Positions 1-64,000 of a stretch of DNA of 64,000 bases are shown here, piece after piece. The notes below the pieces were generated by a model, which was given only the letters and a program-made list of their open reading frames with translations, ran no database searches and was not told the DNA's origin. The first letter of the stretch is position 1; the number at the start of each line of letters is the position of its first letter. Made by a program: the position numbers and the translations under genes. Source of the stretch: Eubacterium sp. (GTDB lineage: Bacteria > Bacillota > Clostridia > Oscillospirales > Acutalibacteraceae); the NCBI GenBank assembly GCA_017446095.1, contig JAFSRN010000009.1, positions 59,770 through 123,769 on the forward strand, in the 5' to 3' direction.

Positions 1-275
1 TGAATGTCGACCCGTATATGGCGCTTGCGGACTTTGCCGATTACCAAAAGGCACAGCAGCAGATTCAGCGTTTGTATGCAGATAAGCAGAAGTTTGCGCA
101 GATGTCGCTTATGAACATCAGCGGCGCAGGCGTGTTCAGCGCAGACCGTTCGATTATGGACTACGCAAATAACATCTGGCACACAGCACCTGTTCAGAAG
201 AAGGAACACCACGCTGCACCAAAGACTTCAAAGAAGCCTGCTCCGCGCAAAAGAGCAAGCAAAAAAGCAAAATAA
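1..275 (+). CDS. glgP: Glycogen phosphorylase, C-terminal fragment (5' end outside window)
   Basis: The reading frame is open from the window edge (first complete codon at position 3, reading NVDPYMALADF) to the TAA at 273-275. The segment covering DPYMALADFADY, the QKFAQMSLMNI stretch and GVFSADRSIMDYANNIWH matches the conserved C-terminal end of glycogen/maltodextrin phosphorylases, which release glucose-1-phosphate from alpha-1,4-glucans using pyridoxal phosphate. The PLP lysine and catalytic domain lie upstream and are not visible. After the usual end of the family, the protein carries about 25 extra residues rich in Lys, Ala, Pro and His (KKEHHAAPKTSKKPAPRKRA and on), a basic low-complexity tail that is not part of the enzyme fold. 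The downstream GH13 enzyme fits a glycogen/maltodextrin breakdown locus. No methionine inside this fragment should be taken as the start. Confidence 0.85.
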   Translation, partial: NVDPYMALADFADYQKAQQQIQRLYADKQKFAQMSLMNISGAGVFSADRSIMDYANNIWHTAPVQKKEHHAAPKTSKKPAPRKRASKKAK

Positions 276-279
276 AACT

Positions 280-387
280 GTAGGGGCGGATATCATCCGC
301 CCTTAACTATCCACCGTCCGCATACAATAGGTGTGGACGGAGTCCACCCGACACTGTCCACTATCCACTGTTCACCGTCCACTATAA
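280..387. repeat. Intergenic hairpin element, ACTATCCAC-word arms
   Basis: Begins with a palindrome (GTAGGGGCGGAT / ATCCGCCC), followed by tandem words of the form ACTATCCACCGTCC, a core palindrome GTGGACGGAGTCCAC and a second run of ACTGTCCACTATCCACTG words. It fills the whole gap between glgP and the GH13 gene and ends two bases before the preferred start codon at 390. Confidence 0.7.
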
Positions 388-389
388 AT

Positions 390-2249
390 ATGCAAATCTT
401 CAACTCGCGCAAAACAGAATACAAGGACATAATCAGAGCCGTTGCCACTGACGAAGGGGTAAGGCTTCGCATTGTTGTGCCCAGAAGTATGTCCTGCAAC
501 TGCGCGATGCTATGCGTTCATAAGGATAAAGAGGAAAATGTTTTTTACTCAATGTTCTGGGCAGGTATGTGCGGCAGCGACCACGAGTACTGGGAACTGC
601 ATTTTTCAGCCACAACGCCCGGACTTTACTGGTACCACTTTGAACTTGACACGCCGTGGGGCAGGAACTTTGTTTACAATGTCGGCGGCGGTGTGGGCGA
701 TATTGCGCCTACGGGCAACGACTTCCAGCAGACGGTGTACGACAGGAACTTTACCACGCCCGACTGGCTCAAGGGCGGTCTGATTTACCAGATTTTTCCC
801 GACCGTTTCTTCAACAGCGGCACGCCTAAAGTCGGTGTGCGCGAATCGCGCGTAATGCGCGACTGGGGCGACGAGCCTTACTGGAAAGAGGAACAGATGG
901 GCGGCGTCTGGAACAACGACTACTTCTGCGGCGACCTAAAGGGTATTGAGGAAAAACTGCCTTATCTTGCGGATTTGTGCGTAAGCTGCATCTACCTCAA
1001 CCCGATATTTGAGGCTAACTCAAATCACCGTTACGACACCGCGGACTATGAACGCATCGACCCGCTGCTCGGCACGGAATACGACCTTAAGGACCTCTGC
1101 AAAAAGGCAAAGGAAGAATACGGCATCAGCATTATTCTTGACGGCGTGTTCAGCCACACGGGCTGCGACAGTAAATATTTTAACATATATAATAACTACG
1201 ACAGCGTGGGCGCTTACAACAGCAAGGAAAGCCCGTACTTTTCGTGGTACAAATTCATAGATTATCCAAACGACTACCATTCGTGGTGGGGCATTAAGCT
1301 TTTGCCCGAGGTTATTGAGGAGGACGAGAGCTACCGCAATTATATCTGCGGCAAGCACGGTATTCTGCGCAAGTGGCTGCGCTGCGGCATTAGCGGCTGG
1401 CGGCTTGACGTTGCAGACGAGCTGCCCGATATTTTCCTTGACGATTTGCGCAAAACCGTTAAGGACGAAAATCCCGACGCGGTTATTATCGGCGAGGTCT
1501 GGGAGGATGCCACCACCAAGTTTGCCTACGGCGAGCGCAGGCGCTACCTGATGGGGCAGCAGCTTGATTCGGTTATGAACTATCCGTTTGCGGACGCGGT
1601 GCTTAATTTTGTGCGCTTTAAGAATGCGGACGCGTTCTTTGACAGCGTGCTCAGCATAGTGGAAAACTATCCGCCGCAGGTCACAAACGTGCTGATGAAT
1701 CACATCGGCACGCACGACACGGAACGTGCAATCAACCGCCTTGCAGGCGAGGACTGCGAGGGTCACGGCAGGGAATGGCAGTACGAGCGCAATAAACTTT
1801 CGCAGTACGACTACCTGCACGGCGTGTCGCTGCTGAAGCTCGCCTCGCTGTTGCAGTACACCTTGCCCGGCGTGCCATCGCTCTACTACGGCGACGAAAT
1901 CGGTATGATGGGCTACAAGGACCCGTTTAACCGCGGCTGTATGCAGTGGGATAACATCAACGAAGAACTGCTGCGCTGGTACAAACGCCTTGGCGAAATC
2001 AGGCGCGGCTGCCACGTGTTTAAGGAAGGTGCGTTTGAGCCTGTGTTCTGCTCGCATAAAACTATTGCCTACAAGCGCACCGACGAGGCAAGCGAAGTGC
2101 TTATTGCAATGAATCTTGACGAAATGCCGATAGAAATCGAAATCGGCGCAGAGTGGAACAATTCCTACACCCTGCTCGGCGACGTCAGCGGCGCAGAAAA
2201 AATAACCCTCGAGCCGTATAGGTACGCGCTGATTACGAGAGTGAAATAG
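390..2249 (+). CDS. GH13 family alpha-glycosidase (neopullulanase/cyclomaltodextrinase-like)
   Basis: A 619-residue alpha-amylase-superfamily enzyme. Residues 1-125 form a beta-rich N-terminal domain like those of neopullulanases; the catalytic barrel starts at LIYQIFPDRF (131-140). Conserved regions visible: DGVFSH (251-256), GWRLD with the probable nucleophile Asp340, IIGEVW with the probable acid/base Glu369, and HDTE with transition-state Asp443. No signal peptide is present, so it probably acts in the cytoplasm on maltodextrins or branched glycogen fragments, consistent with glycogen phosphorylase immediately upstream. An in-frame ATG at 333 lies inside the repeat element and would add 19 residues with no family similarity, so the start at 390 (MQIFNSRKTEY) is preferred. 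No clear ribosome binding site precedes it. Subfamily and exact substrate cannot be fixed by eye. Confidence 0.85.
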   Translation: MQIFNSRKTEYKDIIRAVATDEGVRLRIVVPRSMSCNCAMLCVHKDKEENVFYSMFWAGMCGSDHEYWELHFSATTPGLYWYHFELDTPWGRNFVYNVGGGVGDIAPTGNDFQQTVYDRNFTTPDWLKGGLIYQIFPDRFFNSGTPKVGVRESRVMRDWGDEPYWKEEQMGGVWNNDYFCGDLKGIEEKLPYLADLCVSCIYLNPIFEANSNHRYDTADYERIDPLLGTEYDLKDLCKKAKEEYGISIILDGVFSHTGCDSKYFNIYNNYDSVGAYNSKESPYFSWYKFIDYPNDYHSWWGIKLLPEVIEEDESYRNYICGKHGILRKWLRCGISGWRLDVADELPDIFLDDLRKTVKDENPDAVIIGEVWEDATTKFAYGERRRYLMGQQLDSVMNYPFADAVLNFVRFKNADAFFDSVLSIVENYPPQVTNVLMNHIGTHDTERAINRLAGEDCEGHGREWQYERNKLSQYDYLHGVSLLKLASLLQYTLPGVPSLYYGDEIGMMGYKDPFNRGCMQWDNINEELLRWYKRLGEIRRGCHVFKEGAFEPVFCSHKTIAYKRTDEASEVLIAMNLDEMPIEIEIGAEWNNSYTLLGDVSGAEKITLEPYRYALITRVK

Positions 2250-2420
2250 AATGATGAATGATAAATGATGAATGATGAATTTAGGTTACTCGGCTTTGCC
2301 TCAGACAATAAGTAGGGGTCAATCATGATTGACCCGCGGGCGATTCTTGAATCGCCCCTACAATGAGTGTGAGCGAAGCTCACCCTAAATTCATAATTCA
2401 TAACTCATAATTCATAATTA
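2250..2420. repeat. Intergenic hairpin element, ATTCATAA-word arms
   Basis: Left arm: tandem ATGATGAATGATAAATG words. Right arm: tandem ATTCATAATTCATAA words in inverted orientation. The core holds several small palindromes: GGGGTCAATC with GATTGACCC, GGGCGATTC with GAATCGCCC, and GTGAGCGAAGCTCAC. It follows the GH13 stop codon directly. Confidence 0.75.
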
Positions 2421-2450
2421 AAACGGTAACCATTTGGTTGCCGTTTTTTA
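2421..2450 (+). terminator. Rho-independent terminator
   Basis: Ten-base-pair stem AACGGTAACC / GGTTGCCGTT with an ATTT loop and a T6 tail. It closes the glgP-GH13 transcription unit. Confidence 0.85.
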
Positions 2451-2478
2451 ATAATATTTGAAAAATGATAATTAATTA

Positions 2479-2507
2479 TTGACAAACAATAATTATTGTG
2501 CTATAAC
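2479..2507 (+). promoter_or_regulatory. Promoter with palindromic operator candidate for the DUF2975/HTH cluster
   Basis: TTGACA at 2479-2484 and TATAAC at 2502-2507 with a 17-bp spacer. The spacer holds a perfect 14-bp palindrome, ACAATAATTATTGT (2486-2499), a position where a bound repressor would block RNA polymerase. The small HTH protein encoded at 3143 is the obvious candidate ligand, by inference only. Confidence 0.75.
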
Positions 2508-2537
2508 AATGGTGAAAATTACCTTTGGAGGTACACT

Positions 2538-3014
2538 ATGAAATACAGTATCAAGAGCGCAGGACTGACGCAGATTGTCGTCAGAATATGCTATGTGCTG
2601 CTTGCGGCGTCGGTGATTTTGTTCCCGATTCTTATGAAGCAGCAGGACGGCGACACATTCTATTTTGTTATGATTGCCGAGCACGGCAAGTACCTGATTT
2701 TTCCGTTTTATGCGGTTGTGCCTGCAGGCTATGCTGCGCTGATTTGCCTTGACAAACTGCTCACCAACATCAAGCGCGACATTGTGTTTGACGAGCGCAA
2801 CGTCACAATTCTCGGCACGCTCACGCTGTGCTGCCTTTACGCGGCGCTTGTCGGCGTGGTTTCGTACATCGTAATCGCGCTGTGCTACAAGTCAATCGAA
2901 ACGGTGCTTCTCCTCGCCTTCGGCGAAGCGTTTATGGCGCTCGTCATCCGCGTAGTCCGCGATGTAATCAAAAAGGCGATTGAGATTAAAGAGGATAATG
3001 ACCTCGTTGTTTAG
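2538..3014 (+). CDS. DUF2975 family membrane protein
   Basis: A 158-residue protein with four hydrophobic segments (about residues 10-30, 50-70, 95-120 and 125-145), matching the DUF2975 family, whose function is not established. These proteins are regularly encoded next to a small Cro/CI-type HTH protein of the YozG kind, as here (3143-3349). The start at 2538 is chosen because GGAGG lies at 2527-2531, seven bases away; an upstream in-frame ATG at 2496 falls within the promoter region. A strong promoter sits just upstream. The gap to the HTH gene is occupied by a repeat element, so co-transcription is likely but not certain. Confidence 0.75.
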   Translation: MKYSIKSAGLTQIVVRICYVLLAASVILFPILMKQQDGDTFYFVMIAEHGKYLIFPFYAVVPAGYAALICLDKLLTNIKRDIVFDERNVTILGTLTLCCLYAALVGVVSYIVIALCYKSIETVLLLAFGEAFMALVIRVVRDVIKKAIEIKEDNDLVV

Positions 3015-3129
3015 AATGTAGAATGGAGAATGGAGAATGGAGAATTTAGGGTGGACTTTGTCCACACCTATTATAATAGCCGTGCGCAGCACCATTAATT
3101 CTCAATTCTCAACTCTCAATTCTCAATTA
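3013..3129. repeat. Intergenic hairpin element, AGAATGG/ATTCTCA-word arms
   Basis: Left arm: tandem AGAATGGAGAATGG words. Right arm: tandem AATTCTCAATTCTCAA words, inverted. Core: GGTGGACTTTGTCCACACC, an ATTATAAT spacer, then a second small GC-rich motif. It sits inside the DUF2975-HTH cluster. Confidence 0.75.
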
Positions 3130-3142
3130 TTACGGTGATTTT

Positions 3143-3349
3143 ATGATAGTAATTAATTTAGATGTAATGCTTGCCAGGCGGAAGATGAGCTCGCTTGAGC
3201 TGGCAAACAGAATAGGTATAACGCAGGCTAATCTGTCGATACTCAAAACGGGGAAGGCGAGGGCTATCCGCTTTTCCACGCTCGATGCAATCTGCAAGGA
3301 GCTCGACTGCCAGCCTGCCGATATAATTGAATATAAGGAGGATGAATAA
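3143..3349 (+). CDS. Small Cro/CI-type HTH regulator (YozG-like)
   Basis: A 68-residue single-domain DNA-binding protein. The helix-turn-helix is visible as SSLELANRIGITQANLSILKTGKARAIRF, with the typical C-terminal DAICKELDCQPADIIEY. Proteins of this size and pattern (YozG group) accompany DUF2975 membrane proteins. Its stop codon TAA (3347-3349) directly touches the ATG of the next gene at 3350, so the two are translationally coupled. A likely role is control of this cluster, possibly through the palindrome at 2486-2499; this is inferred from position. Confidence 0.8.
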   Translation: MIVINLDVMLARRKMSSLELANRIGITQANLSILKTGKARAIRFSTLDAICKELDCQPADIIEYKEDE

Positions 3350-5191
3350 ATGAATCAGAATCCAAACAACAACGGCACATACTACGCGCCGCCGCAGGGT
3401 GGGCAGTATCAGCCACAGCAGCAATATGCACAGCCGCAGCAGGCGTATCAGATGTCGCAGTATGCTATGCATCCGGGGTACTATCCGCAGCAGAATTACC
3501 GCCCGTATGTACCGCAGAAAAAGGTGTACAAACCCTTTGAAAAAAAGGACAATCTGTTCTTCTTTTTAACGCTGCTCGCATCGTTTCTGATGCTCGACTT
3601 CGGGCTTTTCAAGGGCGTTAAGCTCGGCTTCACAATCGCGTACCTTGTGCTGTTTGAAATAACAACTGTGTACCTGTGGAAAAAGTCGTTGAAAAAATCG
3701 CTGTTTTCACTTTCGTGCGGAGTGCTTTCCGTCGCAGGTGCGTTTACATTTTCACTATACGACAACCTGCTTGTCAACTCAATTATGTTCATGCTCGTGT
3801 TCGGGCTTTACGGCTTTTATGTCCTTGGCATAAGCGGCTGCTTTACGCGAAAGCAGGGCAATTTCAAGGTGCTGTTCAACCTCGGCTATTCCGTGTTTAT
3901 TCAGCCGTTTGAAGGGCTCATTAACGTAATCGGCTCGGCACACGCAACGTCAAAGAAAAACAAAAGGCTTATCTACACAATTATCGGTGTGGCAATTGCT
4001 CTGCCGGTACTCGGTATTGTAATTCCGCTGCTCGTAAAGAGCGACGCTGCTTTTGAAGCGCTTGTGGGCAAAATCATCAAGAACCTCGGCATCTACATTG
4101 CGGAAATCGTGCTTGCCGTAATCGCCACGCCGTTCTTGTTCAGCTACTTCTACAACAAGCGCGCGGAGGTCGAGCAGAAAAAGCCTATGAAAAACGACGC
4201 GCACCGCTTCGTCGTAAGCCCCATAAGCATCGCTTTTCTCAGCACGGTTTCGTTAACCTATGTTGTGTACCTGTTCTCGCAGCTCGCATACTTCTTCGAC
4301 GCGTTCAGGGGAATCCTGCCTGCCGACTATGAGTACACTGCAAGCGCGTTTGCACGCCGCGGATTCTATGAGATGTTTGCGGTATGCGTAATCAACGTGC
4401 TGATTATCTCCGCAGTCAACGCGTTCACCAAAAAGGACGGCGGCAAAATGTCGCCCGCAGTCAAGGCGCTGTCGTGCTTTATCTCGCTGTTTTCTGTGCT
4501 GCTTATTGTGATATCAATGCAGAAGATGAAGCTTAACATCAGCATCTACGGACTGTCGGCAAACCGCGTGCTTGTAAGCACCCTGATGGTGATGATACTG
4601 ATTATGATTGCGTTCTTCATCCTGCACATCTTCGCGCCGAAAATCAGCTATTTCCAGCCGATTATCCTTATTTGCAGCGCTATGTTTATTGCACTTTCGT
4701 TTGCGAATATCGACGCGCGCTGTGCCGAGTACAACATCAAAGCGGCAAGCGAAAACAGGATAGAAATGCTTGACACTCAGACTATCCGCAAGTCGTCCGG
4801 CGCGGCGATTCCGTACCTTATCGACGTTGCCAAGGGCAGTGACAAGGTTGCCGCAAATTCCGCAAAAACGCAGCTTCTGATTTACATCAAGGACAGCGAA
4901 TACCTTGAGTTTGACAACAACAAAGACAAGGTGAAGTTCACAGGCAGCAGCGACTTCAGGTCGTATAACATCTCACGCGCAGGTGCGTACAAAGGCGTGT
5001 GCGACTACTACAATTCGCTTGGCGAAACGGAAAAGAAGCAAGCCAAGGACTTCATCAATATGTACGAAAATAGTTGGTATAACGAAGAGGAAAACTGCTA
5101 CGAAAGCTACCAAATTGACGACAACGGCACGCAGACAGTTTACCGCTATAACCCAAAAACAGGATTGTACGACAAAACCGAAACAAAGTAG
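3350..5191 (+). CDS. DUF4173-type polytopic membrane protein
   Basis: A 613-residue protein. Residues 1-60 are a Gln/Tyr/Pro/Asn-rich cytoplasmic tail with no predicted fold. From about 65 to 455 there are roughly eleven to twelve hydrophobic segments, and the last ~150 residues are soluble and polar. The arrangement, with motifs such as FTIAYLVLFEITTVYLW and GFYEMFAVCVINVLIISAVNAF, matches the DUF4173 (formerly DUF4153-like) family, whose function is unknown. The start has a good ribosome site (AAGGAGG at 3335-3341) inside the end of the HTH gene. The stop codon TAG (5189-5191) is part of the palindromic repeat at 5188-5215. Function is not inferable beyond membrane location. Confidence 0.7.
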   Translation: MNQNPNNNGTYYAPPQGGQYQPQQQYAQPQQAYQMSQYAMHPGYYPQQNYRPYVPQKKVYKPFEKKDNLFFFLTLLASFLMLDFGLFKGVKLGFTIAYLVLFEITTVYLWKKSLKKSLFSLSCGVLSVAGAFTFSLYDNLLVNSIMFMLVFGLYGFYVLGISGCFTRKQGNFKVLFNLGYSVFIQPFEGLINVIGSAHATSKKNKRLIYTIIGVAIALPVLGIVIPLLVKSDAAFEALVGKIIKNLGIYIAEIVLAVIATPFLFSYFYNKRAEVEQKKPMKNDAHRFVVSPISIAFLSTVSLTYVVYLFSQLAYFFDAFRGILPADYEYTASAFARRGFYEMFAVCVINVLIISAVNAFTKKDGGKMSPAVKALSCFISLFSVLLIVISMQKMKLNISIYGLSANRVLVSTLMVMILIMIAFFILHIFAPKISYFQPIILICSAMFIALSFANIDARCAEYNIKAASENRIEMLDTQTIRKSSGAAIPYLIDVAKGSDKVAANSAKTQLLIYIKDSEYLEFDNNKDKVKFTGSSDFRSYNISRAGAYKGVCDYYNSLGETEKKQAKDFINMYENSWYNEEENCYESYQIDDNGTQTVYRYNPKTGLYDKTETK

Positions 5192-5215
5192 GGGCGATTC
5201 GTGAATCGCCCCTAC
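5188..5215. repeat. Solo 13-bp inverted repeat (GTAGGGGCGATTC palindrome)
   Basis: GTAGGGGCGATTC followed after two bases by its exact complement GAATCGCCCCTAC. It lacks a T-run, so it is not a standard terminator. It is the core module of the larger hairpin elements here in solo form, and it supplies the stop codon of the preceding gene. A half-degraded copy starts at 9496. Confidence 0.85.
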
Positions 5216-5227
5216 AAACCGAAAACG

Positions 5228-5286
5228 CAAGCCCCATCGGACGGCTATTCAAGGGCGCAAGCCACCGTCCGACTTTATGGGGCTTG
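5228..5286 (+). terminator. Large hairpin, probable terminator of the DUF4173 unit
   Basis: Outer stem CAAGCCCCAT / ATGGGGCTTG and inner stem CGGACGG / CCGTCCG, with a third GGCT/AGCC pairing inside, followed by a weak T-rich tract (TAATTTTCTTT). It could end transcription before iolG; the imperfect T-run leaves room for another role as a structured RNA. Confidence 0.5.
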
Positions 5287-5338
5287 TAATTTTCTTTATT
5301 ATCTTATGAAAATTCTATTAATTTGTTAATTTATAATA

Positions 5339-5390
5339 TTGCAATATATTTTATGCTGTGTTACAATAAATTGAATATGTGCGTTGCACA
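5339..5390 (+). promoter_or_regulatory. Promoter and inverted repeat upstream of iolG
   Basis: TTGCAA (5339-5344) and TACAAT (5362-5367) with a 17-bp spacer. About ten bases downstream, near the expected transcription start, lies the inverted repeat TGTGC-GTT-GCACA (5378-5390), a possible operator for an inositol-responsive regulator that is not encoded in this window. Confidence 0.6.
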
Positions 5391-5408
5391 ATAATTGAGA
5401 GGTGTACT

Positions 5409-6422
5409 ATGAAGAAATTAAAGGTCGGTATCATCGGCGCAGGTCGAATCGGACAGGTTCACGCAAAGTCAATTACATATCATATTCCGCAGGCAGAGAT
5501 TGTTGCCATTTCGGATATCTTTGTTGACGGCGCAAAAAAGGTGGCAGAGGAACTCGGTATCCCGAACTACTATCAGGACTACCACGAGATTCTTAATAAC
5601 CCCGAAATCGAGGCTGTTCTTATCTGCTCATCAACAGACACTCACGCGGACATCGCTTGCGAGGCTGCACAGGCAGGCAAGCACATCTTCTGCGAGAAGC
5701 CTGTTGACCTCACCGTTGCTAAAATTAAAAGAGTTATTGACGAGGTTAAAAAGGCAGGCGTTAAGCTGCAGATTGGCTTTAACCGCCGCTATGACCACAA
5801 CTTCGCTCACATTAAGGCACTCGCAAACGAGGGTAAACTCGGCGAGCTGCAGATAATCAAAATCACATCGCGCGACCCCGAACCGCCAAAGCCGGAGTAC
5901 GTTGCTGTATCGGGCGGTATCTTCCTTGATATGACTGTGCATGATTTTGATATGGCGCGCTTCATCGGCGGCGAGGTTGACGAGGTTTACGCCAACGCAA
6001 CAGTTATGGTTGACCCTGCAATCGGCGAAGCAGGTGACGTTGACACAGCGCTTGTAGCACTCAAGTTCAAGAGCGGCGCAATCGGTGTTATCGATAACTG
6101 CCGCAAGGCTTGCTACGGCTACGACCAGCGCCTTGAGGTATTTGGCTCGGGCGGTCAGGCATCTGCTGCTAACGACACACCTACAAACGTTGCTTATATC
6201 AACGAAAACGGCAACGTTACCGACAAGCCGCTTTACTTCTTCCTTGAAAGATATATGCAGTCCTTCGTTGACGAGATGACAGAGTTTGTTGACGCTGTTG
6301 TTAACGATAACGAAACACAGACTACTGTTAACGACGGTCTTGAAGCACTTCGCCTCGGACTCGCTGCAAAGCTTTCCGTCGCAGAGCACAGACCGGTAAA
6401 ACTCGATGAAATCGAGTTTTAA
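5409..6422 (+). CDS. iolG: Inositol 2-dehydrogenase (Gfo/Idh/MocA family)
   Basis: A 337-residue NAD-dependent oxidoreductase. The N-terminal Rossmann motif is GIIGAGRIG (7-15). The family catalytic motif EKP is at 96-98 (Lys97), and the catalytic Asp/His pair is Asp174 and His178 (FLDMTVHDFD), matching the K97/D172/H176 arrangement known for IolG. It would oxidise myo-inositol to scyllo-inosose, the first step of inositol breakdown in the cytoplasm. The start at 5409 has a GAGAGGTG ribosome site; an in-frame ATG 30 bases upstream overlaps the inverted repeat and is less likely. The next two genes, iolD and iolE, support the assignment against other Gfo/Idh dehydrogenases. Confidence 0.87.
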   Translation: MKKLKVGIIGAGRIGQVHAKSITYHIPQAEIVAISDIFVDGAKKVAEELGIPNYYQDYHEILNNPEIEAVLICSSTDTHADIACEAAQAGKHIFCEKPVDLTVAKIKRVIDEVKKAGVKLQIGFNRRYDHNFAHIKALANEGKLGELQIIKITSRDPEPPKPEYVAVSGGIFLDMTVHDFDMARFIGGEVDEVYANATVMVDPAIGEAGDVDTALVALKFKSGAIGVIDNCRKACYGYDQRLEVFGSGGQASAANDTPTNVAYINENGNVTDKPLYFFLERYMQSFVDEMTEFVDAVVNDNETQTTVNDGLEALRLGLAAKLSVAEHRPVKLDEIEF

Positions 6423-6549
6423 TGATGAATGATAAATGATGAATGATGAATTTATGGTGGGCGTTGCCCACACCCATTATATAATGCCCGTGCGGCGAGC
6501 ACCCGAAATTCATAATTCATAACTCATAATTCATAATTCATAATTCAAA
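6423..6549. repeat. Intergenic hairpin element, ATTCATAA-word arms
   Basis: Left arm of ATGATAAATGATGAATG words and inverted right arm of five to six ATTCATAA words. Core: GGTGGGCGTTGCCCACACC, ATTATATAAT spacer, GCCCGTGCGGCGAGCACC. It separates iolG from iolD. Confidence 0.75.
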
Positions 6550-6561
6550 TGAGGTAACAAT

Positions 6562-8415
6562 ATGAAAAGACAAAGACTTACAATGTCACAGGCACTTGTG
6601 AAGTTCCTTGATAATCAGTACATTGAGGTTGACGGCGTTGAATCAAAGTTCGTGTCGGGAATGTTCGGCATTTTCGGTCACGGCTGCGTTGTCGGTGTTG
6701 GTCAGGCTCTTGAGCAGGGCGGTCACAACCTCACGTTTTTCCAGGGTAAAAACGAGCAGAATATGGCGCTTGCCGCTGTTGCTTATGCAAAGCAGATGGA
6801 CAGAAAAGCGATTATTCCTTGCGTTTCGTCAATCGGTCCCGGCGCTACAAATATGGTAACTGCCTGCGGTTGCGCAACTGCAAACAGGATTCCGCTTCTC
6901 GTTCTTCCCGGCGACACATTTGCCTGCCGTCAGCCCGACCCTGTACTTCAGCAGGCTGAATTTTTTGAAAATTACGGTCACACCGTTAACGACGCTTTCA
7001 AGGGCGTTTGCCATTATTTTGACAGAATTATCCGCCCCGAGCAGCTTATGACCGCGTGCATCAACGCTATGCGCGTTCTTACCGACCCTGCAGACACAGG
7101 CGCGGTTTGCCTTGCAATGCCGCAGGATGTTGAGGGCGAGGCTTACGATTATCCCGAGCATTTTCTGCAAAAGCGCGTTTGGCACATTGACCGCAGACCT
7201 ATCAGCGCGTCGCAGCTTGACAGAGCAGTTGAACTCATCAAAGCAGCGAAGAAGCCTATCATCGTTTGCGGCGGCGGCGTTCGCTACAGCGCGGCTGAAA
7301 AGGAACTCCTTGCCCTTGCGGAAAAGTGCAATATCCCGATTACGGAAACGCAGGCAGGTAAAGGTCTTATCGACTGGAAGCACCCGCTTAACCTCGGCGG
7401 TATCGGCGTAACGGGCGGCAAGGCTGCCAACGTTATCGCACGCGACGCTGACCTTGTTATCGGCGTTGGCACAAGGTTTTCCGACTTCACCACTTCCTCA
7501 AAGTGGCTGTTCAATGAGGACAGAAAGGTGCTCGGCATCAACATCTGTCCGTTTGACGCATACAAGATGGATGCAGAGGCTATCATCGCCGACGCACGCG
7601 AGGCTATCAGCGCTATCGACGGCGCGCTCGACGGCTACAAAACCGCATACACAACAGAAATCGAAGCCGCTAAAACCGACTGGGACGCTATCGTTGACGA
7701 TTACTACACCAAGGAACTCCCGGGCGGTCTTAACCAGACTCTTGCGCTTGGTATTATCAATGAGTTTATGGATGAAGAGGACATCGCTCTCGGTTCATCA
7801 GGCTCACTTCCCGGCGATATGCAGCGCCTGTTCAGACCTAAAGCACGCGGCACATATCATATGGAATACGGCTACTCAAATATGGGCTACGAGGTTAACG
7901 GCGCGCTCGGCGCAAAGCTTGCAAAGCCTGAAGCAGAGGTTTACACCTTCACAGGCGACGGCTCATTCCTTATGGGACACAGCGAACTTTACACCGCGCT
8001 GCAGGAAGGTCTTAAGATTAACGTCTGCGTATTTGACAACCTTGGCTGGGGCTGTATTGAAAACCTGCAGAACAACCAGGGTACGGATACCTTCGGCACC
8101 GTTTTCCGCGCAAGGAACCCCGTTACGGGTATGCTTGACGGCGCAGAGATGACTGTTGACTTTGCAAAGATTGCAGAGGGCTACGGCGCAAAGGGCTACT
8201 CAATCCACAATTCAGACGAGCTTCGCGCTGCGCTTGAGGACGCTAAAAAGCAGACAAAGGCTTGCGTATTCGATATCAAAGTTCTTCCAAAGACTATGAC
8301 TCCCGGCTTTGAAAGCTGGTGGCGTGTAGGCGTTGCAGAGGTTTCCACAAGCGAAACCGTAGCCGCTGCATACGAAGATATGAAGGAAAATATTGCCAAA
8401 ACATTTGATTATTAA
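6562..8415 (+). CDS. iolD: 3D-(3,5/4)-trihydroxycyclohexane-1,2-dione acylhydrolase
   Basis: A 617-residue thiamine-diphosphate enzyme with the three-domain architecture of the acetolactate synthase superfamily. The likely cofactor-activating glutamate is Glu65 in QGKNEQNMALAAV. The C-terminal ThDP/Mg motif runs from GDGSFLMGHSELYTALQ to VCVFDNLGWGCIENL. IolD opens the six-membered ring of the trione intermediate to 5-deoxy-glucuronate, the third step of the myo-inositol route. Length is slightly below the usual ~640. The ribosome site is GAGGTAAC just upstream of the ATG. iolG before and iolE after it provide the substrate, although a repeat element lies on each side. Confidence 0.9.
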   Translation: MKRQRLTMSQALVKFLDNQYIEVDGVESKFVSGMFGIFGHGCVVGVGQALEQGGHNLTFFQGKNEQNMALAAVAYAKQMDRKAIIPCVSSIGPGATNMVTACGCATANRIPLLVLPGDTFACRQPDPVLQQAEFFENYGHTVNDAFKGVCHYFDRIIRPEQLMTACINAMRVLTDPADTGAVCLAMPQDVEGEAYDYPEHFLQKRVWHIDRRPISASQLDRAVELIKAAKKPIIVCGGGVRYSAAEKELLALAEKCNIPITETQAGKGLIDWKHPLNLGGIGVTGGKAANVIARDADLVIGVGTRFSDFTTSSKWLFNEDRKVLGINICPFDAYKMDAEAIIADAREAISAIDGALDGYKTAYTTEIEAAKTDWDAIVDDYYTKELPGGLNQTLALGIINEFMDEEDIALGSSGSLPGDMQRLFRPKARGTYHMEYGYSNMGYEVNGALGAKLAKPEAEVYTFTGDGSFLMGHSELYTALQEGLKINVCVFDNLGWGCIENLQNNQGTDTFGTVFRARNPVTGMLDGAEMTVDFAKIAEGYGAKGYSIHNSDELRAALEDAKKQTKACVFDIKVLPKTMTPGFESWWRVGVAEVSTSETVAAAYEDMKENIAKTFDY

Positions 8416-8433
8416 TCCAATGGTTTATATGGT

Positions 8434-8553
8434 GTTAAGTTTTAAGCTTTAAGTTTTAAGCTTGATGGTGGGCTTCGCCCACACCCATTATTTAATTGTT
8501 TGAGCGAAGCGATTAACAGAAAGCTTAACACTCAACACTTAACACTTAAAACT
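8434..8553. repeat. Intergenic hairpin element, TTAAGTTT-word arms
   Basis: Left arm TTAAGTTTTAAGCTTTAAG, core GGTGGGCTTCGCCCACACC with ATTATT spacer and GAGCGAAGCGA, inverted right arm of AAGCTTAACACTCAACACTT words. It separates iolD from iolE. Confidence 0.75.
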
Positions 8554-8576
8554 AATTCCGACGAAGGAGGAATTCT

Positions 8577-9476
8577 ATGTTAGACCCCAACAAAGTTAAA
8601 CTTGCAATTGCGCCGATTGGCTGGACAAACGACGATATGCCCGACCTCGGTGCGGAAAATACATTTGAGCAGTGCATCAGCGAGATGGCGCTCGCGGGCT
8701 TCAAGGGCAGCGAAATCGGCAACAAATATCCGGCTGATCCCGATGTTCTTAAGCCATACCTTGATATCAGAGGACTGCAGATTTGCAACGCGTGGTTCTC
8801 ATCTTACCTCACCTCAAAGCCTTATGAGGAAACTATTGAGGCGTTTAAGGCTCACGCAGATAAGCTCTACAAGCTCGGCGCACGCGTAATCGGCGCGTCC
8901 GAGCAGGGCAACTCGATTCAGGGCGACCTCACCAAGTCAATCCTTGACGAAAAGCCGTACTACACCGACGAGGAGTGGGCAATCGTCGCCAAGGGCTTTA
9001 ACGAGATGGGCGCGTATGCAAAGAGCAAGGGTATGTACTTCACCGTTCATCACCATATGGGTACGGGCGTGCAGACGGTTGAGGAAATCGACAAGCTTAT
9101 GGAGATTACCGACCCTGACCTTGTGTACCTTCTCTTTGATTCAGGTCATCTTACCTTTGCCGGTATCGACCCCGTACCCGTACTCAAAAAGTACGTTAAC
9201 CGCATCAAGCACGTTCACCTCAAGGATGTTCGTCTTGACGTGTACAACAATCAGGTTGTGCCGCAGCATATGTCCTTCCTTGACGCAGTTCGCGCAGGCG
9301 TGTTCACTGTGCCGGGCGACGGCGATGTGGACTTTAAGCCGATTTTTGACATTCTTGCCGAGAACGACTACGAAGGCTGGGTTGTTGTTGAAGCAGAGCA
9401 GGACCCTGCAAAAGCAAACCCGTTTGAGTACGCAGTTAAAGCAAGAAAGTATATTAAAGAAAAAGCAGGACTTTAA
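8577..9476 (+). CDS. iolE: Myo-inosose-2 dehydratase
   Basis: A 299-residue protein with the xylose-isomerase-like TIM-barrel pattern of IolE. The N-terminus [14 protein letters not shown] is characteristic, and putative metal-binding acids and histidines are in [31 protein letters not shown] and [10 protein letters not shown]. It dehydrates scyllo-inosose to the dione that is the direct IolD precursor. A very strong ribosome site (AAGGAGG) lies eight bases before the ATG. It is the last gene of this inositol group; iolB, iolC, iolJ and a dedicated transporter are not in the window, so later steps must be encoded elsewhere or be absent. Confidence 0.9.
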
Positions 9477-9495
9477 GTCCTGTTTTTGCGTATAG

Positions 9496-9726
9496 TAGGG
9501 GCGATTCACGAATCGCCTGCAGGTATAATTTAGGGCGCGATGCCTTCATCGCGCCGTTAGGTTCAAGACTCAAGGCTCAAGGGGTTGGGTGGGCTCTGCC
9601 CACACCCGATTATATTGCGGAGCGTCGAGGTCGCCGCTCCCTACAAGTACAGTATAACCGTAGGGAACGATGACCACATCGTTGCGTAATATAATTGCGG
9701 GCGGGTTGGGAAACCCGCCCCTACAA
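9496..9726. repeat. Composite array of palindromic repeat modules
   Basis: The longest repeat stretch seen. In order: a half-conserved GTAGGGGCGATTC palindrome, GGGCGCGATG / CATCGCGCC, tandem CAAGACTCAAGGCTCAAGG words, GGTGGGCTCTGCCCACACC, GGAGCGTC / CCGCTCC, AACGATG / CATCGTT and GGGCGGGTT / AACCCGCCC. It appears to be several core modules joined together and holds no gene. Confidence 0.7.
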
Positions 9727-9735
9727 CTGCAAACT

Positions 9736-9770
9736 AAAAAAAGTTAATCCCTTCGGATTAACCTTTTTTT
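9736..9770. terminator. Bidirectional terminator between iolE and the IreB pair
   Basis: Stem GTTAATCC / GGATTAAC with a CTTC tetraloop, flanked by an A-run on the left and T7 on the right, so it can act on both strands. It overlaps the end of the minus-strand gene at 9758. Confidence 0.85.
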
Positions 9771-10066
9771 AACTGTCTTTCAAGCCATGCGGCACCGAGG
9801 TCAAGTGCGGTGAACAGTCCGTTCTTTTCGCTCTTTTTGATGATTCTGTCCTTTGGCGGCACATCCTCATCGGTGTACATCAGCTGTATTGTGACATCGC
9901 CTGCAAGCGTGATGTTCTTAAGTTCCTCTGAATCCTTAATGCTGAGGCAAACTACATACGGGTCGTTCATATCGCCGTAGTAAATAGTGTTTCCGCTTCT
10001 TACGAGCGGCTTGCCCTTGTATTCCAAAAACTTTTCGGTTTTAGCGGTTTCCTTTTTCTCTGCCAA
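9758..10066 (-). CDS. Conserved small protein of unknown function, downstream of IreB
   Basis: A 102-residue soluble protein, beginning MAEKKETAKTEKFLEYKGKP if read from the TTG at 10066. The segment FLEYKGKPLVRSGNTIYYGDM followed by YVVCLSI and the C-terminal GLFTALDLGAAWLERQL is a pattern recalled from uncharacterised Clostridia proteins; no function is known to me. The TTG start is chosen because GAGAGG lies eight bases upstream; the GTG at 10075 is inside that ribosome site. It lies 39 bp downstream of ireB on the same strand, so both are probably co-transcribed, which suggests but does not prove a link to IreB/PASTA-kinase signalling. Confidence 0.65.
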   Translation of the reverse strand: MAEKKETAKTEKFLEYKGKPLVRSGNTIYYGDMNDPYVVCLSIKDSEELKNITLAGDVTIQLMYTDEDVPPKDRIIKKSEKNGLFTALDLGAAWLERQLKKG

Positions 10067-10105
10067 GGGTAACACCTCTCTTTCGTATTGTATTGTAAGG
10101 TAATG

Positions 10106-10348
10106 TTAGCCGAGGTATGACTTAACCATTTCAGCAAGAAGCTCGTCGCGGTCAAGGCGGCGGATAAGGCTCCTGGCGTTGTTGTGAGTTGTGATGTAAG
10201 TCGGGTCCTCCGAAAGGATATAGCCTACAATCTGATTGACAGGATTATAGCCTTTTTCCTGCAGGGCGTCAAAAACTTTAGTCAAAGTTTCCTTCATAAC
10301 GTCCTCGTCGTTGCCGCCGATTTTAAAGGTCATAGTCTTATCAGTCAT
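10106..10348 (-). CDS. ireB: IreB family regulatory phosphoprotein (UPF0297)
   Basis: An 80-residue protein matching the UPF0297/IreB family over its whole length: [18 protein letters not shown] at the N-terminus, [20 protein letters not shown] and [20 protein letters not shown]. In enterococci IreB is phosphorylated on a threonine near the N-terminus by the PASTA kinase IreK and influences cephalosporin resistance; Thr5 and Thr7 are candidates here. In many Bacillota it precedes ruvX and a DUF1292 gene, but here only one small unknown gene follows. GGAGGTGA provides the ribosome site. Confidence 0.9.
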
Positions 10349-10397
10349 TTAAGTCACCTCCGTGTGAAAAAGTATATAATAATACACTATGAAAACC

Positions 10398-10426
10398 ATT
10401 ATATACAAAAATTCATTAAATTACAA
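10398..10426 (-). promoter_or_regulatory. Promoter for ireB
   Basis: On the minus strand, TTGTAA (10426-10421) and TATAAT (10403-10398) with a 17-bp spacer, about 50 bp upstream of ireB. Confidence 0.65.
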
Positions 10427-10453
10427 TAGTTTTTATAATTTTTTGTGAAAAAC

Positions 10454-10482
10454 TTGACATATTAATAATAAAAGATTATAAT
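10454..10482 (+). promoter_or_regulatory. Promoter for pheST
   Basis: Perfect consensus: TTGACA (10454-10459), 17-bp spacer, TATAAT (10477-10482). Transcription is expected to begin near 10489, at the start of the T-box leader. Confidence 0.9.
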
Positions 10483-10488
10483 CTATTA

Positions 10489-10720
10489 CAATATATTTGA
10501 CGTTGAAGCGGTGTAAGTAGTACGCCTTTTGTTATTAAGAGAGTGTGCGGTTGGTGCAAGCACATTAACTCAGGCGCGTGAATTTCAGCCGCGGAGTCCT
10601 CTGCGAGAAAGTAAGCAGAGCGTATCGCTGCGTTAAAGCGTTTGAGTGGCAGGGCAACCTGCAATTTGAGTGGTACCACGGAACAGGGCTTTCGTCTCAA
10701 GGAGACGGAAGCTCTTTTTT
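10489..10720 (+). ncRNA. T-box leader controlling pheST (tRNA-Phe responsive)
   Basis: The leader carries the diagnostic T-box sequence, TTTGAGTGGTACCACG around 10665-10680, followed by an intrinsic terminator with stem GGGCTTTCGTCTC / GAGACGGAAGCTC (10686-10714) and T6. The Stem I region includes GTGAATTTCAGCC near 10578, where TTC is a plausible phenylalanine specifier codon, agreeing with the downstream pheS. Uncharged tRNA-Phe would pair with the codon and the T-box, stabilise the antiterminator and allow transcription. The assignment rests on the T-box motif, terminator and gene context; Stem I was not folded in detail. Confidence 0.92.
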
Positions 10721-10768
10721 GTAGGGACGACCATTGGTCGTCCGCGGACGAGCGCTGCTCGTCCCTAT
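10721..10768. repeat. Double-palindrome element between T-box terminator and pheS
   Basis: Two adjacent palindromes: GGACGACCATTGGTCGTCC and GGACGAGCGCTGCTCGTCC, sharing the centre GTCCGCGGAC and framed by GTAG/CTAT ends. It is nearly the exact reverse complement of the element at 49515-49562. Confidence 0.85.
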
Positions 10769-10795
10769 GATTAATGCCGAAAGGAGTAAATAACA

Positions 10796-11845
10796 ATGGA
10801 TAAAATATCCCAACTTAAAGAACAGTTTGAAAAAGAGCTGGAATCCATCAGAGATATGTCCGAACTTGAGGGCGTGCGCGTTTCGTACCTCGGCAAAAAG
10901 GGCTCGGTTACAGGTCTTTTAAAGGGGATGAAGGAACTCTCAAACGAGGAGAAAAAAGCCTTCGGTCAGCACGTCAACGAGCTTAAAAAAGCAGTTGGCG
11001 ACAAGATTGCAGACAAGATGGCGGAGCTTAAGGAAAAGGAGATTCAGGCGGAAATCGAGCGTATGCCCGAGTTCGACCTCTCTATGCCCGTTAATGCTGA
11101 AAGGGGATCGTATCACCCGATTACCCTCGTTCAGCGCCAGTGCGAGCAGATATTCAAATCAATGGGCTTTACCGTTGAGGATTACAGCGAGGTTGTTACC
11201 GACTACGAGTGCTTTGAATCGGTTAACATTCCCAAGGATCACCCTGCGCGCGATATGCAGGACACCTACTATTTAACAAACGGTCAGCTTCTCAAGAGCC
11301 AGACCTCTGCTGCGCAGAACGCTATCCTGCGCAAATACAAAAAGCCGCTTGAGGAAAACGGCGTGCCGATTAAGGCAATTTTCCCCGGCAGATGCTTCCG
11401 TAACGAGGCAACCGACGCCTGCCACGAAAACACATTTTTCCAGATGGAAGGTATGATGGTTGACAAGGACATCTCCATCTCCAACCTCATTTACTTTATG
11501 AAAACCATGCTGTCCGAGGTGTTCCAGAAGGACATCAAGGTAAGGCTTCGCCCCGGCTTCTTCCCGTTTGTGGAACCCGGCTTTGAGCTTGACATCAGCT
11601 GCCTTATCTGCGGCGGCGAGGGCTGCCCGTCCTGTAAGCACAGCGGCTGGCTTGAACTCTGCCCCTGCGGTATGATTCACCCCGAGGTGCTGCGTATGGG
11701 CGGCATAGACCCTGAAGAATACACAGGCTTTGCGTTCGGTCTCGGTCTTACCAGACTTGTAATGATGAAGTACGGCATCGGCGACATCCGCGACCTCAAC
11801 AGCGGCAACCTCAAATCCCTGTCGCAGTTCACCGACGACGAATAA
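10796..11845 (+). CDS. pheS: Phenylalanine-tRNA ligase, alpha subunit
   Basis: A 349-residue class II synthetase subunit: an N-terminal coiled coil (about 1-85) that binds tRNA, then the catalytic domain with motif 2 around FPGRCFRNEATDACHENTFFQ and motif 3 ending in GFAFGLGLTRLVMMKYGI. Together with PheT it forms the (alpha-beta)2 enzyme that charges tRNA-Phe. The segment CLICGGEGCPSCKHSGWLEL, followed by CPCG, contains six cysteines and resembles a zinc knuckle that occurs in some bacterial PheS proteins. AAGGAG provides the ribosome site. Expression is controlled by the T-box leader; pheT follows after 19 bp. Confidence 0.96.
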   Translation: MDKISQLKEQFEKELESIRDMSELEGVRVSYLGKKGSVTGLLKGMKELSNEEKKAFGQHVNELKKAVGDKIADKMAELKEKEIQAEIERMPEFDLSMPVNAERGSYHPITLVQRQCEQIFKSMGFTVEDYSEVVTDYECFESVNIPKDHPARDMQDTYYLTNGQLLKSQTSAAQNAILRKYKKPLEENGVPIKAIFPGRCFRNEATDACHENTFFQMEGMMVDKDISISNLIYFMKTMLSEVFQKDIKVRLRPGFFPFVEPGFELDISCLICGGEGCPSCKHSGWLELCPCGMIHPEVLRMGGIDPEEYTGFAFGLGLTRLVMMKYGIGDIRDLNSGNLKSLSQFTDDE

Positions 11846-11864
11846 GAAAGGAGAGTGAAAAGTT

Positions 11865-14225
11865 ATGTTTTTATCAATGAACTGGATTTCCGACTTTGTT
11901 GACCTGTCGGGACTTGACAAAATTAAACTTATCAATCAGTTTTCACTCTCTACCGCAGAGGTTGAAAACGACATATTCTTTAAAGGCTCGGACATTTCCG
12001 GCATCGTTGTTGCCGAAATCAAGAGCGTTGAAAATCACCCCGAATCAAAGAAACTTCACCTGCTGAAGGTTGATATCGGCGAGGATGAACTCGTTGACGT
12101 CGTATGCGGCGCGCCTAACGTAAGAGTCGGTATGAAAACCGCATTTGCAAAGCTCGGCGCAAAAATCGGCGAAATTGAGATTACGCCGCGCAAACTTGCA
12201 GGCTACACCTCAAACGGTATGTGCTGCAGCGAAAAGGAAATCGGTATTTCCGACGACAACAGCGGCATTATGGATATCACCGACGATGTTGCAAACGGCA
12301 CCGACCTCAAGGATATCTATGAGATTGAGGACATTGTTTTTGAGGTTGATAACAAGTCGCTCACAAACCGCCCCGACCTCTGGGGACACTACGGTATTGC
12401 GCGTGAGTTCGCCGCGCTTGCAGGCAGGGAACTCAAGGAGCTTGACGTTATCGATACCGCCGAGTACGACAATCTTGACAAGGTTGACCTCAAGATACTT
12501 GACCCGCTTTGCCAGCGTTATTCCTGCATGCAGGTTGAAAATATCACCACCAACGTATCACCCGTGAATATGCGCATCCGCCTGTTCTACTGCGGTATGC
12601 GTGCAATCAATTTCCTTGCCGACCTCACCAACTATCTTATGCTGGAAATGGGTCAGCCCATGCACGCGTTCGACAGCAGAAAGGTGGGCAAAATCAGAAT
12701 CAAACGCTACGACGAGCCGTTTACTTTCCAGACTCTCGACGGCGTTGACAGAAATATCGACACCGATACGCTGATGATTTGCAACGACAACACGCCGGTT
12801 GCAATCGCGGGTATTATGGGCGGTCTTGACAGCGAAATTGTAGAGGATACAACCACGCTCACGCTTGAATCCGCAACGTTTGACGCGGCTTCAATCCGCA
12901 AGTCAACAGTTCGCCTCGGTCACCGCACAGACGCTTCAATGCGCTACGAAAAGAGCCTTGATCCCGAGCTTACAACCGTTGCAATCGCAAGGTTTATGAA
13001 GCTGCTGCTTGACACGGACAGCGACGCTAAAATCGTGTCCGCGCTCACCGATGAGGTTGCTTACGAGTACCCCGAAATTACGCTTGACTTCGACAAGGCT
13101 TTTGTTGATAAGTACACGGGTATTGAGATTGATAACGACACGATTATCGCAACGCTCACATCGCTCGGCTTCACCGCAAGCGTTGAGGACGACAACTTCA
13201 AGGTTACCGTACCGAGCTGGCGCGCGACCAAGGACGTTACGATGAAGGCGGATATTATTGAGGAAATTACCCGTATTTACGGCTATGATAACTTTGACGT
13301 GCACACCACGCGCTCACCGCTTTACCCCGTGTGCCCAGATATCGAAAAGACGGACGAGGACAAAATCAAGGACCTGCTTGTTAAAAAATACGCGCTGCAC
13401 GAGGTACACTCTTATGTGTGGGCGTACAACGATGAGCTTAAGTCGATTGGTCTTAACGTTGAGGGCGAAATCAAGCTTGCAAACGCGACCAACCCGAATA
13501 TCGAAACTATACGCAATTCTATGATTCCCACCCAGCTCTGCCAGGTTAAGTCCAACACGGGCTACGCGCCGGACTTCGGCATTTTTGAAGTGGGCAGGGT
13601 AGTCACCGCGGTTGACGAAAACGACCTGTGCGTGGAAAAGAAGATGCTCGGCGTTACGCTTTATTCAAGGCTCAAGCCGATGCCGATGCTCTACTTCGAT
13701 TTGCGCGATATGCTCACGGTGCTTGTAAGCGACCTTAAGCACAGAGAGATTTCGTTTGCAAAAAAAGAGGCGCAGCACGCATACGAGCACCCGAGGAACC
13801 TCAACGCAATCATCTGCGACGGCACGGAAATCGGCGAAATCGGCATTGTTCACCCCGTTGTTTCAAAGAAGATTGACAAAAAGGCGGCTATCGTTTTTGC
13901 CCAGATTGACGTGAACGCCCTTGCAAAGGTTGAAAACGCTTCAATCGTTTACGAGGAACCGAGCAAGTTCCCTGAAATGGAAATTGACCTTTCGTTCATT
14001 TCCGATAAGTTCGAGCCGATTGCAAACGCAATCAAGAGCGCAAACTGCACGCTCATCAAAAACGTTGCAGTTACCGACGTTTATGAGGACGACGACGCAA
14101 AGTCAATCACAACGCGCCTGACCTTCTCCCACCCGGAAAGAACACTCACCCGTGAGGAAGTACAGGCAGTTGCCGACACCATCATCGAAACCCTCAAATC
14201 AAAGGGCATAAACCTTAAGGGATAA
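11865..14225 (+). CDS. pheT: Phenylalanine-tRNA ligase, beta subunit
   Basis: A 786-residue subunit of normal length. Domains in order: N-terminal core MFLSMNWISDFVDLSGL, an EMAP/tRNA-binding OB fold (about 42-150, GIVVAEIKSVENHPESKKLH), the B3/B4 editing region, B5 (about 400-480), the catalytic-like core, and a C-terminal ferredoxin-fold anticodon-binding domain (about 695-786, FPEMEIDLSFI to the end). It forms the heterotetramer with PheS; B3/B4 hydrolyses mischarged Tyr-tRNA-Phe in the family. It shares the pheS transcript; AAAGGAGAG is the ribosome site and a strong terminator follows the stop codon. Confidence 0.96.
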   Translation: MFLSMNWISDFVDLSGLDKIKLINQFSLSTAEVENDIFFKGSDISGIVVAEIKSVENHPESKKLHLLKVDIGEDELVDVVCGAPNVRVGMKTAFAKLGAKIGEIEITPRKLAGYTSNGMCCSEKEIGISDDNSGIMDITDDVANGTDLKDIYEIEDIVFEVDNKSLTNRPDLWGHYGIAREFAALAGRELKELDVIDTAEYDNLDKVDLKILDPLCQRYSCMQVENITTNVSPVNMRIRLFYCGMRAINFLADLTNYLMLEMGQPMHAFDSRKVGKIRIKRYDEPFTFQTLDGVDRNIDTDTLMICNDNTPVAIAGIMGGLDSEIVEDTTTLTLESATFDAASIRKSTVRLGHRTDASMRYEKSLDPELTTVAIARFMKLLLDTDSDAKIVSALTDEVAYEYPEITLDFDKAFVDKYTGIEIDNDTIIATLTSLGFTASVEDDNFKVTVPSWRATKDVTMKADIIEEITRIYGYDNFDVHTTRSPLYPVCPDIEKTDEDKIKDLLVKKYALHEVHSYVWAYNDELKSIGLNVEGEIKLANATNPNIETIRNSMIPTQLCQVKSNTGYAPDFGIFEVGRVVTAVDENDLCVEKKMLGVTLYSRLKPMPMLYFDLRDMLTVLVSDLKHREISFAKKEAQHAYEHPRNLNAIICDGTEIGEIGIVHPVVSKKIDKKAAIVFAQIDVNALAKVENASIVYEEPSKFPEMEIDLSFISDKFEPIANAIKSANCTLIKNVAVTDVYEDDDAKSITTRLTFSHPERTLTREEVQAVADTIIETLKSKGINLKG

Positions 14226-14340
14226 ACAAAAACTGTCACACACCTGTGTGGCAGTTTTTTAGTGTTAAGTGTTGAGCTTTAAGCTTTTTGTTACTCGCTT
14301 CACTCGGACAATTATGTAGTGGCGGACACCATCCACCCGA
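14226..14340. repeat. Direct repeat copy A (pheT terminator plus hairpin element)
   Basis: A 115-bp block almost identical to 15313-15428: one single-base length difference and two substitutions seen by eye. It comprises a terminator (14228-14260), TTAAGTGTTGAGCTTTAAG words, GTTACTCGCTTCACTCGGAC, and GTGGCGGACACCATCCACC. Confidence 0.9.
14228..14260 (+). terminator. pheST terminator
   Basis: Stem CTGTCACACA / TGTGTGGCAG between A5 and T6. The same terminator occurs at 15315-15349. Confidence 0.9.
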
Positions 14341-14343
14341 TTT

Positions 14344-14577
14344 TTATAATCTGTTTTCAATTTCCTTTATAATATCGCTCATATTCACATCAAGCGCGCC
14401 TGCAATACGGTAAAGCGTTTCAAGCGTAGGCTTGCGGTCGCCGCGTTCTATTGCCGATAAGTGAGTTCTGCCGATATCCGCAAGTCCGCTTAATACTTCC
14501 TGCGATACGCCTTTTCTTTTTCTGAAATCATATATTACCTTACCCACAATTTTTGAATCTAACATTGGTTCAAACAT
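14344..14577 (-). CDS. XRE family HTH transcriptional regulator
   Basis: A 77-residue single-domain Cro/CI-type protein: IVGKVIYDFRKRKGVSQEVL, then the recognition region GLADIGRTHLSAIERGDRKP and TLETLYRIAGALDVNMSDI, a classic lambda-repressor-like fold. It is divergent from the DUF5067 gene and separated by about 110 bp containing that gene's promoter, so it may repress its neighbour or itself. Both genes lie between the direct repeats and have A+T-rich codons unlike pheT, which suggests they moved together. Start at 14577; an internal Met at residue 5 is an alternative. Confidence 0.85.
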   Translation of the reverse strand: MFEPMLDSKIVGKVIYDFRKRKGVSQEVLSGLADIGRTHLSAIERGDRKPTLETLYRIAGALDVNMSDIIKEIENRL

Positions 14578-14632
14578 TTTATCACCCGTATATTAGTGTA
14601 TGATATGTTTAAACTTGTTATGACTACATATG

Positions 14633-14661
14633 TTGACAATTGAATACTTATGTGTTAAAAT
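14633..14661 (+). promoter_or_regulatory. Promoter for the DUF5067 gene
   Basis: TTGACA (14633-14638) and TAAAAT (14656-14661), 17-bp spacer; ribosome site GAAAGGAG follows. Confidence 0.8.
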
Positions 14662-14686
14662 ATTAAAAACGAAAGGAGTATTTTTT

Positions 14687-15310
14687 ATGGAAAACTACAA
14701 CAACGTAAACCCTTACCAAAATCCAACCCCAAATCAGAATAATTTTGAAGTTCAACAGGCAGTCGACGCTGCTATGAAAGAGCAGAAAAAGAAAAAACGC
14801 AAAAAGAGATTAATCATTCTTGCAGTTATAGTTGTAGCGTTTATCGTTATTATCGCTCTCGCTTCAGGTGGCGGTGATTCGTCAGATAAATCAAACAACA
14901 ATGGAACAAATGCTTCTTCGCAGGTCGATGCCGAGAACAATGAATCTGCTGAAGGTCAAATCGGAAATTATGTTTGCACCGTTAAAAAAGCAGAGGTTTG
15001 CAAAAACTGGGAAGGCAAAGATTCTGTTAAAATTACTTATGAATTTACCAATAACGATGATGACGCACAAAGCTTTGATATAGCACTTACAGATAACGTT
15101 TATCAGGATGGTGTTGGACTTGAAAGCACGTTTATCAGTTCTGACGATGATGACTGGGGAATTGATGTAAAGATTAAGCCGGGCGTAACCAAGGAAGTAG
15201 CAAAGGTTTATGTGCTTCGTGATAAGACAACAGACCTTGAGGTCGAAATCGGAGAGTTAATCTCATTTGATGATACAAAGATAACTACAACTGTTAAACT
15301 TGAACAGTAA
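14687..15310 (+). CDS. Membrane-anchored DUF5067 protein
   Basis: A 207-residue protein. Residues 1-35 are Asn/Gln/Pro-rich, followed by a Lys/Arg block (KKKKRKKR), one transmembrane helix (about 41-62) and an extracellular part with a Ser/Asn linker. The C-terminal ~115 residues, with GNYVCTVKKAEVCKN, KITYEFTNNDDDAQSFDIAL and DVKIKPGVTKEVAKVYVL, match the DUF5067 beta-sandwich family, whose function is unknown. The orientation is presumably N-in, C-out. The start at 14687 has GAAAGGAG upstream; an in-frame ATG at 14630 overlaps the -35 box. It has its own promoter and a terminator that duplicates that of pheT. Confidence 0.75.
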   Translation: MENYNNVNPYQNPTPNQNNFEVQQAVDAAMKEQKKKKRKKRLIILAVIVVAFIVIIALASGGGDSSDKSNNNGTNASSQVDAENNESAEGQIGNYVCTVKKAEVCKNWEGKDSVKITYEFTNNDDDAQSFDIALTDNVYQDGVGLESTFISSDDDDWGIDVKIKPGVTKEVAKVYVLRDKTTDLEVEIGELISFDDTKITTTVKLEQ

Positions 15311-15312
15311 AA

Positions 15313-15428
15313 ACAAAAACTGTCACACACCTGTGTGGCAGTTTTTTTAGTGTTAAGTGTTGAGTTTTAGGCTTTTTGTTACTCGCTTCACTCGGACAAT
15401 TATGTAGTGGCGGACACCATCCACCCGA
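15313..15428. repeat. Direct repeat copy B
   Basis: Second copy of the block at 14226-14340, following the DUF5067 stop codon. Beyond 15428 the copies diverge: here a run of AATTCCGAATTCCGAG words continues to about 15462, into the 3' end of rnmV. Confidence 0.9.
15315..15349 (+). terminator. Terminator of the DUF5067 gene
   Basis: Same stem as the pheST terminator (CTGTCACACA / TGTGTGGCAG) with T7. Confidence 0.9.
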
Positions 15429-15433
15429 AATTC

Positions 15434-16030
15434 CTAATTCCGAATTCCGAGTTCCGAATTAAGATTTATCAGTTCTTCTTTCGTCATCATATTGTTGATG
15501 CAGGAGAGCAGGGCAGAGGTGGAAAGGAATTCCGGCAGGTCGAGTTTTTGCATCAATCTTTTGCGGTTTTCCTTTGCATTTGGCGTGCCTGTCAGCCCGA
15601 GTTCAAACAGGTCGGCAGTGGTGACAGGGTCGTCGTTTTGCGACACAGAGCAGGTTACGCCTGCTTTTTTTAGTGCCTCTAAAATCACGTCCTTCGTCAT
15701 ACCCTCAACGCCGAGTTTGCCCTCTTTTGACGGCTCCGCCTTACGCTTTTCCTTGCCGTAGATATCGGGGATATAAACGTTTGTTATCCTGTTTTTCGGC
15801 ACGGCGGAAGCGATGTGATTCCTTATCATAAAGCCTGCGTGGTCGGAGTCCGTCAGCACGATTATTCCGCGTTCCTCTGCAAGCTTTTTGATGAATTTCA
15901 GCTTCTCTTTATCCTTAAAAACGCCAAAGCCGTTAGTTTCAATAATAAACGCGTCAAGGATGTTGGCAAGCTTCAGCTTGTCGTACCTGCCCTCAACAAT
16001 CACCGCTTCAGTTAGCTTGATTTTTTCCAT
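15434..16030 (-). CDS. rnmV: Ribonuclease M5-like TOPRIM protein (DUF4093)
   Basis: A 198-residue protein with an N-terminal TOPRIM domain: catalytic Glu in AVIVEGRYDKLKL and the DxD motif in IIVLTDSDHAGF. The C-terminal half matches the DUF4093 extension of ribonuclease M5, which matures 5S rRNA in Bacillota. The ATG at 16030 shares its A with the TGA of holA, so translation is coupled; a GTG one codon earlier is less likely. The last residues (about NSELGIRN) and the stop are encoded by AATTCCGA words of the adjacent repeat arm, so the natural C-terminus was probably replaced. Assignment to M5 rather than another small TOPRIM nuclease rests on length and domain order. Confidence 0.8.
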   Translation of the reverse strand: MEKIKLTEAVIVEGRYDKLKLANILDAFIIETNGFGVFKDKEKLKFIKKLAEERGIIVLTDSDHAGFMIRNHIASAVPKNRITNVYIPDIYGKEKRKAEPSKEGKLGVEGMTKDVILEALKKAGVTCSVSQNDDPVTTADLFELGLTGTPNAKENRKRLMQKLDLPEFLSTSALLSCINNMMTKEELINLNSELGIRN

Positions 16031-17067
16031 CACGCGTTCCTCAGCATCAGCAGTTTTGCCACGGTTTCCTCAAGCAAAATATTCTTGTCTATGGGGGTTG
16101 ACTTCATCTTTTCGTCAGTATCTGCAAGCGCGTCAAGCGCGTTGCGCAGGCTGTTAACACTTACTGTGCGGCAGTCGCGCGCGGCATTCCTGATTAAAAA
16201 CTCTCTGCCCTTGTAGCTGAAGTACTGCGCAAGCTCACTTTCGTTTGCGCCTGCCGCCTTTGCGCACTTAACGCGGTACATATCAACGTAGCATGAGGAG
16301 ATAACCGAAAGTATTGCAATCGGTTCTTCCTTTTGGGCAAACAGCGTGGAAAGCACTTTATACGCGCTGTCGCTGTCGCCCTTAAGGATATGCTTTGACA
16401 GGTCGTAAACCCTTGCCTGCAGCGATTTTACAGCGAGGTCGTCAATGACTTTTTTCGAAATCTCGCCCTCGCCGACGAAGGCGCACATCTTTTCAAGCTC
16501 TGAAAAAATGGTTTGTATATCGGAACCCACAATGCTTATCATATACCTTGCAAGGTCGGTGCTTATGGTGCAGCCGCGCTTTTTGGCAGAGGCAACAATA
16601 AGCCGCGCAAGTTCGCCCTCCGTGCGCTTGTCAAGCCGCACGGCGCTGCCTGCTTTTGCAAACAGGTTTTCAACAGTTTTCCACTTGCCGCTCTTCTTGG
16701 TGTCAACCTCAAGGCTGTCGTACCAGAACACAATAACGCTTGTATCCGGCACGTCGGCAAAGTACTCTTTAAGCGCGTCAATGTCCTTCTGGCTTTTGTC
16801 CAGCGGATAGTCGTGCACAAGGATAAACGTGCAGCCGCCCATCATGGGAATCATATCCGCGTCCTGCAAAATGTCGTTTACAGCGGTGTTTTTGCCGTCG
16901 TACTGATGGAAGTTGAAGTCGCCGAAAGCGTCGTCAACAAGCTTGTCCTTAAGCCTGCCGACGTAGTGCTCTTTGAGGTAACTCTCCTCGCCGTAAATCA
17001 GATACACGCGCGAAAAATTTTCAGTTTTAATTTGTTCTTTTAATTCTGTTTCAACGATTTTGGGCAT
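16030..17067 (-). CDS. holA: DNA polymerase III subunit delta
   Basis: A 345-residue protein matching HolA along its length. The N-terminal clamp-loader ATPase-like domain is clear from RVYLIYGEESYLKEHYVGRL; the Walker motifs are degenerate, as is normal for delta. Later segments such as SIVGSDIQTIFSELEKMCAFVG and YFSYKGREFLIRNAARDC belong to the lid and collar domains. Delta opens the sliding clamp during loading. GGAG precedes the ATG at the expected distance, and rnmV follows with overlapping codons. Upstream lies a repeat element in which no clear promoter was found. Confidence 0.92.
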   Translation of the reverse strand: MPKIVETELKEQIKTENFSRVYLIYGEESYLKEHYVGRLKDKLVDDAFGDFNFHQYDGKNTAVNDILQDADMIPMMGGCTFILVHDYPLDKSQKDIDALKEYFADVPDTSVIVFWYDSLEVDTKKSGKWKTVENLFAKAGSAVRLDKRTEGELARLIVASAKKRGCTISTDLARYMISIVGSDIQTIFSELEKMCAFVGEGEISKKVIDDLAVKSLQARVYDLSKHILKGDSDSAYKVLSTLFAQKEEPIAILSVISSCYVDMYRVKCAKAAGANESELAQYFSYKGREFLIRNAARDCRTVSVNSLRNALDALADTDEKMKSTPIDKNILLEETVAKLLMLRNA

Positions 17068-17077
17068 TTTATCTCCG

Positions 17078-17219
17078 ATTGGTTTATGTTTTAAGATTTA
17101 AGTTTTAAGCTTGAGGGCGGGCAAAGCCCACACCCATTGTATGCGGACGACCAATGGTCGTCCGTTAAAAATGTCCGAGCGTAGCGAGTATCCTCAATTC
17201 ATCATTCATCATTTATCAT

Positions 17220-17222
<3 letters not shown>
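17078..17222. repeat. Intergenic hairpin element with two unlike arms
   Basis: Left arm of the TTTTAAG family (GTTTTAAGATTTAAGTTT), right arm of the ATTCATCA family (AATTCATCATTCATCATT). Core: GGGCGGGCAAAGCCCACACCC, GGACGACCAATGGTCGTCC and GAGCGTAGCGAG. It is a chimera of two arm families and runs into the lacZ stop codon. Confidence 0.75.
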
Positions 17223-20381
<3,159 letters not shown>

Positions 20382-20389
20382 TTAATATT

Positions 20390-20418
20390 ATTGTAAATTA
20401 AAAACATCTTTATGTCAA
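20390..20418 (-). promoter_or_regulatory. Promoter for lacZ
   Basis: Minus strand TTGACA (20418-20413), 17-bp spacer, TACAAT (20395-20390). The ATGTCCC inverted repeat begins 15 bp upstream of the -35 box. Confidence 0.85.
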
Positions 20419-20432
20419 GTGCCGACAAAGCG

Positions 20433-20523
20433 ATGTCCCGTATGTCCCAAATAAATATGGTATTTTTTTAATAATAGTTTTTCTATAGAAAATTATATTT
20501 TTTGCTTGGGACATTTGGGACAT
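20433..20523. promoter_or_regulatory. Double inverted repeat of ATGTCCC between lacZ and ctsR
   Basis: Left arm ATGTCCCGTATGTCCCAA (20433-20450) and right arm TTGGGACATTTGGGACAT (20506-20523), complementary at 17 of 18 positions apart from a central mismatch. Each arm has two ATGTCCC units with a 9-bp period; the 55-bp spacer is almost all A+T. It lies between divergent promoters, so it is a candidate operator, possibly looping, for lacZ, ctsR or both. It differs from the CtsR box. Confidence 0.6.
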
Positions 20524-20532
20524 AATTAAAAA

Positions 20533-20623
20533 AGTCAAAAAAAGTCAAAAAAGTTCTTGACTTTTCTTGACCTTTGTGCTATAAATATATCGAAGGGCAA
20601 AGAAAGTCAAAGTTAAAGTCAAA
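20533..20623 (+). promoter_or_regulatory. ctsR promoter with multiple CtsR boxes
   Basis: Promoter TTGACT (20557-20562), 17-bp spacer, TATAAA (20580-20585). CtsR heptads (consensus RGTCAAA-NAN-RGTCAAA) occur as AGTCAAA-AAA-AGTCAAA (20533-20549), as a reverse-strand pair overlapping the -35 region (TTGACTT and TTGACCT, 20557-20573), and as GGGCAAA-GAA-AGTCAAA (20595-20611) with one further AGTCAAA at 20617-20623. Boxes on both sides of and over the promoter fit tight autorepression. Confidence 0.88.
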
Positions 20624-20663
20624 AAATACTGCCCTAATCCACAGGGAAGAAGTTGATTATCAA

Positions 20664-21113
20664 ATGAAAATGAGTGATTTAATAGCTGATATGATTATGG
20701 ATATGTTTGACGAGGGTGAATCAAGCGTCCAGATTCAGCGTAACGATTTAGCAAACAGGCTCGGCTGCGTGCCCAGCCAGATAAACTATGTAATAACCTC
20801 GCGCTTCACGCCGGAAGCAGGCTACCGTATTGAAAGCCGAAGGGGCGGCGGAGGCTACATTCTTATCACCCGTGCAGAGTCAAAGGACAGCGCACTGTTT
20901 ACAATGCTCAAAAGCATAGGCACGTCAATAGATGAGCGCACCGCAAAGGCGCAGCTTTACAACCTGAACTATCAAAAACTGATTGACGACAAAAGCGCAA
21001 GGCTTATGATGTCCGTTATGTCAGCAAGCAACTTCAAAGGGCTTGAAAGTGAAACGGCAGACGTTATCAGGGCAAGCCTGCTCAAACAAATGCTGCTTGC
21101 GTACATCGACTGA
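20664..21113 (+). CDS. ctsR: CtsR, repressor of class III heat-shock genes
   Basis: A 149-residue repressor of usual size. The N-terminal winged helix reads SDLIADMIMDMFDEGESSVQ and continues through QRNDLANRLGCVPSQINYVI; the glycine-rich wing that reads DNA and senses heat is RRGGGGYILI. The C-terminal domain, which in the family is the McsB/ClpC contact region, follows. The ATG at 20664 is chosen because family members begin just before the SDLI segment; upstream in-frame codons lie in the operator. The ribosome site (GGGAAGAAG) is weak. CtsR boxes cover its own promoter, and mcsA, mcsB and clpC follow, although a repeat element intervenes before mcsA. Confidence 0.92.
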   Translation: MKMSDLIADMIMDMFDEGESSVQIQRNDLANRLGCVPSQINYVITSRFTPEAGYRIESRRGGGGYILITRAESKDSALFTMLKSIGTSIDERTAKAQLYNLNYQKLIDDKSARLMMSVMSASNFKGLESETADVIRASLLKQMLLAYID

Positions 21114-21122
21114 CAAATTTTA

Positions 21123-21280
21123 CTGAATATGAATGATAAATTATGAATGATGAATTAAGGGTGCTGCGCTCAAACAATAATGTGGAGCGTCCGGTGGCCG
21201 CTCCCTACAATTGTAGGGGTCGGCGTCCCCGACGACCCGTAATAAATTCATAATTAATAACTCATAATTCATAATTAAAC
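21123..21280. repeat. Intergenic hairpin element, ATTCATAA-word arms
   Basis: Left arm AATGATAAATTATGAATG, inverted right arm ATTCATAATTAATAACTC. Core modules GGAGCGTCCGGTGGCCGCTCC and GTAGGGGTCGGCGTCCCCGACGACCC type palindromes (not exact). Separates ctsR from mcsA. Confidence 0.7.
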
Positions 21281-21295
21281 AAGGAGGACACTACT

Positions 21296-21817
21296 ATGAA
21301 ATGCACACATTGCAATCAAAGAGAAGCAAATACACATATCAAAAAGATTATCAACGGCAAGCGTGAGGAAATGCACCTTTGCTCGGAATGTGCCAGGGAA
21401 CTCGGCGTGATGAACGACTTCAGCTTTGAGCCGTTTCGCATGGATTCCTTCTTCGGCAATCTGCTTGGCGCAGGCGCTGCGGCGCTCAACTCGCTTGCAG
21501 GTATTGACAGATGCACCTACTGCGGCTCATCGTTCAACGATGTTGTAAATTCCGGTCAGGTCGGCTGCGCACATTGTTACGATAAGTTCGACGATATGCT
21601 TGCACCGAGTATAGAAAAGCTTCATGGCAGAGCAAAGCACATCGGCAAGAGTGTAACCTATACCGAAGAGGCTGAAACAGAGCCTGAAGCAAAGGAAGAA
21701 AAGCCGCAAAGCGAGCTTGAATCGCTTAAAGCAGAACTCAAAAAGGCAGTTCAGGAACAGCGTTTTGAGGATGCGGCTGTCATCAGAGATAAAATCAAGG
21801 CAATCGGGGAGGCATAA
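21296..21817 (+). CDS. mcsA: McsA, zinc-binding activator of McsB
   Basis: A 173-residue protein with four CxxC pairs: Cys3/Cys6, Cys29/Cys32, Cys73/Cys76 and Cys91/Cys94, forming the two zinc-binding modules of McsA. The C-terminus (about 140-173, ELKKAVQEQRFEDAAVIRDK) is a UvrB/UvrC-type motif used for protein contacts. McsA stimulates the arginine kinase McsB, which marks CtsR and damaged proteins for ClpCP. AAGGAGGAC provides a strong ribosome site. mcsB follows after two bases, so the pair is translationally linked. Confidence 0.93.
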   Translation: MKCTHCNQREANTHIKKIINGKREEMHLCSECARELGVMNDFSFEPFRMDSFFGNLLGAGAAALNSLAGIDRCTYCGSSFNDVVNSGQVGCAHCYDKFDDMLAPSIEKLHGRAKHIGKSVTYTEEAETEPEAKEEKPQSELESLKAELKKAVQEQRFEDAAVIRDKIKAIGEA

Positions 21818-21819
21818 AA

Positions 21820-22812
21820 ATGAGTAGATGGTACGAAAACGAAGGTAACAATTCAGACGTAGTTCTGTTTTCACGCATAAGGCTGGCGCGGAATTTGGCG
21901 GACTCGCCGTTCCCGTCACGAATGAGCGATGATATCAGAAAAAGCGTAACCAAAAAGCTCTATGCCACGCTCAAAAGCTCACAGTATGCAAACGAGTTTG
22001 AGCTTGTAAACCTTGCCGAATGCGATAGGGAAAAGGCAGTTTCGTACGCAGAAAAGTTTTTGGCAAGCCCCGAACTTGTCAAGGCGCGCGGCTCGCTGAT
22101 GCTGTCGCAAAAAGAGGACGTTTCCGTTATGCTGTGCGAAGAGGACCACATAAAAATCAACGCGTTTGCCGCAGGGCAGAACCTTGACGAAGCATACGAA
22201 AAAGCAAACGACATTGACGATATGTTCCTGTCCTCGCTCAAGATTGCGTACTCGGATAAACTCGGCTTCCTTACCGCTTCGCCGATTAACCTCGGCACAG
22301 GCTTAAAGGCTTCGTTTGTGCTGCATCTGCCTGCTCTGGCAGAGCAAAAGGCGATTTACAAGCTGTCGGCAATGGTCGGCAAACTTGGCTTAAATTTGCG
22401 CGAACTGTACAAAAATGCGGCAGGTGATTTGTACATTCTGTCCAATCAGGTGTCGCTCGGCATCAGCGAAAAAAGCGCAATCGACAACGTAAACGCAATC
22501 TGCGAACAGATTGTAAAGCAGGAACGCGCAGCGCGCGAAGAGCTTGCAAAGGACTTTGAGTTTGAGGATAAAATCTACCGCAATTTAGGTATGCTGCGCT
22601 CGGCGCGAATCCTTAAAACGCAGGAGTTCCTTGACGGTATGTCGCTTGCAAGGCTCGGCAAGGCGCTCGGCTACTTCGACATCGAGTACAAAACCATCGG
22701 CAATATGCTGTACACGCTGCAAAACGCAACGCTTGCGGCAGATACAAAGAGCGATTTGTCAGACGAAACAATAGATAAACTACGAGCTACTATTGTTAGA
22801 GATAAACTTTAA
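21820..22812 (+). CDS. mcsB: McsB, protein-arginine kinase
   Basis: A 330-residue member of the phosphagen-kinase fold. Conserved segments: VVLFSRIRLARNLADSPFP (nucleotide-binding arginines), MLCEEDHIKINAF (catalytic acid loop), GFLTASPINLGTGLKASFVLHLPAL, and GISEKSAIDNVNAICEQI. It phosphorylates arginines in CtsR and in misfolded proteins, tagging them for ClpC-ClpP. Length is slightly below the ~350 of Bacillus McsB. The gene starts two bases after mcsA. Conserved arginines in the pArg-binding C-terminal part were not individually checked. Confidence 0.93.
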   Translation: MSRWYENEGNNSDVVLFSRIRLARNLADSPFPSRMSDDIRKSVTKKLYATLKSSQYANEFELVNLAECDREKAVSYAEKFLASPELVKARGSLMLSQKEDVSVMLCEEDHIKINAFAAGQNLDEAYEKANDIDDMFLSSLKIAYSDKLGFLTASPINLGTGLKASFVLHLPALAEQKAIYKLSAMVGKLGLNLRELYKNAAGDLYILSNQVSLGISEKSAIDNVNAICEQIVKQERAAREELAKDFEFEDKIYRNLGMLRSARILKTQEFLDGMSLARLGKALGYFDIEYKTIGNMLYTLQNATLAADTKSDLSDETIDKLRATIVRDKL

Positions 22813-22815
22813 CTT

Positions 22816-22942
22816 ATAAGGCTTTAAGTTTTAAGTGTTAAGAGTTAAGCTTATGGGCGGGACACCCGCACCCGATTCTATAATAGGTGTGGACGTAGTC
22901 CACCTTCAAGCTTAAAACTCAAAGCTTAAAACTAAAAACTTA
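22816..22942. repeat. Intergenic hairpin element, TTAAGTTT-word arms
   Basis: Left arm CTTTAAGTTTTAAGTG, inverted right arm AAGCTTAAAACTCAAAGC. Core GGGCGGGACACCCGCACCC, TATAAT-containing spacer, GGTGTGGACGTAGTCCACC. Separates mcsB from clpC. Confidence 0.75.
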
Positions 22943-22964
22943 ATATGAATAGGAGGTAATAACT

Positions 22965-25394
22965 ATGTACAAATTCAACTCCTTCACTCAAAAAGCTAAT
23001 GAGGTGCTTAACCTCGCTATCAAGTCTGCCGAAGAATACGGTCACAACTACATCGGCAGCGAACACATATTAATCGGTCTGCTGCGCGAGGGCACAGGCG
23101 TTGCCTCTACCGTGCTGGACGACAAGGGCGTTTACTTTGACGATGTAGACAATCTTATCAAAACCCAGATAGGCACGGGCAACCCCACACGCCTTACGCC
23201 GGAAGATTTTACACCGCGTTCAAAGCGCATTATTGAACTGTCGTTCCAGATTGCGCGCGGTATGACTCACTCATTTGTCGGCACAGAGCATCTGCTCATA
23301 TCCCTGATTAAGGAAACCGATTCCTACGCTGTGAAGTTCCTTAACGAACTCGGCGTAGACGAAAACGCGCTGCTTGAGGACTTGGTGGAAACTCTGTCAA
23401 ACGGCGAAAGCGATACAAGCCGCAGCGGCAAGTCCGGCAAGAAGGGTAAGAGCAAAACGCCCACGCTTGACGAATTCGGTCACGACCTCACGGTTGAGGC
23501 TAAAGAGGGCAAAATCGACCCCGTAATCGGCAGAGAAAATGAGATTAAGAGGGTTATCCAGATACTCTCACGCCGCAACAAAAACAACCCCTGCCTTATC
23601 GGCGAGCCGGGCGTCGGCAAAACCGCAATCGCAGAGGGACTGGCGCTCAAAATAGTACAGGACGAAGTACCCGAAATGCTGCGCGGCAAAAAGATTGTTG
23701 CGCTTGACCTGACCTCAATGGTTGCAGGTACAAAGTACCGCGGCGACTTTGAGGAACGCATTAAAAAGGCTATGGATGAGGTTAAGGCTGCAAAGGACGT
23801 AATCCTGTTCATCGACGAGGTTCACACCATTATGGGCGCAGGTGCGGCAGAGGGCGCAGTTGACGCTGCAAACATCCTCAAACCGTCGCTTGCAAGGGGC
23901 GAGCTGCAGGTTATCGGCGCAACCACGATTGATGAGTACCGCAAAAACATAGAAAAGGACGCGGCGCTTGAAAGACGTTTCCAGCCAGTTACCGTGGGCG
24001 AACCCACAGAGGAGGAAACAGTTGAGATTCTTCGCGGTCTGCGCGACAGATACGAAGCGCACCACAAAGTAAAAATTACCGATGAGGCTATCGAAAACGC
24101 AGTTAAGATGTCCTCGCGCTACATTGCGGACAGATTTCTGCCCGACAAGGCTATTGACCTTATTGATGAGGCTGCTTCCGTTGTAAGGCTCAGAGCTTTC
24201 ACAATGCCGCAGAACCTCAGGGATATGGAGGACGAAATCAAGCGCCTTGAGCAGGAAAAGCAGTCGGCAATCACGGCGCAGGATTTTGAAAGTGCTGCCA
24301 AGTTCCGCGACAAGCAGAACAGCCTGTCCGAACTCCTGAAGGGTGAAAAAGAAAAGTGGCGCAATTCCTCGTCGCACGAGGTTAAGTCCGTAACGACAGA
24401 CGAAATTGCAGCGGTAGTTTCCTCGTGGACGGGCATCCCCGTAAACCAGCTCACCAAGGAGGAAAGCGAGCGCCTGCTTGATATGGAAAACATTCTGCAC
24501 AAGCGAATTGTCGGTCAGGACAAAGCGGTTTCCGCAATCTCAAAGGCAATCCGCCGCGGCAGGGTAGGGCTTAAAAACCCGAACAGACCAATCGGCTCAT
24601 TCATCTTCCTCGGTCCTACGGGCGTAGGTAAAACAGAGCTTTGCAAAACGCTTGCGGAAGCGATGTTCGGCGACGAAAACGCGATTATCAAGCTCGATAT
24701 GTCCGAGTATATGGAAAAGCACACCGTGTCCAAGCTCATCGGCTCGCCTCCGGGCTATGTCGGCTTTGACGAGGGCGGACAGCTTACGGAGAAAATCCGC
24801 CGCAAGCCCTACAGCGTAGTGCTGTTTGACGAGATTGAAAAGGCGCATCCCGATGTGTTCAATATGCTGCTGCAGATTCTTGAGGACGGCGTTCTCACCG
24901 ATTCGCAGGGCAGGCAGGTATCGTTCAAGAATGCGATTATCATCATGACCTCCAACGTCGGCGCGCAGAAGCTTACGGACGGCACGCAGGCGCTCGGCTT
25001 CGGTAGCGATGAAGGCGACGGCAACAAGACCATTGAGGAGCTTGTAATGCCCGACCTCAAGCGCACCTTCAAGCCCGAGTTCCTTAACAGGCTTGATGAG
25101 ATTATCGTGTTCACACAGCTTGAAAAGGACGATATCAAAGAGATTGCACGCCGTATGCTTGTAACTCTCACAAAGCGCCTTAACGATATGGATATCGACG
25201 TTGAGTTCACGGAGGACGCTATCTCGGCACTTGCAGACGCAGGCTTTGACAAAACCTACGGCGCGCGTCCGCTCAGACGTGCAATACAGTCAAAGATTGA
25301 GGACAGAATCAGCGAACTCATCCTTGAGGACAAAATTAAACCGAACTCAAAATGCACAGTCGATTACAAAGACAGCGAGTTTAAGTTCAACTAA
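22965..25394 (+). CDS. clpC: ClpC, AAA+ unfoldase of the ClpCP protease
   Basis: An 809-residue Hsp100 protein. The N-terminal double Clp-N repeat (about 1-145) binds adaptors and phosphoarginine. AAA-1 has Walker A GEPGVGKT (213-220) and Walker [10 protein letters not shown] (280-288). The middle domain with the UVR-like segment [16 protein letters not shown] marks it as ClpC rather than ClpB or ClpA. AAA-2 has Walker [11 protein letters not shown] and Walker [15 protein letters not shown]. It unfolds substrates for ClpP, including McsB-tagged proteins. TAGGAGGT precedes the ATG; a terminator follows. No separate CtsR box was seen directly before it, so it depends on the ctsR promoter unless the repeat interferes. 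Confidence 0.96.
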
Positions 25395-25395
25395 C

Positions 25396-25425
25396 AGAGA
25401 GAGCGTGCGCGTCACGCTCTCTTTT
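25396..25425 (+). terminator. clpC operon terminator
   Basis: Stem AGAGAGCGTG / CACGCTCTCT with CGCGT loop and a short T-run. Confidence 0.85.
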
Positions 25426-25454
25426 GCTTTTTGCGCATTAAAATCAAAATAGAA

Positions 25455-25484
25455 TTGACAACGCTTTTGATTATCTGCTATAAT
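25455..25484 (+). promoter_or_regulatory. Promoter for the membrane protein at 25518
   Basis: TTGACA (25455-25460) and TATAAT (25479-25484) with an 18-bp spacer. Confidence 0.85.
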
Positions 25485-25517
25485 ATTTACAACATTTGTA
25501 ATTAAGTAGGTGGTTTA

Positions 25518-26078
25518 ATGGAAAACAGGAAAACTAAATTAGAGGGACTGTTGGTGGCGCTTGTTGCAATTGCAGGTCTGGTAGTCAGCATTATCAGCTT
25601 TGTTCAGCGCATTACGCACTCCGTTCCGTTTACTACGTTCATCCTGGTTGTGCTGTATTATATTTTTGTGTTCCTCTACGGTGTAAACGGGTACAAAAAG
25701 CCGCACGGCAATATGGTACGGTACCTGATGCTTATACTGGCGTTTTATATTGCTTCGTCAGTCATCGTTCTGTTTGAACGCTGGGACAACATTCCGAGCA
25801 TTATATTTGCCGCAAGTAACTTTGCAGCGGTGCTGATAGCGTATATGGCAGGCAGGCTCAACAAGTTTAAAAAGAATATTGTAGTAGCGGTTATCGTAAC
25901 AATATTGCTGCTTATAAAGAGCTTCTGGCCGATGGGTGACGTTCACCTCAATTTCTATCCGCTTTTTGTTCTGGACAGAACAATGCCGCTGTTTATGTGG
26001 GCAACGGTTATGCTCATTTACTTCATCCGTTACAAAGAGCATAAAGAGGCGGGAATCTCTGCCGATTCGGAGGATTAA
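25518..26078 (+). CDS. Six-helix membrane protein of unknown function
   Basis: A 186-residue integral membrane protein, not recognised. Six hydrophobic segments are visible (about residues 9-29, 38-57, 67-87, 90-110, 119-138 and 150-168), with Lys/Arg in the short loops (NKFKKN, RYKEHKE) and a polar acidic C-terminal tail ending GISADSED. There is no signal peptidase site and no enzymatic motif. It is transcribed alone from a consensus promoter and closed by its own terminator, so the neighbours give no functional hint. GTAGGTGG serves as the ribosome site. Confidence 0.75.
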   Translation: MENRKTKLEGLLVALVAIAGLVVSIISFVQRITHSVPFTTFILVVLYYIFVFLYGVNGYKKPHGNMVRYLMLILAFYIASSVIVLFERWDNIPSIIFAASNFAAVLIAYMAGRLNKFKKNIVVAVIVTILLLIKSFWPMGDVHLNFYPLFVLDRTMPLFMWATVMLIYFIRYKEHKEAGISADSED

Positions 26079-26094
26079 TTTAATTAACAATTAC

Positions 26095-26122
26095 GCAGGC
26101 GTGCATAGCATGCCTGTTTTTT
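26095..26122 (+). terminator. Rho-independent terminator
   Basis: Stem CAGGCGTGC / GCATGCCTG with ATA loop (one G-T pair) and T6. Confidence 0.88.
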
Positions 26123-26153
26123 ATGCAGCGGTGCAATCTTAATTAAAAAAACA

Positions 26154-26182
26154 TTGACATAAATACTATACAGTTGTAAAAT
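26154..26182 (+). promoter_or_regulatory. Promoter for gdhA
   Basis: TTGACA (26154-26159), 17-bp spacer, TAAAAT (26177-26182). Confidence 0.85.
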
Positions 26183-26226
26183 ATATATGCAATAATTTTA
26201 GTATTCGATAAAAGGAGTGGATTATT

Positions 26227-27576
26227 TTGAACGAATACATTGAAAGCGTTATCGCGAGAGTTGAAAAGCGCGACTGCGAAAAGCCTGAATTTATCCAGTG
26301 TGTTAAAGAGGTTCTTCGCTCACTTGAGGGCGTAGTTGCGGAAAATCCTGCACTTGAGGAAAATGATATCCTCGGCAGAATGGTTGAGCCTGAAAGATTT
26401 ATTTGCTTCCGCGTTGCATGGGTTGACGACAACGGCAAAACACAGGTTAACAGAGGCTTCCGTGTGCAGTTTAACTCTGCAATCGGTCCTTACAAGGGCG
26501 GACTTCGCTTCCATCCCAGTGTAAACGCTTCTATTATGTACTTCCTCGGTTTCGAGCAGACATTTAAAAACTCGCTCACAGGTCTTCCTATGGGCGGCGG
26601 CAAGGGTGGTTCTGACTTCGACCCTCGCGGCAGAAGCAACGGCGAAATTATGCGTTTCTGCCAGGCGTTTATGACAGAACTTCAGCGCCACATCGGTCCC
26701 GATGTTGACGTGCCTGCAGGCGATATCGGCGTAGGCGGTCGTGAAATCGGCTACCTCTTCGGTCAGTACAAGAGAATCCGCGACGCTTACCAGAACGGCG
26801 TTCTCACAGGTAAAGGCCTTACATACGGCGGTTCTCTCATCAGACCTGAGGCTACGGGCTTCGGCGCAGTTTACTATGCTTGCGAAGTATTTAAGCACGA
26901 AAATGACGACATCAAGGGCAAGACGTTTGCACTTTCAGGTTTCGGCAACGTTGCATGGGGCGCTGCAAAGAAGATTGCAGAACTCGGCGGCAAGGCTGTT
27001 ACTATTTCCGGTCCCGACGGATACGTTTACGACCCGGACGGTATCGTAACTGACGAAAAGATTAACTTCCTTCTTGAAATGCGTGCATCAGGACGCGATA
27101 AGGCACAGGATTATGCAGACAAGTTCGGCTGCGAATTCCACGCAGGCGAAAAGCCGTGGGGCGTTAAGGTTGACGTTGCTATGCCTTGCGCTACGCAGAA
27201 CGAGGTTACTCTTGACGAGGCTAAAAAGATTATCGCTAACGGCACAAAGTACTACATTGAGGTTGCTAATATGCCTACCACAGAGGAAGCATTTGACCTC
27301 TTTATGGAAACTGAGGGCGTTATCATCGCACCTTCAAAGGCTGTTAACGCAGGCGGCGTTTGCGTATCTGGTCTTGAGATGAGCCAGAACTCACAGAGAC
27401 TTCGCTGGACAGCAGAGGAAGTTGACGAAAGACTTCACAACGCAATGATTGAAATCCACAAGATTTCCGTTGACGCTGCAGAACGCTACGGCATGGGCTA
27501 CAACCTTGTTGCAGGCGCAAACATCGCCGGCTTCGAAAAAGTTGCAGAGGCTATGCTCGAGCAGGGTATTTATTAA
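26227..27576 (+). CDS. gdhA: Glutamate dehydrogenase, hexameric, probably NADP-dependent
   Basis: A 449-residue enzyme of the ~50-kDa bacterial class. The substrate-binding region GPYKGGLRFHPSVN and the catalytic lysine loop LPMGGGKGGSDFDPRG are intact; the Rossmann dinucleotide site is FALSGFGNVAWGAAKK. It interconverts 2-oxoglutarate plus ammonium and glutamate, and in anaerobic gut Clostridia it is a main ammonium assimilation route. NADP preference is inferred from similarity to the biosynthetic class. Translation begins at a TTG (26227) with AAGGAG upstream; no better ATG is nearby. It is monocistronic between its own promoter and terminator. Confidence 0.95.
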   Translation: MNEYIESVIARVEKRDCEKPEFIQCVKEVLRSLEGVVAENPALEENDILGRMVEPERFICFRVAWVDDNGKTQVNRGFRVQFNSAIGPYKGGLRFHPSVNASIMYFLGFEQTFKNSLTGLPMGGGKGGSDFDPRGRSNGEIMRFCQAFMTELQRHIGPDVDVPAGDIGVGGREIGYLFGQYKRIRDAYQNGVLTGKGLTYGGSLIRPEATGFGAVYYACEVFKHENDDIKGKTFALSGFGNVAWGAAKKIAELGGKAVTISGPDGYVYDPDGIVTDEKINFLLEMRASGRDKAQDYADKFGCEFHAGEKPWGVKVDVAMPCATQNEVTLDEAKKIIANGTKYYIEVANMPTTEEAFDLFMETEGVIIAPSKAVNAGGVCVSGLEMSQNSQRLRWTAEEVDERLHNAMIEIHKISVDAAERYGMGYNLVAGANIAGFEKVAEAMLEQGIY

Positions 27577-27585
27577 TACGTTTTA

Positions 27586-27617
27586 TAAAAAAGCTTCCCG
27601 CGCGGGAAGCTTTTTTT
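27586..27617 (+). terminator. gdhA terminator
   Basis: Perfect palindrome AAGCTTCCCG / CGGGAAGCTT around a CG centre with A6 and T7 flanks. Confidence 0.92.
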
Positions 27618-27618
27618 A

Positions 27619-27644
27619 GTGAACAGGGGACAGTGGACAGTATG
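27619..27644. repeat. Partial repeat arm, ACAGTGGA words
   Basis: A short run of GAACAGGGGACAGTGGACAG, the arm type seen complete at 29360, with no core or second arm; probably a remnant. Confidence 0.5.
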
Positions 27645-27660
27645 CAGCTTCTTGTTTTAC

Positions 27661-27689
27661 TTGAATGTTGCGGTTGCTTATGCTACAAT
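27661..27689 (+). promoter_or_regulatory. Promoter for the OmpA-domain lipoprotein
   Basis: TTGAAT (27661-27666), 17-bp spacer, TACAAT (27684-27689). Confidence 0.7.
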
Positions 27690-27720
27690 AAACTTATCAT
27701 TTATGAACGGAGAGGGTAAA

Positions 27721-29325
27721 ATGAAAAAGTTTAAATCAATCATTGCCATTGTTCTGGCTGTTTTGATGGCGGTTGGGTTTGCTGCCTGCGGCTCAAAGGG
27801 CGCTACCAAGAGCACTACTGCCGATGACGGCGCAATTGAGTTCGGCAAGGCGAACTACAGCGAGGACGCGCCTGTGGAAATCGGCACGCCCGATAAGCAG
27901 CTTGACGCCGATAAAATTTACAACAGCGTTAAGTACGAAGCGGATATGTTCTACGGTGACTACAAATCCACGGACAAGTCCCTGTACGGCAGCGACGGCT
28001 ATTTTGACTACAAGTCAGGCGGCTTTGCCGAGTTCTATGAGAACGCGCCGAAGATGAACGACCCCACAAATAAATCTGACTACAGCAAGCGCATTGTTTC
28101 CACGCTTCCTATCAGATTTGAGGCTGGCTCAAGCGTCGGCTACATCTTAAGCAGCATCAAGGATAAAAACGTCTGCACGCTGTCGCTTGTAAGCAAGTAC
28201 GAAAGCAGCGACAGACCTTCATATTCTGAATACTACTTTACATATGAGGTTGACGGCAACAAGATTAAACTCAAAGGCTTTGACTACGACACAGAGTCTA
28301 ACGACGACCACGAAATCACAAAGGTAAACTATGAGTTTAACGGCTTTGAACTTGAGTACGAATTTGCGTTCAGGGGCAGGGAACTCACGCTTAAGCAGGG
28401 GGATAAGTCTGTTACGCTTCGCAGCGGATACAGCATGAAGATTAACGACACAAGCTTCGACGCTTCTGCTTACCTTAAGTCCGGCGCGGAAGGTCTGCCG
28501 AACATCAACCGCATTATGCTTGAAAGAATGCACGACAAGGGCAGCAAGTTCTACACGGATTTCCTTGTTACGCGCGACAGAGATGACTACGACTACTTTG
28601 TTCACGGTAACTGCAGAATGGAGGATAACGGACTTATCACGTTTACGATTCCGTACAAAGACGGCACCGTTACCTACCAGTTTGTATACTTCTTCGGCGG
28701 TCAGGAACTTGTGCTGACCGACGGCGATAAGACTTACTTCTACACAGGCTCGTACTACGATTACTACGGCGATTCGTTTGGCGATAACATCGACGCCGAG
28801 GAAAAGGATAAACTCGGCGAAATGGACGAGCAGCAGCTTCAGCAGATTGAGGAAAAGAAGACCGACCTTATGGACGACCTTGAAAAAGAGTTCAAGGCAG
28901 AGGGTATTGACGTTACCGTAAATAAGGACACAGGCGAGCTTGCTATGGACTCAACTGTACTGTTCGGCGGCGACTCGGCTGAACTCTCCGCAGAGGGCAA
29001 GGCTTTCCTTGACAAGTTTGTTAAGGCGTACGCAAAGATTATCTACAACGACAAGTACGACGGTTTCATCAAGAAAACTATGGTTGAAGGTCATATCGCA
29101 CCGATTAGCGGAACCACTTACGAAAGCGGTCTGCCGCTGTCCGAGGAACGCGCAAAGAACGTTAAGGACTACTGCCTGTCAATCAAGGGCACGGAAAAAC
29201 TGAAGGAAACGCTTGAAACCAAGGGCTACTCACAGAGCAAGCCTGTTAAGGATAAGGACGGCAACATCGACTGCGACGCAAGCCGCCGCGTATCGTTCAG
29301 GTTCATCATCAATCTTGATAAGTAA
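27721..29325 (+). CDS. Lipoprotein with C-terminal OmpA-like peptidoglycan-binding domain
   Basis: A 534-residue exported protein. The signal peptide MKKFKSIIAIVLAVLMAVGF ends in the lipobox GFAAC, so Cys23 should be lipidated and the protein anchored outside the membrane. Residues ~40-380 form a beta-rich region of repeated tyrosine- and aspartate-rich strands (for example YCFxYEVDGNKIKLKGF-like units near 180 and FTIPYKDGTVTYQF near 320) with no family recognised. After an acidic helical linker (EEKDKLGEMDEQQLQQIEEK), residues ~405-534 resemble an OmpA C-terminal domain: DSTVLFGGDSAELSAEGKAF, then LPLSEERAKNVKDYCL and CDASRRVSFRFI. This domain binds diaminopimelate-type peptidoglycan. The start has GGAGAGGG upstream; an in-frame earlier ATG precedes the promoter -10 region and is rejected. 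Confidence 0.78.
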   Translation: MKKFKSIIAIVLAVLMAVGFAACGSKGATKSTTADDGAIEFGKANYSEDAPVEIGTPDKQLDADKIYNSVKYEADMFYGDYKSTDKSLYGSDGYFDYKSGGFAEFYENAPKMNDPTNKSDYSKRIVSTLPIRFEAGSSVGYILSSIKDKNVCTLSLVSKYESSDRPSYSEYYFTYEVDGNKIKLKGFDYDTESNDDHEITKVNYEFNGFELEYEFAFRGRELTLKQGDKSVTLRSGYSMKINDTSFDASAYLKSGAEGLPNINRIMLERMHDKGSKFYTDFLVTRDRDDYDYFVHGNCRMEDNGLITFTIPYKDGTVTYQFVYFFGGQELVLTDGDKTYFYTGSYYDYYGDSFGDNIDAEEKDKLGEMDEQQLQQIEEKKTDLMDDLEKEFKAEGIDVTVNKDTGELAMDSTVLFGGDSAELSAEGKAFLDKFVKAYAKIIYNDKYDGFIKKTMVEGHIAPISGTTYESGLPLSEERAKNVKDYCLSIKGTEKLKETLETKGYSQSKPVKDKDGNIDCDASRRVSFRFIINLDK

Positions 29326-29328
29326 TAG

Positions 29329-29359
29329 AAAAATGCTTCCCGTGTGGGAAGCATTTTTT
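29329..29359 (+). terminator. Rho-independent terminator
   Basis: Stem ATGCTTCCC / GGGAAGCAT with GTGT loop, A5 before and T6 after. Confidence 0.9.
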
Positions 29360-29482
29360 AGTGGACGGGTACAGGGAGCAGTATACAGGGAACAGTGGAC
29401 AGTTTGTCGGTGATGCGCACGGCTATTATAATGGGTGCGGGCAACGCCCGCCAAACAACCGAAAACAGAAAACTGAAAACTA
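29360..29482. repeat. Intergenic hairpin element with two unlike arms
   Basis: Left arm of GGGAACAGTGGACAGT words, right arm of GAAAACAGAAAACTG words. Core GTGCGCACGG, ATTATAAT spacer, GGGTGCGGGCAACGCCCGCC. A second chimera of arm families. Confidence 0.7.
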
Positions 29483-29512
29483 ATAAAAACCAGGTATTCC
29501 TACCTGATTTTT
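29482..29512. terminator. Bidirectional terminator, overlaps 3' end of phosphoesterase gene
   Basis: Stem CAGGTA / TACCTG with TTCC loop, preceded by A5 and followed by T5. The stop codon of the minus-strand gene lies within it. Confidence 0.75.
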
Positions 29513-30174
29513 ATAATTTCGTTAAACACTGCTGTCATCTTTTTGCTTATGTTCAGATCCATATGCAGCGAGCCGAAGTACCAGTGGCTGTAGTCCACCT
29601 TCTTCATAAGTTCCTGCAGGTATGAGTTGAGCGACGTTATGTGGATGTTCTGATTTGTGTGCATACGGATAAAGTCCTTCGCCATCGCAGGCGCTTCGTA
29701 TGTAAGCACGTAGTTTACGGTAAACTTTGCGTCCTTGAGGTTTTTTGCGCCGTTCATAAGCTCTTCGCCGTTTGGCATTTCCTCTTTCCACCAAGTTTCG
29801 CCGGGGGTGCGCATATCTGCGTCCTCGCTTTCGCCGCCGCCCATACAGAAAAACGTCTTTTTGTCAAACGTAAAGATTTCGCCGCGGCAGAGGTGGAAAA
29901 CATTGTCGCAAATCTTGTGCGCGTTACCGCCCTTAAAGCGGTACGGTCTGTATTTGCCGAGCATATCAAAATTCTCGTGTGCGCCGTCAACAAAGCAGAT
30001 TGTATATTTTTTCTTTTCCAGCTCTTTAAGCGCCTTCTTTTCCTTATTGCTGCCGTCCCACAGGAAGCCGAAATCGCCGCAGATAATCAGCGTGTCGTCC
30101 TCGGTGAGCTTGCGCAGCTTGGGATTTTTAAAAAAATTAATGTCGCCGTGAACGTCGCCTGTGATATATACCAT
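29500..30174 (-). CDS. Calcineurin-like metallophosphoesterase with degenerate metal site
   Basis: A 224-residue protein with the metallophosphoesterase fold. Motif I is intact (GDVHGD, residues 6-11) and motif II is present (IICGDFGFLW). The remaining motifs are altered: the usual GNHE reads GAHE (FVDGAHENF), the usual histidine of the LTHxxP loop is tyrosine (VLTYEAP), and the usual GHxH end motif reads GSLH. Three of the conserved metal ligands are therefore replaced, so the protein may have reduced or no phosphodiesterase activity and could act as a binding protein. Uninterrupted frame and good length argue against a pseudogene. The ribosome site is weak (AAGAAAG), and no co-transcribed neighbour exists. 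Confidence 0.75.
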   Translation of the reverse strand: MVYITGDVHGDINFFKNPKLRKLTEDDTLIICGDFGFLWDGSNKEKKALKELEKKKYTICFVDGAHENFDMLGKYRPYRFKGGNAHKICDNVFHLCRGEIFTFDKKTFFCMGGGESEDADMRTPGETWWKEEMPNGEELMNGAKNLKDAKFTVNYVLTYEAPAMAKDFIRMHTNQNIHITSLNSYLQELMKKVDYSHWYFGSLHMDLNISKKMTAVFNEIIKIR

Positions 30175-30193
30175 AATTTTATACCAATCTTTC

Positions 30194-30222
30194 TTGTATT
30201 CTCAAAATGTTTGTGTTAATAT
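30194..30222 (+). promoter_or_regulatory. Possible promoter for the D,D-carboxypeptidase gene
   Basis: TTGTAT (30194-30199), 17-bp spacer, TAATAT (30217-30222); a moderate match only. Confidence 0.4.
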
Positions 30223-30255
30223 ATATGATAGTATTAAATCGGGCAGGTGTCAAGG

Positions 30256-31665
30256 ATGAAAAAAACATTATCTGTTTTATTTGCGCTTGTTATTCTGGCG
30301 GCTACCGTTTTATCTGTACCCGTTACGGGTCTGGCTGCCGATAAAGATGCGCCTATGTACAGCGTTACTTCCAAAATTTATGCGGATTCATATATGCTAA
30401 TCAACCTCGATGACGAAAACTATCCCGTTATTGCGGCAAAGAATCAGGACAAGCGTAAATACCCCGCGTCGCTGACTAAAATTGCAACGGCGATGGTAAC
30501 GATAAACAGTGTTAAAAACTTAAAGGCAAAAACAAAGGTCAGCAAGCACGCTGTGGAAATGCTTAATAACAGCGGCGCGCAGGTTGCAGGGCTTGAAGCA
30601 GGCGACCAGCTTACGATTGAGCAGCTGCTCTACCTCACAATGGTATACTCTGCTTGCGACGCGTGCGAGGTGCTTGCCGAATACGTGGCAGGCTCTACGG
30701 AAAAATATGTGGCTATGATGAACGACTGGGCAAAATCAGTCGGCTGCAAAAATACAAACTTTGTAAACACCGACGGTCTGCACGACAATAACCACTACAC
30801 CACGGCTTCCGACCTTGCAAAGATGACTCTCAACGCGCTTGAGAACGAAACGTTTGTTAAAATTTCGACCACGCAGATGTACGAGTACGACGGTCAGAAC
30901 TATATGCACACCAACTTTATGCTCGACGAAGGTCACGTAAGCTACTACTACGAGTACGCGCAGGGCATTAAGACCGGATCGACTACGGAAGCAGGTTATT
31001 GCGTTATCACCAAGGCGGCAAAGGACGGCTACAACTACCTTGCAATCGTGCTTGATTCGCCTATAAAAACGATTGACGGCATTGAAACAAAGTGTTCGTT
31101 TATCGACGCTGCGGCGCTGTTTGACTGGGCGTTTGACTCGCTCAAATACTCCACGGTTATCCGTATGAACGACCTTGTGGACGAGGTTCCCGTTAAAAAC
31201 GGCAAGGATACGGACACGGTGCAGCTTGTTGCCCAAAAGGACGTTACAACGCTTGTGCCTGCGTCGCTCGATCCGTCGGCGGTTATGGTAAAACCTGTTG
31301 ATCCGCCCGAGGATCTGCACGCGCCTGTTACGCAGGGCGAAAAGATATGCAAAGCGCAGGTTATCTATGCGGACAAGGTTATTGCAACAGTTGACCTTGT
31401 GGCGGCTACCACGGTTGAGCTGTCCACCTTCCTCGGCATTGCAAACGCAATCAAAAGCGTGTTCAGCAACAAAATAGTTATTGCGCTGTTTGCCATAGCG
31501 GTTGCGCTCGGCGTGCTGTATGTGGCTGTGTTTATCAACAGGCTGCGCAAGGATAAGCGCCGTATTGCGGAAAAGCGCCGCCGTCAGCGTGAGCTTGACG
31601 ACCAGATTAACGCGCAGTATTACGGCAAGGATGATTATCTTCCGCCGCCGAAACGGCGTAAATAA
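30256..31665 (+). CDS. D-alanyl-D-alanine carboxypeptidase (penicillin-binding protein, S11 family)
   Basis: A 469-residue exported enzyme. Signal peptide at 1-28 (LFALVILAATVLSVPVTGLA). The active-site SxxK motif is Ser72-Lys75 (PASLTK) and the KTG motif is 239-241 (GIKTGSTTEAGY). The SxN position reads Ser-Ala-Cys (132-134, YSACDACE) instead of the usual Asn. After the catalytic domain and a beta domain there is a transmembrane helix at about 405-428 and a highly basic cytoplasmic tail ending PPPKRRK. It would trim the terminal D-Ala of peptidoglycan pentapeptides outside the cell. The start at 30256 has AGGTG six bases upstream; a GTG nine bases earlier is in that site. Similar to DacA/DacF; which paralogue is uncertain. 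Confidence 0.88.
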   Translation: MKKTLSVLFALVILAATVLSVPVTGLAADKDAPMYSVTSKIYADSYMLINLDDENYPVIAAKNQDKRKYPASLTKIATAMVTINSVKNLKAKTKVSKHAVEMLNNSGAQVAGLEAGDQLTIEQLLYLTMVYSACDACEVLAEYVAGSTEKYVAMMNDWAKSVGCKNTNFVNTDGLHDNNHYTTASDLAKMTLNALENETFVKISTTQMYEYDGQNYMHTNFMLDEGHVSYYYEYAQGIKTGSTTEAGYCVITKAAKDGYNYLAIVLDSPIKTIDGIETKCSFIDAAALFDWAFDSLKYSTVIRMNDLVDEVPVKNGKDTDTVQLVAQKDVTTLVPASLDPSAVMVKPVDPPEDLHAPVTQGEKICKAQVIYADKVIATVDLVAATTVELSTFLGIANAIKSVFSNKIVIALFAIAVALGVLYVAVFINRLRKDKRRIAEKRRRQRELDDQINAQYYGKDDYLPPPKRRK

Positions 31666-31683
31666 TTGAGAATTAAAAAGTTC

Positions 31684-31715
31684 TTGACAAAGCGCTTTTT
31701 TTATGTTAATATAAT
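31684..31715 (+). promoter_or_regulatory. Promoter for infC-rpmI-rplT
   Basis: TTGACA at 31684-31689. Either TAATAT (31707-31712, 17-bp spacer) or the better-matching TATAAT (31710-31715, 20-bp spacer) is the -10 box. Confidence 0.75.
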
Positions 31716-31823
31716 CGCACAACAAAGCAGAACGCAGCTCGTTCTCCCCTCCAGCGTGAGTAAAGAGGGCAATACTTAATGGGTTTTATTAAGTACGGGC
31801 GTTTTGCGTTCGTACTTATTTTT
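31716..31823 (+). ncRNA. L20-type autoregulatory leader of infC-rpmI-rplT
   Basis: The ~108-nt leader ends in a terminator stem AAGTACG / CGTACTT (31791-31817) followed by ATTTTTT. An overlapping alternative stem, TACTTAAT / ATTAAGTA (31773-31795), uses the same AAGTA bases, so the two are mutually exclusive, as in an attenuator. Position before infC-rpmI-rplT and the arrangement fit the ribosomal protein L20 leader of Bacillota, in which free L20 stabilises the terminator form. No covariance search was run. Confidence 0.75.
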
Positions 31824-31824
31824 T

Positions 31825-31890
31825 AATTCGGAATGCGGAATTCGGAATGCGGAATTAATGCCGAAAACCGAAAACTGAAAACCGAAAACT
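31825..31890. repeat. Repeat arms only (GGAATTC and GAAAACCG words)
   Basis: AATTCGGAATGCGG words followed directly by CCGAAAACCGAAAACTG words, with no core palindrome. It lies between the L20 leader and the infC ribosome site. Confidence 0.65.
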
Positions 31891-31910
31891 AAAACAGAGA
31901 GGTGTTATTT

Positions 31911-32432
31911 ATCAGCAAGGACGCTCCACAACTTAACGGTGAAATCAGAGACAAGGAACTCCGCGTTATTTCGGAAACAGGCGAACAGCTTGGCATTATG
32001 AGCGCTAAAGAGGCGCAGAAGATTGCCGATTCCAAGGGCGTAGATCTCGTAAAGATTGCCCCGCAGGCAAAGCCGCCTGTTGCTAAAATTATGGACTATT
32101 CCAAGTACAGATACGAGCAGCAGAAGCGTGAAAAGGAAAATCGCAAAAAGCAAAAGACTGTTGAAACTAAGGAAATCAGACTTTCCATCAACATTGATAT
32201 CGGCGATTTTAACACAAAAGTTAATCAGGCTCGCAAGTTCTTATCTAAAGGCGATAAGCTCAAGGTATCAATCCGTCTGCGCGGCAGGGAAATGGCTCAT
32301 TCCGACCTCGCGGTTGCAAATATGCAGCGCTTTGCCGAGGAGCTTGAGGAAGAAGCAACTGTTGATAAAAAGCCAAAACTCGAGGGCAGGCAGGTACTTA
32401 TGTTTATGTCGCCCAAAGCAAGCAGTAAATAA
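31911..32432 (+). CDS. infC: Translation initiation factor IF-3, apparently starting at ATC
   Basis: A 173-residue IF-3 of typical length: N-terminal domain (LNGEIRDKELRVISETGEQL), basic linker helix (YRYEQQKREKENRKK) and C-terminal domain that blocks 50S joining (EIRLSINIDIGDFNTKVNQA). There is no in-frame ATG near the conserved N-terminus. An ideal Shine-Dalgarno, AGAGAGGTG (31896-31904), is six bases before ATC at 31911, where ISKDAPQLNGEIR begins as in relatives. The in-frame GTG at 31902 lies inside that ribosome site. IF-3 genes often use rare start codons (AUU in E. coli) so that the factor represses its own translation, which supports ATC. First gene of the L20-controlled operon. Confidence 0.9.
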   Translation: MSKDAPQLNGEIRDKELRVISETGEQLGIMSAKEAQKIADSKGVDLVKIAPQAKPPVAKIMDYSKYRYEQQKREKENRKKQKTVETKEIRLSINIDIGDFNTKVNQARKFLSKGDKLKVSIRLRGREMAHSDLAVANMQRFAEELEEEATVDKKPKLEGRQVLMFMSPKASSK

Positions 32433-32453
32433 TTCATTCAGGAGGAATATATT

Positions 32454-32651
32454 ATGCCAAAAATTAAGACTCACAGCGGCGCTAAAAAGCGTTTTAAGAA
32501 AACAAAGAGTGGTCAGGTTAAGAGATCGCACGCTTATACTTCTCACATCCTTACCAAAAAGTCAACAAAGCGCAAGAGAAATCTTCGCAAGCAGGTTGTT
32601 GCCGATGTTACAAATCAGAAGCAGCTGCAGAGACTCGTACCTTACAAATAA
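32454..32651 (+). CDS. rpmI: 50S ribosomal protein L35
   Basis: A 65-residue, strongly basic protein matching bL35 end to end: [38 protein letters not shown] and the C-terminal RLVPYK. It binds 23S rRNA in the large subunit. A strong AGGAGG precedes the ATG. It sits 21 bp after infC and 46 bp before rplT in the universal infC-rpmI-rplT order. Confidence 0.97.
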
Positions 32652-32697
32652 ACCAAGGTACACTATTTAAGTTTTCAACTAACGGAGGTATATAACT

Positions 32698-33051
32698 ATG
32701 GCTAGAGTTAAGGGCGCAATGATGACGCGCAAAAGAAGAAAGAAAGTATTAAAGGCTGCAAAGGGCTACTACGGCTCAAAGCACGCTCTTTTCCGCACAG
32801 CTAAGCAGGCTGTAATGAAGAGCGGCCAGTATGCATATATCGGCAGAAAGCAGAAGAAAAGAGATTTCAGAAGAATGTGGATCACTCGTATTTCCGCTGC
32901 TTGCAAGGCAAACGGCATGAACTACTCCACATTTATGAACGGTCTTAAAAAAGCAAATATCGACCTTAACAGAAAAATGCTTTCCGAAATCGCTATCAGC
33001 GATCCTGCTGCATTCACAGCACTCACAGAGGCTGCAAAGGCTGCACTCTAA
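32698..33051 (+). CDS. rplT: 50S ribosomal protein L20
   Basis: A 117-residue bL20 of standard length. The long basic N-terminal extension ([20 protein letters not shown]) threads into 23S r[23 protein letters not shown] and [15 protein letters not shown] are signature segments. Needed early in 50S assembly, and by family knowledge the repressor that acts on the leader at 31716-31823. CGGAGG provides the ribosome site. The operon terminator follows at 33063. Confidence 0.97.
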
Positions 33052-33062
33052 TTAAAAAATTC

Positions 33063-33099
33063 GGACTGACTTGGATGAAACCGAGTCAGTCCTTTTTTT
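33063..33099 (+). terminator. infC-rpmI-rplT terminator
   Basis: Twelve-base-pair stem GGACTGACTTGG / CCGAGTCAGTCC, ATGAAA loop, T7. It touches the end of the convergent gene at 33098. Confidence 0.92.
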
Positions 33100-33277
33100 A
33101 TTTATTATTTTTAGTAATATCTAAATTCGAAAGCGCATATTCAACGCACTGAACAATCAATTCGTTTCGGCTGATATCCGAATTCGCGGCTGTTTTGTCA
33201 ACCTTGCTCAACAGATTTGTATCCATACGAATTGATATTACTTCTTTTTCAGACTTTTTAGGTTTGAAGTTACCCAT
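33098..33277 (-). CDS. Small ribbon-helix-helix (CopG/Arc-like) DNA-binding protein
   Basis: A 59-residue protein (MGNFKPKKSEKEVISIRMDT onwards). The strand EVISIRMD followed by two helices, LLSKVDKTAANSD and SRNELIVQCVEYALSNL, is the ribbon-helix-helix pattern; dimers insert the strand into the major groove. The start at 33277 has AAGAAAGGG nine bases upstream; a longer frame to 33331 reads unusual residues and lacks a ribosome site. No toxin gene is adjacent, so an antitoxin role is not supported; a plain transcription regulator is more likely. Its codons are A+T-rich, like those of the next gene. Confidence 0.75.
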   Translation of the reverse strand: MGNFKPKKSEKEVISIRMDTNLLSKVDKTAANSDISRNELIVQCVEYALSNLDITKNNK

Positions 33278-33312
33278 AACACATAGCCCTTTCTTAAAGT
33301 ATTCGTTTTCTC

Positions 33313-33341
33313 TTGACTTATTATACCACAAATGCTATAAT
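33313..33341 (+). promoter_or_regulatory. Promoter for the first acyltransferase gene
   Basis: TTGACT (33313-33318), 17-bp spacer, TATAAT (33336-33341). It overlaps the region upstream of the divergent RHH gene, which could bind here. Confidence 0.75.
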
Positions 33342-33459
33342 AATTATGTATTCAATATATGATGTTATATGTGATATAAAAAATGATTTTAAAAATGTAT
33401 TTAACACGTAAAACAGCGTGAAATGTAACGTGATTTTTAAGAGGGTTAATTATAAGTAT

Positions 33460-34560
33460 ATGGAAAAATTAAATATAACAAGTAAACGGAATGCAGGGGT
33501 TGAGGTCCTGCGTTTTGTATTTGCTGTGGTTATACTTCTCGGGCACGCATTTTCTGAGTTCGGCAGCAGCAAAACGCCGTTCGGTGTCATTCGTCAAGGC
33601 GCAATCGGCGTTGAGTTTTTCTTTGTGTTAAGCGGAATACTGATGGCAAAAAGTGTTTTTGATAATGGCATACATCATACAAACATAACTGTATCAAAAG
33701 CCACGCCTGCATTTATTGCTAAAAAATACCTTGCGGTTTTTCCTACACACTTGATAACTTATATAATTATGTTAGGCGAACTGATTTATTATAATAATCT
33801 TGACAGCGTGCAGGCGTTAAAGAAGGTAACATTTTCACTTCCTGAAGTTTTTCTTGTTCATATGAGCGGAATTAAGCTTTCGATTGTTAATCAAAACGTT
33901 TGGTACATTTCGGCAATGCTTTTTGCAATGCTGATAATATATCCTGTTCTTTTACGATATAAAGCTTTATTCACGCGTGTAATTTCACCGATATTGTTTT
34001 TAACGATTTTCGGATTCATTTATCAGTCAACCGGCAGCCTTACACCGTCAAGTGAAGTTGTGGCAGGCGGCTTGGCGTTAAAAGGCACTTTGCGCGCTGT
34101 TGCGGAAATATCTCTCGGCACAACTGTGTATGAGTTTATTGTCAGTTTAAACAAAACAGAATTAACGGTATTCGCAAAGCATTTAATAAGGCTTGTGGAA
34201 CTATCATGCTACGTGCTAACAATATTTGTCAGCATGACTACTATAAATATAAAATGGTATTTTGTGTTTGTTTTTATGCTTTCTGTAGGCTTGGCAATTA
34301 CATTCAGTAAGTATTCAATTTCTGCAAAAGTTCCGCCGCTTAAACCGATAGTGTATCTGGGAAGTTTGAGTATGACTGTATTTGTTTGTCAAAGAGCGGT
34401 GCTGTATCCTTTATCAGAACTTATGTTGTTCAGGTCATACCGTTTTAACACGTTAGCATTTTTTATTGGTACAATTGCACTGTCGGTATTCTTAAAATGT
34501 GTTTTGGATTTTGCGGAAAATCGCATTAAGGATAAAAGTGTTTTTGTTCAGGCAAAGTAG
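33460..34560 (+). CDS. Acyltransferase family 3 membrane protein (A+T-rich)
   Basis: A 366-residue polytopic protein of the acyltransferase-3 family, which O-acetylates or succinylates surface polysaccharides. The conserved Arg and His of the first membrane segments are in GVEVLRF and LLGHAFSEFG, with GVEFFFVLSGILMAK following. About ten hydrophobic segments run to the C-terminus. The start at 33460 (MEKLNITSKRNAG) is chosen by family alignment; AAGAGGG lies upstream but at a long distance, and a GTG at 33418 is possible. Codon usage is visibly richer in A+T (many TTA, ATA, AAA) than in the next gene or the flanking housekeeping genes, which suggests horizontal acquisition. Substrate unknown. 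Confidence 0.8.
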   Translation: MEKLNITSKRNAGVEVLRFVFAVVILLGHAFSEFGSSKTPFGVIRQGAIGVEFFFVLSGILMAKSVFDNGIHHTNITVSKATPAFIAKKYLAVFPTHLITYIIMLGELIYYNNLDSVQALKKVTFSLPEVFLVHMSGIKLSIVNQNVWYISAMLFAMLIIYPVLLRYKALFTRVISPILFLTIFGFIYQSTGSLTPSSEVVAGGLALKGTLRAVAEISLGTTVYEFIVSLNKTELTVFAKHLIRLVELSCYVLTIFVSMTTINIKWYFVFVFMLSVGLAITFSKYSISAKVPPLKPIVYLGSLSMTVFVCQRAVLYPLSELMLFRSYRFNTLAFFIGTIALSVFLKCVLDFAENRIKDKSVFVQAK

Positions 34561-34596
34561 CTAACATTATATTAAATGTATCGCTCTAATCGTTAG

Positions 34597-34625
34597 TTGA
34601 CGTAGTTGGTTTTGAATGGTATAAT
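34597..34625 (+). promoter_or_regulatory. Promoter for the second acyltransferase gene
   Basis: TTGACG (34597-34602), 17-bp spacer, TATAAT (34620-34625). Confidence 0.8.
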
Positions 34626-34661
34626 TAACCCGTAATCACTTGGCAAAAGAGGCAGGGTATT

Positions 34662-35828
34662 ATGCTTAAGGAAAAAACTTCGTTTTCAAAAGAAAATTCA
34701 ATGGCGCTAAAGGGCATTGCAATACTTATGATGGTCTTTCATCACTGCTATTGCGAACCGTCGCGTTACGCCGCGTTTGATATAAACTTTGCGCCGTTCG
34801 GCGAGCATTGGGTTACAATGGTAAGCTACACTTTCAAAATGTGCGTAAGCGTGTTTGCGTTCATCACGGGTTACGGTCTGTTCCTGTCGCTGAAAGGGCT
34901 GAACAAAGAGTACAAATACACCCCGCGGGAAATCACAAAGTGGACCGTAACGCGCTACATAAAAACGATGAGCGGCTTCTGGCTCATAGCCGTTTTTGCG
35001 TATATCATCTGCCAGCTGATTAACGGCTACACCTATCAGGTGTTCTTTGCAGGCGACTCGGTTAAGGAAACCGTTCGCGGCGTTTTCAGGATGGTGCTTA
35101 ACTTCTTCGGCGTTGAGCAGCTGTTTTACGGCAACGACTTCTGCCCCACATGGTGGTATATGACGATTGCCGTTATGTTCATAATAGCCGCGCCGATTTT
35201 CGTAAGGCTGTTTCACAAATTCGGTGTGCTGCCCGTGCTTGCGGTGGCAATGTTCCTGCCGAGGATACTCAAAGTGCCTTACGATTCGGGCACATACATT
35301 GCGTTCCAGTTTTCGTTTTTATTCGGTATGATTTTTGCAAAATACAACCTTATGGTGCGCTTTGCAAACTTCAAATGGCTGCGCGGACGGCTTGAAGTGC
35401 TTAACAAACCCGTCAAGTTTGTGTGTATGACGGTGCTGTGCTTTGTGGCAATCTATATCTACTACGCGCTGCCGGCAAACCATTACTACGAGCTGCGCTT
35501 TGCCGTGCTGCCGATGGTGCTTATCCTGTACGCGTACGAGTTTTTGCTCGACACAATAGTGCTGCGCAAGGTGCTGTATTTCCTCGGCAAGCACTCGATG
35601 AACATCTTTTTAACCCACACGTTCATCAGGTACAACTACGCAAACAAGTTCACTTATTCCTTCGGCTACTGGTGGCTGATACCGCTTGTGCTGATTGTAA
35701 TATCGCTGCTGTTGTCAATAGTGATAGAGCTGTTTAAAAAGCTTATCAGGTACGACCTGCTTACAAAAAAGCTGCTCAAGGCGGCGAACAACGGCATAGA
35801 CAAAGTGTTTGACGCGCTTAAAAAGTAA
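34662..35828 (+). CDS. Acyltransferase family 3 membrane protein
   Basis: A 388-residue polytopic protein with the acyltransferase-3 pattern: ALKGIAILMMVFHHCY near residue 15 with the conserved His, VCVSVFAFITGYGLFLSL, and later YFLGKHSMNIFLTHTFIRY. About ten membrane segments. It probably transfers an acyl group to a cell-envelope glycan or lipid; the acceptor is unknown. Sequence composition fits the rest of the chromosome, unlike the neighbouring acyltransferase, so the two are not a recent tandem duplication. It has its own promoter and terminator; AGAGGCAGGG is the ribosome site. Confidence 0.82.
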   Translation: MLKEKTSFSKENSMALKGIAILMMVFHHCYCEPSRYAAFDINFAPFGEHWVTMVSYTFKMCVSVFAFITGYGLFLSLKGLNKEYKYTPREITKWTVTRYIKTMSGFWLIAVFAYIICQLINGYTYQVFFAGDSVKETVRGVFRMVLNFFGVEQLFYGNDFCPTWWYMTIAVMFIIAAPIFVRLFHKFGVLPVLAVAMFLPRILKVPYDSGTYIAFQFSFLFGMIFAKYNLMVRFANFKWLRGRLEVLNKPVKFVCMTVLCFVAIYIYYALPANHYYELRFAVLPMVLILYAYEFLLDTIVLRKVLYFLGKHSMNIFLTHTFIRYNYANKFTYSFGYWWLIPLVLIVISLLLSIVIELFKKLIRYDLLTKKLLKAANNGIDKVFDALKK

Positions 35829-35834
35829 ATATGC

Positions 35835-35867
35835 ACAGGGCGGTGCTTGCATCGTCCTGTTTTTTTA
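35835..35867 (+). terminator. Rho-independent terminator
   Basis: Stem ACAGGGCGGTG / CATCGTCCTGT (two G-T pairs), CTTG loop, T7. Confidence 0.88.
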
Positions 35868-36020
35868 TATTAAAATTACTATATTATAAAAAAATAAAAT
35901 TAACTATTGAAATTTTTTTCTTTATAATGTATATTATATAAAAAGTAAATGTGATTTGTTTAAACGAATAAGGACTTCGGTTCGAACAAGAGCACTGATG
36001 TGTATGGGAGAAATCACTTA

Positions 36021-36794
36021 ATGGACAGAATTACAAGTAAAACCAATCAGATTATTAAGGACACCGGCAAGTTAATCGCCTCATCTTCCGCACGACGCTC
36101 ACACGGACTGTTTGTGCTTGAAGGCGCAAGACTTTGCTTTGATGTCCTTAATTCTGTTTATGAAGTAAAAACGCTGCTTATAACCGAACGTGTTACGGAT
36201 AAGTATCCCGACGAGGTTGCCGCCCTGTGTGCAAAAAGCGAAAGGGCGTATGTAATCACAGAAGAGATTGCAAATAAGCTTACGGACACGGACACACCGC
36301 AGGGGATTTTTGCCGTGTGCAAAATGGCGGAGAGCACTGCTGAACTTGGCAACAGGGTTATCGCGCTTGACAATGTGCAGAACCCGTCGAACGTCGGCGC
36401 GGTTATCCGCACGGCGGAAGCGCTTGGTATTGACAGCGTGCTTATTGGCGGCGGCTGCGATATCTACAATCCCAAGGTGCTGCGTGCATCAATGGGCTCG
36501 GTTTTGCGTATGAGTATTAATATGTGCAGCAATCTTGCGGATACGTTGAGCAGCCTTAAGCCCGATTATCAGATTTGCGCGACCGTTCCGAAAAGCGACG
36601 CAAAAGCGATTACGGACGTCGATTTTACCAAGCCGACCGTATGCGTAATCGGCAATGAGGCAAACGGCGTGAGCGCAGAGGTGCTTGACGCTTCCGATAT
36701 GCTGATTACAATCCCGATGAAGGGAAAGGCGGAAAGTCTTAACGCTTCCGTTGCGGCTTCCGTCACTATGTGGGAGATGATGCGTGATGACTGA
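36021..36794 (+). CDS. SpoU/TrmH family RNA methyltransferase
   Basis: A 257-residue SPOUT-class 2'-O-methyltransferase. The N-terminal substrate-binding region includes KLIASSSARRSHGLFVLEGA, and the SAM-binding trefoil knot is built from VIALDNVQNPSNVGAVIRTA, GSVLRMSI, CVIGNEANGV and IPMKGKAESLNASVAASV. It would methylate a ribose in 23S rRNA or tRNA; RlmB- or TsnR-like proteins share this architecture and the exact target cannot be read. ATG at 36021 with GGGAG upstream; an in-frame ATG at 36000 has no ribosome site. The stop overlaps the start of dprA by eight bases, so the two are coupled. Confidence 0.85.
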   Translation: MDRITSKTNQIIKDTGKLIASSSARRSHGLFVLEGARLCFDVLNSVYEVKTLLITERVTDKYPDEVAALCAKSERAYVITEEIANKLTDTDTPQGIFAVCKMAESTAELGNRVIALDNVQNPSNVGAVIRTAEALGIDSVLIGGGCDIYNPKVLRASMGSVLRMSINMCSNLADTLSSLKPDYQICATVPKSDAKAITDVDFTKPTVCVIGNEANGVSAEVLDASDMLITIPMKGKAESLNASVAASVTMWEMMRDD

Positions 36795-37986
36795 TATGCG
36801 TTACTGGATTTGGATGCAGCTCGGCATCGGCGCAGGCGCAGACCTCGGCGCAGTGCTTGACTACTTTGAAACGCCCAAGGGCTTGTACGATTCATCCGTG
36901 CTTGAGTGGGTGGCGTGCGAGGGTGTGTCACATTCAAGCGTTGAAAAGTTAACTAACACCTCGCTTGAGGACGCGGACAGGATTATAGATACCTGCAACA
37001 AAAACGGCTGGCAGATTATCACTTTTGACGACAGCCGCTACCCCGAGCTATTAAAAGATATTCCCAGACCGCCCGCGGTGCTTTACGTTGCAGGCGATAT
37101 AAACTGCCTTAAAGATAAACTCACCGTCGCAATGGTCGGCACGCGCAAGGCTTCTGCTTATTCGCTCAAAGCGGCGCGTTACCTTGCAAAAGGTATTTCC
37201 GACTGCGGCGCGGTTGTAGTCAGCGGCGGCGCGCTCGGCGTGGACAGCGCATCGCACGAAGGCGCGCTTAAAGGCGGCGGCATTACGGTTGCCGTGCTCG
37301 GCTGCGGACTCGGTACGGATTACCTTAAGGCAAACGAAAAGCTGCGCAGCGATATCGTCGCTAAAGGCGGCGCGCTGATTACGGAATTTCCGCCGTACAC
37401 AAAGGCGGACAGAACAACGTTCCCGATACGCAACAGGTTAATCAGCGGACTTTCGCGCTGCGTTATTGTTGTGGAAGCCGCGCAGAAAAGCGGCTCGCTC
37501 ATCACGGCAGAGGACGCGCGCAGGCAGGGCAGGGACGTTTTTGCAGTTCCGTCATCGATATTCGACCCTGCGTTTCAGGGTACAAACAAACTGATAGACG
37601 AGGGCGCGTACGTTGCCACGGGACCTGCAGCGGTAGTTAACCGTTACAAAGACGAGTACTACACGCTGAATGTGCAAAACGCAGAGTCTATGTACAAAAT
37701 CAGCGAGTCAAAGTACGGCGCAAACGCACCCGAGCAAAAGCAGCTCACGTTTGATAGAATAAGCGAAACACGGCACAGCGACAGCGAGCGCATCAGCAAA
37801 GCAGCAAACCTAACGGGTATGTCCAAAACCGTGTACGACGCACTTATTGACGACGGCTTTACCTCGATTGATGAGCTTGCCGCGCAGACGGGAATTGCAG
37901 ACAGCAAACTCAACACAGTCCTCACCCTGCTTGAAGTTAAGGGGCTTATCAAAAAGACCGAGGGCGAAAGGTATTCAAAAGTATAG
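36787..37986 (+). CDS. dprA: DNA processing protein DprA
   Basis: A 399-residue protein with the DprA Rossmann-like domain in the middle: YPELLKDIPRPPAVLYVAGD, MVGTRKASAYSLKAA, VVVSGGALGVDSASHEGAL, FPIRNRLISGLSRCVIVVEA and the SGSLITAEDARRQGR and FAVPSS segments. The C-terminal ~60 residues (AANLTGMSKTVYDALIDDGF onwards) form a winged helix. DprA loads RecA on incoming single-stranded DNA in transformation; in many non-competent Bacillota it is retained next to topA, as here. It starts inside the methyltransferase gene; ATG at 36787 or 36796 are both possible. Confidence 0.92.
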   Translation: MTDMRYWIWMQLGIGAGADLGAVLDYFETPKGLYDSSVLEWVACEGVSHSSVEKLTNTSLEDADRIIDTCNKNGWQIITFDDSRYPELLKDIPRPPAVLYVAGDINCLKDKLTVAMVGTRKASAYSLKAARYLAKGISDCGAVVVSGGALGVDSASHEGALKGGGITVAVLGCGLGTDYLKANEKLRSDIVAKGGALITEFPPYTKADRTTFPIRNRLISGLSRCVIVVEAAQKSGSLITAEDARRQGRDVFAVPSSIFDPAFQGTNKLIDEGAYVATGPAAVVNRYKDEYYTLNVQNAESMYKISESKYGANAPEQKQLTFDRISETRHSDSERISKAANLTGMSKTVYDALIDDGFTSIDELAAQTGIADSKLNTVLTLLEVKGLIKKTEGERYSKV

Positions 37987-38010
37987 TATTCCACTGAAAG
38001 GATTTAACAT

Positions 38011-40119
38011 ATGTCAAAATTAGTTATTGTAGAGTCGCCTGCAAAGGCAAAAAACATCAAGGGTTATCTTGGCAAGGGTTACGACGTTGTGGCTTCAATG
38101 GGTCACGTTCGCGACCTGCCGGCAGCACGGCTCAGCGTAGATGTTGAAAAGGATTTTCAGCCAAACTACGCAATCATCAAGGGTAAGGAAAATTTTGTAA
38201 AAGACCTTAAAAAGAAAGCGGACGATGCGGACTACGTTTACCTCGCAACCGACCCCGACCGCGAGGGAGAGGCTATTTCGTGGCATCTTGCGTATCTGCT
38301 CGGTCTTGACCTTCACGACAAGAACCGCGTTACGTTTAACGAGATTACAAAAACAGGCGTTCAGCGCGGTATGGCGCAGCCGAGGGAACTCGATATCGAC
38401 CTTGTTAACGCACAGCAGGCGCGCCGTATACTCGACAGGCTTATCGGCTACAAGCTTTCGCCGTTCGTAAGCCAGAAGATCCGCCGCGGTCTGTCAGCAG
38501 GTCGCGTGCAGTCAGTTGCGCTTCGCCTTATTGTTGACAGGGAAAACGAAATCAGAGCCTTCGTTCCCGAAGAATACTGGTCGATCGACGCAAAGTTCAC
38601 CAATCCGCCCGAGCGCAAAACGTTCGGCGCAGTGCTTGTTTCCGACCCCGACGGCAACAAGCTTAAGCTTGGCGAAAAGAATATTGAAAATAAAGAGCAG
38701 AGCGATAAAATTCTTGCCGACCTTGAGGGCGCAGAGTACGTTGTTAAGTCTGTTAAGAAGGGCACGAGGAAGAAGAATCCCACACCGCCTTTCATCACCT
38801 CAACCTTGCAGCAGGAGGCATCGCGCCGTCTGTCGTTCCAGGCTCGCCGCACTATGAAGGCAGCGCAGGAACTCTACGAGGGCGTGGATGTTCAGGGCAT
38901 GGGCACAATCGGTCTTATCACCTATATGAGAACCGACTCGCTTCGTATTTCAGAAGAAGCACGCTCTGCAGGTAACCAGTATATCCTTGACACTTACGGC
39001 GAAAAGTATCTGCCATCAAAGCCCAGATACTACAAAACAAAGGGCAACGCGCAGGACGGTCACGAGGCTATCCGCCCGTCAATGCCAACCGTTACGCCGG
39101 ACAGAGTTAAGTCGTCCCTGACCTCCGACCAGTACAAGATTTACAAGCTTATCTGGGAACGTTTTATTGCTTCGCTTATGGAATCCTGCCAGCAGGAAAC
39201 TATGAAGATTGAGATTGAAGCAAACGGCTATATCTTTAACGCAACGGGCTACACCGTTAAGTTTGACGGCTTCACCGCGCTGTATGAGGAAAAGACAGAC
39301 GACGCAACCAAAGCCGACTCGGAAGCACCGCTGCCGAAGGTTGCAAAGGACGATGTGCTTCGCCTCAAGTCAATTCTCGGTAACCAGCACTTCACACAGC
39401 CGCCTGCACGCTACACCGAAGCGTCGCTCACCAAAGCGCTTGAGGAAAACGGCGTAGGCAGACCGTCAACGTACGTTACAATCACATCCACAATCCTTTC
39501 CAAAGAATACGTTGTGCGCGAGGGTAAACAGTTTGTTCCTACCGAACTCGGCGAAGCAGTTACAAACCTGCTCAAGGACACGCTGCCGAATATCGTCAAC
39601 GTTAAGTATACGTCCAAGATGGAGGACGACCTTGATAAAATCGACTCGGGCGACAAGGATTATATCGATATGATTCGCCTGTACTACAACGATTTTGAAG
39701 AGCCGCTTGAAAAGGCGAAGAAGGATATGCAGGGCGTTAAGATTAAGCTTAAAGAGGAAGAAACCGACGTTGTCTGCGACAAGTGCGGCAGGAATATGGT
39801 CGTTAAAGTCGGCAGATTCGGCAAGTTCCTTGCGTGCCCGGGCTATCCCGAATGTAAAAACACCAAGCCGCTTGTGTTTAAAACAAGCGCTAAATGCCCC
39901 GAATGCGGCGGCGATGTAATAGAGAAGAAAACGAGAAAGGGCACAAGCTTCTACGGCTGCTCAAATTACCCCGACTGTAACTTTATGACGTGGGATTTGC
40001 CGACTGACGACGTTTGCCCCGAGTGCGGCAAGTCGCTCTTCCGCAAAAAGGGCGGCGTGCTCTATTGCCCCGACACAGAAGGCTGTGGCTTCACAAAATC
40101 AGCACCGAAGAAAAAATAA
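38011..40119 (+). CDS. topA: DNA topoisomerase I (type IA)
   Basis: A 702-residue enzyme. N-terminal TOPRIM domain with Glu8 (LVIVESPAKAKNIKGYL) and the DPDREGE motif; catalytic Tyr305 in GLITYMRTDS; the SAGRVQSVALRLIV segment lies in the toroid. Three C-terminal zinc ribbons follow (about residues 590-700): CDKCGRN with CPGYPEC, CPECGGD with CSNYPDC, and CPECGKS with CPDTEGC. It relaxes negative supercoils. GAAAGGA precedes the ATG, 24 bp after dprA, so both are probably on the same transcript. Length and domain count are normal for the phylum. Confidence 0.96.
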   Translation: MSKLVIVESPAKAKNIKGYLGKGYDVVASMGHVRDLPAARLSVDVEKDFQPNYAIIKGKENFVKDLKKKADDADYVYLATDPDREGEAISWHLAYLLGLDLHDKNRVTFNEITKTGVQRGMAQPRELDIDLVNAQQARRILDRLIGYKLSPFVSQKIRRGLSAGRVQSVALRLIVDRENEIRAFVPEEYWSIDAKFTNPPERKTFGAVLVSDPDGNKLKLGEKNIENKEQSDKILADLEGAEYVVKSVKKGTRKKNPTPPFITSTLQQEASRRLSFQARRTMKAAQELYEGVDVQGMGTIGLITYMRTDSLRISEEARSAGNQYILDTYGEKYLPSKPRYYKTKGNAQDGHEAIRPSMPTVTPDRVKSSLTSDQYKIYKLIWERFIASLMESCQQETMKIEIEANGYIFNATGYTVKFDGFTALYEEKTDDATKADSEAPLPKVAKDDVLRLKSILGNQHFTQPPARYTEASLTKALEENGVGRPSTYVTITSTILSKEYVVREGKQFVPTELGEAVTNLLKDTLPNIVNVKYTSKMEDDLDKIDSGDKDYIDMIRLYYNDFEEPLEKAKKDMQGVKIKLKEEETDVVCDKCGRNMVVKVGRFGKFLACPGYPECKNTKPLVFKTSAKCPECGGDVIEKKTRKGTSFYGCSNYPDCNFMTWDLPTDDVCPECGKSLFRKKGGVLYCPDTEGCGFTKSAPKKK

Positions 40120-40134
40120 TCCGGGATTATTTTT

Positions 40135-40258
40135 TCAGTATTCAGTAAACAGTATTCAGTTTTCAGTTGGGGGTGAGATTCGCTCACACTCATTATAAAA
40201 TCAGGTATGAGCAGAGCCCGTCACCAAACTGAACACCGAAAACAGAAAACGGAAAACT
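40135..40258. repeat. Intergenic hairpin element, CAGTTTTC-word arms
   Basis: Left arm CAGTATTCAGTAAACAGTAT words, inverted right arm of GAAAACAGAAAACGG words. Core GGTGAGATTCGCTCACACTC, ATTATAA spacer, GAGCAGAGCCC. Its right arm runs directly into the trmFO start codon. Confidence 0.75.
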
Positions 40259-41545
40259 ATGAAAAGATTTACCGTAATCGGCGCAGGGCTTGCAGGGTGC
40301 GAAGCGGCGTGGCAGATTGCCCGGGCAGGGCACAAGGTTACGCTTGTGGAAATGAAGCCTGTCAGGTACACCCCTGCGCACAAAAGTGAATATTTTGCGG
40401 AACTTGTCTGCTCAAACTCGCTCAAAGCCTCGCGCATTGAAAGTGCGGCAGGGCTGCTTAAAGAGGAGATGGCACGGCTCGGTTCGCTTACCGTTCCCGT
40501 TGCACGCGACTGCGCAGTACCTGCAGGCGGCGCGCTTGCAGTTGACCGCGATATATTTTCGCGCGCAGTGACGGAAAAAATAATGAACCACCCGAACATC
40601 ACGGTTGAGCACAGAGTTGTTGACAAAATCGCGCCTGCCGATGATGAGATGCTTGTCATCGCAACAGGTCCGCTGACCGACGGCGCGCTGTCCGCGGAGA
40701 TTGAGCGTCTTTGCCCGAATATGCTGTCCTTTTACGACGCTGCGGCTCCTATTGTCACAGCAGACAGCATTGATATGACAAAGGCGTTCGGCGCTTCACG
40801 CTACGAGCGCGGCGGCGACAGCGACTACCTAAACTGCCCGTTTAACAAGGCGCAGTATGAAGAATTTATTGACGAACTGATTCACGCCGAGGGTGCGGTG
40901 GTGCACGACTTTGACGTGTACGAAGGCTGTATGCCGATTGAAAAGCTTGCAAAGCGCGGACTTGACGCGCCGCGTTTCGGACCCATGAAGCCCGTCGGAC
41001 TTGTTGACCCTGCCACAGGGCACAGACCGTGGGCGTGCGTGCAGCTTCGCCGCGAAAACGACAAGGGCACAATGTACAACCTCGTCGGCTTCCAGACAAA
41101 TCTGAAATTCGGCGAGCAAAAGCGCGTGTTCGGTATGATACCGGGGCTTGAAAATGCGGAGTTTGTGCGCTACGGCGTGATGCACCGCAACTCGTTTATT
41201 GATTCACCGCGCGTGCTTTGCGGCGACTATTCGCTCAAAGCGCAGCCTAACATCTTCTTCGCAGGGCAGATAACCGGCGTAGAGGGCTATATGGAATCTG
41301 CAGCCTCCGGCATTATGGCAGGCAAAAACGCCGTAAGACGCGCCGAGGGTAAGGACACGGTTGTGCTTAGTGAATTCACGATGATCGGCGCGCTGTCGCA
41401 TTATATAAGCGATGAGAGTGTTCAGAACTTCCAGCCGATGGGCGCAAACTTCGGCATCCTCCCGCCAATCGAGCCGAAGATAAGAGATAAAAAAGAGAGA
41501 TATAAGGCGCTGGCAGAAAGAGCGCTGAACGAACTTAAAGTATGA
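40259..41545 (+). CDS. trmFO: Folate-dependent tRNA (uracil-54-C5)-methyltransferase TrmFO
   Basis: A 428-residue flavoprotein. The FAD-binding motif is VIGAGLAGCEAAWQIARAG near the N-terminus, followed by the family signature FAELVCSNSLKASRIESAAG. GLLKEEMARLGS, FNKAQYEEF and GQITGVEGYMESAASGI are further conserved stretches. It makes ribothymidine at tRNA position 54 with methylene-tetrahydrofolate. The ATG at 40259 directly follows the repeat arm and has no recognisable ribosome site, so either initiation is weak or another signal is used. plsX starts within the last four bases (ATGA overlap). Confidence 0.94.
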   Translation: MKRFTVIGAGLAGCEAAWQIARAGHKVTLVEMKPVRYTPAHKSEYFAELVCSNSLKASRIESAAGLLKEEMARLGSLTVPVARDCAVPAGGALAVDRDIFSRAVTEKIMNHPNITVEHRVVDKIAPADDEMLVIATGPLTDGALSAEIERLCPNMLSFYDAAAPIVTADSIDMTKAFGASRYERGGDSDYLNCPFNKAQYEEFIDELIHAEGAVVHDFDVYEGCMPIEKLAKRGLDAPRFGPMKPVGLVDPATGHRPWACVQLRRENDKGTMYNLVGFQTNLKFGEQKRVFGMIPGLENAEFVRYGVMHRNSFIDSPRVLCGDYSLKAQPNIFFAGQITGVEGYMESAASGIMAGKNAVRRAEGKDTVVLSEFTMIGALSHYISDESVQNFQPMGANFGILPPIEPKIRDKKERYKALAERALNELKV

Positions 41546-42528
41546 AAATAATTGTTGACGCAATGGGCGGCGACAACGCACCGCTCGAAATAATCAAGGG
41601 CAGCCTTCTGGCGCTCGATGAATTTAATATTGACGAAATTATCCTTGTCGGCAATGAAAATGCAATTAACAAGTGCATAAAGGATAACGGCATTGAACTT
41701 AAAAAGATGCGTATCCACCACTGCACGGATACTATTGATATGTGCGACGACCCGACTTCCGTACTTAAGGCAAAGCCTGATTCCTCTATGGCGGTTGGCT
41801 TCCGCATGCTTAATGAGGGCGAGGGCGACGCGTTTGTCAGCGCAGGCAACACGGGCGCAATTACGGTGGGCGCAACGCTGATTACAAAGCGCATCAAGGG
41901 CGTTAAACGTCCTGCGATTGCTTCAATTATGCCAAGCGCAAACAAGCCGTTTTTGCTTATGGACTGCGGCGCTAACGCCGAGTGCAGGGCGGAGTTCCTG
42001 TACCAGTTCGGTCTGCTCGGCTCAATCTATATGCAAAACGTTATGCACTACGAAAGCCCCACCGTTGCCCTTGCAAACAACGGCACAGAGGAAACCAAGG
42101 GCACGCCGCTTGTTAAGGAAGCGTATGCGCTTATGAAGGACGCGCCGTACAACTTTATCGGCAACATTGAGGGCAGGCAGATTCCGTACGGCGATGCGGA
42201 CGTTGTGGTTGCCGACGGCTTTACGGGCAACCTTATCCTCAAGATGTACGAGGGCGTGGCAAAGGTGCTGATGAACGGCATCAAAGAGGCGTTTTACAAA
42301 AACACGCTATCCAAAATTTCCTACCTCGGCGTGCGTTCGGGTATCAACGATATGAAAACGCAGTTTGACTACAAGGAATACGGCGGCGCGGTTATGCTCG
42401 GCGTTAAGAAGCCTGTAATCAAGGCGCACGGCTCTGCAGACGCACGCACATTTAAAAACGCAATCAAGCAGGCGGTCTGGTTCCTTGAAACCGACCTGAT
42501 TAACAAAATAGAAATAGAGTTAAATTAA
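41542..42528 (+). CDS. plsX: Phosphate acyltransferase PlsX
   Basis: A 328-residue enzyme matching PlsX: IIVDAMGGDNAPLEIIKGSL at the N-terminus, GDAFVSAGNTGAITVGAT, LLMDCGANAECRAEFLYQF and VVADGFTGNLILKMYEGVAK. It converts acyl-ACP and phosphate to acyl-phosphate, the acyl donor for PlsY at the first step of phospholipid synthesis. It overlaps trmFO by four bases and is therefore translationally coupled to it. The usual acpP gene is not found between plsX and rnc; a repeat element occupies that gap instead. Confidence 0.95.
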   Translation: MKIIVDAMGGDNAPLEIIKGSLLALDEFNIDEIILVGNENAINKCIKDNGIELKKMRIHHCTDTIDMCDDPTSVLKAKPDSSMAVGFRMLNEGEGDAFVSAGNTGAITVGATLITKRIKGVKRPAIASIMPSANKPFLLMDCGANAECRAEFLYQFGLLGSIYMQNVMHYESPTVALANNGTEETKGTPLVKEAYALMKDAPYNFIGNIEGRQIPYGDADVVVADGFTGNLILKMYEGVAKVLMNGIKEAFYKNTLSKISYLGVRSGINDMKTQFDYKEYGGAVMLGVKKPVIKAHGSADARTFKNAIKQAVWFLETDLINKIEIELN

Positions 42529-42618
42529 TTCGGAATGCGGAATTCGGAATTCGAAATTATTGTTCGAGCGAAGCGAGCAACCGCAAACTTAACACTTAAA
42601 GCTTAAAACTTAAAACAA
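42529..42618. repeat. Intergenic hairpin element with unlike arms (GGAATTC and TTAAAGC)
   Basis: Left arm AATTCGGAATGCGGAATTC words, core TGTTCGAGCGAAGCGAGCAA, right arm AACTTAACACTTAAAGC words. It separates plsX from rnc. The core is nearly repeated at 44263-44287. Confidence 0.7.
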
Positions 42619-42628
42619 AAGAAAAGCT

Positions 42629-43306
42629 ATGGACAAATTGGAACGCAAAATTGAATACACGTTCAAAAACCGCGATTATCTTATCGAGGCGCTGACTCAC
42701 TCAAGCTACGCTAACGAAAACGCAGGCGGCTTTTCTTGCAACGAGCGTATGGAATTTCTCGGCGACGCGGTGCTGTCGATAATCTCGGCTGAGTACCTGT
42801 ACACAAAATTCCCCGAAATGCCAGAGGGCAAGCTCACCAAGCTGCGCTCGTCGCTCGTATGCACGCAGTCGCTGTCGGCTTTCGCGCGTGAAATCGAACT
42901 CGGCTCACGCCTCAAAATGGGTAAGGGTGAAACGGCTTGCGGCGGCTCGGAAAGACCTTCCGTGCTTGAAAACGCTTTTGAAGCGTTGATTGCCGCAATT
43001 TACCTTGACGGCGGTATGGACGAAGCAAAGCGCTTTGTGCTGCGCTTCCTCTCGCGCGAGGTGGACAGCCACCACGTTAACTTCCGCGATTACAAGTCGC
43101 TGTTGCAGGAGATTATTCAGCAAAATCCTGACGAAACGCTGACTTACACAGTAGTCGGCACAAGCGGTCCCGACCATGATAAACGCTTTGATGTAGAGCT
43201 TAAACTCAACTCAAACATAATCGGCAAAGGTCACGGCACGAGCAAGAAGAATGCCGAGCAGCTTGCCGCAAAAGAGGCGCTTGAACTTATGGGTGTTGAC
43301 GTATGA
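42629..43306 (+). CDS. rnc: Ribonuclease III
   Basis: A 225-residue enzyme of usual size. The RNase III signature NERMEFLGDAVL is at 38-49 with catalytic Glu42 and Asp46; the second acidic pair lies in VLENAFEALIAAIYLDGG around 110-127. A double-stranded-RNA-binding domain follows (about 158-225, FRDYKSLLQEIIQ to GTSKKNAEQLAAKEALELM). It processes rRNA precursors and structured mRNAs, and would be a natural enzyme to act on transcripts of the hairpin repeats seen throughout this window. No clear ribosome site precedes the ATG. It overlaps the next gene by four bases. Confidence 0.95.
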   Translation: MDKLERKIEYTFKNRDYLIEALTHSSYANENAGGFSCNERMEFLGDAVLSIISAEYLYTKFPEMPEGKLTKLRSSLVCTQSLSAFAREIELGSRLKMGKGETACGGSERPSVLENAFEALIAAIYLDGGMDEAKRFVLRFLSREVDSHHVNFRDYKSLLQEIIQQNPDETLTYTVVGTSGPDHDKRFDVELKLNSNIIGKGHGTSKKNAEQLAAKEALELMGVDV

Positions 43307-44280
43307 AGAAGGGCAACATAAGCATTTTTGTGCCGCACTTGGGCTGTCCGCAACAGTGCTCGTTCTGCAATCAGAAAACGATTACGGGCAAGCAGTCGCA
43401 GCCGACGGCAGACGATGTAAAAAACGCCGTGGCAACTGCGCTAAAACGCAAGGGATATGAATATGAAATCGCGTTTTTCGGCGGCTCATTCACCGCGATA
43501 GACATGGAATATATGCTAACGCTCCTCACCGCGGCGGCGGATTGCGTGGACGGCGAGCGCGTAAAGGGAATACGCATTTCCACTCGCCCCGACTGCATAG
43601 ACAGCGAGGTGCTTGACATACTCAAAGCGCACAAAGTTACATCCATTGAACTCGGCGCGCAGAGCATGGATGACGAGGTGCTTAAAGCAAACCTGCGCGG
43701 TCATACCGCAGCAGATGTGGCAAGCGCGGCAAAGCTAATTAAAAGCTACGGTTTTGAACTTGGTTTGCAGATGATGACGGGGCTCTACCTCGACACGGAC
43801 GAAAAGGCGATTGAAACCGCTAAAAAGCTGATTGAACTTCAGCCCGACACCGTGCGGATTTACCCCACGGTTGTGCTCAAAGGCACCTACCTTGCCGAAC
43901 TTTACGACAAGGAAGTATACAAGCCGCAGACGGTTGACGACGCGGCGGCGCTTTGTACAAGGCTTTTGCCGATGTTTGAAAACGCAGGCATAAAGGTAAT
44001 CCGCCTCGGTCTGCACGCGTCCGATGATATAAAGAAAAACATGGTTGCAGGCGCGTACCACGAAGCGTTTGGCGAAATTGTGCAGTCGCGCTTTATGCTC
44101 AACAAAGTACTTGCATATCCCCCCGGCAACTATGAAATAAAAGTAAACCCCAAAAGCGTATCAAAGCTCAAGGGCAACCAAAAACGCAACGCCTACTTCC
44201 TTATGGAACAGGGCTACAATATTAAATATACGGTTACTGATAAGGTGCCAACGGACGAACTAATTATTGTTCGAGCGTAG
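43303..44280 (+). CDS. Radical SAM protein (Elp3-like), between rnc and smc
   Basis: A 325-residue radical SAM enzyme. The cluster-binding cysteines are Cys15, Cys19 and Cys22 (LGCPQQCSFCNQKT), a Cx3Cx2C motif, and IAFFGGSFTAID, IRISTRPDCID and IELGAQSMDDEVL are typical of the Elp3/YhcC-like branch. There is no acetyltransferase domain as in full-length Elp3. Its role is unknown; an RNA-modifying function is a reasonable guess, and many Clostridia have it at this rnc-smc position. It shares an ATGA overlap with rnc. The last residues (IIVRA) and the TAG are encoded by a copy of a repeat core. Confidence 0.85.
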   Translation: MKKGNISIFVPHLGCPQQCSFCNQKTITGKQSQPTADDVKNAVATALKRKGYEYEIAFFGGSFTAIDMEYMLTLLTAAADCVDGERVKGIRISTRPDCIDSEVLDILKAHKVTSIELGAQSMDDEVLKANLRGHTAADVASAAKLIKSYGFELGLQMMTGLYLDTDEKAIETAKKLIELQPDTVRIYPTVVLKGTYLAELYDKEVYKPQTVDDAAALCTRLLPMFENAGIKVIRLGLHASDDIKKNMVAGAYHEAFGEIVQSRFMLNKVLAYPPGNYEIKVNPKSVSKLKGNQKRNAYFLMEQGYNIKYTVTDKVPTDELIIVRA

Positions 44281-44327
44281 CGAGTAACTGTAATTCATAA
44301 TTAATCATTTATAATTCATAATTTAAG
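44263..44327. repeat. Repeat element half, core plus ATTCATAA-word arm
   Basis: Core TGTTCGAGCGTAGCGAGTAA (compare 42556-42581) and one arm of AATTCATAATTAATCATTTA words. The 5' part is coding: it forms the end of the radical SAM gene. Confidence 0.75.
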
Positions 44328-44335
44328 GAAACATT

Positions 44336-47300
44336 ATGTTATTACGCACACTTGAAATGCAGGGATTCAAGTCTTTCCCTGACAAAACAGAACTTAATTT
44401 CGGAAAGGGTATCACGGCTGTTGTAGGTCCAAACGGTTCGGGCAAGAGCAACATTTCCGACGCTGTGCGCTGGGTGCTTGGCGAAACAAGTACTAAATCA
44501 CTGCGCGGCTCGAAGATGGAAGATGTAATCTTCGGCGGCACGTCCACGCGTAAGGCGCTCGGCTTTGCGCAGGTTGTGCTTACTCTTGACAACTCCGACG
44601 GCTCGCTCAAAGATAAGGGCGAAATTGTCACCGTGTCGCGCCGCTACTATCGCTCGGGTGAAAGTGAATACAAAATCGACGGCGAGCAGGTGCGCCGCAA
44701 GGATATTCACGAGCTGTTTATGGATACAGGTCTCGGTGCTGACGGCTACTCAATGGTCGGTCAGGGCAAGATTGACTCAATTATTTCCGCAAAAAACGAG
44801 GACAGGCGCGAGCTCTTTGAGGAAGCTGCAGGTATTTCGCGCTTCCGTCATAAAAGGCGCGACGCAGAACGCCGTCTTGAACAGGCGCAGGAAAATCTTG
44901 TGCGCCTGCTTGACATACTCGGCGAGCTTGAAAGCCGCGTAGGTCCGCTTAAAACGCAGAGCGAAAAAGCGCAGAAATTCCTTGTGTTCAGCGAGGAAAA
45001 GAAGGAACTTGAAATCGGCGTCTGGATGAACAAAATCAACGGCTTCACCAACGCGCTGCGCGAGCAGGAACACAAGCTCGATGCTGCAAACGCTTCCTAT
45101 GAAATCTGCGAAAGCGACCTTGAAGCTATCGAAAAAGAGATGGAGGAACTTGCCCTCAAAACTGCTGAGATTAACACTCATATCGAGCAGAGCAGGGCTG
45201 GCGCCGCTGCGTTTGAGGAAGAGGCTGTGCGCCGCGACGGCGAGGCTAACGTGCTTGAAGCAACTGCAAAGCACAATGAGGAAACGATTGAGCGCCTTAA
45301 AAACGACATTAATTCTGCCGACAATTCCAGCGATGTGATTGACGAGCAGATTCGTGAAAAAGAGGAATTTATCGCAGACAGCGACAGCAGAATCGTTGCA
45401 AAGCGCCGCGAACTTGAAGGCGTTGCAGACGAGCTTAACAAGCTGCAGGGCGAAGGCGAGGAAATGGCAAACAAGAACGCCGATCTTTCGCGCGTACTTG
45501 CGGAACTCACGCTTGCGATGTCCGATTGCAAGGTAAAGGCTTCCAAGGCGCAGTCGTCGATAGACGAAATTATTGCACGCGGCGGCACTATTGATGAGAA
45601 TATTGCCGAGGCTGACAGGGAAATCGGCATTGCTGCAGCGCAGCAGAACGAGTTTAAGGAGAATCTTGAATTTGTAAAGGCACAGATCAGCGAGGGTGAA
45701 AACTCGCTCGGCGGCTACCGTATGAAGCTGCAGTCCAAAACCGAAAAGGCTGAAAAGAAAAAGGAAGAGCTTGAAAAAACAGAGCGCGGTCTTGCGGAAA
45801 AACGCTCGAGAGCAAAGATGCTTTCCGACCTCGAAAAGAATATGGAGGGTTACTCGGGCGCGGTTAAGTCCGTTATGCACCAGCGCGATGCAAAGGCGCT
45901 GTCGGGTATTCACGGCGTGCTGTCGCAGCTTATCAGTGTTGATAACGACTACTCAACCGCGGTTGAGGTTGCGCTCGGCGCGGCTATGCAGAACATTGTA
46001 ACAAGCAGCGAAAGCGACGCAAAACGCGCGATTAACTTCCTTAAGCAGAACAATCAGGGCAGGGCGACCTTCCTGCCGATTTCCGCTATCAGACCGCGCA
46101 GTATAGACGAGAGCGACCTCGACGATAACTTCGGCTATGTTGATATCGCATCAAACCTCGTTGAGTGTGACGCGCAGTACAAAAATATTGTTGACAACCT
46201 GCTCGGCAGGGTTATTGTTGCAGAGGATATCGACTGCGCAATCGGCATTTCAAAAAGATATAAAAACAGGTACAAAATAGTTACGCTCGACGGTCAGGTT
46301 ATGAACCCCGGCGGCTCTATGACAGGCGGCAGCCGTTCAAAGGGCGCAGGTATACTGTCTCGTGCCAATATGATAGAAGAGCTTAACGCGGAGGCGGACA
46401 AGCTTGAAGCAAAGCGCGATGAACTTGCCGCTGAGTACAAGCATCTTGTTGAGGACGCTAACAAGTCCGCTGCAGACCTGCAGGGTGCGGACGCCGACCT
46501 TCGCAATGCGCAGGAGGATTTAATCCGCGCAGAGGGCGATATGAAGCTTGTAAGCGACAGGATTGCATCGCTTACCGAGCAGAAAAAACAGATGCTCGAG
46601 GAAAAGGAAAACTCGAAAGCGCGTATTGAAGCATTCCGTGCTGAACTTCGCGCCGCAGCCGAAGAAGAAAGCGCGGTGCAAAGCAAGATTACCGCGGCGG
46701 AAAGCGAGCTTGAAAAGCTTACTTCAGGCGCAGACGAATTGCAGTCCTCACGCGAGCAAATCCGCAAGCGCAGCGAGGAGATTAACCTTGAGCTTGTTGA
46801 GATTGCCAAGGACGGAGAGGCGGCAAAGCTCGCTATTGAAGAACTTAAACTCCGCCGTTCAACCGCATCGGACAGGGTGCGCAGCATAAACGACGAGATT
46901 GCCGCAATTGTTCAGCGTAACGAAACGCTTATGGAATCCATCGCAGGCGTTAAGTACGCTGCGCAGGAACTGCGCGACAAGGCAAAGACCGTCAACAGCA
47001 CTATTGCAGAAAAAATTGAAGAGCGCAATCAGGTTGAAAAACGCACGGGCGAACTCCGCGCCGCTGAAAAGGAAAAGAACGCGGATAAGGAAAAACTGTC
47101 TGCCGAAATCGTGCGTATTGAAGAGCGCAAAAACAATATGAAAAAAGAGTACGATAACCTCAACGATATGCTCTTTGAGCAGTATGAACTTACGCGCGTT
47201 GAGGCGCAGGCACTCGGTATTGTTATTGAAGATATGACTGCCGCAAAGCGCAGACTTAACGAGATTAAGCTTGAAATCAAGAAGCTCGGCTCAATCAACG

Positions 47301-47905
47301 TGGGCGCGATTGAGGAATACAAAGAGGTATCCGAAAGGTACGAATTCCTTAAAGAACAGACCGACGATGTGGAAAAATCAAAGCGCGAACTGCAGAATAT
47401 AATCGAGGACTTAACCAAGTCGATGAGCGAAAAATTCCTCGTTCAGTTCAACCGCATAAACGAGCAGTTTAAGATTTCGTTTGCAGATTTCTTCGGCGGC
47501 GGCAAGGGTGAGCTTCTGCTTGAAAATCCTGACGACTGCCTTGAAAGCGCGATTGAAATCAAGATTCAGCCACCCGGAAAATCGGTACAGAATATCAACC
47601 TTTTCTCCGGCGGCGAAAAGTCGCTTGCGGCAATGGCTCTGCTGTTCTCCGTACTCAAAGTTACGCCTGCACCGTTTTGTATTTACGATGAGGTTGAGGC
47701 GGCGCTTGACGATGTAAACGTGGAACGCTTTGCAAAATATATGCGTAAAATGACTGACAAAACGCAGTTCATCTCTATCACTCACCGCCGCGGCACAATG
47801 GAGGAAGCGGATATCCTTTACGGCGTAACCATGCAGGAAAAGGGCGTATCCAAGCTGCTTGAACTCCAGAGCGCAGAGCTGGCGGAGAAGATGGGATTGG
47901 AATAG
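44336..47905 (+). CDS. smc: Chromosome partition protein SMC
   Basis: A 1189-residue protein of standard SMC length. Walker A GPNGSGKS is at 31-38; two long coiled coils (about 170-500 and 665-1010) flank the hinge (about 510-660, GIHGVLSQLISVDNDYSTAV to NPGGSMTGGSR). The C-terminal head has the signature LFSGGEKSLAAMALLFS (from 1089) and Walker B CIYDEVEAALDD (Asp1118, Glu1119). It forms the condensin with ScpA/ScpB, which are not in this window. GGAAAC is a weak ribosome site. ftsY follows 51 bp downstream, the common smc-ftsY arrangement. Confidence 0.97.
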   Translation: MLLRTLEMQGFKSFPDKTELNFGKGITAVVGPNGSGKSNISDAVRWVLGETSTKSLRGSKMEDVIFGGTSTRKALGFAQVVLTLDNSDGSLKDKGEIVTVSRRYYRSGESEYKIDGEQVRRKDIHELFMDTGLGADGYSMVGQGKIDSIISAKNEDRRELFEEAAGISRFRHKRRDAERRLEQAQENLVRLLDILGELESRVGPLKTQSEKAQKFLVFSEEKKELEIGVWMNKINGFTNALREQEHKLDAANASYEICESDLEAIEKEMEELALKTAEINTHIEQSRAGAAAFEEEAVRRDGEANVLEATAKHNEETIERLKNDINSADNSSDVIDEQIREKEEFIADSDSRIVAKRRELEGVADELNKLQGEGEEMANKNADLSRVLAELTLAMSDCKVKASKAQSSIDEIIARGGTIDENIAEADREIGIAAAQQNEFKENLEFVKAQISEGENSLGGYRMKLQSKTEKAEKKKEELEKTERGLAEKRSRAKMLSDLEKNMEGYSGAVKSVMHQRDAKALSGIHGVLSQLISVDNDYSTAVEVALGAAMQNIVTSSESDAKRAINFLKQNNQGRATFLPISAIRPRSIDESDLDDNFGYVDIASNLVECDAQYKNIVDNLLGRVIVAEDIDCAIGISKRYKNRYKIVTLDGQVMNPGGSMTGGSRSKGAGILSRANMIEELNAEADKLEAKRDELAAEYKHLVEDANKSAADLQGADADLRNAQEDLIRAEGDMKLVSDRIASLTEQKKQMLEEKENSKARIEAFRAELRAAAEEESAVQSKITAAESELEKLTSGADELQSSREQIRKRSEEINLELVEIAKDGEAAKLAIEELKLRRSTASDRVRSINDEIAAIVQRNETLMESIAGVKYAAQELRDKAKTVNSTIAEKIEERNQVEKRTGELRAAEKEKNADKEKLSAEIVRIEERKNNMKKEYDNLNDMLFEQYELTRVEAQALGIVIEDMTAAKRRLNEIKLEIKKLGSINVGAIEEYKEVSERYEFLKEQTDDVEKSKRELQNIIEDLTKSMSEKFLVQFNRINEQFKISFADFFGGGKGELLLENPDDCLESAIEIKIQPPGKSVQNINLFSGGEKSLAAMALLFSVLKVTPAPFCIYDEVEAALDDVNVERFAKYMRKMTDKTQFISITHRRGTMEEADILYGVTMQEKGVSKLLELQSAELAEKMGLE

Positions 47906-47943
47906 AATTCGGAATGCGGAGTTCGGATTTCGGAATTAATTTG
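47904..47943. repeat. Repeat arm, GGAATTC words
   Basis: AATTCGGAATGCGGAGTTCGG-type words without core or second arm between smc and ftsY. Confidence 0.6.
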
Positions 47944-47956
47944 GGAGAATTCTTAA

Positions 47957-48925
47957 ATGGCATTATTTGACAAATTCTTTAAAGGACTTAAAAAAACACG
48001 CGACGAGGGAATCACCGCGCAGATGGACGAGGTTATTGAAACCTACGATGAAATCTGCGACGAGCTGTTTGACGAACTCGAAGAAATACTTATTATGGGC
48101 GATGTCGGTATGCCGACTGCCGAAAGGGTTATAGGCGACCTCAAAGCCAAAATTGAAAACGACGGTATAACATCTGTTAAGCAGGTGCGCGAAACGATGA
48201 AGGACATCGTAGCCGGCGTTGTATGGGGCGGTTCGTACCTCAAAATCCGCACAAAGCCGTCGATAATTCTTGTTATCGGCGTTAACGGCGTGGGCAAAAC
48301 CACTACCATCGGCAAGCTTGCGCTGCGCCTGCAGAATATGGGCAGAAGCGTTATTCTCGGCGCCGCTGACACTTTCCGCGCGGCTGCTATTGAGCAGCTG
48401 CAGGTGTGGGCTGACAGGGCGAATGTTGACCTCATCAAGCACGGCGAGGGCGCAGACCCTGCCGCGGTTGTTTACGATACGATTCAGGCAGGTAAGGCGC
48501 GCGGCAGCGACGTTATTATTATCGACACCGCAGGCAGACTTCACAACAAGAAAAACCTTATGGACGAGCTGAATAAAATCAGCCGCGTTATCGACCGCGA
48601 GCTGCCCGACGCATCGCGCGAAACGCTGCTTGTGCTTGACGCTACGACAGGTCAGAACGCCGTTAATCAGGCAAAGGACTTCAAGGATGCAGCAGGCATT
48701 ACGGGCATTATCCTCACCAAGCTCGACGGCACGGCACGCGGCGGCGTGGTGCTTGCAATCAACAACGAACTTGATGTACCCGTTAAGTTTGTCGGCGTGG
48801 GCGAGGGTATAGACGACCTGCAGCCGTTCGACGCGGACGCGTTTGCTTCCGCCCTCTTTGATATGAAACCGAACCACGAGGACGATGATGTTCTTACTGA
48901 CTTTGTAACAGGAACAGAAGAATGA
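47957..48925 (+). CDS. ftsY: Signal recognition particle receptor FtsY
   Basis: A 322-residue GTPase. A short basic N-terminus ([18 protein letters not shown]) replaces the long acidic A domain of proteobacteria. The NG domain has G1 [10 protein letters not shown] (108-117), [13 protein letters not shown] (G3) and [10 protein letters not shown] (G4). It docks SRP-ribosome complexes at the membrane for co-translational insertion. TGGGAG is the probable ribosome site. rdgB overlaps its last four bases. Confidence 0.96.
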
Positions 48926-49512
48926 TAGATTTTTTACTTGCAACCAACAATATGAAAAAGCTTGCGGAGATGCAGAGGATTCTCTCTCCGCTTGGCATAA
49001 ACGTAGTTACGGCAAAGATGCTCGGCATTGAGCTGCCCGACGTCGTTGAGGACGGCGAAACCTTTGAGGAAAATGCACAGAAGAAAGCGCGCGAGGCGTG
49101 CGAGTTCACGCATATGCCGTCTATCGCAGACGACAGCGGACTCTGCGTTGACTACCTTGACGGTGCTCCGGGTATATTCTCCGCGCGATTTTCGGGCGGC
49201 CACGGCGACGATGAGGCAAATAACGACCTGCTGCTTGAAAAACTTGACGGCGTGCCGATGGAACAGCGCACGGCGTACTATGTGTGCGCTATCTGCTGCG
49301 TGTTCCCCGACGGCAGGGAAATCACCGTGCGCGGCGAGTGCCACGGGCATATCGGCTTTGAGCGCGACGGCACAGCAGGCTTCGGCTACGATCCGCTGTT
49401 TCTCGTTGACGGCAGAGCATTCGGCCGCTACACAGCAGAGGAAAAGGACAAGATTTCCCACCGCGGAAATGCGCTTCGCAAATTAACGCAGGAGTTAGAA
49501 AAGATACTATAA
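48922..49512 (+). CDS. rdgB: XTP/dITP diphosphatase (RdgB/HAM1 family)
   Basis: A 196-residue enzyme of usual size. The N-terminal substrate motif is [15 protein letters not shown]; the active-site acids are in [15 protein letters not shown] and [18 protein letters not shown]; the base-recognition segment is [11 protein letters not shown], ending with KISHRGNAL. It removes non-canonical purine triphosphates such as dITP and XTP from the nucleotide pool. The gene overlaps ftsY by an ATGA, so it is translated with it. Confidence 0.95.
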
Positions 49513-49514
49513 TC

Positions 49515-49562
49515 GTAGGGACGAGCAGTGCTCGTCCGCGGACGACCGATGGTCGTCCCTAC
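49515..49562. repeat. Double-palindrome element between rdgB and yhbY
   Basis: GGACGAGCAGTGCTCGTCC and GGACGACCGATGGTCGTCC joined at GTCCGCGGAC with GTAG/CTAC ends. It is the reverse complement of 10721-10768 with about three differences in 48 bp. Confidence 0.88.
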
Positions 49563-49585
49563 AAAAAATAAATGAGGAAACCATT

Positions 49586-50035
49586 ATGACTTCAAAAGAA
49601 CGCGCGGAACTACGCGCAAAAGCAAACACTCTTGACCCGATTATCCAGATCGGCAAAGAGGGCATAACAGACAACCTTATCACACAGATTGACGATACTC
49701 TTGACGTGCGCGAACTCATCAAAATCCGCGTACATCTTGAAACCGCGCCCAAAACGCCGAAAGAGCTTGCAAACGAGCTTGCACCTGCGCTTGACGCGGA
49801 GGTTATTCAGGTAATAGGTGGTGTAATCGTGCTGTGGCGCGAGGCTGACGAAGCCCGCATAATGGAAAAAAAGAAAAAACGCGGCTCAGGCACGGCAAAG
49901 GCAACCGCAAAGAAAAAGGTTAAAATCAAGGGTATGCGCGCACGCCAGCGCGAAAAGGAACAGAAGAACCCTTACGCCGTTTACGACCGTCCGCGCTACA
50001 GAAACGACCGCGACAAAAAGCAGGGCAGAAAGTGA
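49586..50035 (+). CDS. yhbY: YhbY-type RNA-binding protein (CRM domain) with basic tail
   Basis: A 149-residue protein. Residues 1-95 are a CRM/YhbY domain (RAKANTLDPIIQIGKEGITD, IKIRVHLETAPKTPKE and AEVIQVIGGVIVLWREA), a fold associated with pre-50S particles. The C-terminal ~55 residues are a Lys/Arg-rich low-complexity tail (KKKKRGSGTAKATAKKKVKI and further), longer than in the minimal ~97-residue YhbY and probably an rRNA-binding extension. Its TGA stop overlaps the nadD ATG by one base. Confidence 0.88.
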   Translation: MTSKERAELRAKANTLDPIIQIGKEGITDNLITQIDDTLDVRELIKIRVHLETAPKTPKELANELAPALDAEVIQVIGGVIVLWREADEARIMEKKKKRGSGTAKATAKKKVKIKGMRARQREKEQKNPYAVYDRPRYRNDRDKKQGRK

Positions 50036-50628
50036 TGAAAACCGGCATTTTCGGCGGTGCGTTCAACCCCGTACACAACGGGCATCTGCACCTTGTAAAG
50101 AATTATGTCGACCTGCTGGGGCTTGACAGAGTACTGCTGATTCCCACCTCCGTACCGCCGCACAAGACTGCAGACGGTCTTATTGCAGGCGAACACAGGA
50201 TAAATATGCTGCGCCTTGCAACAGAGGGCGATGACCGCTTTGAAGTGTCGGATATTGAGTTTCGGCGCGGCGGCAACAGCTACACTTACGATACGCTTTG
50301 CGCCCTGCGCGAAATGTACCCCGACGACAGCTTTTACCTTATTGTCGGCTCTGACCAGTACCTGACCTTTGATAAGTGGTACAGGGCGGCTGATATTGCG
50401 GATATGGTATCTATCTGCGCTGCCGCGAGGGAAAAGGACAAGTACGAACAGATGCTTGAATTCAAGGCGAAAAACGACTTTTTAAACAGCAGCGTAATCA
50501 CGCAGCTTAAGGTTGTTGAGGTCAGTTCAACCGCGGTGAGAAATGCCGTTAAGAACGGCGAAAGCATTGCAGATATGGTGCCGCCTGCGGTGGAAAAGTA
50601 TATCAGGGATAACAGGCTATATGTATAA
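50035..50628 (+). CDS. nadD: Nicotinate-nucleotide adenylyltransferase
   Basis: A 197-residue nucleotidyltransferase. The HxGH region is GIFGGAFNPVHNGHLHL (5-20) and the C-terminal motif is VEVSSTAVRNAVKNG, the NadD form of ISSTxIR. It joins ATP and nicotinate mononucleotide to make deamido-NAD. The ATG at 50035 shares its A with the yhbY stop codon; a GTG one codon upstream is also possible. yqeK begins eight bases before its end, the usual nadD-yqeK-rsfS order. Confidence 0.95.
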   Translation: MKTGIFGGAFNPVHNGHLHLVKNYVDLLGLDRVLLIPTSVPPHKTADGLIAGEHRINMLRLATEGDDRFEVSDIEFRRGGNSYTYDTLCALREMYPDDSFYLIVGSDQYLTFDKWYRAADIADMVSICAAAREKDKYEQMLEFKAKNDFLNSSVITQLKVVEVSSTAVRNAVKNGESIADMVPPAVEKYIRDNRLYV

Positions 50629-51193
50629 CACAGATGATTATATAAAACTTATTAAAGAGCGGCTGTCACCGTACCGTTTTAACCACAGTATGTGCGTTGC
50701 AGATAAGGCGCGCGAACTTGCAAAAAAGCACGGCGTTGACCCCGACAAGGCGTATATTGCAGGCATACTGCACGACGTTACCAAGGAAACCGACTACGCC
50801 GAACAGCGCAGGCTGATTGAACAGTTTGAAACGATGACAGACCTTGAAATAAACAACAAAAAGGTTTATCATCAGATGAGCGGTGCGGCGTTTGTGCAGA
50901 GCGAACTCGGCATAGCCGACAGCGATATTATAGGCGGTATACGCTACCACACAACGGGGCGCGAGGATATGACGACCTTTGAGATGATTATCTACCTCGC
51001 CGACTTCACCTCGGCAGACCGCGACTACCCCGACGTGGATATAATGAGAGAAAAAACGGATAACGATTTGCTTGACGGTATGCTTTACTCGTTGTCGTAC
51101 ACAATCACAAGCATTGTAAAGCAGGGCAGGCAGATACATCCGGATACTATAAATTGCTATAATTATTGTTTGGCTTTAAGTGTTAAGCATTAA
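50621..51193 (+). CDS. yqeK: HD-domain hydrolase YqeK (symmetrical diadenosine tetraphosphatase)
   Basis: A 190-residue HD-domain protein. Metal ligands are in RFNHSMCVADKARELA, AGILHDVTKE (the HD pair) and the IRYHTTGREDM and YLADFTSADRDYP segments. YqeK proteins split Ap4A to ADP. The last six residues (ALSVKH) and the stop are read from the TTAAGTGTTAAGCATTAAG arm of the adjacent repeat, so the native C-terminus was slightly changed. The start overlaps nadD by eight bases; no upstream alternative is better. Confidence 0.92.
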   Translation: MYNTDDYIKLIKERLSPYRFNHSMCVADKARELAKKHGVDPDKAYIAGILHDVTKETDYAEQRRLIEQFETMTDLEINNKKVYHQMSGAAFVQSELGIADSDIIGGIRYHTTGREDMTTFEMIIYLADFTSADRDYPDVDIMREKTDNDLLDGMLYSLSYTITSIVKQGRQIHPDTINCYNYCLALSVKH

Positions 51194-51295
51194 GTGTTGA
51201 GCTTATGGATACTCGCTTCGCTCGGACAATTAATATAACGAGTGTGAGCTTAGCTCACCCTCAAGCTTAAAACTTAACACCTAAAACTTAAAACT
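51174..51295. repeat. Intergenic hairpin element, TTAAGTGT-word arms
   Basis: Left arm CTTTAAGTGTTAAGCATTAA, inverted right arm AAGCTTAAAACTTAACACC. Core ACTCGCTTCGCTCGGAC and GTGTGAGCTTAGCTCACCC. It overlaps the 3' end of yqeK and separates it from rsfS. Confidence 0.75.
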
Positions 51296-51313
51296 ATTTT
51301 TGAAAGGAACCAT

Positions 51314-51673
51314 ATGGAAAACTATTTTGACATTGTTAAAACCGCTGTTAAGGCGATTGACTCAAAGCGCGGCAGCGACATTGAGGTTATCCGCGTTAAC
51401 GACATCACCGTGCTCACAGACTACTTTGTAATCGCAACCGCGACTTCCAACACGCAGCTCAAAGCGATTGCGGATGAGGTTGAGTACAAACTCTCCGAAG
51501 AGGGTATTGAGCCGCACCACATTGAGGGCAAGGCGTCCGACTGGATTTGCCTCGACTACATCGGCGTGGTTGTGCATATACTCTACAAAGAGCAGCGCAG
51601 CTTCTACCAGATAGAGCGCCTGTGGGAAGACGGCGAAAAGGTTAATATAGATGAGCTTATAATTAAGGAATAA
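51314..51673 (+). CDS. rsfS: Ribosomal silencing factor RsfS
   Basis: A 119-residue protein matching RsfS/Iojap end to end: the IEVIRVNDITVLTDYFVIAT strand region, ADEVEYKLSEEGIEPHHIEG, DWICLDYIGVVVHILYKEQR and YQIERLWEDGE. It binds L14 on the 50S subunit and blocks joining with 30S under starvation. GAAAGGA precedes the ATG. It belongs to the nadD-yqeK-rsfS block, interrupted here by the repeat element. Confidence 0.95.
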   Translation: MENYFDIVKTAVKAIDSKRGSDIEVIRVNDITVLTDYFVIATATSNTQLKAIADEVEYKLSEEGIEPHHIEGKASDWICLDYIGVVVHILYKEQRSFYQIERLWEDGEKVNIDELIIKE

Positions 51674-51680
51674 ATTAGTT

Positions 51681-51803
51681 GGTTTTAAGCTTTAAGCTTT
51701 AAGTTTTAAGCTTTTTGGTGGACTTTGTCCACACCTATTATAATTGGGTACGGGCAACGCCCGTCATTTAGCTTAACACTTAACACTTAAAACTTAACAC
51801 CCA
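51681..51803. repeat. Intergenic hairpin element, TTAAGCTT-word arms
   Basis: Left arm GGTTTTAAGCTTTAAGC, inverted right arm of TTAACACTTAACACTTAAAA words. Core GGTGGACTTTGTCCACACC, ATTATAAT spacer, GGGTACGGGCAACGCCCGTC. Lies between rsfS and leuS. Confidence 0.78.
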
Positions 51804-51820
51804 TAACAGGGAGGATAAAA

Positions 51821-54226
51821 ATGGACTACAATTTTAAAGAGATTGAAAAAAAGTGGCAGGATATCTGGGACGAAAAGGGTACGTTCAACGCTGTTGACAA
51901 CTCTGAAAAAGAGCCGTTTTACGCGCTTGTTGAGTTCCCGTATCCGTCGGGCGCAGGTATGCACGTTGGTCACATCAAGGCATATTCGGGACTTGAGGTT
52001 GTTTCGCGTAAGCGCCGCCTGCAGGGCTACAATGTGCTGTTCCCGATAGGCTTTGACGCTTACGGTCTGCCGACTGAAAACTATGCTATCAAAACAGGTA
52101 TTCATCCGCGCAAGGTTACGGATATGAATATCGAAAAGTTTACAGCGCAGCTCAAGCGCGTTGGCTTTTCGTTTGACTGGAACCGCGTTATCGACACGAC
52201 TGACGAAAACTACTACAAGTGGACGCAGTGGATTTTCCTCAAGATGTTCGAGCACGGTCTGGCATTCCGCGACAAAACGCTTGTTAACTACTGCCCGTCG
52301 TGTAAGGTTGTACTCTCAAACGAGGATTCGCAGGGCGGCAAGTGCGATATCTGCCACAGCGACGTAGTGCAGAAGTCCAAGGACGTTTGGTACCTGCGCA
52401 TTACAGAGTATGCCGACAAGCTTCTTGAAGGACTTGAAGAGGTTGACTACCTGCCTAACGTTAAGCTTCAGCAGGTTAACTGGATTGGTAAATCGCGCGG
52501 CGCGTTTGTTGATTTTAAGATTAACGAAGTGCCGGAAGAACTGCAGATTTACACCACGCGTCCTGATACACTTTTCGGCGTAACGTTTATGGTTATCGCG
52601 CCAGAGCATCCGCTTATTGATAAGTACAGCGACAGGATTAAGAACTTTGCCGATATTGAAGCTTACCGCAAAGAATGCGCTAAAAAGACTGAATTTGAGC
52701 GCACGCAGCTTGTTAAGGACAAGACGGGCGTTTGCATCGACGGCATCACCGCGAAGAACCCTGTAAACGGCAAGGACATCCCTGTTTATATTTCCGACTA
52801 CGTTATGATGGGCTACGGCACCGGCGCGATTATGGCTGTGCCTGCTCACGACCAGCGCGACTGGGAGTTTGCAAAGAAGTTCGGCATTGATATTATTGAG
52901 GTTATCAAGGGCGGCGACATCACCGTAGAGGCGTATACAGGCGACGGCGAAATGGTTAATTCCGACTTCCTCAACGGTCTTGACAACAAAAAGGATTCAA
53001 TCGCAAAGATGATTGAAAACCTTAAGGCTAAAGGTATCGGCGACGAGGGCGTGCAGTACAAGATGAAGGACTGGGCGTTCAACCGTCAGCGTTACTGGGG
53101 CGAGCCGATTCCGATTGTACACTGCCCGACTTGCGGACTTGTAGCAGTACCTTACGAAGAACTGCCGCTTCGTCTGCCTGAGGTTGAGAACTTTGAACCC
53201 GGTCAGGACGGCGAAAGCCCGCTTGCAAAGATTGATTCCTTCGTTAACTGCAAGTGCCCGAAGTGCGGCGGCGACGCAAAGCGCGAAACCGATACAATGC
53301 CGCAGTGGGCAGGCTCGTCATGGTACTTCCTGCGCTACATTGACCCGCACAACGACAAGGCGCTTGCCGATATGGATAAACTTAAATACTGGGGCGCGGT
53401 TGACTGGTACAACGGCGGTATGGAACACGTAACCCGCCATATGATTTACTCGCGCTTCTGGCACCGCTTCCTCTACGATATCGGCGCAGTTCCGTTTAAA
53501 GAGCCGTATCTCAAAAGAACGGCGCAGGGACTCATCCTTGGTCCTGACGGTGTTAAGATGAGTAAGTCGCGCGGCAACGTTATTGACCCGAATGAGGTTG
53601 TAGATGTTTACGGCGCAGACGTTCTGCGCACCTACGTACTCTTTATGGGCGACTACGAGCAGGCTGCACCGTGGAGCGAGTCAAGCGTTAAGGGCTGCAA
53701 GCGCTTTATCGACAGAATGTGGAAGCTGCAGGAAATGGTTGTTGACGGCGACGAGTATTCATCAGAGCTTTCAAGTGCGATGCACAAGACGATCAAGAAG
53801 GTGTCTGAGGACATCGAGGCAATGAAGTTCAACACTGCTATTGCAGCGGTAATGACTCTGCTCAATCAGGTATACGAGGTTGGCAAAATCAACCGTGCAG
53901 AGCTGCGCGATCTGCTGCTTATCGTTAACCCGTTTGCACCTCACGTTACAGAGGAAATCTGGCAGCAGATGAATTTCGGCGGTATGCTTAACGAGGCTGC
54001 TTGGCCGTCATTCGACGAGGCAAAGACGGTTGACGCAACTGTGGAAATCGTGCTTCAGGTTATGGGCAAGGTGCGCTCACGCGTAACTATCCCCGTAGAT
54101 ATGCCTAAGGATGAGGTAATCGCTCTTGCAAAAGAGGACGAAAAGATTAAGGAACTCATCGACGGCAAGCAGATTAAGAAGGAAATCTATGTGCCGGGTA
54201 AGCTTGTAAACATAGTTGCCGTGTAA
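51821..54226 (+). CDS. leuS: Leucine-tRNA ligase
   Basis: An 801-residue class I synthetase. The HIGH motif is HVGH at 48-51 (FPYPSGAGMHVGHIKAYS) and KMSKS is at 579-583. A zinc-type region, CPSCKVVLSNEDSQ with CDICHSDV, precedes the editing (CP1) domain, in which YTTRPDTLFGVTFMV and the VPAHDQRDWEFA segment are conserved for hydrolysis of mischarged tRNA. The C-terminal anticodon-binding and extension domains end normally at LVNIVAV. A strong AGGGAGGA ribosome site precedes the ATG. No T-box motif was found in the short upstream gap, in contrast to pheST. Confidence 0.96.
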   Translation: MDYNFKEIEKKWQDIWDEKGTFNAVDNSEKEPFYALVEFPYPSGAGMHVGHIKAYSGLEVVSRKRRLQGYNVLFPIGFDAYGLPTENYAIKTGIHPRKVTDMNIEKFTAQLKRVGFSFDWNRVIDTTDENYYKWTQWIFLKMFEHGLAFRDKTLVNYCPSCKVVLSNEDSQGGKCDICHSDVVQKSKDVWYLRITEYADKLLEGLEEVDYLPNVKLQQVNWIGKSRGAFVDFKINEVPEELQIYTTRPDTLFGVTFMVIAPEHPLIDKYSDRIKNFADIEAYRKECAKKTEFERTQLVKDKTGVCIDGITAKNPVNGKDIPVYISDYVMMGYGTGAIMAVPAHDQRDWEFAKKFGIDIIEVIKGGDITVEAYTGDGEMVNSDFLNGLDNKKDSIAKMIENLKAKGIGDEGVQYKMKDWAFNRQRYWGEPIPIVHCPTCGLVAVPYEELPLRLPEVENFEPGQDGESPLAKIDSFVNCKCPKCGGDAKRETDTMPQWAGSSWYFLRYIDPHNDKALADMDKLKYWGAVDWYNGGMEHVTRHMIYSRFWHRFLYDIGAVPFKEPYLKRTAQGLILGPDGVKMSKSRGNVIDPNEVVDVYGADVLRTYVLFMGDYEQAAPWSESSVKGCKRFIDRMWKLQEMVVDGDEYSSELSSAMHKTIKKVSEDIEAMKFNTAIAAVMTLLNQVYEVGKINRAELRDLLLIVNPFAPHVTEEIWQQMNFGGMLNEAAWPSFDEAKTVDATVEIVLQVMGKVRSRVTIPVDMPKDEVIALAKEDEKIKELIDGKQIKKEIYVPGKLVNIVAV

Positions 54227-54240
54227 CGGCACTATGTTTT

Positions 54241-54350
54241 CAGTATTCAGTTTTCGGTTTTCAGTTTGCTGACGGGCGTTGCCCGTACCCTATTATAATA
54301 GGTGTGGACGAAGTCCGCCCATTTACTGAATACTGAATACCGAATACTGT
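54241..54350. repeat. Intergenic hairpin element, CAGTTTTC-word arms
   Basis: Left arm CAGTATTCAGTTTTCGG, inverted right arm ACTGAATACTGAATACCG. Core GACGGGCGTTGCCCGTACCC, ATTATAAT spacer, GGTGTGGACGAAGTCCGCCC. Confidence 0.78.
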
Positions 54351-54371
54351 TTCGACTGAAAGGAGAAACCT

Positions 54372-54989
54372 ATGAAAGTTTTACTGATTAACGGTTCACC
54401 GAGGGCTAACGGCAACACGGCTGTTGCTCTTGATGAGATGGTTAAAATATTTAACGAAAACGGTGTTGATACCGAGGTTGTACAGGTTGGCAATAAGGCT
54501 GTTCGCGGCTGTGTTGCCTGCGGTCAGTGCGGCAAAATCGGCAAGTGCGCGTTTGACGATGTTGTAAACGAGCTTGCGCCGAAGTTTGAGGAGGCTGACG
54601 GCTTGGTTGTGGCTTCGCCCGTGTACTATGCTTCGGCTAACGCCACGCTTGTTGCTGTGCTTGACAGGCTGTTTTTCTCCTGCAAGTGCGACAAGGCGAT
54701 GAAGGTGGGCGCAAGCGTTGTATGCGCGAGAAGGGGCGGACTCTCCGCAACGTTTGACGAGTTAAACAAGTACTTCACAATTTCGGGTATGCCCGTTGTT
54801 TCAAGCACATACTGGAACAGCATCCACGGCGGCGCGCCAGGCGAAGCTGCCAAGGATGAGGAGGGCTTGCAGACGATGCGCCAACTCGCACGCAATATGA
54901 CTTTCCTTATGAAGTCGATTGCACTCGGCAGGGAAACTTACGGCGACCCTGAAACCGAGCCAAAGCAGTTCACTAATTTTATAAGGTAA
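54372..54989 (+). CDS. Flavodoxin-like NADPH-dependent FMN reductase family protein
   Basis: A 205-residue protein with a flavodoxin fold. The FMN phosphate loop is LLINGSPRANGNTAVALDEM (4-23), and the isoalloxazine-binding segments are SPVYYASANATL and RRGGLSATFDEL. A Cys-containing loop, GCVACGQCGKIGKCAF, is typical of iron-sulfur-flavoprotein-like or quinone-type reductases in anaerobes; the four cysteines could bind a cluster, but the spacing does not prove it. Substrate unknown. It stands alone between two repeat elements; GAAAGGAGA is a strong ribosome site. Confidence 0.82.
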   Translation: MKVLLINGSPRANGNTAVALDEMVKIFNENGVDTEVVQVGNKAVRGCVACGQCGKIGKCAFDDVVNELAPKFEEADGLVVASPVYYASANATLVAVLDRLFFSCKCDKAMKVGASVVCARRGGLSATFDELNKYFTISGMPVVSSTYWNSIHGGAPGEAAKDEEGLQTMRQLARNMTFLMKSIALGRETYGDPETEPKQFTNFIR

Positions 54990-54998
54990 TTAATAATA

Positions 54999-55119
54999 GC
55001 CTTCCCCTTGAGGGGAAGGTGGATTGCCGTAGGCAAGACGGATGAGGTGGTAAAGTTTAGCAACTCGTGTTTTACACCTCATCAGTCACTTCGTGACAGC
55101 TTCCCCTCAAGGGGAAGCC
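54999..55119. repeat. 121-bp MITE-like palindromic element ahead of rpoB
   Basis: Terminal inverted repeats GCCTTCCCCTTGAGGGGAAG and GCTTCCCCTCAAGGGGAAGC. Inside, CGGATGAGGTG / CACCTCATC and GTCACTTCGTGAC are further inverted repeats. This pattern is known to me as a common non-coding repeat of Clostridia. The right end is followed by T6, so it can act as a terminator for the preceding flavodoxin-like gene. It is unrelated to the word-arm elements elsewhere in the window. Confidence 0.8.
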
Positions 55120-55231
55120 TTTTTTGTTTAATTTCGTGCCGCGGGTGCGGGTGAGCACGAAGCACACGGCACCGTTGTTCAAAAAGTTTGCAGATTTTTC
55201 CGCCTTTGGTAAAATTAAATAAAAAAAGTCC

Positions 55232-55260
55232 TTGACACACTACTCTTTATAGTATATACT
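55232..55260 (+). promoter_or_regulatory. Promoter for rpoBC
   Basis: TTGACA (55232-55237), 17-bp spacer, TATACT (55255-55260). It provides an rpoB promoter independent of rplJL, which are not upstream. Confidence 0.87.
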
Positions 55261-55266
55261 TATTAG

Positions 55267-55407
55267 CACGATTAAAATGGAATTATCTGCCCTTACGGCA
55301 CTTTGAGCGCTGTTTGCGGATACAAAAAATTTACAATTTTTCCGTCCGATTGGTACCTATAAATTCTATTTTTAAACGAAAAAAGTTAGAAACGGAGTGA
55401 GACCTTT
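55267..55407 (+). promoter_or_regulatory. rpoB leader, function unknown
   Basis: About 140 nt between the promoter and rpoB without an open frame. It contains GCGGATACAAAAAATTTAC followed by AATTTTTCCGTCCG, which can fold as an A/T stem closed by GGA/TCC. No T-box, riboswitch or terminator was recognised. The rest of the 54990-55407 gap holds only the 121-bp element and an unassigned short stretch (55120-55230) with GTGCCG / CGGCAC pairing. Confidence 0.4.
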
Positions 55408-58400
55408 ATGGTAAATGTGAAGGATGTTGAACTCGGCACAACCACGCGTAAAAGTTTTGCCAAAATCAATGAGGTAATGCAGATGCCCAACCTTATTGAG
55501 GTGCAGAAAAAATCGTACCAGTGGTTCCTTGACGAAGGACTCAAAGAGGTATTCCGCGACATCGGCTCAATCAGCGACTACACAGGTAACCTTGTGCTTG
55601 ATTTTGTCGATTACTCGATGGACGACCCGCCAAAGTACTCTATTGCAGAGTGCAAGTCAAGAGATACCACATACGCAAAGCCCCTCAAGGTAAGAGCAAT
55701 CCTGCAGAACAAGGAAACAGGCGAGGTTAAGGAAAACACTATCTTTATGGGTGATTTTCCGCTTATGACCGAAGCCGGTACCTTTGTTATCAACGGTGCT
55801 GAAAGATGTATTGTTTCCCAGCTTGTAAGAAGCCCCGGTGTTTACTACCACATGGAGCACGACAAGACCGGTAAGGAACTTTACACAAATACCGTTATTC
55901 CTAACCGTGGTGCATGGCTTGAGTATGAAACTGACGCAAACGACCTTTTCTATGTAAGAATAGATAAGAACAGAAAGATTTTCATCACCACTTTCCTTCG
56001 TTCGCTCGGTCTGTCGACTGACGCCGATATCCGCGAATTCTTCGGCGACGACGAGAGAATTGAAGCAACGATTGAAAAGGACACTACAAAGAATCAGGAA
56101 GAGGCGCTTCTTGAAGTTTACAAGAAGCTGCGCCCGGGCGAGCCGCCGACGCTTGAAACTGCGCAGGCTCACCTTGACGGATTGTTCTTTGACGCACACC
56201 GCTACGACCTTTCAAGAGTCGGCAGATATAAGTACAACAAGAAGCTCGGCATCGCTGACCGCCTTACAGGTCAGGTGCTTGCGCAGCCGATTGTTTCACC
56301 GCTTGGCGAGCTGCTTGCTGACGAGGGCGACAAGATTTCCGCCGAAAAGGCAAACGAAATCGAAAATGCAGGTGTTATGTCTGCATTCGTTAAACTCGAA
56401 ACAGGCGAGGAAGTCAAGATTGTTTCAAACGGCATGGTTGACATCAACGGCTTTGTTGATATCGACACAAAGGCGCTTGGCATTAACGAAAAAGTTTCTT
56501 ACCGCGTGCTTAGCGAAATTCTTGATAAGTGCGGCGACGATAAGGAAGCTCTTGAAGAAGAAATCCGCATCAAGCACGACGATCTCATTCCTAACCATAT
56601 TATCGTTGACGATATCTTTGCAACCGTATCCTACCTGTGCAACCTTGCAAAGGGCGTAGGTACTACGGACGATATCGACCACCTCGGCAACCGCCGCATC
56701 CGTGCAGTCGGCGAACTGCTGCAAAACCAGTTCCGCATCGGCTTTACGCGTATGGAAAGAGTTATCCGCGAGCGTATGACTCTGCAGGCGCAGGACGACG
56801 AGGAAGCTATCACACCGCAGGCACTGATTAATATCAGACCTGTAGTTGCTGCAATCCGCGAGTTCTTTGGCTCATCACCGCTGTCACAGTTCATGGACCA
56901 GAACAACCCGCTTGCAGAACTCACACACAAAAGACGTCTTTCGGCACTCGGCCCCGGCGGTCTTTCAAGAGACCGTGCAGGCTTCGAGGTTCGTGACGTA
57001 CACTATACTCACTACGGCAGAATGTGTCCTATCGAGACACCTGAAGGACCTAACATCGGTCTTATCTCTTACCTCGCTTGCTACAGCCGTCTTAACGAAT
57101 ACGGCTTCATCGAGGCGCCTTACCGTAAGATTGATAAGGAAACGGGCGTTGTTACCGACGAAGTTGTTTATATGACAGCTGACAAAGAGGATGAGTTCGT
57201 AGTGGCACAGGCTAACGAGCCGCTTGACGAAAACGGCAGATTTACTAACAACAGAGTTACCTGCCGTTACCGCGACGAGTTTATGACTCTTCCGCCTGAA
57301 AGAGTAGATTACATGGACGTATCGCCCAAGATGGTAGTATCCGTTGCTACCGCGATGATTCCGTTCCTTGAAAACGACGACGCAAACCGTGCGCTGATGG
57401 GTGCTAACATGCAGCGTCAGGCAGTTCCGCTTCTTAAAACGGAAGCACCGGTTGTCGGCACAGGTATGGAATACAAGGCGGCGTACGACTCAGGCGTTGT
57501 AGTTATCGCAGAGCGCGGCGGTACAGTTGTTGCGCTTGACGCCGACACTATTGAAATCAAAACCAAGGACGGCACAATCGACCGCTACGAGCTTATCAAG
57601 TTCGCAGGCTCAAACCAGGGCACCTGCATTAACCAGAGACCTATCGTATCTCTCCATCAGGAGGTTATCGCAGGACAGGTTATCGCAGACGGTCCTGCAA
57701 CGCAGGGCGGTGAAATCTCGCTTGGTAAAAACGCTCTCATCGGCTTCATGACCTGGGAGGGTTACAACTACGAGGACGCTGTTCTTATTAACGAAAAAAT
57801 TGTTCGTGACGATGTTTACACATCTATTCATATCATTGAGCACGACCAGGAAGCGAGAGATACAAAGCTCGGTCCTGAAGAAATCACACGCGACATTCCC
57901 AACGTTCCCGAGGACGCGCTCAAAGACCTCGACGAGGACGGTATCATCCGTATCGGCGCAGAGGTTAAGAGCGGCGACATCCTTGTAGGTAAGGTTACAC
58001 CTAAGGGCGAAACCGAGCTCACAAGCGAGGAAAGACTGCTTCGTGCAATCTTCGGCGAGAAGGCAAGGGAAGTTCGTGATACTTCGCTCAAGGTGCCGCA
58101 CGGCGAGTACGGTATCGTTGTTGACGTTAAGGTGTTCACCAGAGCAAACAGCGACGAGCTCGGCCCCGGCGTAAACAAGGTTGTAAGAGTTTACATCGCA
58201 CAGAAGAGAAAGATTCAGGCAGGCGACAAGATGGCAGGCCGTCACGGTAACAAGGGCGTTGTATCCCGCGTACTTCCGCAGGAGGATATGCCGTTCCTTC
58301 CCGACGGCAGACCGCTTGACATCGTGCTTAACCCGCTCGGTGTACCGTCGCGTATGAACATCGGTCAGGTGCTTGAGGTTCACCTCGGCTACGCAGCTAA

Positions 58401-59148
58401 AGCACTTGGCTGGAAGATGATGACTCCTGTATTCGACGGCGCGCACGAGGAGGATATCCGCGAGTGCCTGAAGCTTGCAGACATCGGTTACTATATTGAC
58501 GAAAACGGCGAAAAGGTATTTGACGGTAAGACTCAGCTTATCGACGGCAGAACCGGCGAGCCGTTTGACAACCGCGTAACAGTCGGTTATATGTATTATC
58601 TCAAACTGCACCACCTTGTTGACGACAAGATGCACGCACGTTCCACCGGCCCGTACAGCCTTGTTACCCAGCAGCCGCTCGGCGGTAAGGCTCAGTTCGG
58701 CGGACAGCGTTTCGGTGAGATGGAAGTATGGGCGCTTGAAGCATACGGCGCAGCATACACACTTCAGGAAATCATCACCGTTAAGTCGGACGACGTTGTG
58801 GGCAGAGTTAACACTTACGAATCAATCGTTAAGGGCGAGAATATTCCGCCTGCAGGTATTCCTGAGGCGTTTAAGGTACTCTTCAAAGAGTTCCAGGCTC
58901 TCGGTCTTGACACCCGACTTTACGATAAGAAGGGCGAGGAAGTTGAACTCAAGCAGGAACTTGACGACGACGGAATTCAGCCTATTGACGACAGTGCTTT
59001 CACTGAGGTTAACGACTTCACCATGGACACAGAGGGATACGGCGTTGTTGACGAAGAGGAAGGCGAGGAAGCAAACGGGGGCGACACAGACATCTTTGCA
59101 AGCTTTGCAGATGCTTTTGCCGCTGACGATGAGGACGAAGATTTCTAA
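55408..59148 (+). CDS. rpoB: RNA polymerase subunit beta
   Basis: A 1246-residue beta subunit. The rifampicin region is intact and of sensitive type: Asp497, His507 and Ser512 correspond to E. coli D516, H526 and S531 (segment [18 protein letters not shown] and on). Other landmarks are [50 protein letters not shown] and the C-terminal [20 protein letters not shown]. The protein ends in an acidic tail ([16 protein letters not shown]). It is transcribed from its own promoter after a ~147-nt leader, without rplJ/rplL ahead of it. CGGAGTGAG precedes the ATG. Confidence 0.98.
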
Positions 59149-59204
59149 TCGCAGCAAAACCCCACGACAATTCCACTATTATTAATGAAAAGGAGTGCTT
59201 CCAT

Positions 59205-62200
59205 ATGGATAACAATTCAACTAACGAATTCAGTTCAATCAGAATCGGTCTTGCGTCACCCGAGCGTATCCGCGAGTGGTCATACGGTGAGGTAACAAAG
59301 CCCGAAACTATAAACTACAGAACTTTAAAGCCGGAGCGCGACGGTCTTTTCTGCGAAAAGATTTTTGGCCCCATGAAGGACTGGGAATGCCATTGCGGTA
59401 AGTACAAGAGAGTACGCTACAAGGGCAAGGTCTGCGAGCGCTGCGGTGTTGAAATCACACGCGCAAAGGTACGCCGCGAGCGTATGGGACACATTGAGCT
59501 TGCAGCACCCGTGTCGCACATCTGGTATTTCAAGGGTATTCCAAGCCGTCTTGGTCTTGTGCTCGACATCAGTCCGCGTTATCTTGAAAAGGTGCTTTAC
59601 TTTGCACTTTACATTGTAACCGACCCGGGCGATACTCCGCTTGAAAAGATGCAGATTCTTAACGAAAAAGAATATGCAGAAATGCGTGAGAGATATGAGG
59701 ACGACTTCGACGCAGGAATGGGCGCTGAAGCAATCAAAAAGCTGCTTCAGGATATCGACATCGTTGAACTGCGCGACGAACTCACAGCAGAACTCGAAAA
59801 CGCAACAGGTCAGAAGAGAGTTAAGCTTCTCAAAAGACTTGACGTTGTTGACGCTTTCTACAACAGCGGCAACAAGCTTGAATGGATGATTATGGACGTT
59901 ATCCCGGTAATTCCTCCGGATATCCGTCCTATGGTTCAGCTCGACGGCGGACGTTTTGCAACCTCCGACCTCAACGACCTTTACAGACGTGTTATCAACC
60001 GTAACAACCGTCTTAAGAGGCTCATCGAGCTGCACGCACCTGACATCATCGTCCGCAACGAAAAGAGAATGCTTCAGGAATCCGTTGACGCCCTTATCGA
60101 TAACGGCAGACGCGGCAGACCTGTTACAGGACCTTCAAACCGTCCGCTCAAATCCCTTTCCGATATGCTCAAGGGTAAGCAGGGACGTTTCCGTCAGAAC
60201 CTGCTCGGTAAGCGTGTTGACTACTCAGGCCGTTCGGTTATCGTTGTAGGACCTGAACTTAAGATGTATCAGTGCGGTCTGCCAAAGGAAATGGCAATCG
60301 AGCTGTTTAAACCGTTTATTATGAAGCGACTTGTTGAGGTTGGCGTATGCTCAAACATCAAGTCCGCAAGAAAAGAAGTAGAAAAGGCAGTTAAGCCCGA
60401 GGTCTGGGACGCACTTGAGGTTGTAATCAAGGATCACCCTGTAATGCTCAACCGTGCTCCCACACTTCACCGTCTTGGTATTCAGGCATTTGAGCCTGTA
60501 CTCGTAGAGGGCAGAGCTATCAAGCTTCACCCGCTTGCTTGTACAGCGTTTAACGCCGACTTCGACGGCGACCAGATGGCTGTTCACGTACCGCTTTCTG
60601 CAGAGGCTCAGGCTGAGGCGAGAATGTTAATGCTCGCTGCAAACAACCTGCTCAAGCCGTCCGACGGTAAGCCTGTTGCAGTTCCTACGCAGGATATGGT
60701 TATCGGTTCCTACTACCTCACCATGATTAAAGGCGGCGAGGCAGGCGCTCCGAGAACCGAGGTTGTTGACGGTGAGGAAATCACAAGATACAACATCTAC
60801 CGCGACAAGGACGAGGCTATGATGGCGTTCCAGGAAGGTTCGCTCGGTCTGCACAGCGAGTGCCTTATCCGCTTCACCAAAGAGGTTGACGGCGAAACAA
60901 GGTCTAAACTTGTTAAGACTACTATCGGCCGTGTAATCTTCAACAACCCTGTTCCTCAGGATCTGGGATTTGTTGACAGAAGCGACCCTGAAAATGAATT
61001 TGAGCTTGAAGTTTCCTTCGTTGTTAAGAAGGGCGGTCTTGGTAAAATCGTTGATAAGTGCATCAGAAAGCACGGCGTATCCGTTGCTTCCAGAATGCTT
61101 GACGAACTCAAGGCACAGGGCTACAAATACTCAACAATTTCCGGCACAACCGTTGCCGTAATCGACGCGCTCATCCCTGAAAAGAAGAAGGAATACCTTG
61201 CAGAGGCAGAATCCAAGGTGGACGAGATTATGACTCAGTTCAACTTCGGTGAAATCTCAAACGAGGAACGTTCCGACGCCGTAATCAAGGCTTGGGAAGA
61301 GTGTACGGACAAAGTATCAAACGAGCTCACAGGCAACTTCGACGGTACCCACAACCCGATTCACATGATGGTAGACTCGGGCGCGCGTGGTAGTACATCA
61401 CAGCTTCGTCAGCTCGCAGGTATGAGAGGACTTATCGCCAACACTTCAGGTAAGACAATCGAGGTTCCGATTCGTGCTAACTACCGTGAAGGTCTTAACA
61501 TCCTCGAATACTTCATTTCCTCGCGTGGTGCGCGTAAAGGTCTTACCGATACAGCGCTTCGTACTGCTGACTCGGGTTACCTTACCCGACGTCTTGTTGA
61601 CGTATCGCAGGACGTTATTATCCGCGACAACGACTGTAAGTGCCACGAAGGTATTGACGTTTATGCTATCATGGACGGCAACCGTGTGCTTGAGTCACTT
61701 GAGGAAAGACTTGTAGGCAGATACGTTGTTGACCCTGTTGTTCATCCCGAAACGGGCGAAATCCTTATGGAACCCGACAGAATGATGACCGACGAGGACG
61801 CTGCCCGTATCACAGCTGCAGGTATCACATCAGTTAAAATCCGCTCGCTCATCACCTGTAAGTCACGCAACGGCGTATGCTGCAAGTGCTACGGCTCAAA
61901 CCTTGCGTTCAACGAGCCTGTTCAGGTTGGTGAAGCAGTAGGTACAATCGCTGCTCAGTCAATCGGTGAGCCCGGTACACAGCTTACAATGCGTACCTTC
62001 CACACCGGCGGTGTTGCAGGCGGCGAGGATATCACACAGGGTCTTCCCAGAGTCGAGGAACTGTTTGAGGCACGTAAGCCAAAGCAGCTCGCTATCCTTA
62101 CGGAAATCGGCGGTGAGGTTCGTTTTGAGGAAATCAAGAAGAGCCGTCACGTTGTTGTATTCAACGAGGAAACAGGCGACGAGAAGAAGTACCTTATCCC

Positions 62201-62852
62201 TTACGGCGCAAGACTTCACGAAAATATTGTTGAGGGCGCAACCGTAGAAAAGGGTCAGGAACTCACAATGGGTTCAAAGAATCCGCACGACGTTCTTGCA
62301 ATCCTCGGTAAAGAGGCTGTATATAATTACCTTATTAAAGAGGTTCAGTTCTCATACCGTACACAGGGTGTTGATATCAACGATAAGCACATCGAGGTTA
62401 TCGTTCGTCAGATGCTCAAGAAGTGTACTGTTGACGACGCAGGCGATACAGACCTTATCGCAGGCACAATGGTTGACGTAAGCGACGTTGACGCAGCTAA
62501 CGAAAAGCTTGACAAGCGCATGGCAGTAAGTGACGAAAAGCTTACTCACGCAACGTATATCCCGATTCTTATGGGTATCACAAAGGCTTCGCTTGCAACG
62601 GATTCGTTCCTGTCAGCCGCTTCGTTCCAGGAAACAACGCGCGTTCTTACCGACGCTGCAATCAAGGGCAAGAGCGACCCGCTTATCGGTCTTAAGGAGA
62701 ACGTACTCATCGGTAAGCTCATCCCTGCAGGTACAGGTATGGATGTATTCCGCGATGTTGACGTTGTTCCGAGCTACTTCAGCGCAGAAGGCAAGGAGGA
62801 AATCCTTAACCTCGAGCAGCTGCAAGAGCTTCTTACAAGCTCTATGGAATAA
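59205..62852 (+). CDS. rpoC: RNA polymerase subunit beta'
   Basis: A 1215-residue beta' subunit of Bacillota size. N-terminal zinc ribbon [20 protein letters not shown]; catalytic NADFDGDQ with Mg-binding Asp452, Asp454 and Asp456; the second zinc site is formed by CKCHEG and GVCCKCYG segments; the trigger loop and jaw lie around [19 protein letters not shown]. It lacks the large proteobacterial insertions. It follows rpoB by 56 bp with AAAAGGAG as ribosome site. No terminator is seen after it, only a short repeat and the rpsL promoter. Confidence 0.98.
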
Positions 62853-62863
62853 GCACTACGTGC

Positions 62864-62896
62864 AGGCTCAAGGCTCAAGACTCAAGGTGCAAAGGT
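62864..62896. repeat. Repeat arm, GGCTCAAGACTCAA words
   Basis: GGCTCAAGGCTCAAGACTCA followed by AGGTGCAAAGG, without core; the same word family as at 9562-9590. Confidence 0.55.
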
Positions 62897-62926
62897 AAAT
62901 CGCACCGAAATATATAATATTTTGTC

Positions 62927-62956
62927 TTGACAAAGAGAGGTTTCGAGTGCTATAAT
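62927..62956 (+). promoter_or_regulatory. Promoter for rpsL (str operon)
   Basis: TTGACA (62927-62932) and TATAAT (62951-62956) with an 18-bp spacer. The 285-bp rpoC-rpsL gap otherwise contains the repeat arm and the leader below. Confidence 0.88.
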
Positions 62957-62962
62957 ACTAAA

Positions 62963-63137
62963 TCGTGTCAGTGAAGTTTTGGCGATTTTAACAAAATTTC
63001 ATACGATAATTTGTACAAAACGCTATACAGAGTACGGCTTGTCCGTACTCTGTGGCGTGCGTATATCAAGCCGCTTTGGAAACAGAACTGCTTAATATGC
63101 GCACGACGCATAAATATTACAGAAAGGAGATAAACTA
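62963..63137 (+). promoter_or_regulatory. Structured rpsL leader
   Basis: A ~175-nt untranslated leader containing an 11-bp perfect stem ACAGAGTACGG / CCGTACTCTGT (63027-63053), CTTGT loop, extendable outwards with CGC/GCG pairs to 63021-63057. There is no T-run, so it is not a terminator. A GTGCGTAT...ATGCGCAC pairing may close a second arm. It could be an autoregulatory site for a ribosomal protein of the str operon. Confidence 0.5.
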
Positions 63138-63557
63138 TTGCCTACCTTTAATCAGTTAGTCAGAACAGGACGTAAGTCCCTGGAAAAGAAGGCTAAAGCA
63201 CCTGCTCTTTTAAAAGGTCTTAACACCAAAAAGAACGTGATGACAGACAACGCTTCACCTCAGAAGCGCGGCGTTTGCACAGCAGTTAAAACAGCTACAC
63301 CTAAAAAGCCTAACTCAGCACTTCGTAAGATTGCCAGAGTTCGTCTTACAAACGGCATGGAAGTTTCTGCTTACATCCCGGGCGTTGGTCATAACCTTCA
63401 GGAGCACAGCGTTGTAATGGTTCGTGGCGGACGTGTTAAGGACCTTCCCGGTGTACGTTACCACATCATCCGCGGCACACTCGATACTCAGGGTGTAACC
63501 GGCAGAATGCAGAGCCGTTCAAAGTACGGTGCAAAGAAGCCAAAGGTTAAGAAATAA
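63138..63557 (+). CDS. rpsL: 30S ribosomal protein S12
   Basis: A 139-residue uS12 with the Bacillota-type insertion near residues 24-36 ([15 protein letters not shown]). The decoding-site loop [19 protein letters not shown] has the streptomycin-sensitive lysines, and the second loop is [20 protein letters not shown]. It begins at TTG (63138) with AAAGGAG eight bases upstream; the conserved PTFNQLVR N-terminus leaves no alternative. It is the first gene of a str-type operon, with rpsG 372 bp downstream. Confidence 0.97.
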
Positions 63558-63672
63558 TTGATTATAATTAGGTTTAATTGCGAATTTGCACATTTTTTGA
63601 TTTGAAATACAGGCGTATGCCTGCATCAATAAAATGCACAAATTCATCAATTCTCCCTAAATTTTAATTCAA
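63558..63672. repeat. Long imperfect hairpin between rpsL and rpsG
   Basis: A 115-bp imperfect palindrome starting at the rpsL stop. Centre: CAGGCGTATGCCTG (63610-63623). Arms: GAATTTGCACATTTTTTGAT on the left against ATCAATAAAATGCACAAATTC on the right, and further out TTGATTATAATT against TTAATTCAA. It is A+T-rich, has no T-run and differs from the word-arm elements. Confidence 0.65.
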
Positions 63673-63727
63673 TTATTCAAATCTTAACAAAAACTATACA
63701 GGACTAACAATAGTTTATCTTAATATT

Positions 63728-63849
63728 GTTTTAAGTTTTAAGAGTCAAGTTTTAAGCTATTGGGTGAGCTTTGCTCACACTCATTATAATCGGGTACGGG
63801 CAGAGCCCGTCATAAGGCTTAACACTTAAAACTCAACACTTAAAACCCA
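63728..63849. repeat. Intergenic hairpin element, TTAAGTTT-word arms
   Basis: Left arm GTTTTAAGTTTTAAGAG, inverted right arm TTAACACTTAAAACTCAAC. Core GGGTGAGCTTTGCTCACACTC, ATTATAAT spacer, GGGTACGGGCAGAGCCCGTC. It lies within the rpsL-rpsG gap; the rest of the gap (63850-63929) holds the rpsG ribosome site and nothing else recognised. Confidence 0.78.
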
Positions 63850-63929
63850 TAGATTGACCATTGTTGGCTCCACGGAAAAACCGAGTACCTATGAACTCAT
63901 ATAAATTTTAATGAAGGAGGGAAGCGAAG

Positions 63930-64000
63930 ATGCCAAGAAGAGGTCAAATCGCTAAGCGTGATGTACTTCCGGACCCGCTTTACAACTCAAAGGTTGTAAC
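63930..64000 (+). CDS. rpsG: 30S ribosomal protein S7, 5' fragment (3' end outside window)
   Basis: The frame from ATG at 63930 reads MPRRGQIAKRDVLPDPLYNS followed by KVV and runs off the window edge. This is the conserved N-terminus of uS7, the 30S head assembly protein. AAGGAGG (63914-63920) provides a strong ribosome site. Position after rpsL is the universal str-operon order, though the gap of 372 bp with two large hairpins is much longer than usual. Confidence 0.95.
   Translation, partial: MPRRGQIAKRDVLPDPLYNSKVV

Follow-up and report, generated by a model that had tools for sequence, protein, structure and literature searches.

Dispersed heptamer-armed elements in the window

The window (the whole 64-kb stretch of DNA that was analysed) carries dispersed hairpin elements that sit in gaps between co-directional genes and for the most part fold well. 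Inverted arms of tandem short words flank GC-rich core hairpins with a joint at ATTATAAT. The intergenic position, the inverted arms, the cores and the joint had been noted in a preliminary description of the same DNA and are real, with corrections. Tandem arrays were scored +1 for a match and -2 for a mismatch; at a score of at least 10, the window contains 29 arrays of period 7, one of period 10 and none of periods 4, 5, 6, 8, 9, 11 or 12. The arm unit is a tandem heptamer, including where eight-letter words had been proposed. Those words become ATTCATA, ACTTAAA, ACTGAAA, ATTCCGA, ATTCTCA and ACTGTCC, and one further family, CTCAAGG (9563-9582 and 62864-62886), had been missed. Such arrays also occur beyond the window: other contigs from the same genome, 400 kb in all, yielded 50 of period 7, along with 11, 3 and 17 arrays of periods 6, 8 and 9 and none of periods 5 and 10.

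When the arrays were set against 44 genes hand-chosen from the ORF list, not one of the 29 had most of its length within a gene. Lowering the threshold to a score of 7 gives 41 arrays, 3 of them mostly within chosen genes. Two of the 29 reach the 3' tails of ORFs, covering 9 nt of 17220-20360 and 24 nt of a 199-aa ORF (15434-16033) outside the hand-chosen set, and the left arm of element 51169-51295 overlaps the stop codon of ORF 50543-51193. For three arrays, the only ORFs overlapped lie within accepted genes or run antisense to them. Thus no gene is split, as had been maintained, and some arms reach gene ends.

Arms of the ATTCATM type delimit elements 2249-2419 (arms at 2249-2280 and 2388-2419; the core contains a GTGAGC hairpin and, at about 2311-2361, two nested GTAGGG REPs), 6421-6547 (folding z -2.9) and 21132-21276 (GTAGGG REPs nested). 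ACTTAAM arms bound elements 8435-8553 (z -5.5), 22823-22940 (z -4.7), 51684-51797 (z -7.2) and 63728-63840, the last in the rpsL-rpsG gap (z -5.4); element 51169-51295 has TTAAG/ACTTAAM arms (z -3.4). ACTGAAA arms are found at 40134-40257 (z -2.9), ACTGAAW arms at 54239-54347 (z -6.0) and ATTCTCM arms at 3012-3128 (z -5.8). Several elements are chimeras: 15349-15457 (left arm TTAAG, right arm ATTCCGA overlapping the tail of the 199-aa ORF), 17083-17228 (ACTTAAA and ATTCATC; z -2.9), 29355-29481 (ACAGTGG-type and ACTGAAA) and 42527-42616 (GGAATTC and ACTTAAM). A left half-element, a TTAAG arm with its hairpin, lies at 14261-14350 and is a near-duplicate of 15349; a right half-element with the word ATTCATA lies at 44268-44323. 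Near the left end of the window, the element at 280-382 combines a GTAGGG REP (280-303), a GTGGAC hairpin and a right arm of TCCACTG heptamers (352-382), and a composite at 9495-9725 combines GTAGGG REPs, the CTCAAGG array at 9563-9582 and a GC hairpin. The remaining arrays are a single TCCACTG arm where a predicted ORF begins (27623-27641), two neighbouring arrays of the words GGAATTC and CCGAAAA (31825-31889), a GGAATTC array (47905-47934) and the solitary CTCAAGG array at 62864-62886, whose word also flanks a broken gene, described below, elsewhere in the genome. Ten of 12 elements folded, a set without the two longer elements 2250-2420 and 21126-21277, exceeded their dinucleotide shuffles in stability (z -2.9 to -7.2); the chimeras 29355-29483 (z 0.3) and 42527-42612 (z -0.1) did not.

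The core modules had been listed together. The hairpins are there, but the GTAGGG palindromes form a REP-like family of their own, with modules nested in or beside heptamer elements. A GTAG-tagged palindrome gives 14 strand-wise matches in the window as separate modules, some outside any heptamer element: a lone palindrome at 5187-5216, a copy at 10720 and a stand-alone pair at 49515-49562. Many heptamer elements lack the module. The tag recalls the GTAG repeats of REP/RAYT systems, which PMC3733652 places in Proteobacteria, Cyanobacteria, Chloroflexi and PVC, the word Firmicutes being absent from its text. Beside the heptamer elements, the GTAGGG copies probably represent a second system, of RAYT type. 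At eight Y1 transposase loci, palindromes were found in two (L115 and L116), within the reading frame, and in none of the other six.

IVP genes between heptamer arms

Elsewhere in the source genome and in its relatives, arms of this kind lie on either side of a gene whose product is a small four-helix-bundle protein of the "23S rRNA IVP/S23p" family (PF05635; IVP hereafter), described as having no known function (PMC4990558) and as functionally uncharacterised (PMC11270868). All four IVP proteins scanned scored above the PF05635 and TIGR02436 cut-offs. The five matches in the source genome correspond to four genes, one of them in two pieces; L094 is the broken IVP gene of this genome that CTCAAGG flanks. 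Matches occur in 32 of 60 genomes of the genus, the source genome included, and are above cut-off in 31. Among 50 IVP genes of the genus, 20 have period-7 arms on both sides; the other periods from 4 to 12 gave no two-sided case and one single-sided match. In a named collection (75 of 80 loci), period-7 arms were present on both sides in 36 at a score of 10 and in 51 at a score of 8, against none and at most one for periods other than 7 and its multiples. From a total of 144 loci, 87 carry heptamer arrays on both sides, and their words match in inverted orientation in 79 and directly in 5, the inverted match averaging 6.4 of 7 positions compared with 4.1 after permutation. Random intervals of the same length within the same loci gave 1/650, as opposed to 79/131 for IVP. 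The arms lie close to the gene, at median distances of 22 nt from the start and 24 nt from the stop of the ORF. No arm was detected at 15 of 49 keyed loci of the genus.

Two-armed IVP loci occur in Cyanobacteria and in seven or more other phyla. The likeness of the window elements to cyanobacterial short tandem repeats (STRR), which had been remarked upon, takes on substance here: IVP genes of cyanobacterial plasmids, too, lie between inverted arms of heptamers, with both arms in 8 of 12. Array density climbs with IVP count (Spearman 0.65, 23 genomes). Ten IVP-free genomes have a single array in 200 kb, and G034, the nearest relative searched, has 17 arrays in 83 kb and four IVP matches; G039 and G013 have five matches each, yet the sampled 20 kb is free of arrays. 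The genes adjoining the insertions are unrelated. Between co-directional genes, IVP genes stand in the sense orientation in 75 cases and antisense in 4. No IVP locus overlapped rRNA at gathering score (0/80), and the window has no rRNA match.

When window elements were compared with IVP loci, in which arm symmetry gives reverse-strand matches too, 6 of 21 queries matched both sides of an IVP gene and 15 did not. The window elements therefore seem to be IVP elements that lack the gene. The best example is 3012-3128, which matches an IVP element of its own genome (L093) over 57 nt on the left (82%) and 37 nt on the right (89%). Window elements 2249, 6421 and 21132 match L075, an IVP gene of G036, on both sides; both sides of L065 match 51169, the element that matches both sides of the G034 IVP gene, and both sides of L068 match 8435. 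Many window elements have the word ACTTAAM, for which no same-word IVP carrier was identified in this analysis.

Across phyla, the arm words have a common anchor, NNMAYTN, with a motif information of 3.81 bits compared with a maximum of 2.39 in 20 null sets. The fifth base of the anchor tracks the IVP subfamily, being C in 18/19 and T in 72/85. A Mantel test, uncorrected for kinship, gave r 0.163, a value that none of 2000 permutations reached. Both this coupling and the sense orientation of IVP genes could be due in part to selection or common descent, relatedness being uncorrected.

Variable occupancy of insertion sites

Exact empty sites were obtained for two cyanobacterial plasmid sites, with overlaps of 5 and 3 bases. 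In the clostridial genus, the rpsL-rpsG element (63728-63840) is missing from G034, where the next 146 nt are 99% identical. Of 16 array-bearing gaps that are syntenic in G034, 9 have no array there, 5 have another word and 2 the same word, the words being judged by eye; site or word thus differs between source genome and G034 in 14 of 16, which does not agree with elements fixed in all relatives. Other repeats occupy five of the nine array-free gaps, and these are therefore not plain empty sites. In G034, the gaps corresponding to 17083-17228 and 21132-21276 measure 23 and 19 nt; the gap of 42527-42616 is reduced to 13 nt in G034 and 4 nt in G007. The site of 40134-40257 holds an IVP-bearing element with a different word in G034 and a gap of 12 nt in G007; the gap of 44268-44323 is 7 nt in G007. 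The REP pair at 49515-49562 is missing from both relatives. Same-word cases are 47905-47934 and 51169-51295. No fixed-length target duplication was apparent, the longest common flank averaging 4.41 compared with 4.57 in permuted sets (86 loci).

Interpretation and relation to known systems

The elements of the window probably derive from a mobile element with a single gene, that for IVP/S23p, and are themselves MITE-like and non-autonomous. A non-autonomous mobile family had been suggested before, and both the empty sites and the gene-bearing copies, presumably autonomous, back that suggestion; the accompanying remark that no mover protein is encoded holds for the window, but IVP is a candidate helper elsewhere in the same genome. 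Overall, the earlier interpretation is partly supported. A full element has, in order, a left arm of heptamers, a GC hairpin, the IVP gene, a second GC hairpin and the right arm of heptamers in inverted orientation; the window copies lack the gene, and their two hairpins are joined at ATTATAAT. IVP might recognise the heptamers, either as DNA or as an RNA hairpin, and help the element that encodes it to be copied, as well as, acting in trans, gene-less elements whose words are compatible. The long stem would make insertion between co-transcribed genes tolerable, perhaps through RNase III processing as with rRNA intervening sequences, and the sense bias would arise if an element could spread only when read in the sense strand. 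The association of IVP with the arms is no proof that it is the mover; still, we consider it likely that the family is IVP-driven.

The first alternative, which seems to us improbable, makes IVP a passenger: another enzyme, for instance a Y1 (RAYT/IS200-type) transposase, would move the elements, and the heptamers would stem from replication slippage, a source proposed for bacterial heptamers in PMC4679880 and PMC4692102. The source genome does have one weak Y1 match (23.2 bits), and GTAGGG REPs are nested in some cores. However, G034 (87% complete) has no Y1 match despite its IVP genes and arrays, and a single GTAGGG palindrome in the same 83 kb; moreover, slippage gives neither inverted, word-matched arms around one gene nor coupling to a subfamily. 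Slightly less probable still is that selection keeps the elements as RNA devices acting in cis (terminators, mRNA stabilisers or translation control), their mobility incidental or past, with IVP an RNA-binding regulator that reads the heptamers. Their location between co-directional genes, their folding, the sense orientation of IVP genes and the translational role suggested for TAACTGA repeats (PMC4679880) would all suit such devices, but the poor conservation of site and word in syntenic gaps, the exact empty sites in plasmids and the unrelated neighbouring genes argue against them. RNA-mediated movement, in which an excised hairpin RNA is reverse-transcribed and IVP acts beside a reverse transcriptase like its homologue Avd, an accessory of diversity-generating retroelements (DGR), is very unlikely: the sense bias and Avd-family matches, below cut-offs, in 2 of 4 IVP proteins scanned would fit, but no RVT_1 match, and so no reverse transcriptase adjacent to IVP, occurs in G000 (the source genome), RVT_1 matches are likewise absent from the other element- or IVP-rich genomes G034, G007, G002 and G050 (G034, G002 and G050 being only 81-88% complete), and G052, with eight IVP matches, has one.

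An IVP-driven family also differs from a classical MITE of a DDE insertion sequence, both in lacking a fixed-length target-site duplication and in that the gene between the arms is IVP and not a known transposase. Among the closest parallels is the 23S rRNA intervening sequence (IVS) of Coxiella, Leptospira and others, an ORF of the same S23p/IVP family in a hairpin with long terminal inverted repeats. The Coxiella IVS has a 28-bp terminal stem, and its ORF is immediately preceded by tandem heptamers, two or three depending on the strain, and by a further degenerate one (PMC4990558). Inverted arms able to form a long stem are common to both (10/12 window folds, 79/87 two-armed loci). In contrast to the IVS, window copies have no gene, and the 80 IVP loci checked here lie outside rRNA, whereas the IVS resides in rRNA helices and is excised by RNase III; the published account, in the sections used here, does not include a dispersed intergenic family with gene-less copies.

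Tandem intergenic heptamers are also found as the STRR and GGGGAYT repeats of Nostoc and Calothrix and the GGGAATC repeats of Xanthomonas; in two Xanthomonas genomes, 70 and 75 inverted pairs were noted and their function was left open (PMC4692102). Excerpts of that 2015 paper link them to no protein and state that heptameric repeats had no detailed literature and a functional role still to be elucidated. The present heptamers, by contrast, are arms of IVP elements, on cyanobacterial plasmids too, and the window comes from a clostridial genus, unlike the STRR of Cyanobacteria; the Xanthomonas arrays were compared by description only. The TAACTGA heptamers of Beggiatoaceae, Cyanobacteria and Bacteroidetes, also compared by description only, are intergenic and scattered in distribution (PMC4679880) and fit NNMAYTN by eye, but they form mostly short arrays near start codons, and neither inverted arms nor IVP figure in the parts of the description used here.

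We lean, by a small margin, towards a broader reading in which IVP elements form a class of bacterial mobile DNA, two-armed in Cyanobacteria and a minimum of seven other phyla. The four-helix-bundle protein would read a heptamer code in the arms (fixed anchor MAYT, variable triplet), move the element in sense into transcribed gaps and spawn gene-less copies; cyanobacterial STRR, Xanthomonas GGGAATC and TAACTGA repeats and 23S rRNA intervening sequences would be its forms or remnants. The finding of IVP genes inside heptamer-armed elements in many phyla joins two unexplained features, and the coupling of word and protein offers a route to a direct binding test. IVP elements are also a possible source of rRNA intervening sequences. 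Finally, IVP genes were found between CRISPR genes, where they may be insertions rather than CRISPR components.

Heptamer elements in the window and in related genomes

The modular elements claimed in the preliminary description were recognized when the first 9 kb of the window and its intergenic gaps were read. Their arms do consist of tandem words, and the repeat unit can now be specified as a heptamer: at the chosen threshold the window contains 29 arrays of period 7, one of period 10 and none of periods 4, 5, 6, 8, 9, 11 or 12. The statement that no element interrupts a gene stands insofar as none of the 29 arrays lies mostly within any of 44 hand-chosen genes; it does not extend to all reading frames, as two arrays run 9 and 24 nt into the 3' tails of ORFs and three have their sole overlap with antisense or nested ORFs. 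A looser threshold gives 41 arrays, three of them within chosen genes. When folded as RNA, 10 of 12 elements clearly outperformed dinucleotide shuffles; the two that failed are both chimeric. Elements of this kind, in which the two arms come from different word families, are found at 15349-15457, 17083-17228, 29355-29481 and 42527-42616, suggesting that they arose by recombination via shared cores. The window also carries a T-box leader at 10494-10702 (RF00230, 119 bits).

The elements are not unique to the window, which belongs to a draft genome of 2.09 Mb. Another 400 kb of this genome holds 50 arrays of period 7, along with 11, 3 and 17 arrays of periods 6, 8 and 9, respectively. Nor are they fixed at the same sites. 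When the rpsL-rpsG region was used as query against 60 genomes of the genus, the element proved to be missing in the nearest relative searched, G034, which is 99% identical over the 146 nt that follow it. The window has 22 array-bearing gaps, 16 of which are syntenic in the G034 stretches compared; with words matched by eye, nine of the 16 have no array in G034, five have a different word and two have the same word. The nine array-free gaps comprise three short ones (13-23 nt), the rpsL-rpsG gap and five long ones packed with other repeats. Another relative, G007, shares seven syntenic gaps with the window, four without arrays and three with them. Several G034 gaps are occupied by a different dispersed family with members of some 200 nt (CTCCCTTG...GACCACCCCTCAGTCACTTCGTGACAGCT...), present in the window at 54990-55160 and in the G034 gaps matching window positions 3015, 6423, 8416, 54227 and 62853. 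Different words also occur at one and the same gap across species, as at 62853-63137 and its orthologues and at the site preceding the same downstream gene in loci L093, L072 and L109. Such variation could reflect either repeated insertion or turnover of the word in place.

A gene between the arms

The element at the G034 site matching window 40120-40258 contains a reading frame for a four-helix-bundle protein (PF05635/TIGR02436) also known as 23S rRNA intervening sequence protein (IVP) or S23p. IVP matches were found in 32 of the 60 genomes of the genus, exceeding the cut-off in 31. A search of the window's own genome gave five matches, none of them within the window, corresponding to four genes, one of which is split in two pieces. 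After three of 53 genes were dropped for lying at contig edges, 50 genus IVP genes could be scored for period-7 arrays within 250 nt (two loci being counted twice: L049 is the same as L065, and L064 is part of L107). Arrays lie upstream of 25 genes, downstream of 27 and on both sides of 20; arrays of other periods flank none of the 50 on both sides.

The association extends well beyond the genus. A named genome collection yielded 80 IVP loci, 75 with enough flank to be used. At score 10, 51 of the 75 have an upstream array, 47 a downstream array and 36 both; at score 8 the figures are 63, 58 and 51. For periods other than multiples of 7, arrays on both sides occur in at most one locus. With phyla assigned by hand from record titles and the looser setting, both arms were detected in 27 of 34 loci from Bacillota, 17 of 29 from Bacteroidota, all three from Pseudomonadota, one of three each from Ignavibacteriota and Campylobacterota, the single loci from KSB1 and Verrucomicrobiota, and three of four unplaced loci. 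Fusobacteriota and Bdellovibrionota each contributed a single locus with one arm, and the array detector found no arm at the Gemmatimonadota locus. Twelve IVP loci on cyanobacterial plasmids include eight with both arms and 11 with at least one; for 49 genus loci these numbers are 24 and 34. Viral contigs gave 11 IVP loci with A2 and none for the L063 type. Three IVP genes (L077, L078, L092) lack heptamer arms and have a CATCACT or AATTAGC word and short hairpin repeats nearby.

The inverted heptamer arms belong to the IVP gene. In a set of 144 loci (L049 and L064 excluded, at least one duplicate, L133 = L110, retained), 87 are two-armed. In 79 of these the reverse complement of the upstream word equals the downstream word at six or more of the seven positions, as against five in direct orientation; shuffled arm partners agree on average at 4.1 of 7 positions. 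When intervals matched in length were drawn at random from the same loci, one of 650 had both arms, compared to 79 of 131 IVP loci. The median distance is 22 nt from the upstream arm to the start codon and 24 nt from the stop codon to the downstream arm.

Gene-less copies and the heptamer code

When 21 stretches of the window were compared with IVP genes from the genus, six proved to match such a gene on both sides. The element at 3012-3128 aligns with L093, an IVP element of the same genome, on the left of the gene over 57 nt (82%) and on the right over 37 nt (89%); in place of the gene it has 23 nt including ATTATAAT. Three elements with ATTCATM arms (2249, 6421 and 21132) match both sides of L075 from genome G036 (83-90%), as 51169-51295 does L065 from G034 (77-78%) and 8435-8553 does L068 (70-80%). 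Arm symmetry means that some matches also run in reverse; for 3012-3128, the reverse match to L072 is slightly longer. No left-right asymmetry by which gene-less copies might be oriented was seen in the arms of 73 two-armed loci. Several window words have an IVP carrier: ATTCTCM (L093) and CTCAAGG (L094, gene broken) in the same genome, ATTCCGA and ACTGTCC in G034, and ATTCATM in G036. Among the genus IVP genes no same-word carrier was found for ACTTAAM, which is the word in many of the window elements.

Words of all arms conform to a common pattern, NNMAYTN when read in right-arm sense, with 3.81 bits against at most 2.39 in 20 column-permuted sets. The fifth base is C in 18 of 19 loci of the SNIAEG type and T in 72 of the 85 GTSIGAN-type loci having C or T. 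Its association with IVP subfamily (Fisher p 5e-11, ignoring relatedness) was calculated excluding 22 loci of unclear subfamily, 16 armless ones and a single locus of subfamily B that has A there. The variable triplet correlates, in turn, with IVP identity (Mantel r 0.163, a value reached in none of 2000 permutations, again ignoring relatedness) across 109 loci; these remained after near-identical ones were removed from 114 that have an arm and an unbroken reading frame of at least 80 residues. As relatedness is ignored, these statistics show coupling, not binding. It is likely that IVP recognises the heptamers.

Mobility and relation to known systems

On our reading, the family is a mobile element that brings its own helper, IVP, and the window copies are gene-less derivatives of it; IVP would move its element. 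In Nostocales plasmids, the IVP element of Trichormus variabilis ATCC 29413 (L129) is missing at a near-identical site of Nostoc linckia NIES-25 (L258). The junction is exact, with no bases lost and five, GTAAT, present on both sides; at the Brasilonema counterpart (L260) a gene-less copy was recognized by eye. The other exact empty site, L132 against L262 and L263, gives an overlap of three bases, ATG. A second occupied relative, L265, does not align exactly with L258 on the right side, and 42 target bases are left unaligned between L123 and L255. The element is absent, with no exact junction found, in the pairs L125/L253, L121/L254, L128/L278, L279 and L127/L280. A fixed or general target duplication was considered and rejected: 86 loci show no excess of common flanking bases (the longest common flank averages 4.41, compared to 4.57 on permutation). 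The GTAAT and ATG overlaps remain single cases.

The number of IVP genes also goes with that of arrays: array density increases with it (Spearman 0.65, 23 genomes, ignoring relatedness), and ten IVP-free genomes have one array in 200 kb. G039 and G013, with five IVP matches each, have none in the 20 kb sampled.

An alternative mover would be a Y1 (RAYT/IS200-type) transposase. The GTAGGG palindromes, REP-type core modules, constitute a second family since they are found outside the elements as well as in some cores. Window-type GTAGGG palindromes are contained in Y1 transposase frames at L115 1431-1630 (contig C22 of the window's genome) and L116 1645-1845 (G007). A reverse-transcriptase partner is a minor alternative: a search of the 60 genus genomes for RVT_1 gave one match in G052 but none in G000 (the window's genome), G034, G007, G002 or G050, which are rich in elements or IVP genes.

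Between co-directional neighbours, 75 IVP genes are in sense and four in antisense orientation; neighbours on the upstream side share the gene's direction in 100 of 109 cases and those on the downstream side in 93 of 111 (relatedness ignored in these counts). Given their sense bias and long stem, the elements may live within transcripts, by analogy with rRNA intervening sequences. For those of Coxiella, a published account (PMC4990558) describes excision by RNase III, a terminal stem and tandem heptamers before the S23p frame. There, S23p/IVP lies in rRNA, whereas none of the 80 IVP loci here does. Other papers describe heptamer repeats in Nostoc and Xanthomonas (PMC4692102), TAACTGA heptamer repeats (PMC4679880) and IVP as an uncharacterised domain (PMC11270868). 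No paper linking IVP to intergenic heptamer elements was found among open-licence PubMed Central articles, as far as their abstracts and the excerpts consulted show. The family is regarded as a form of the IVP-bearing selfish element and may constitute a separate class. On cyanobacterial plasmids, the IVP genes L120, L122 and L125 lie between CRISPR genes (cas6/cas4, cas10/cmr3), and the IVP domain appears in a figure legend of a CRISPR survey.
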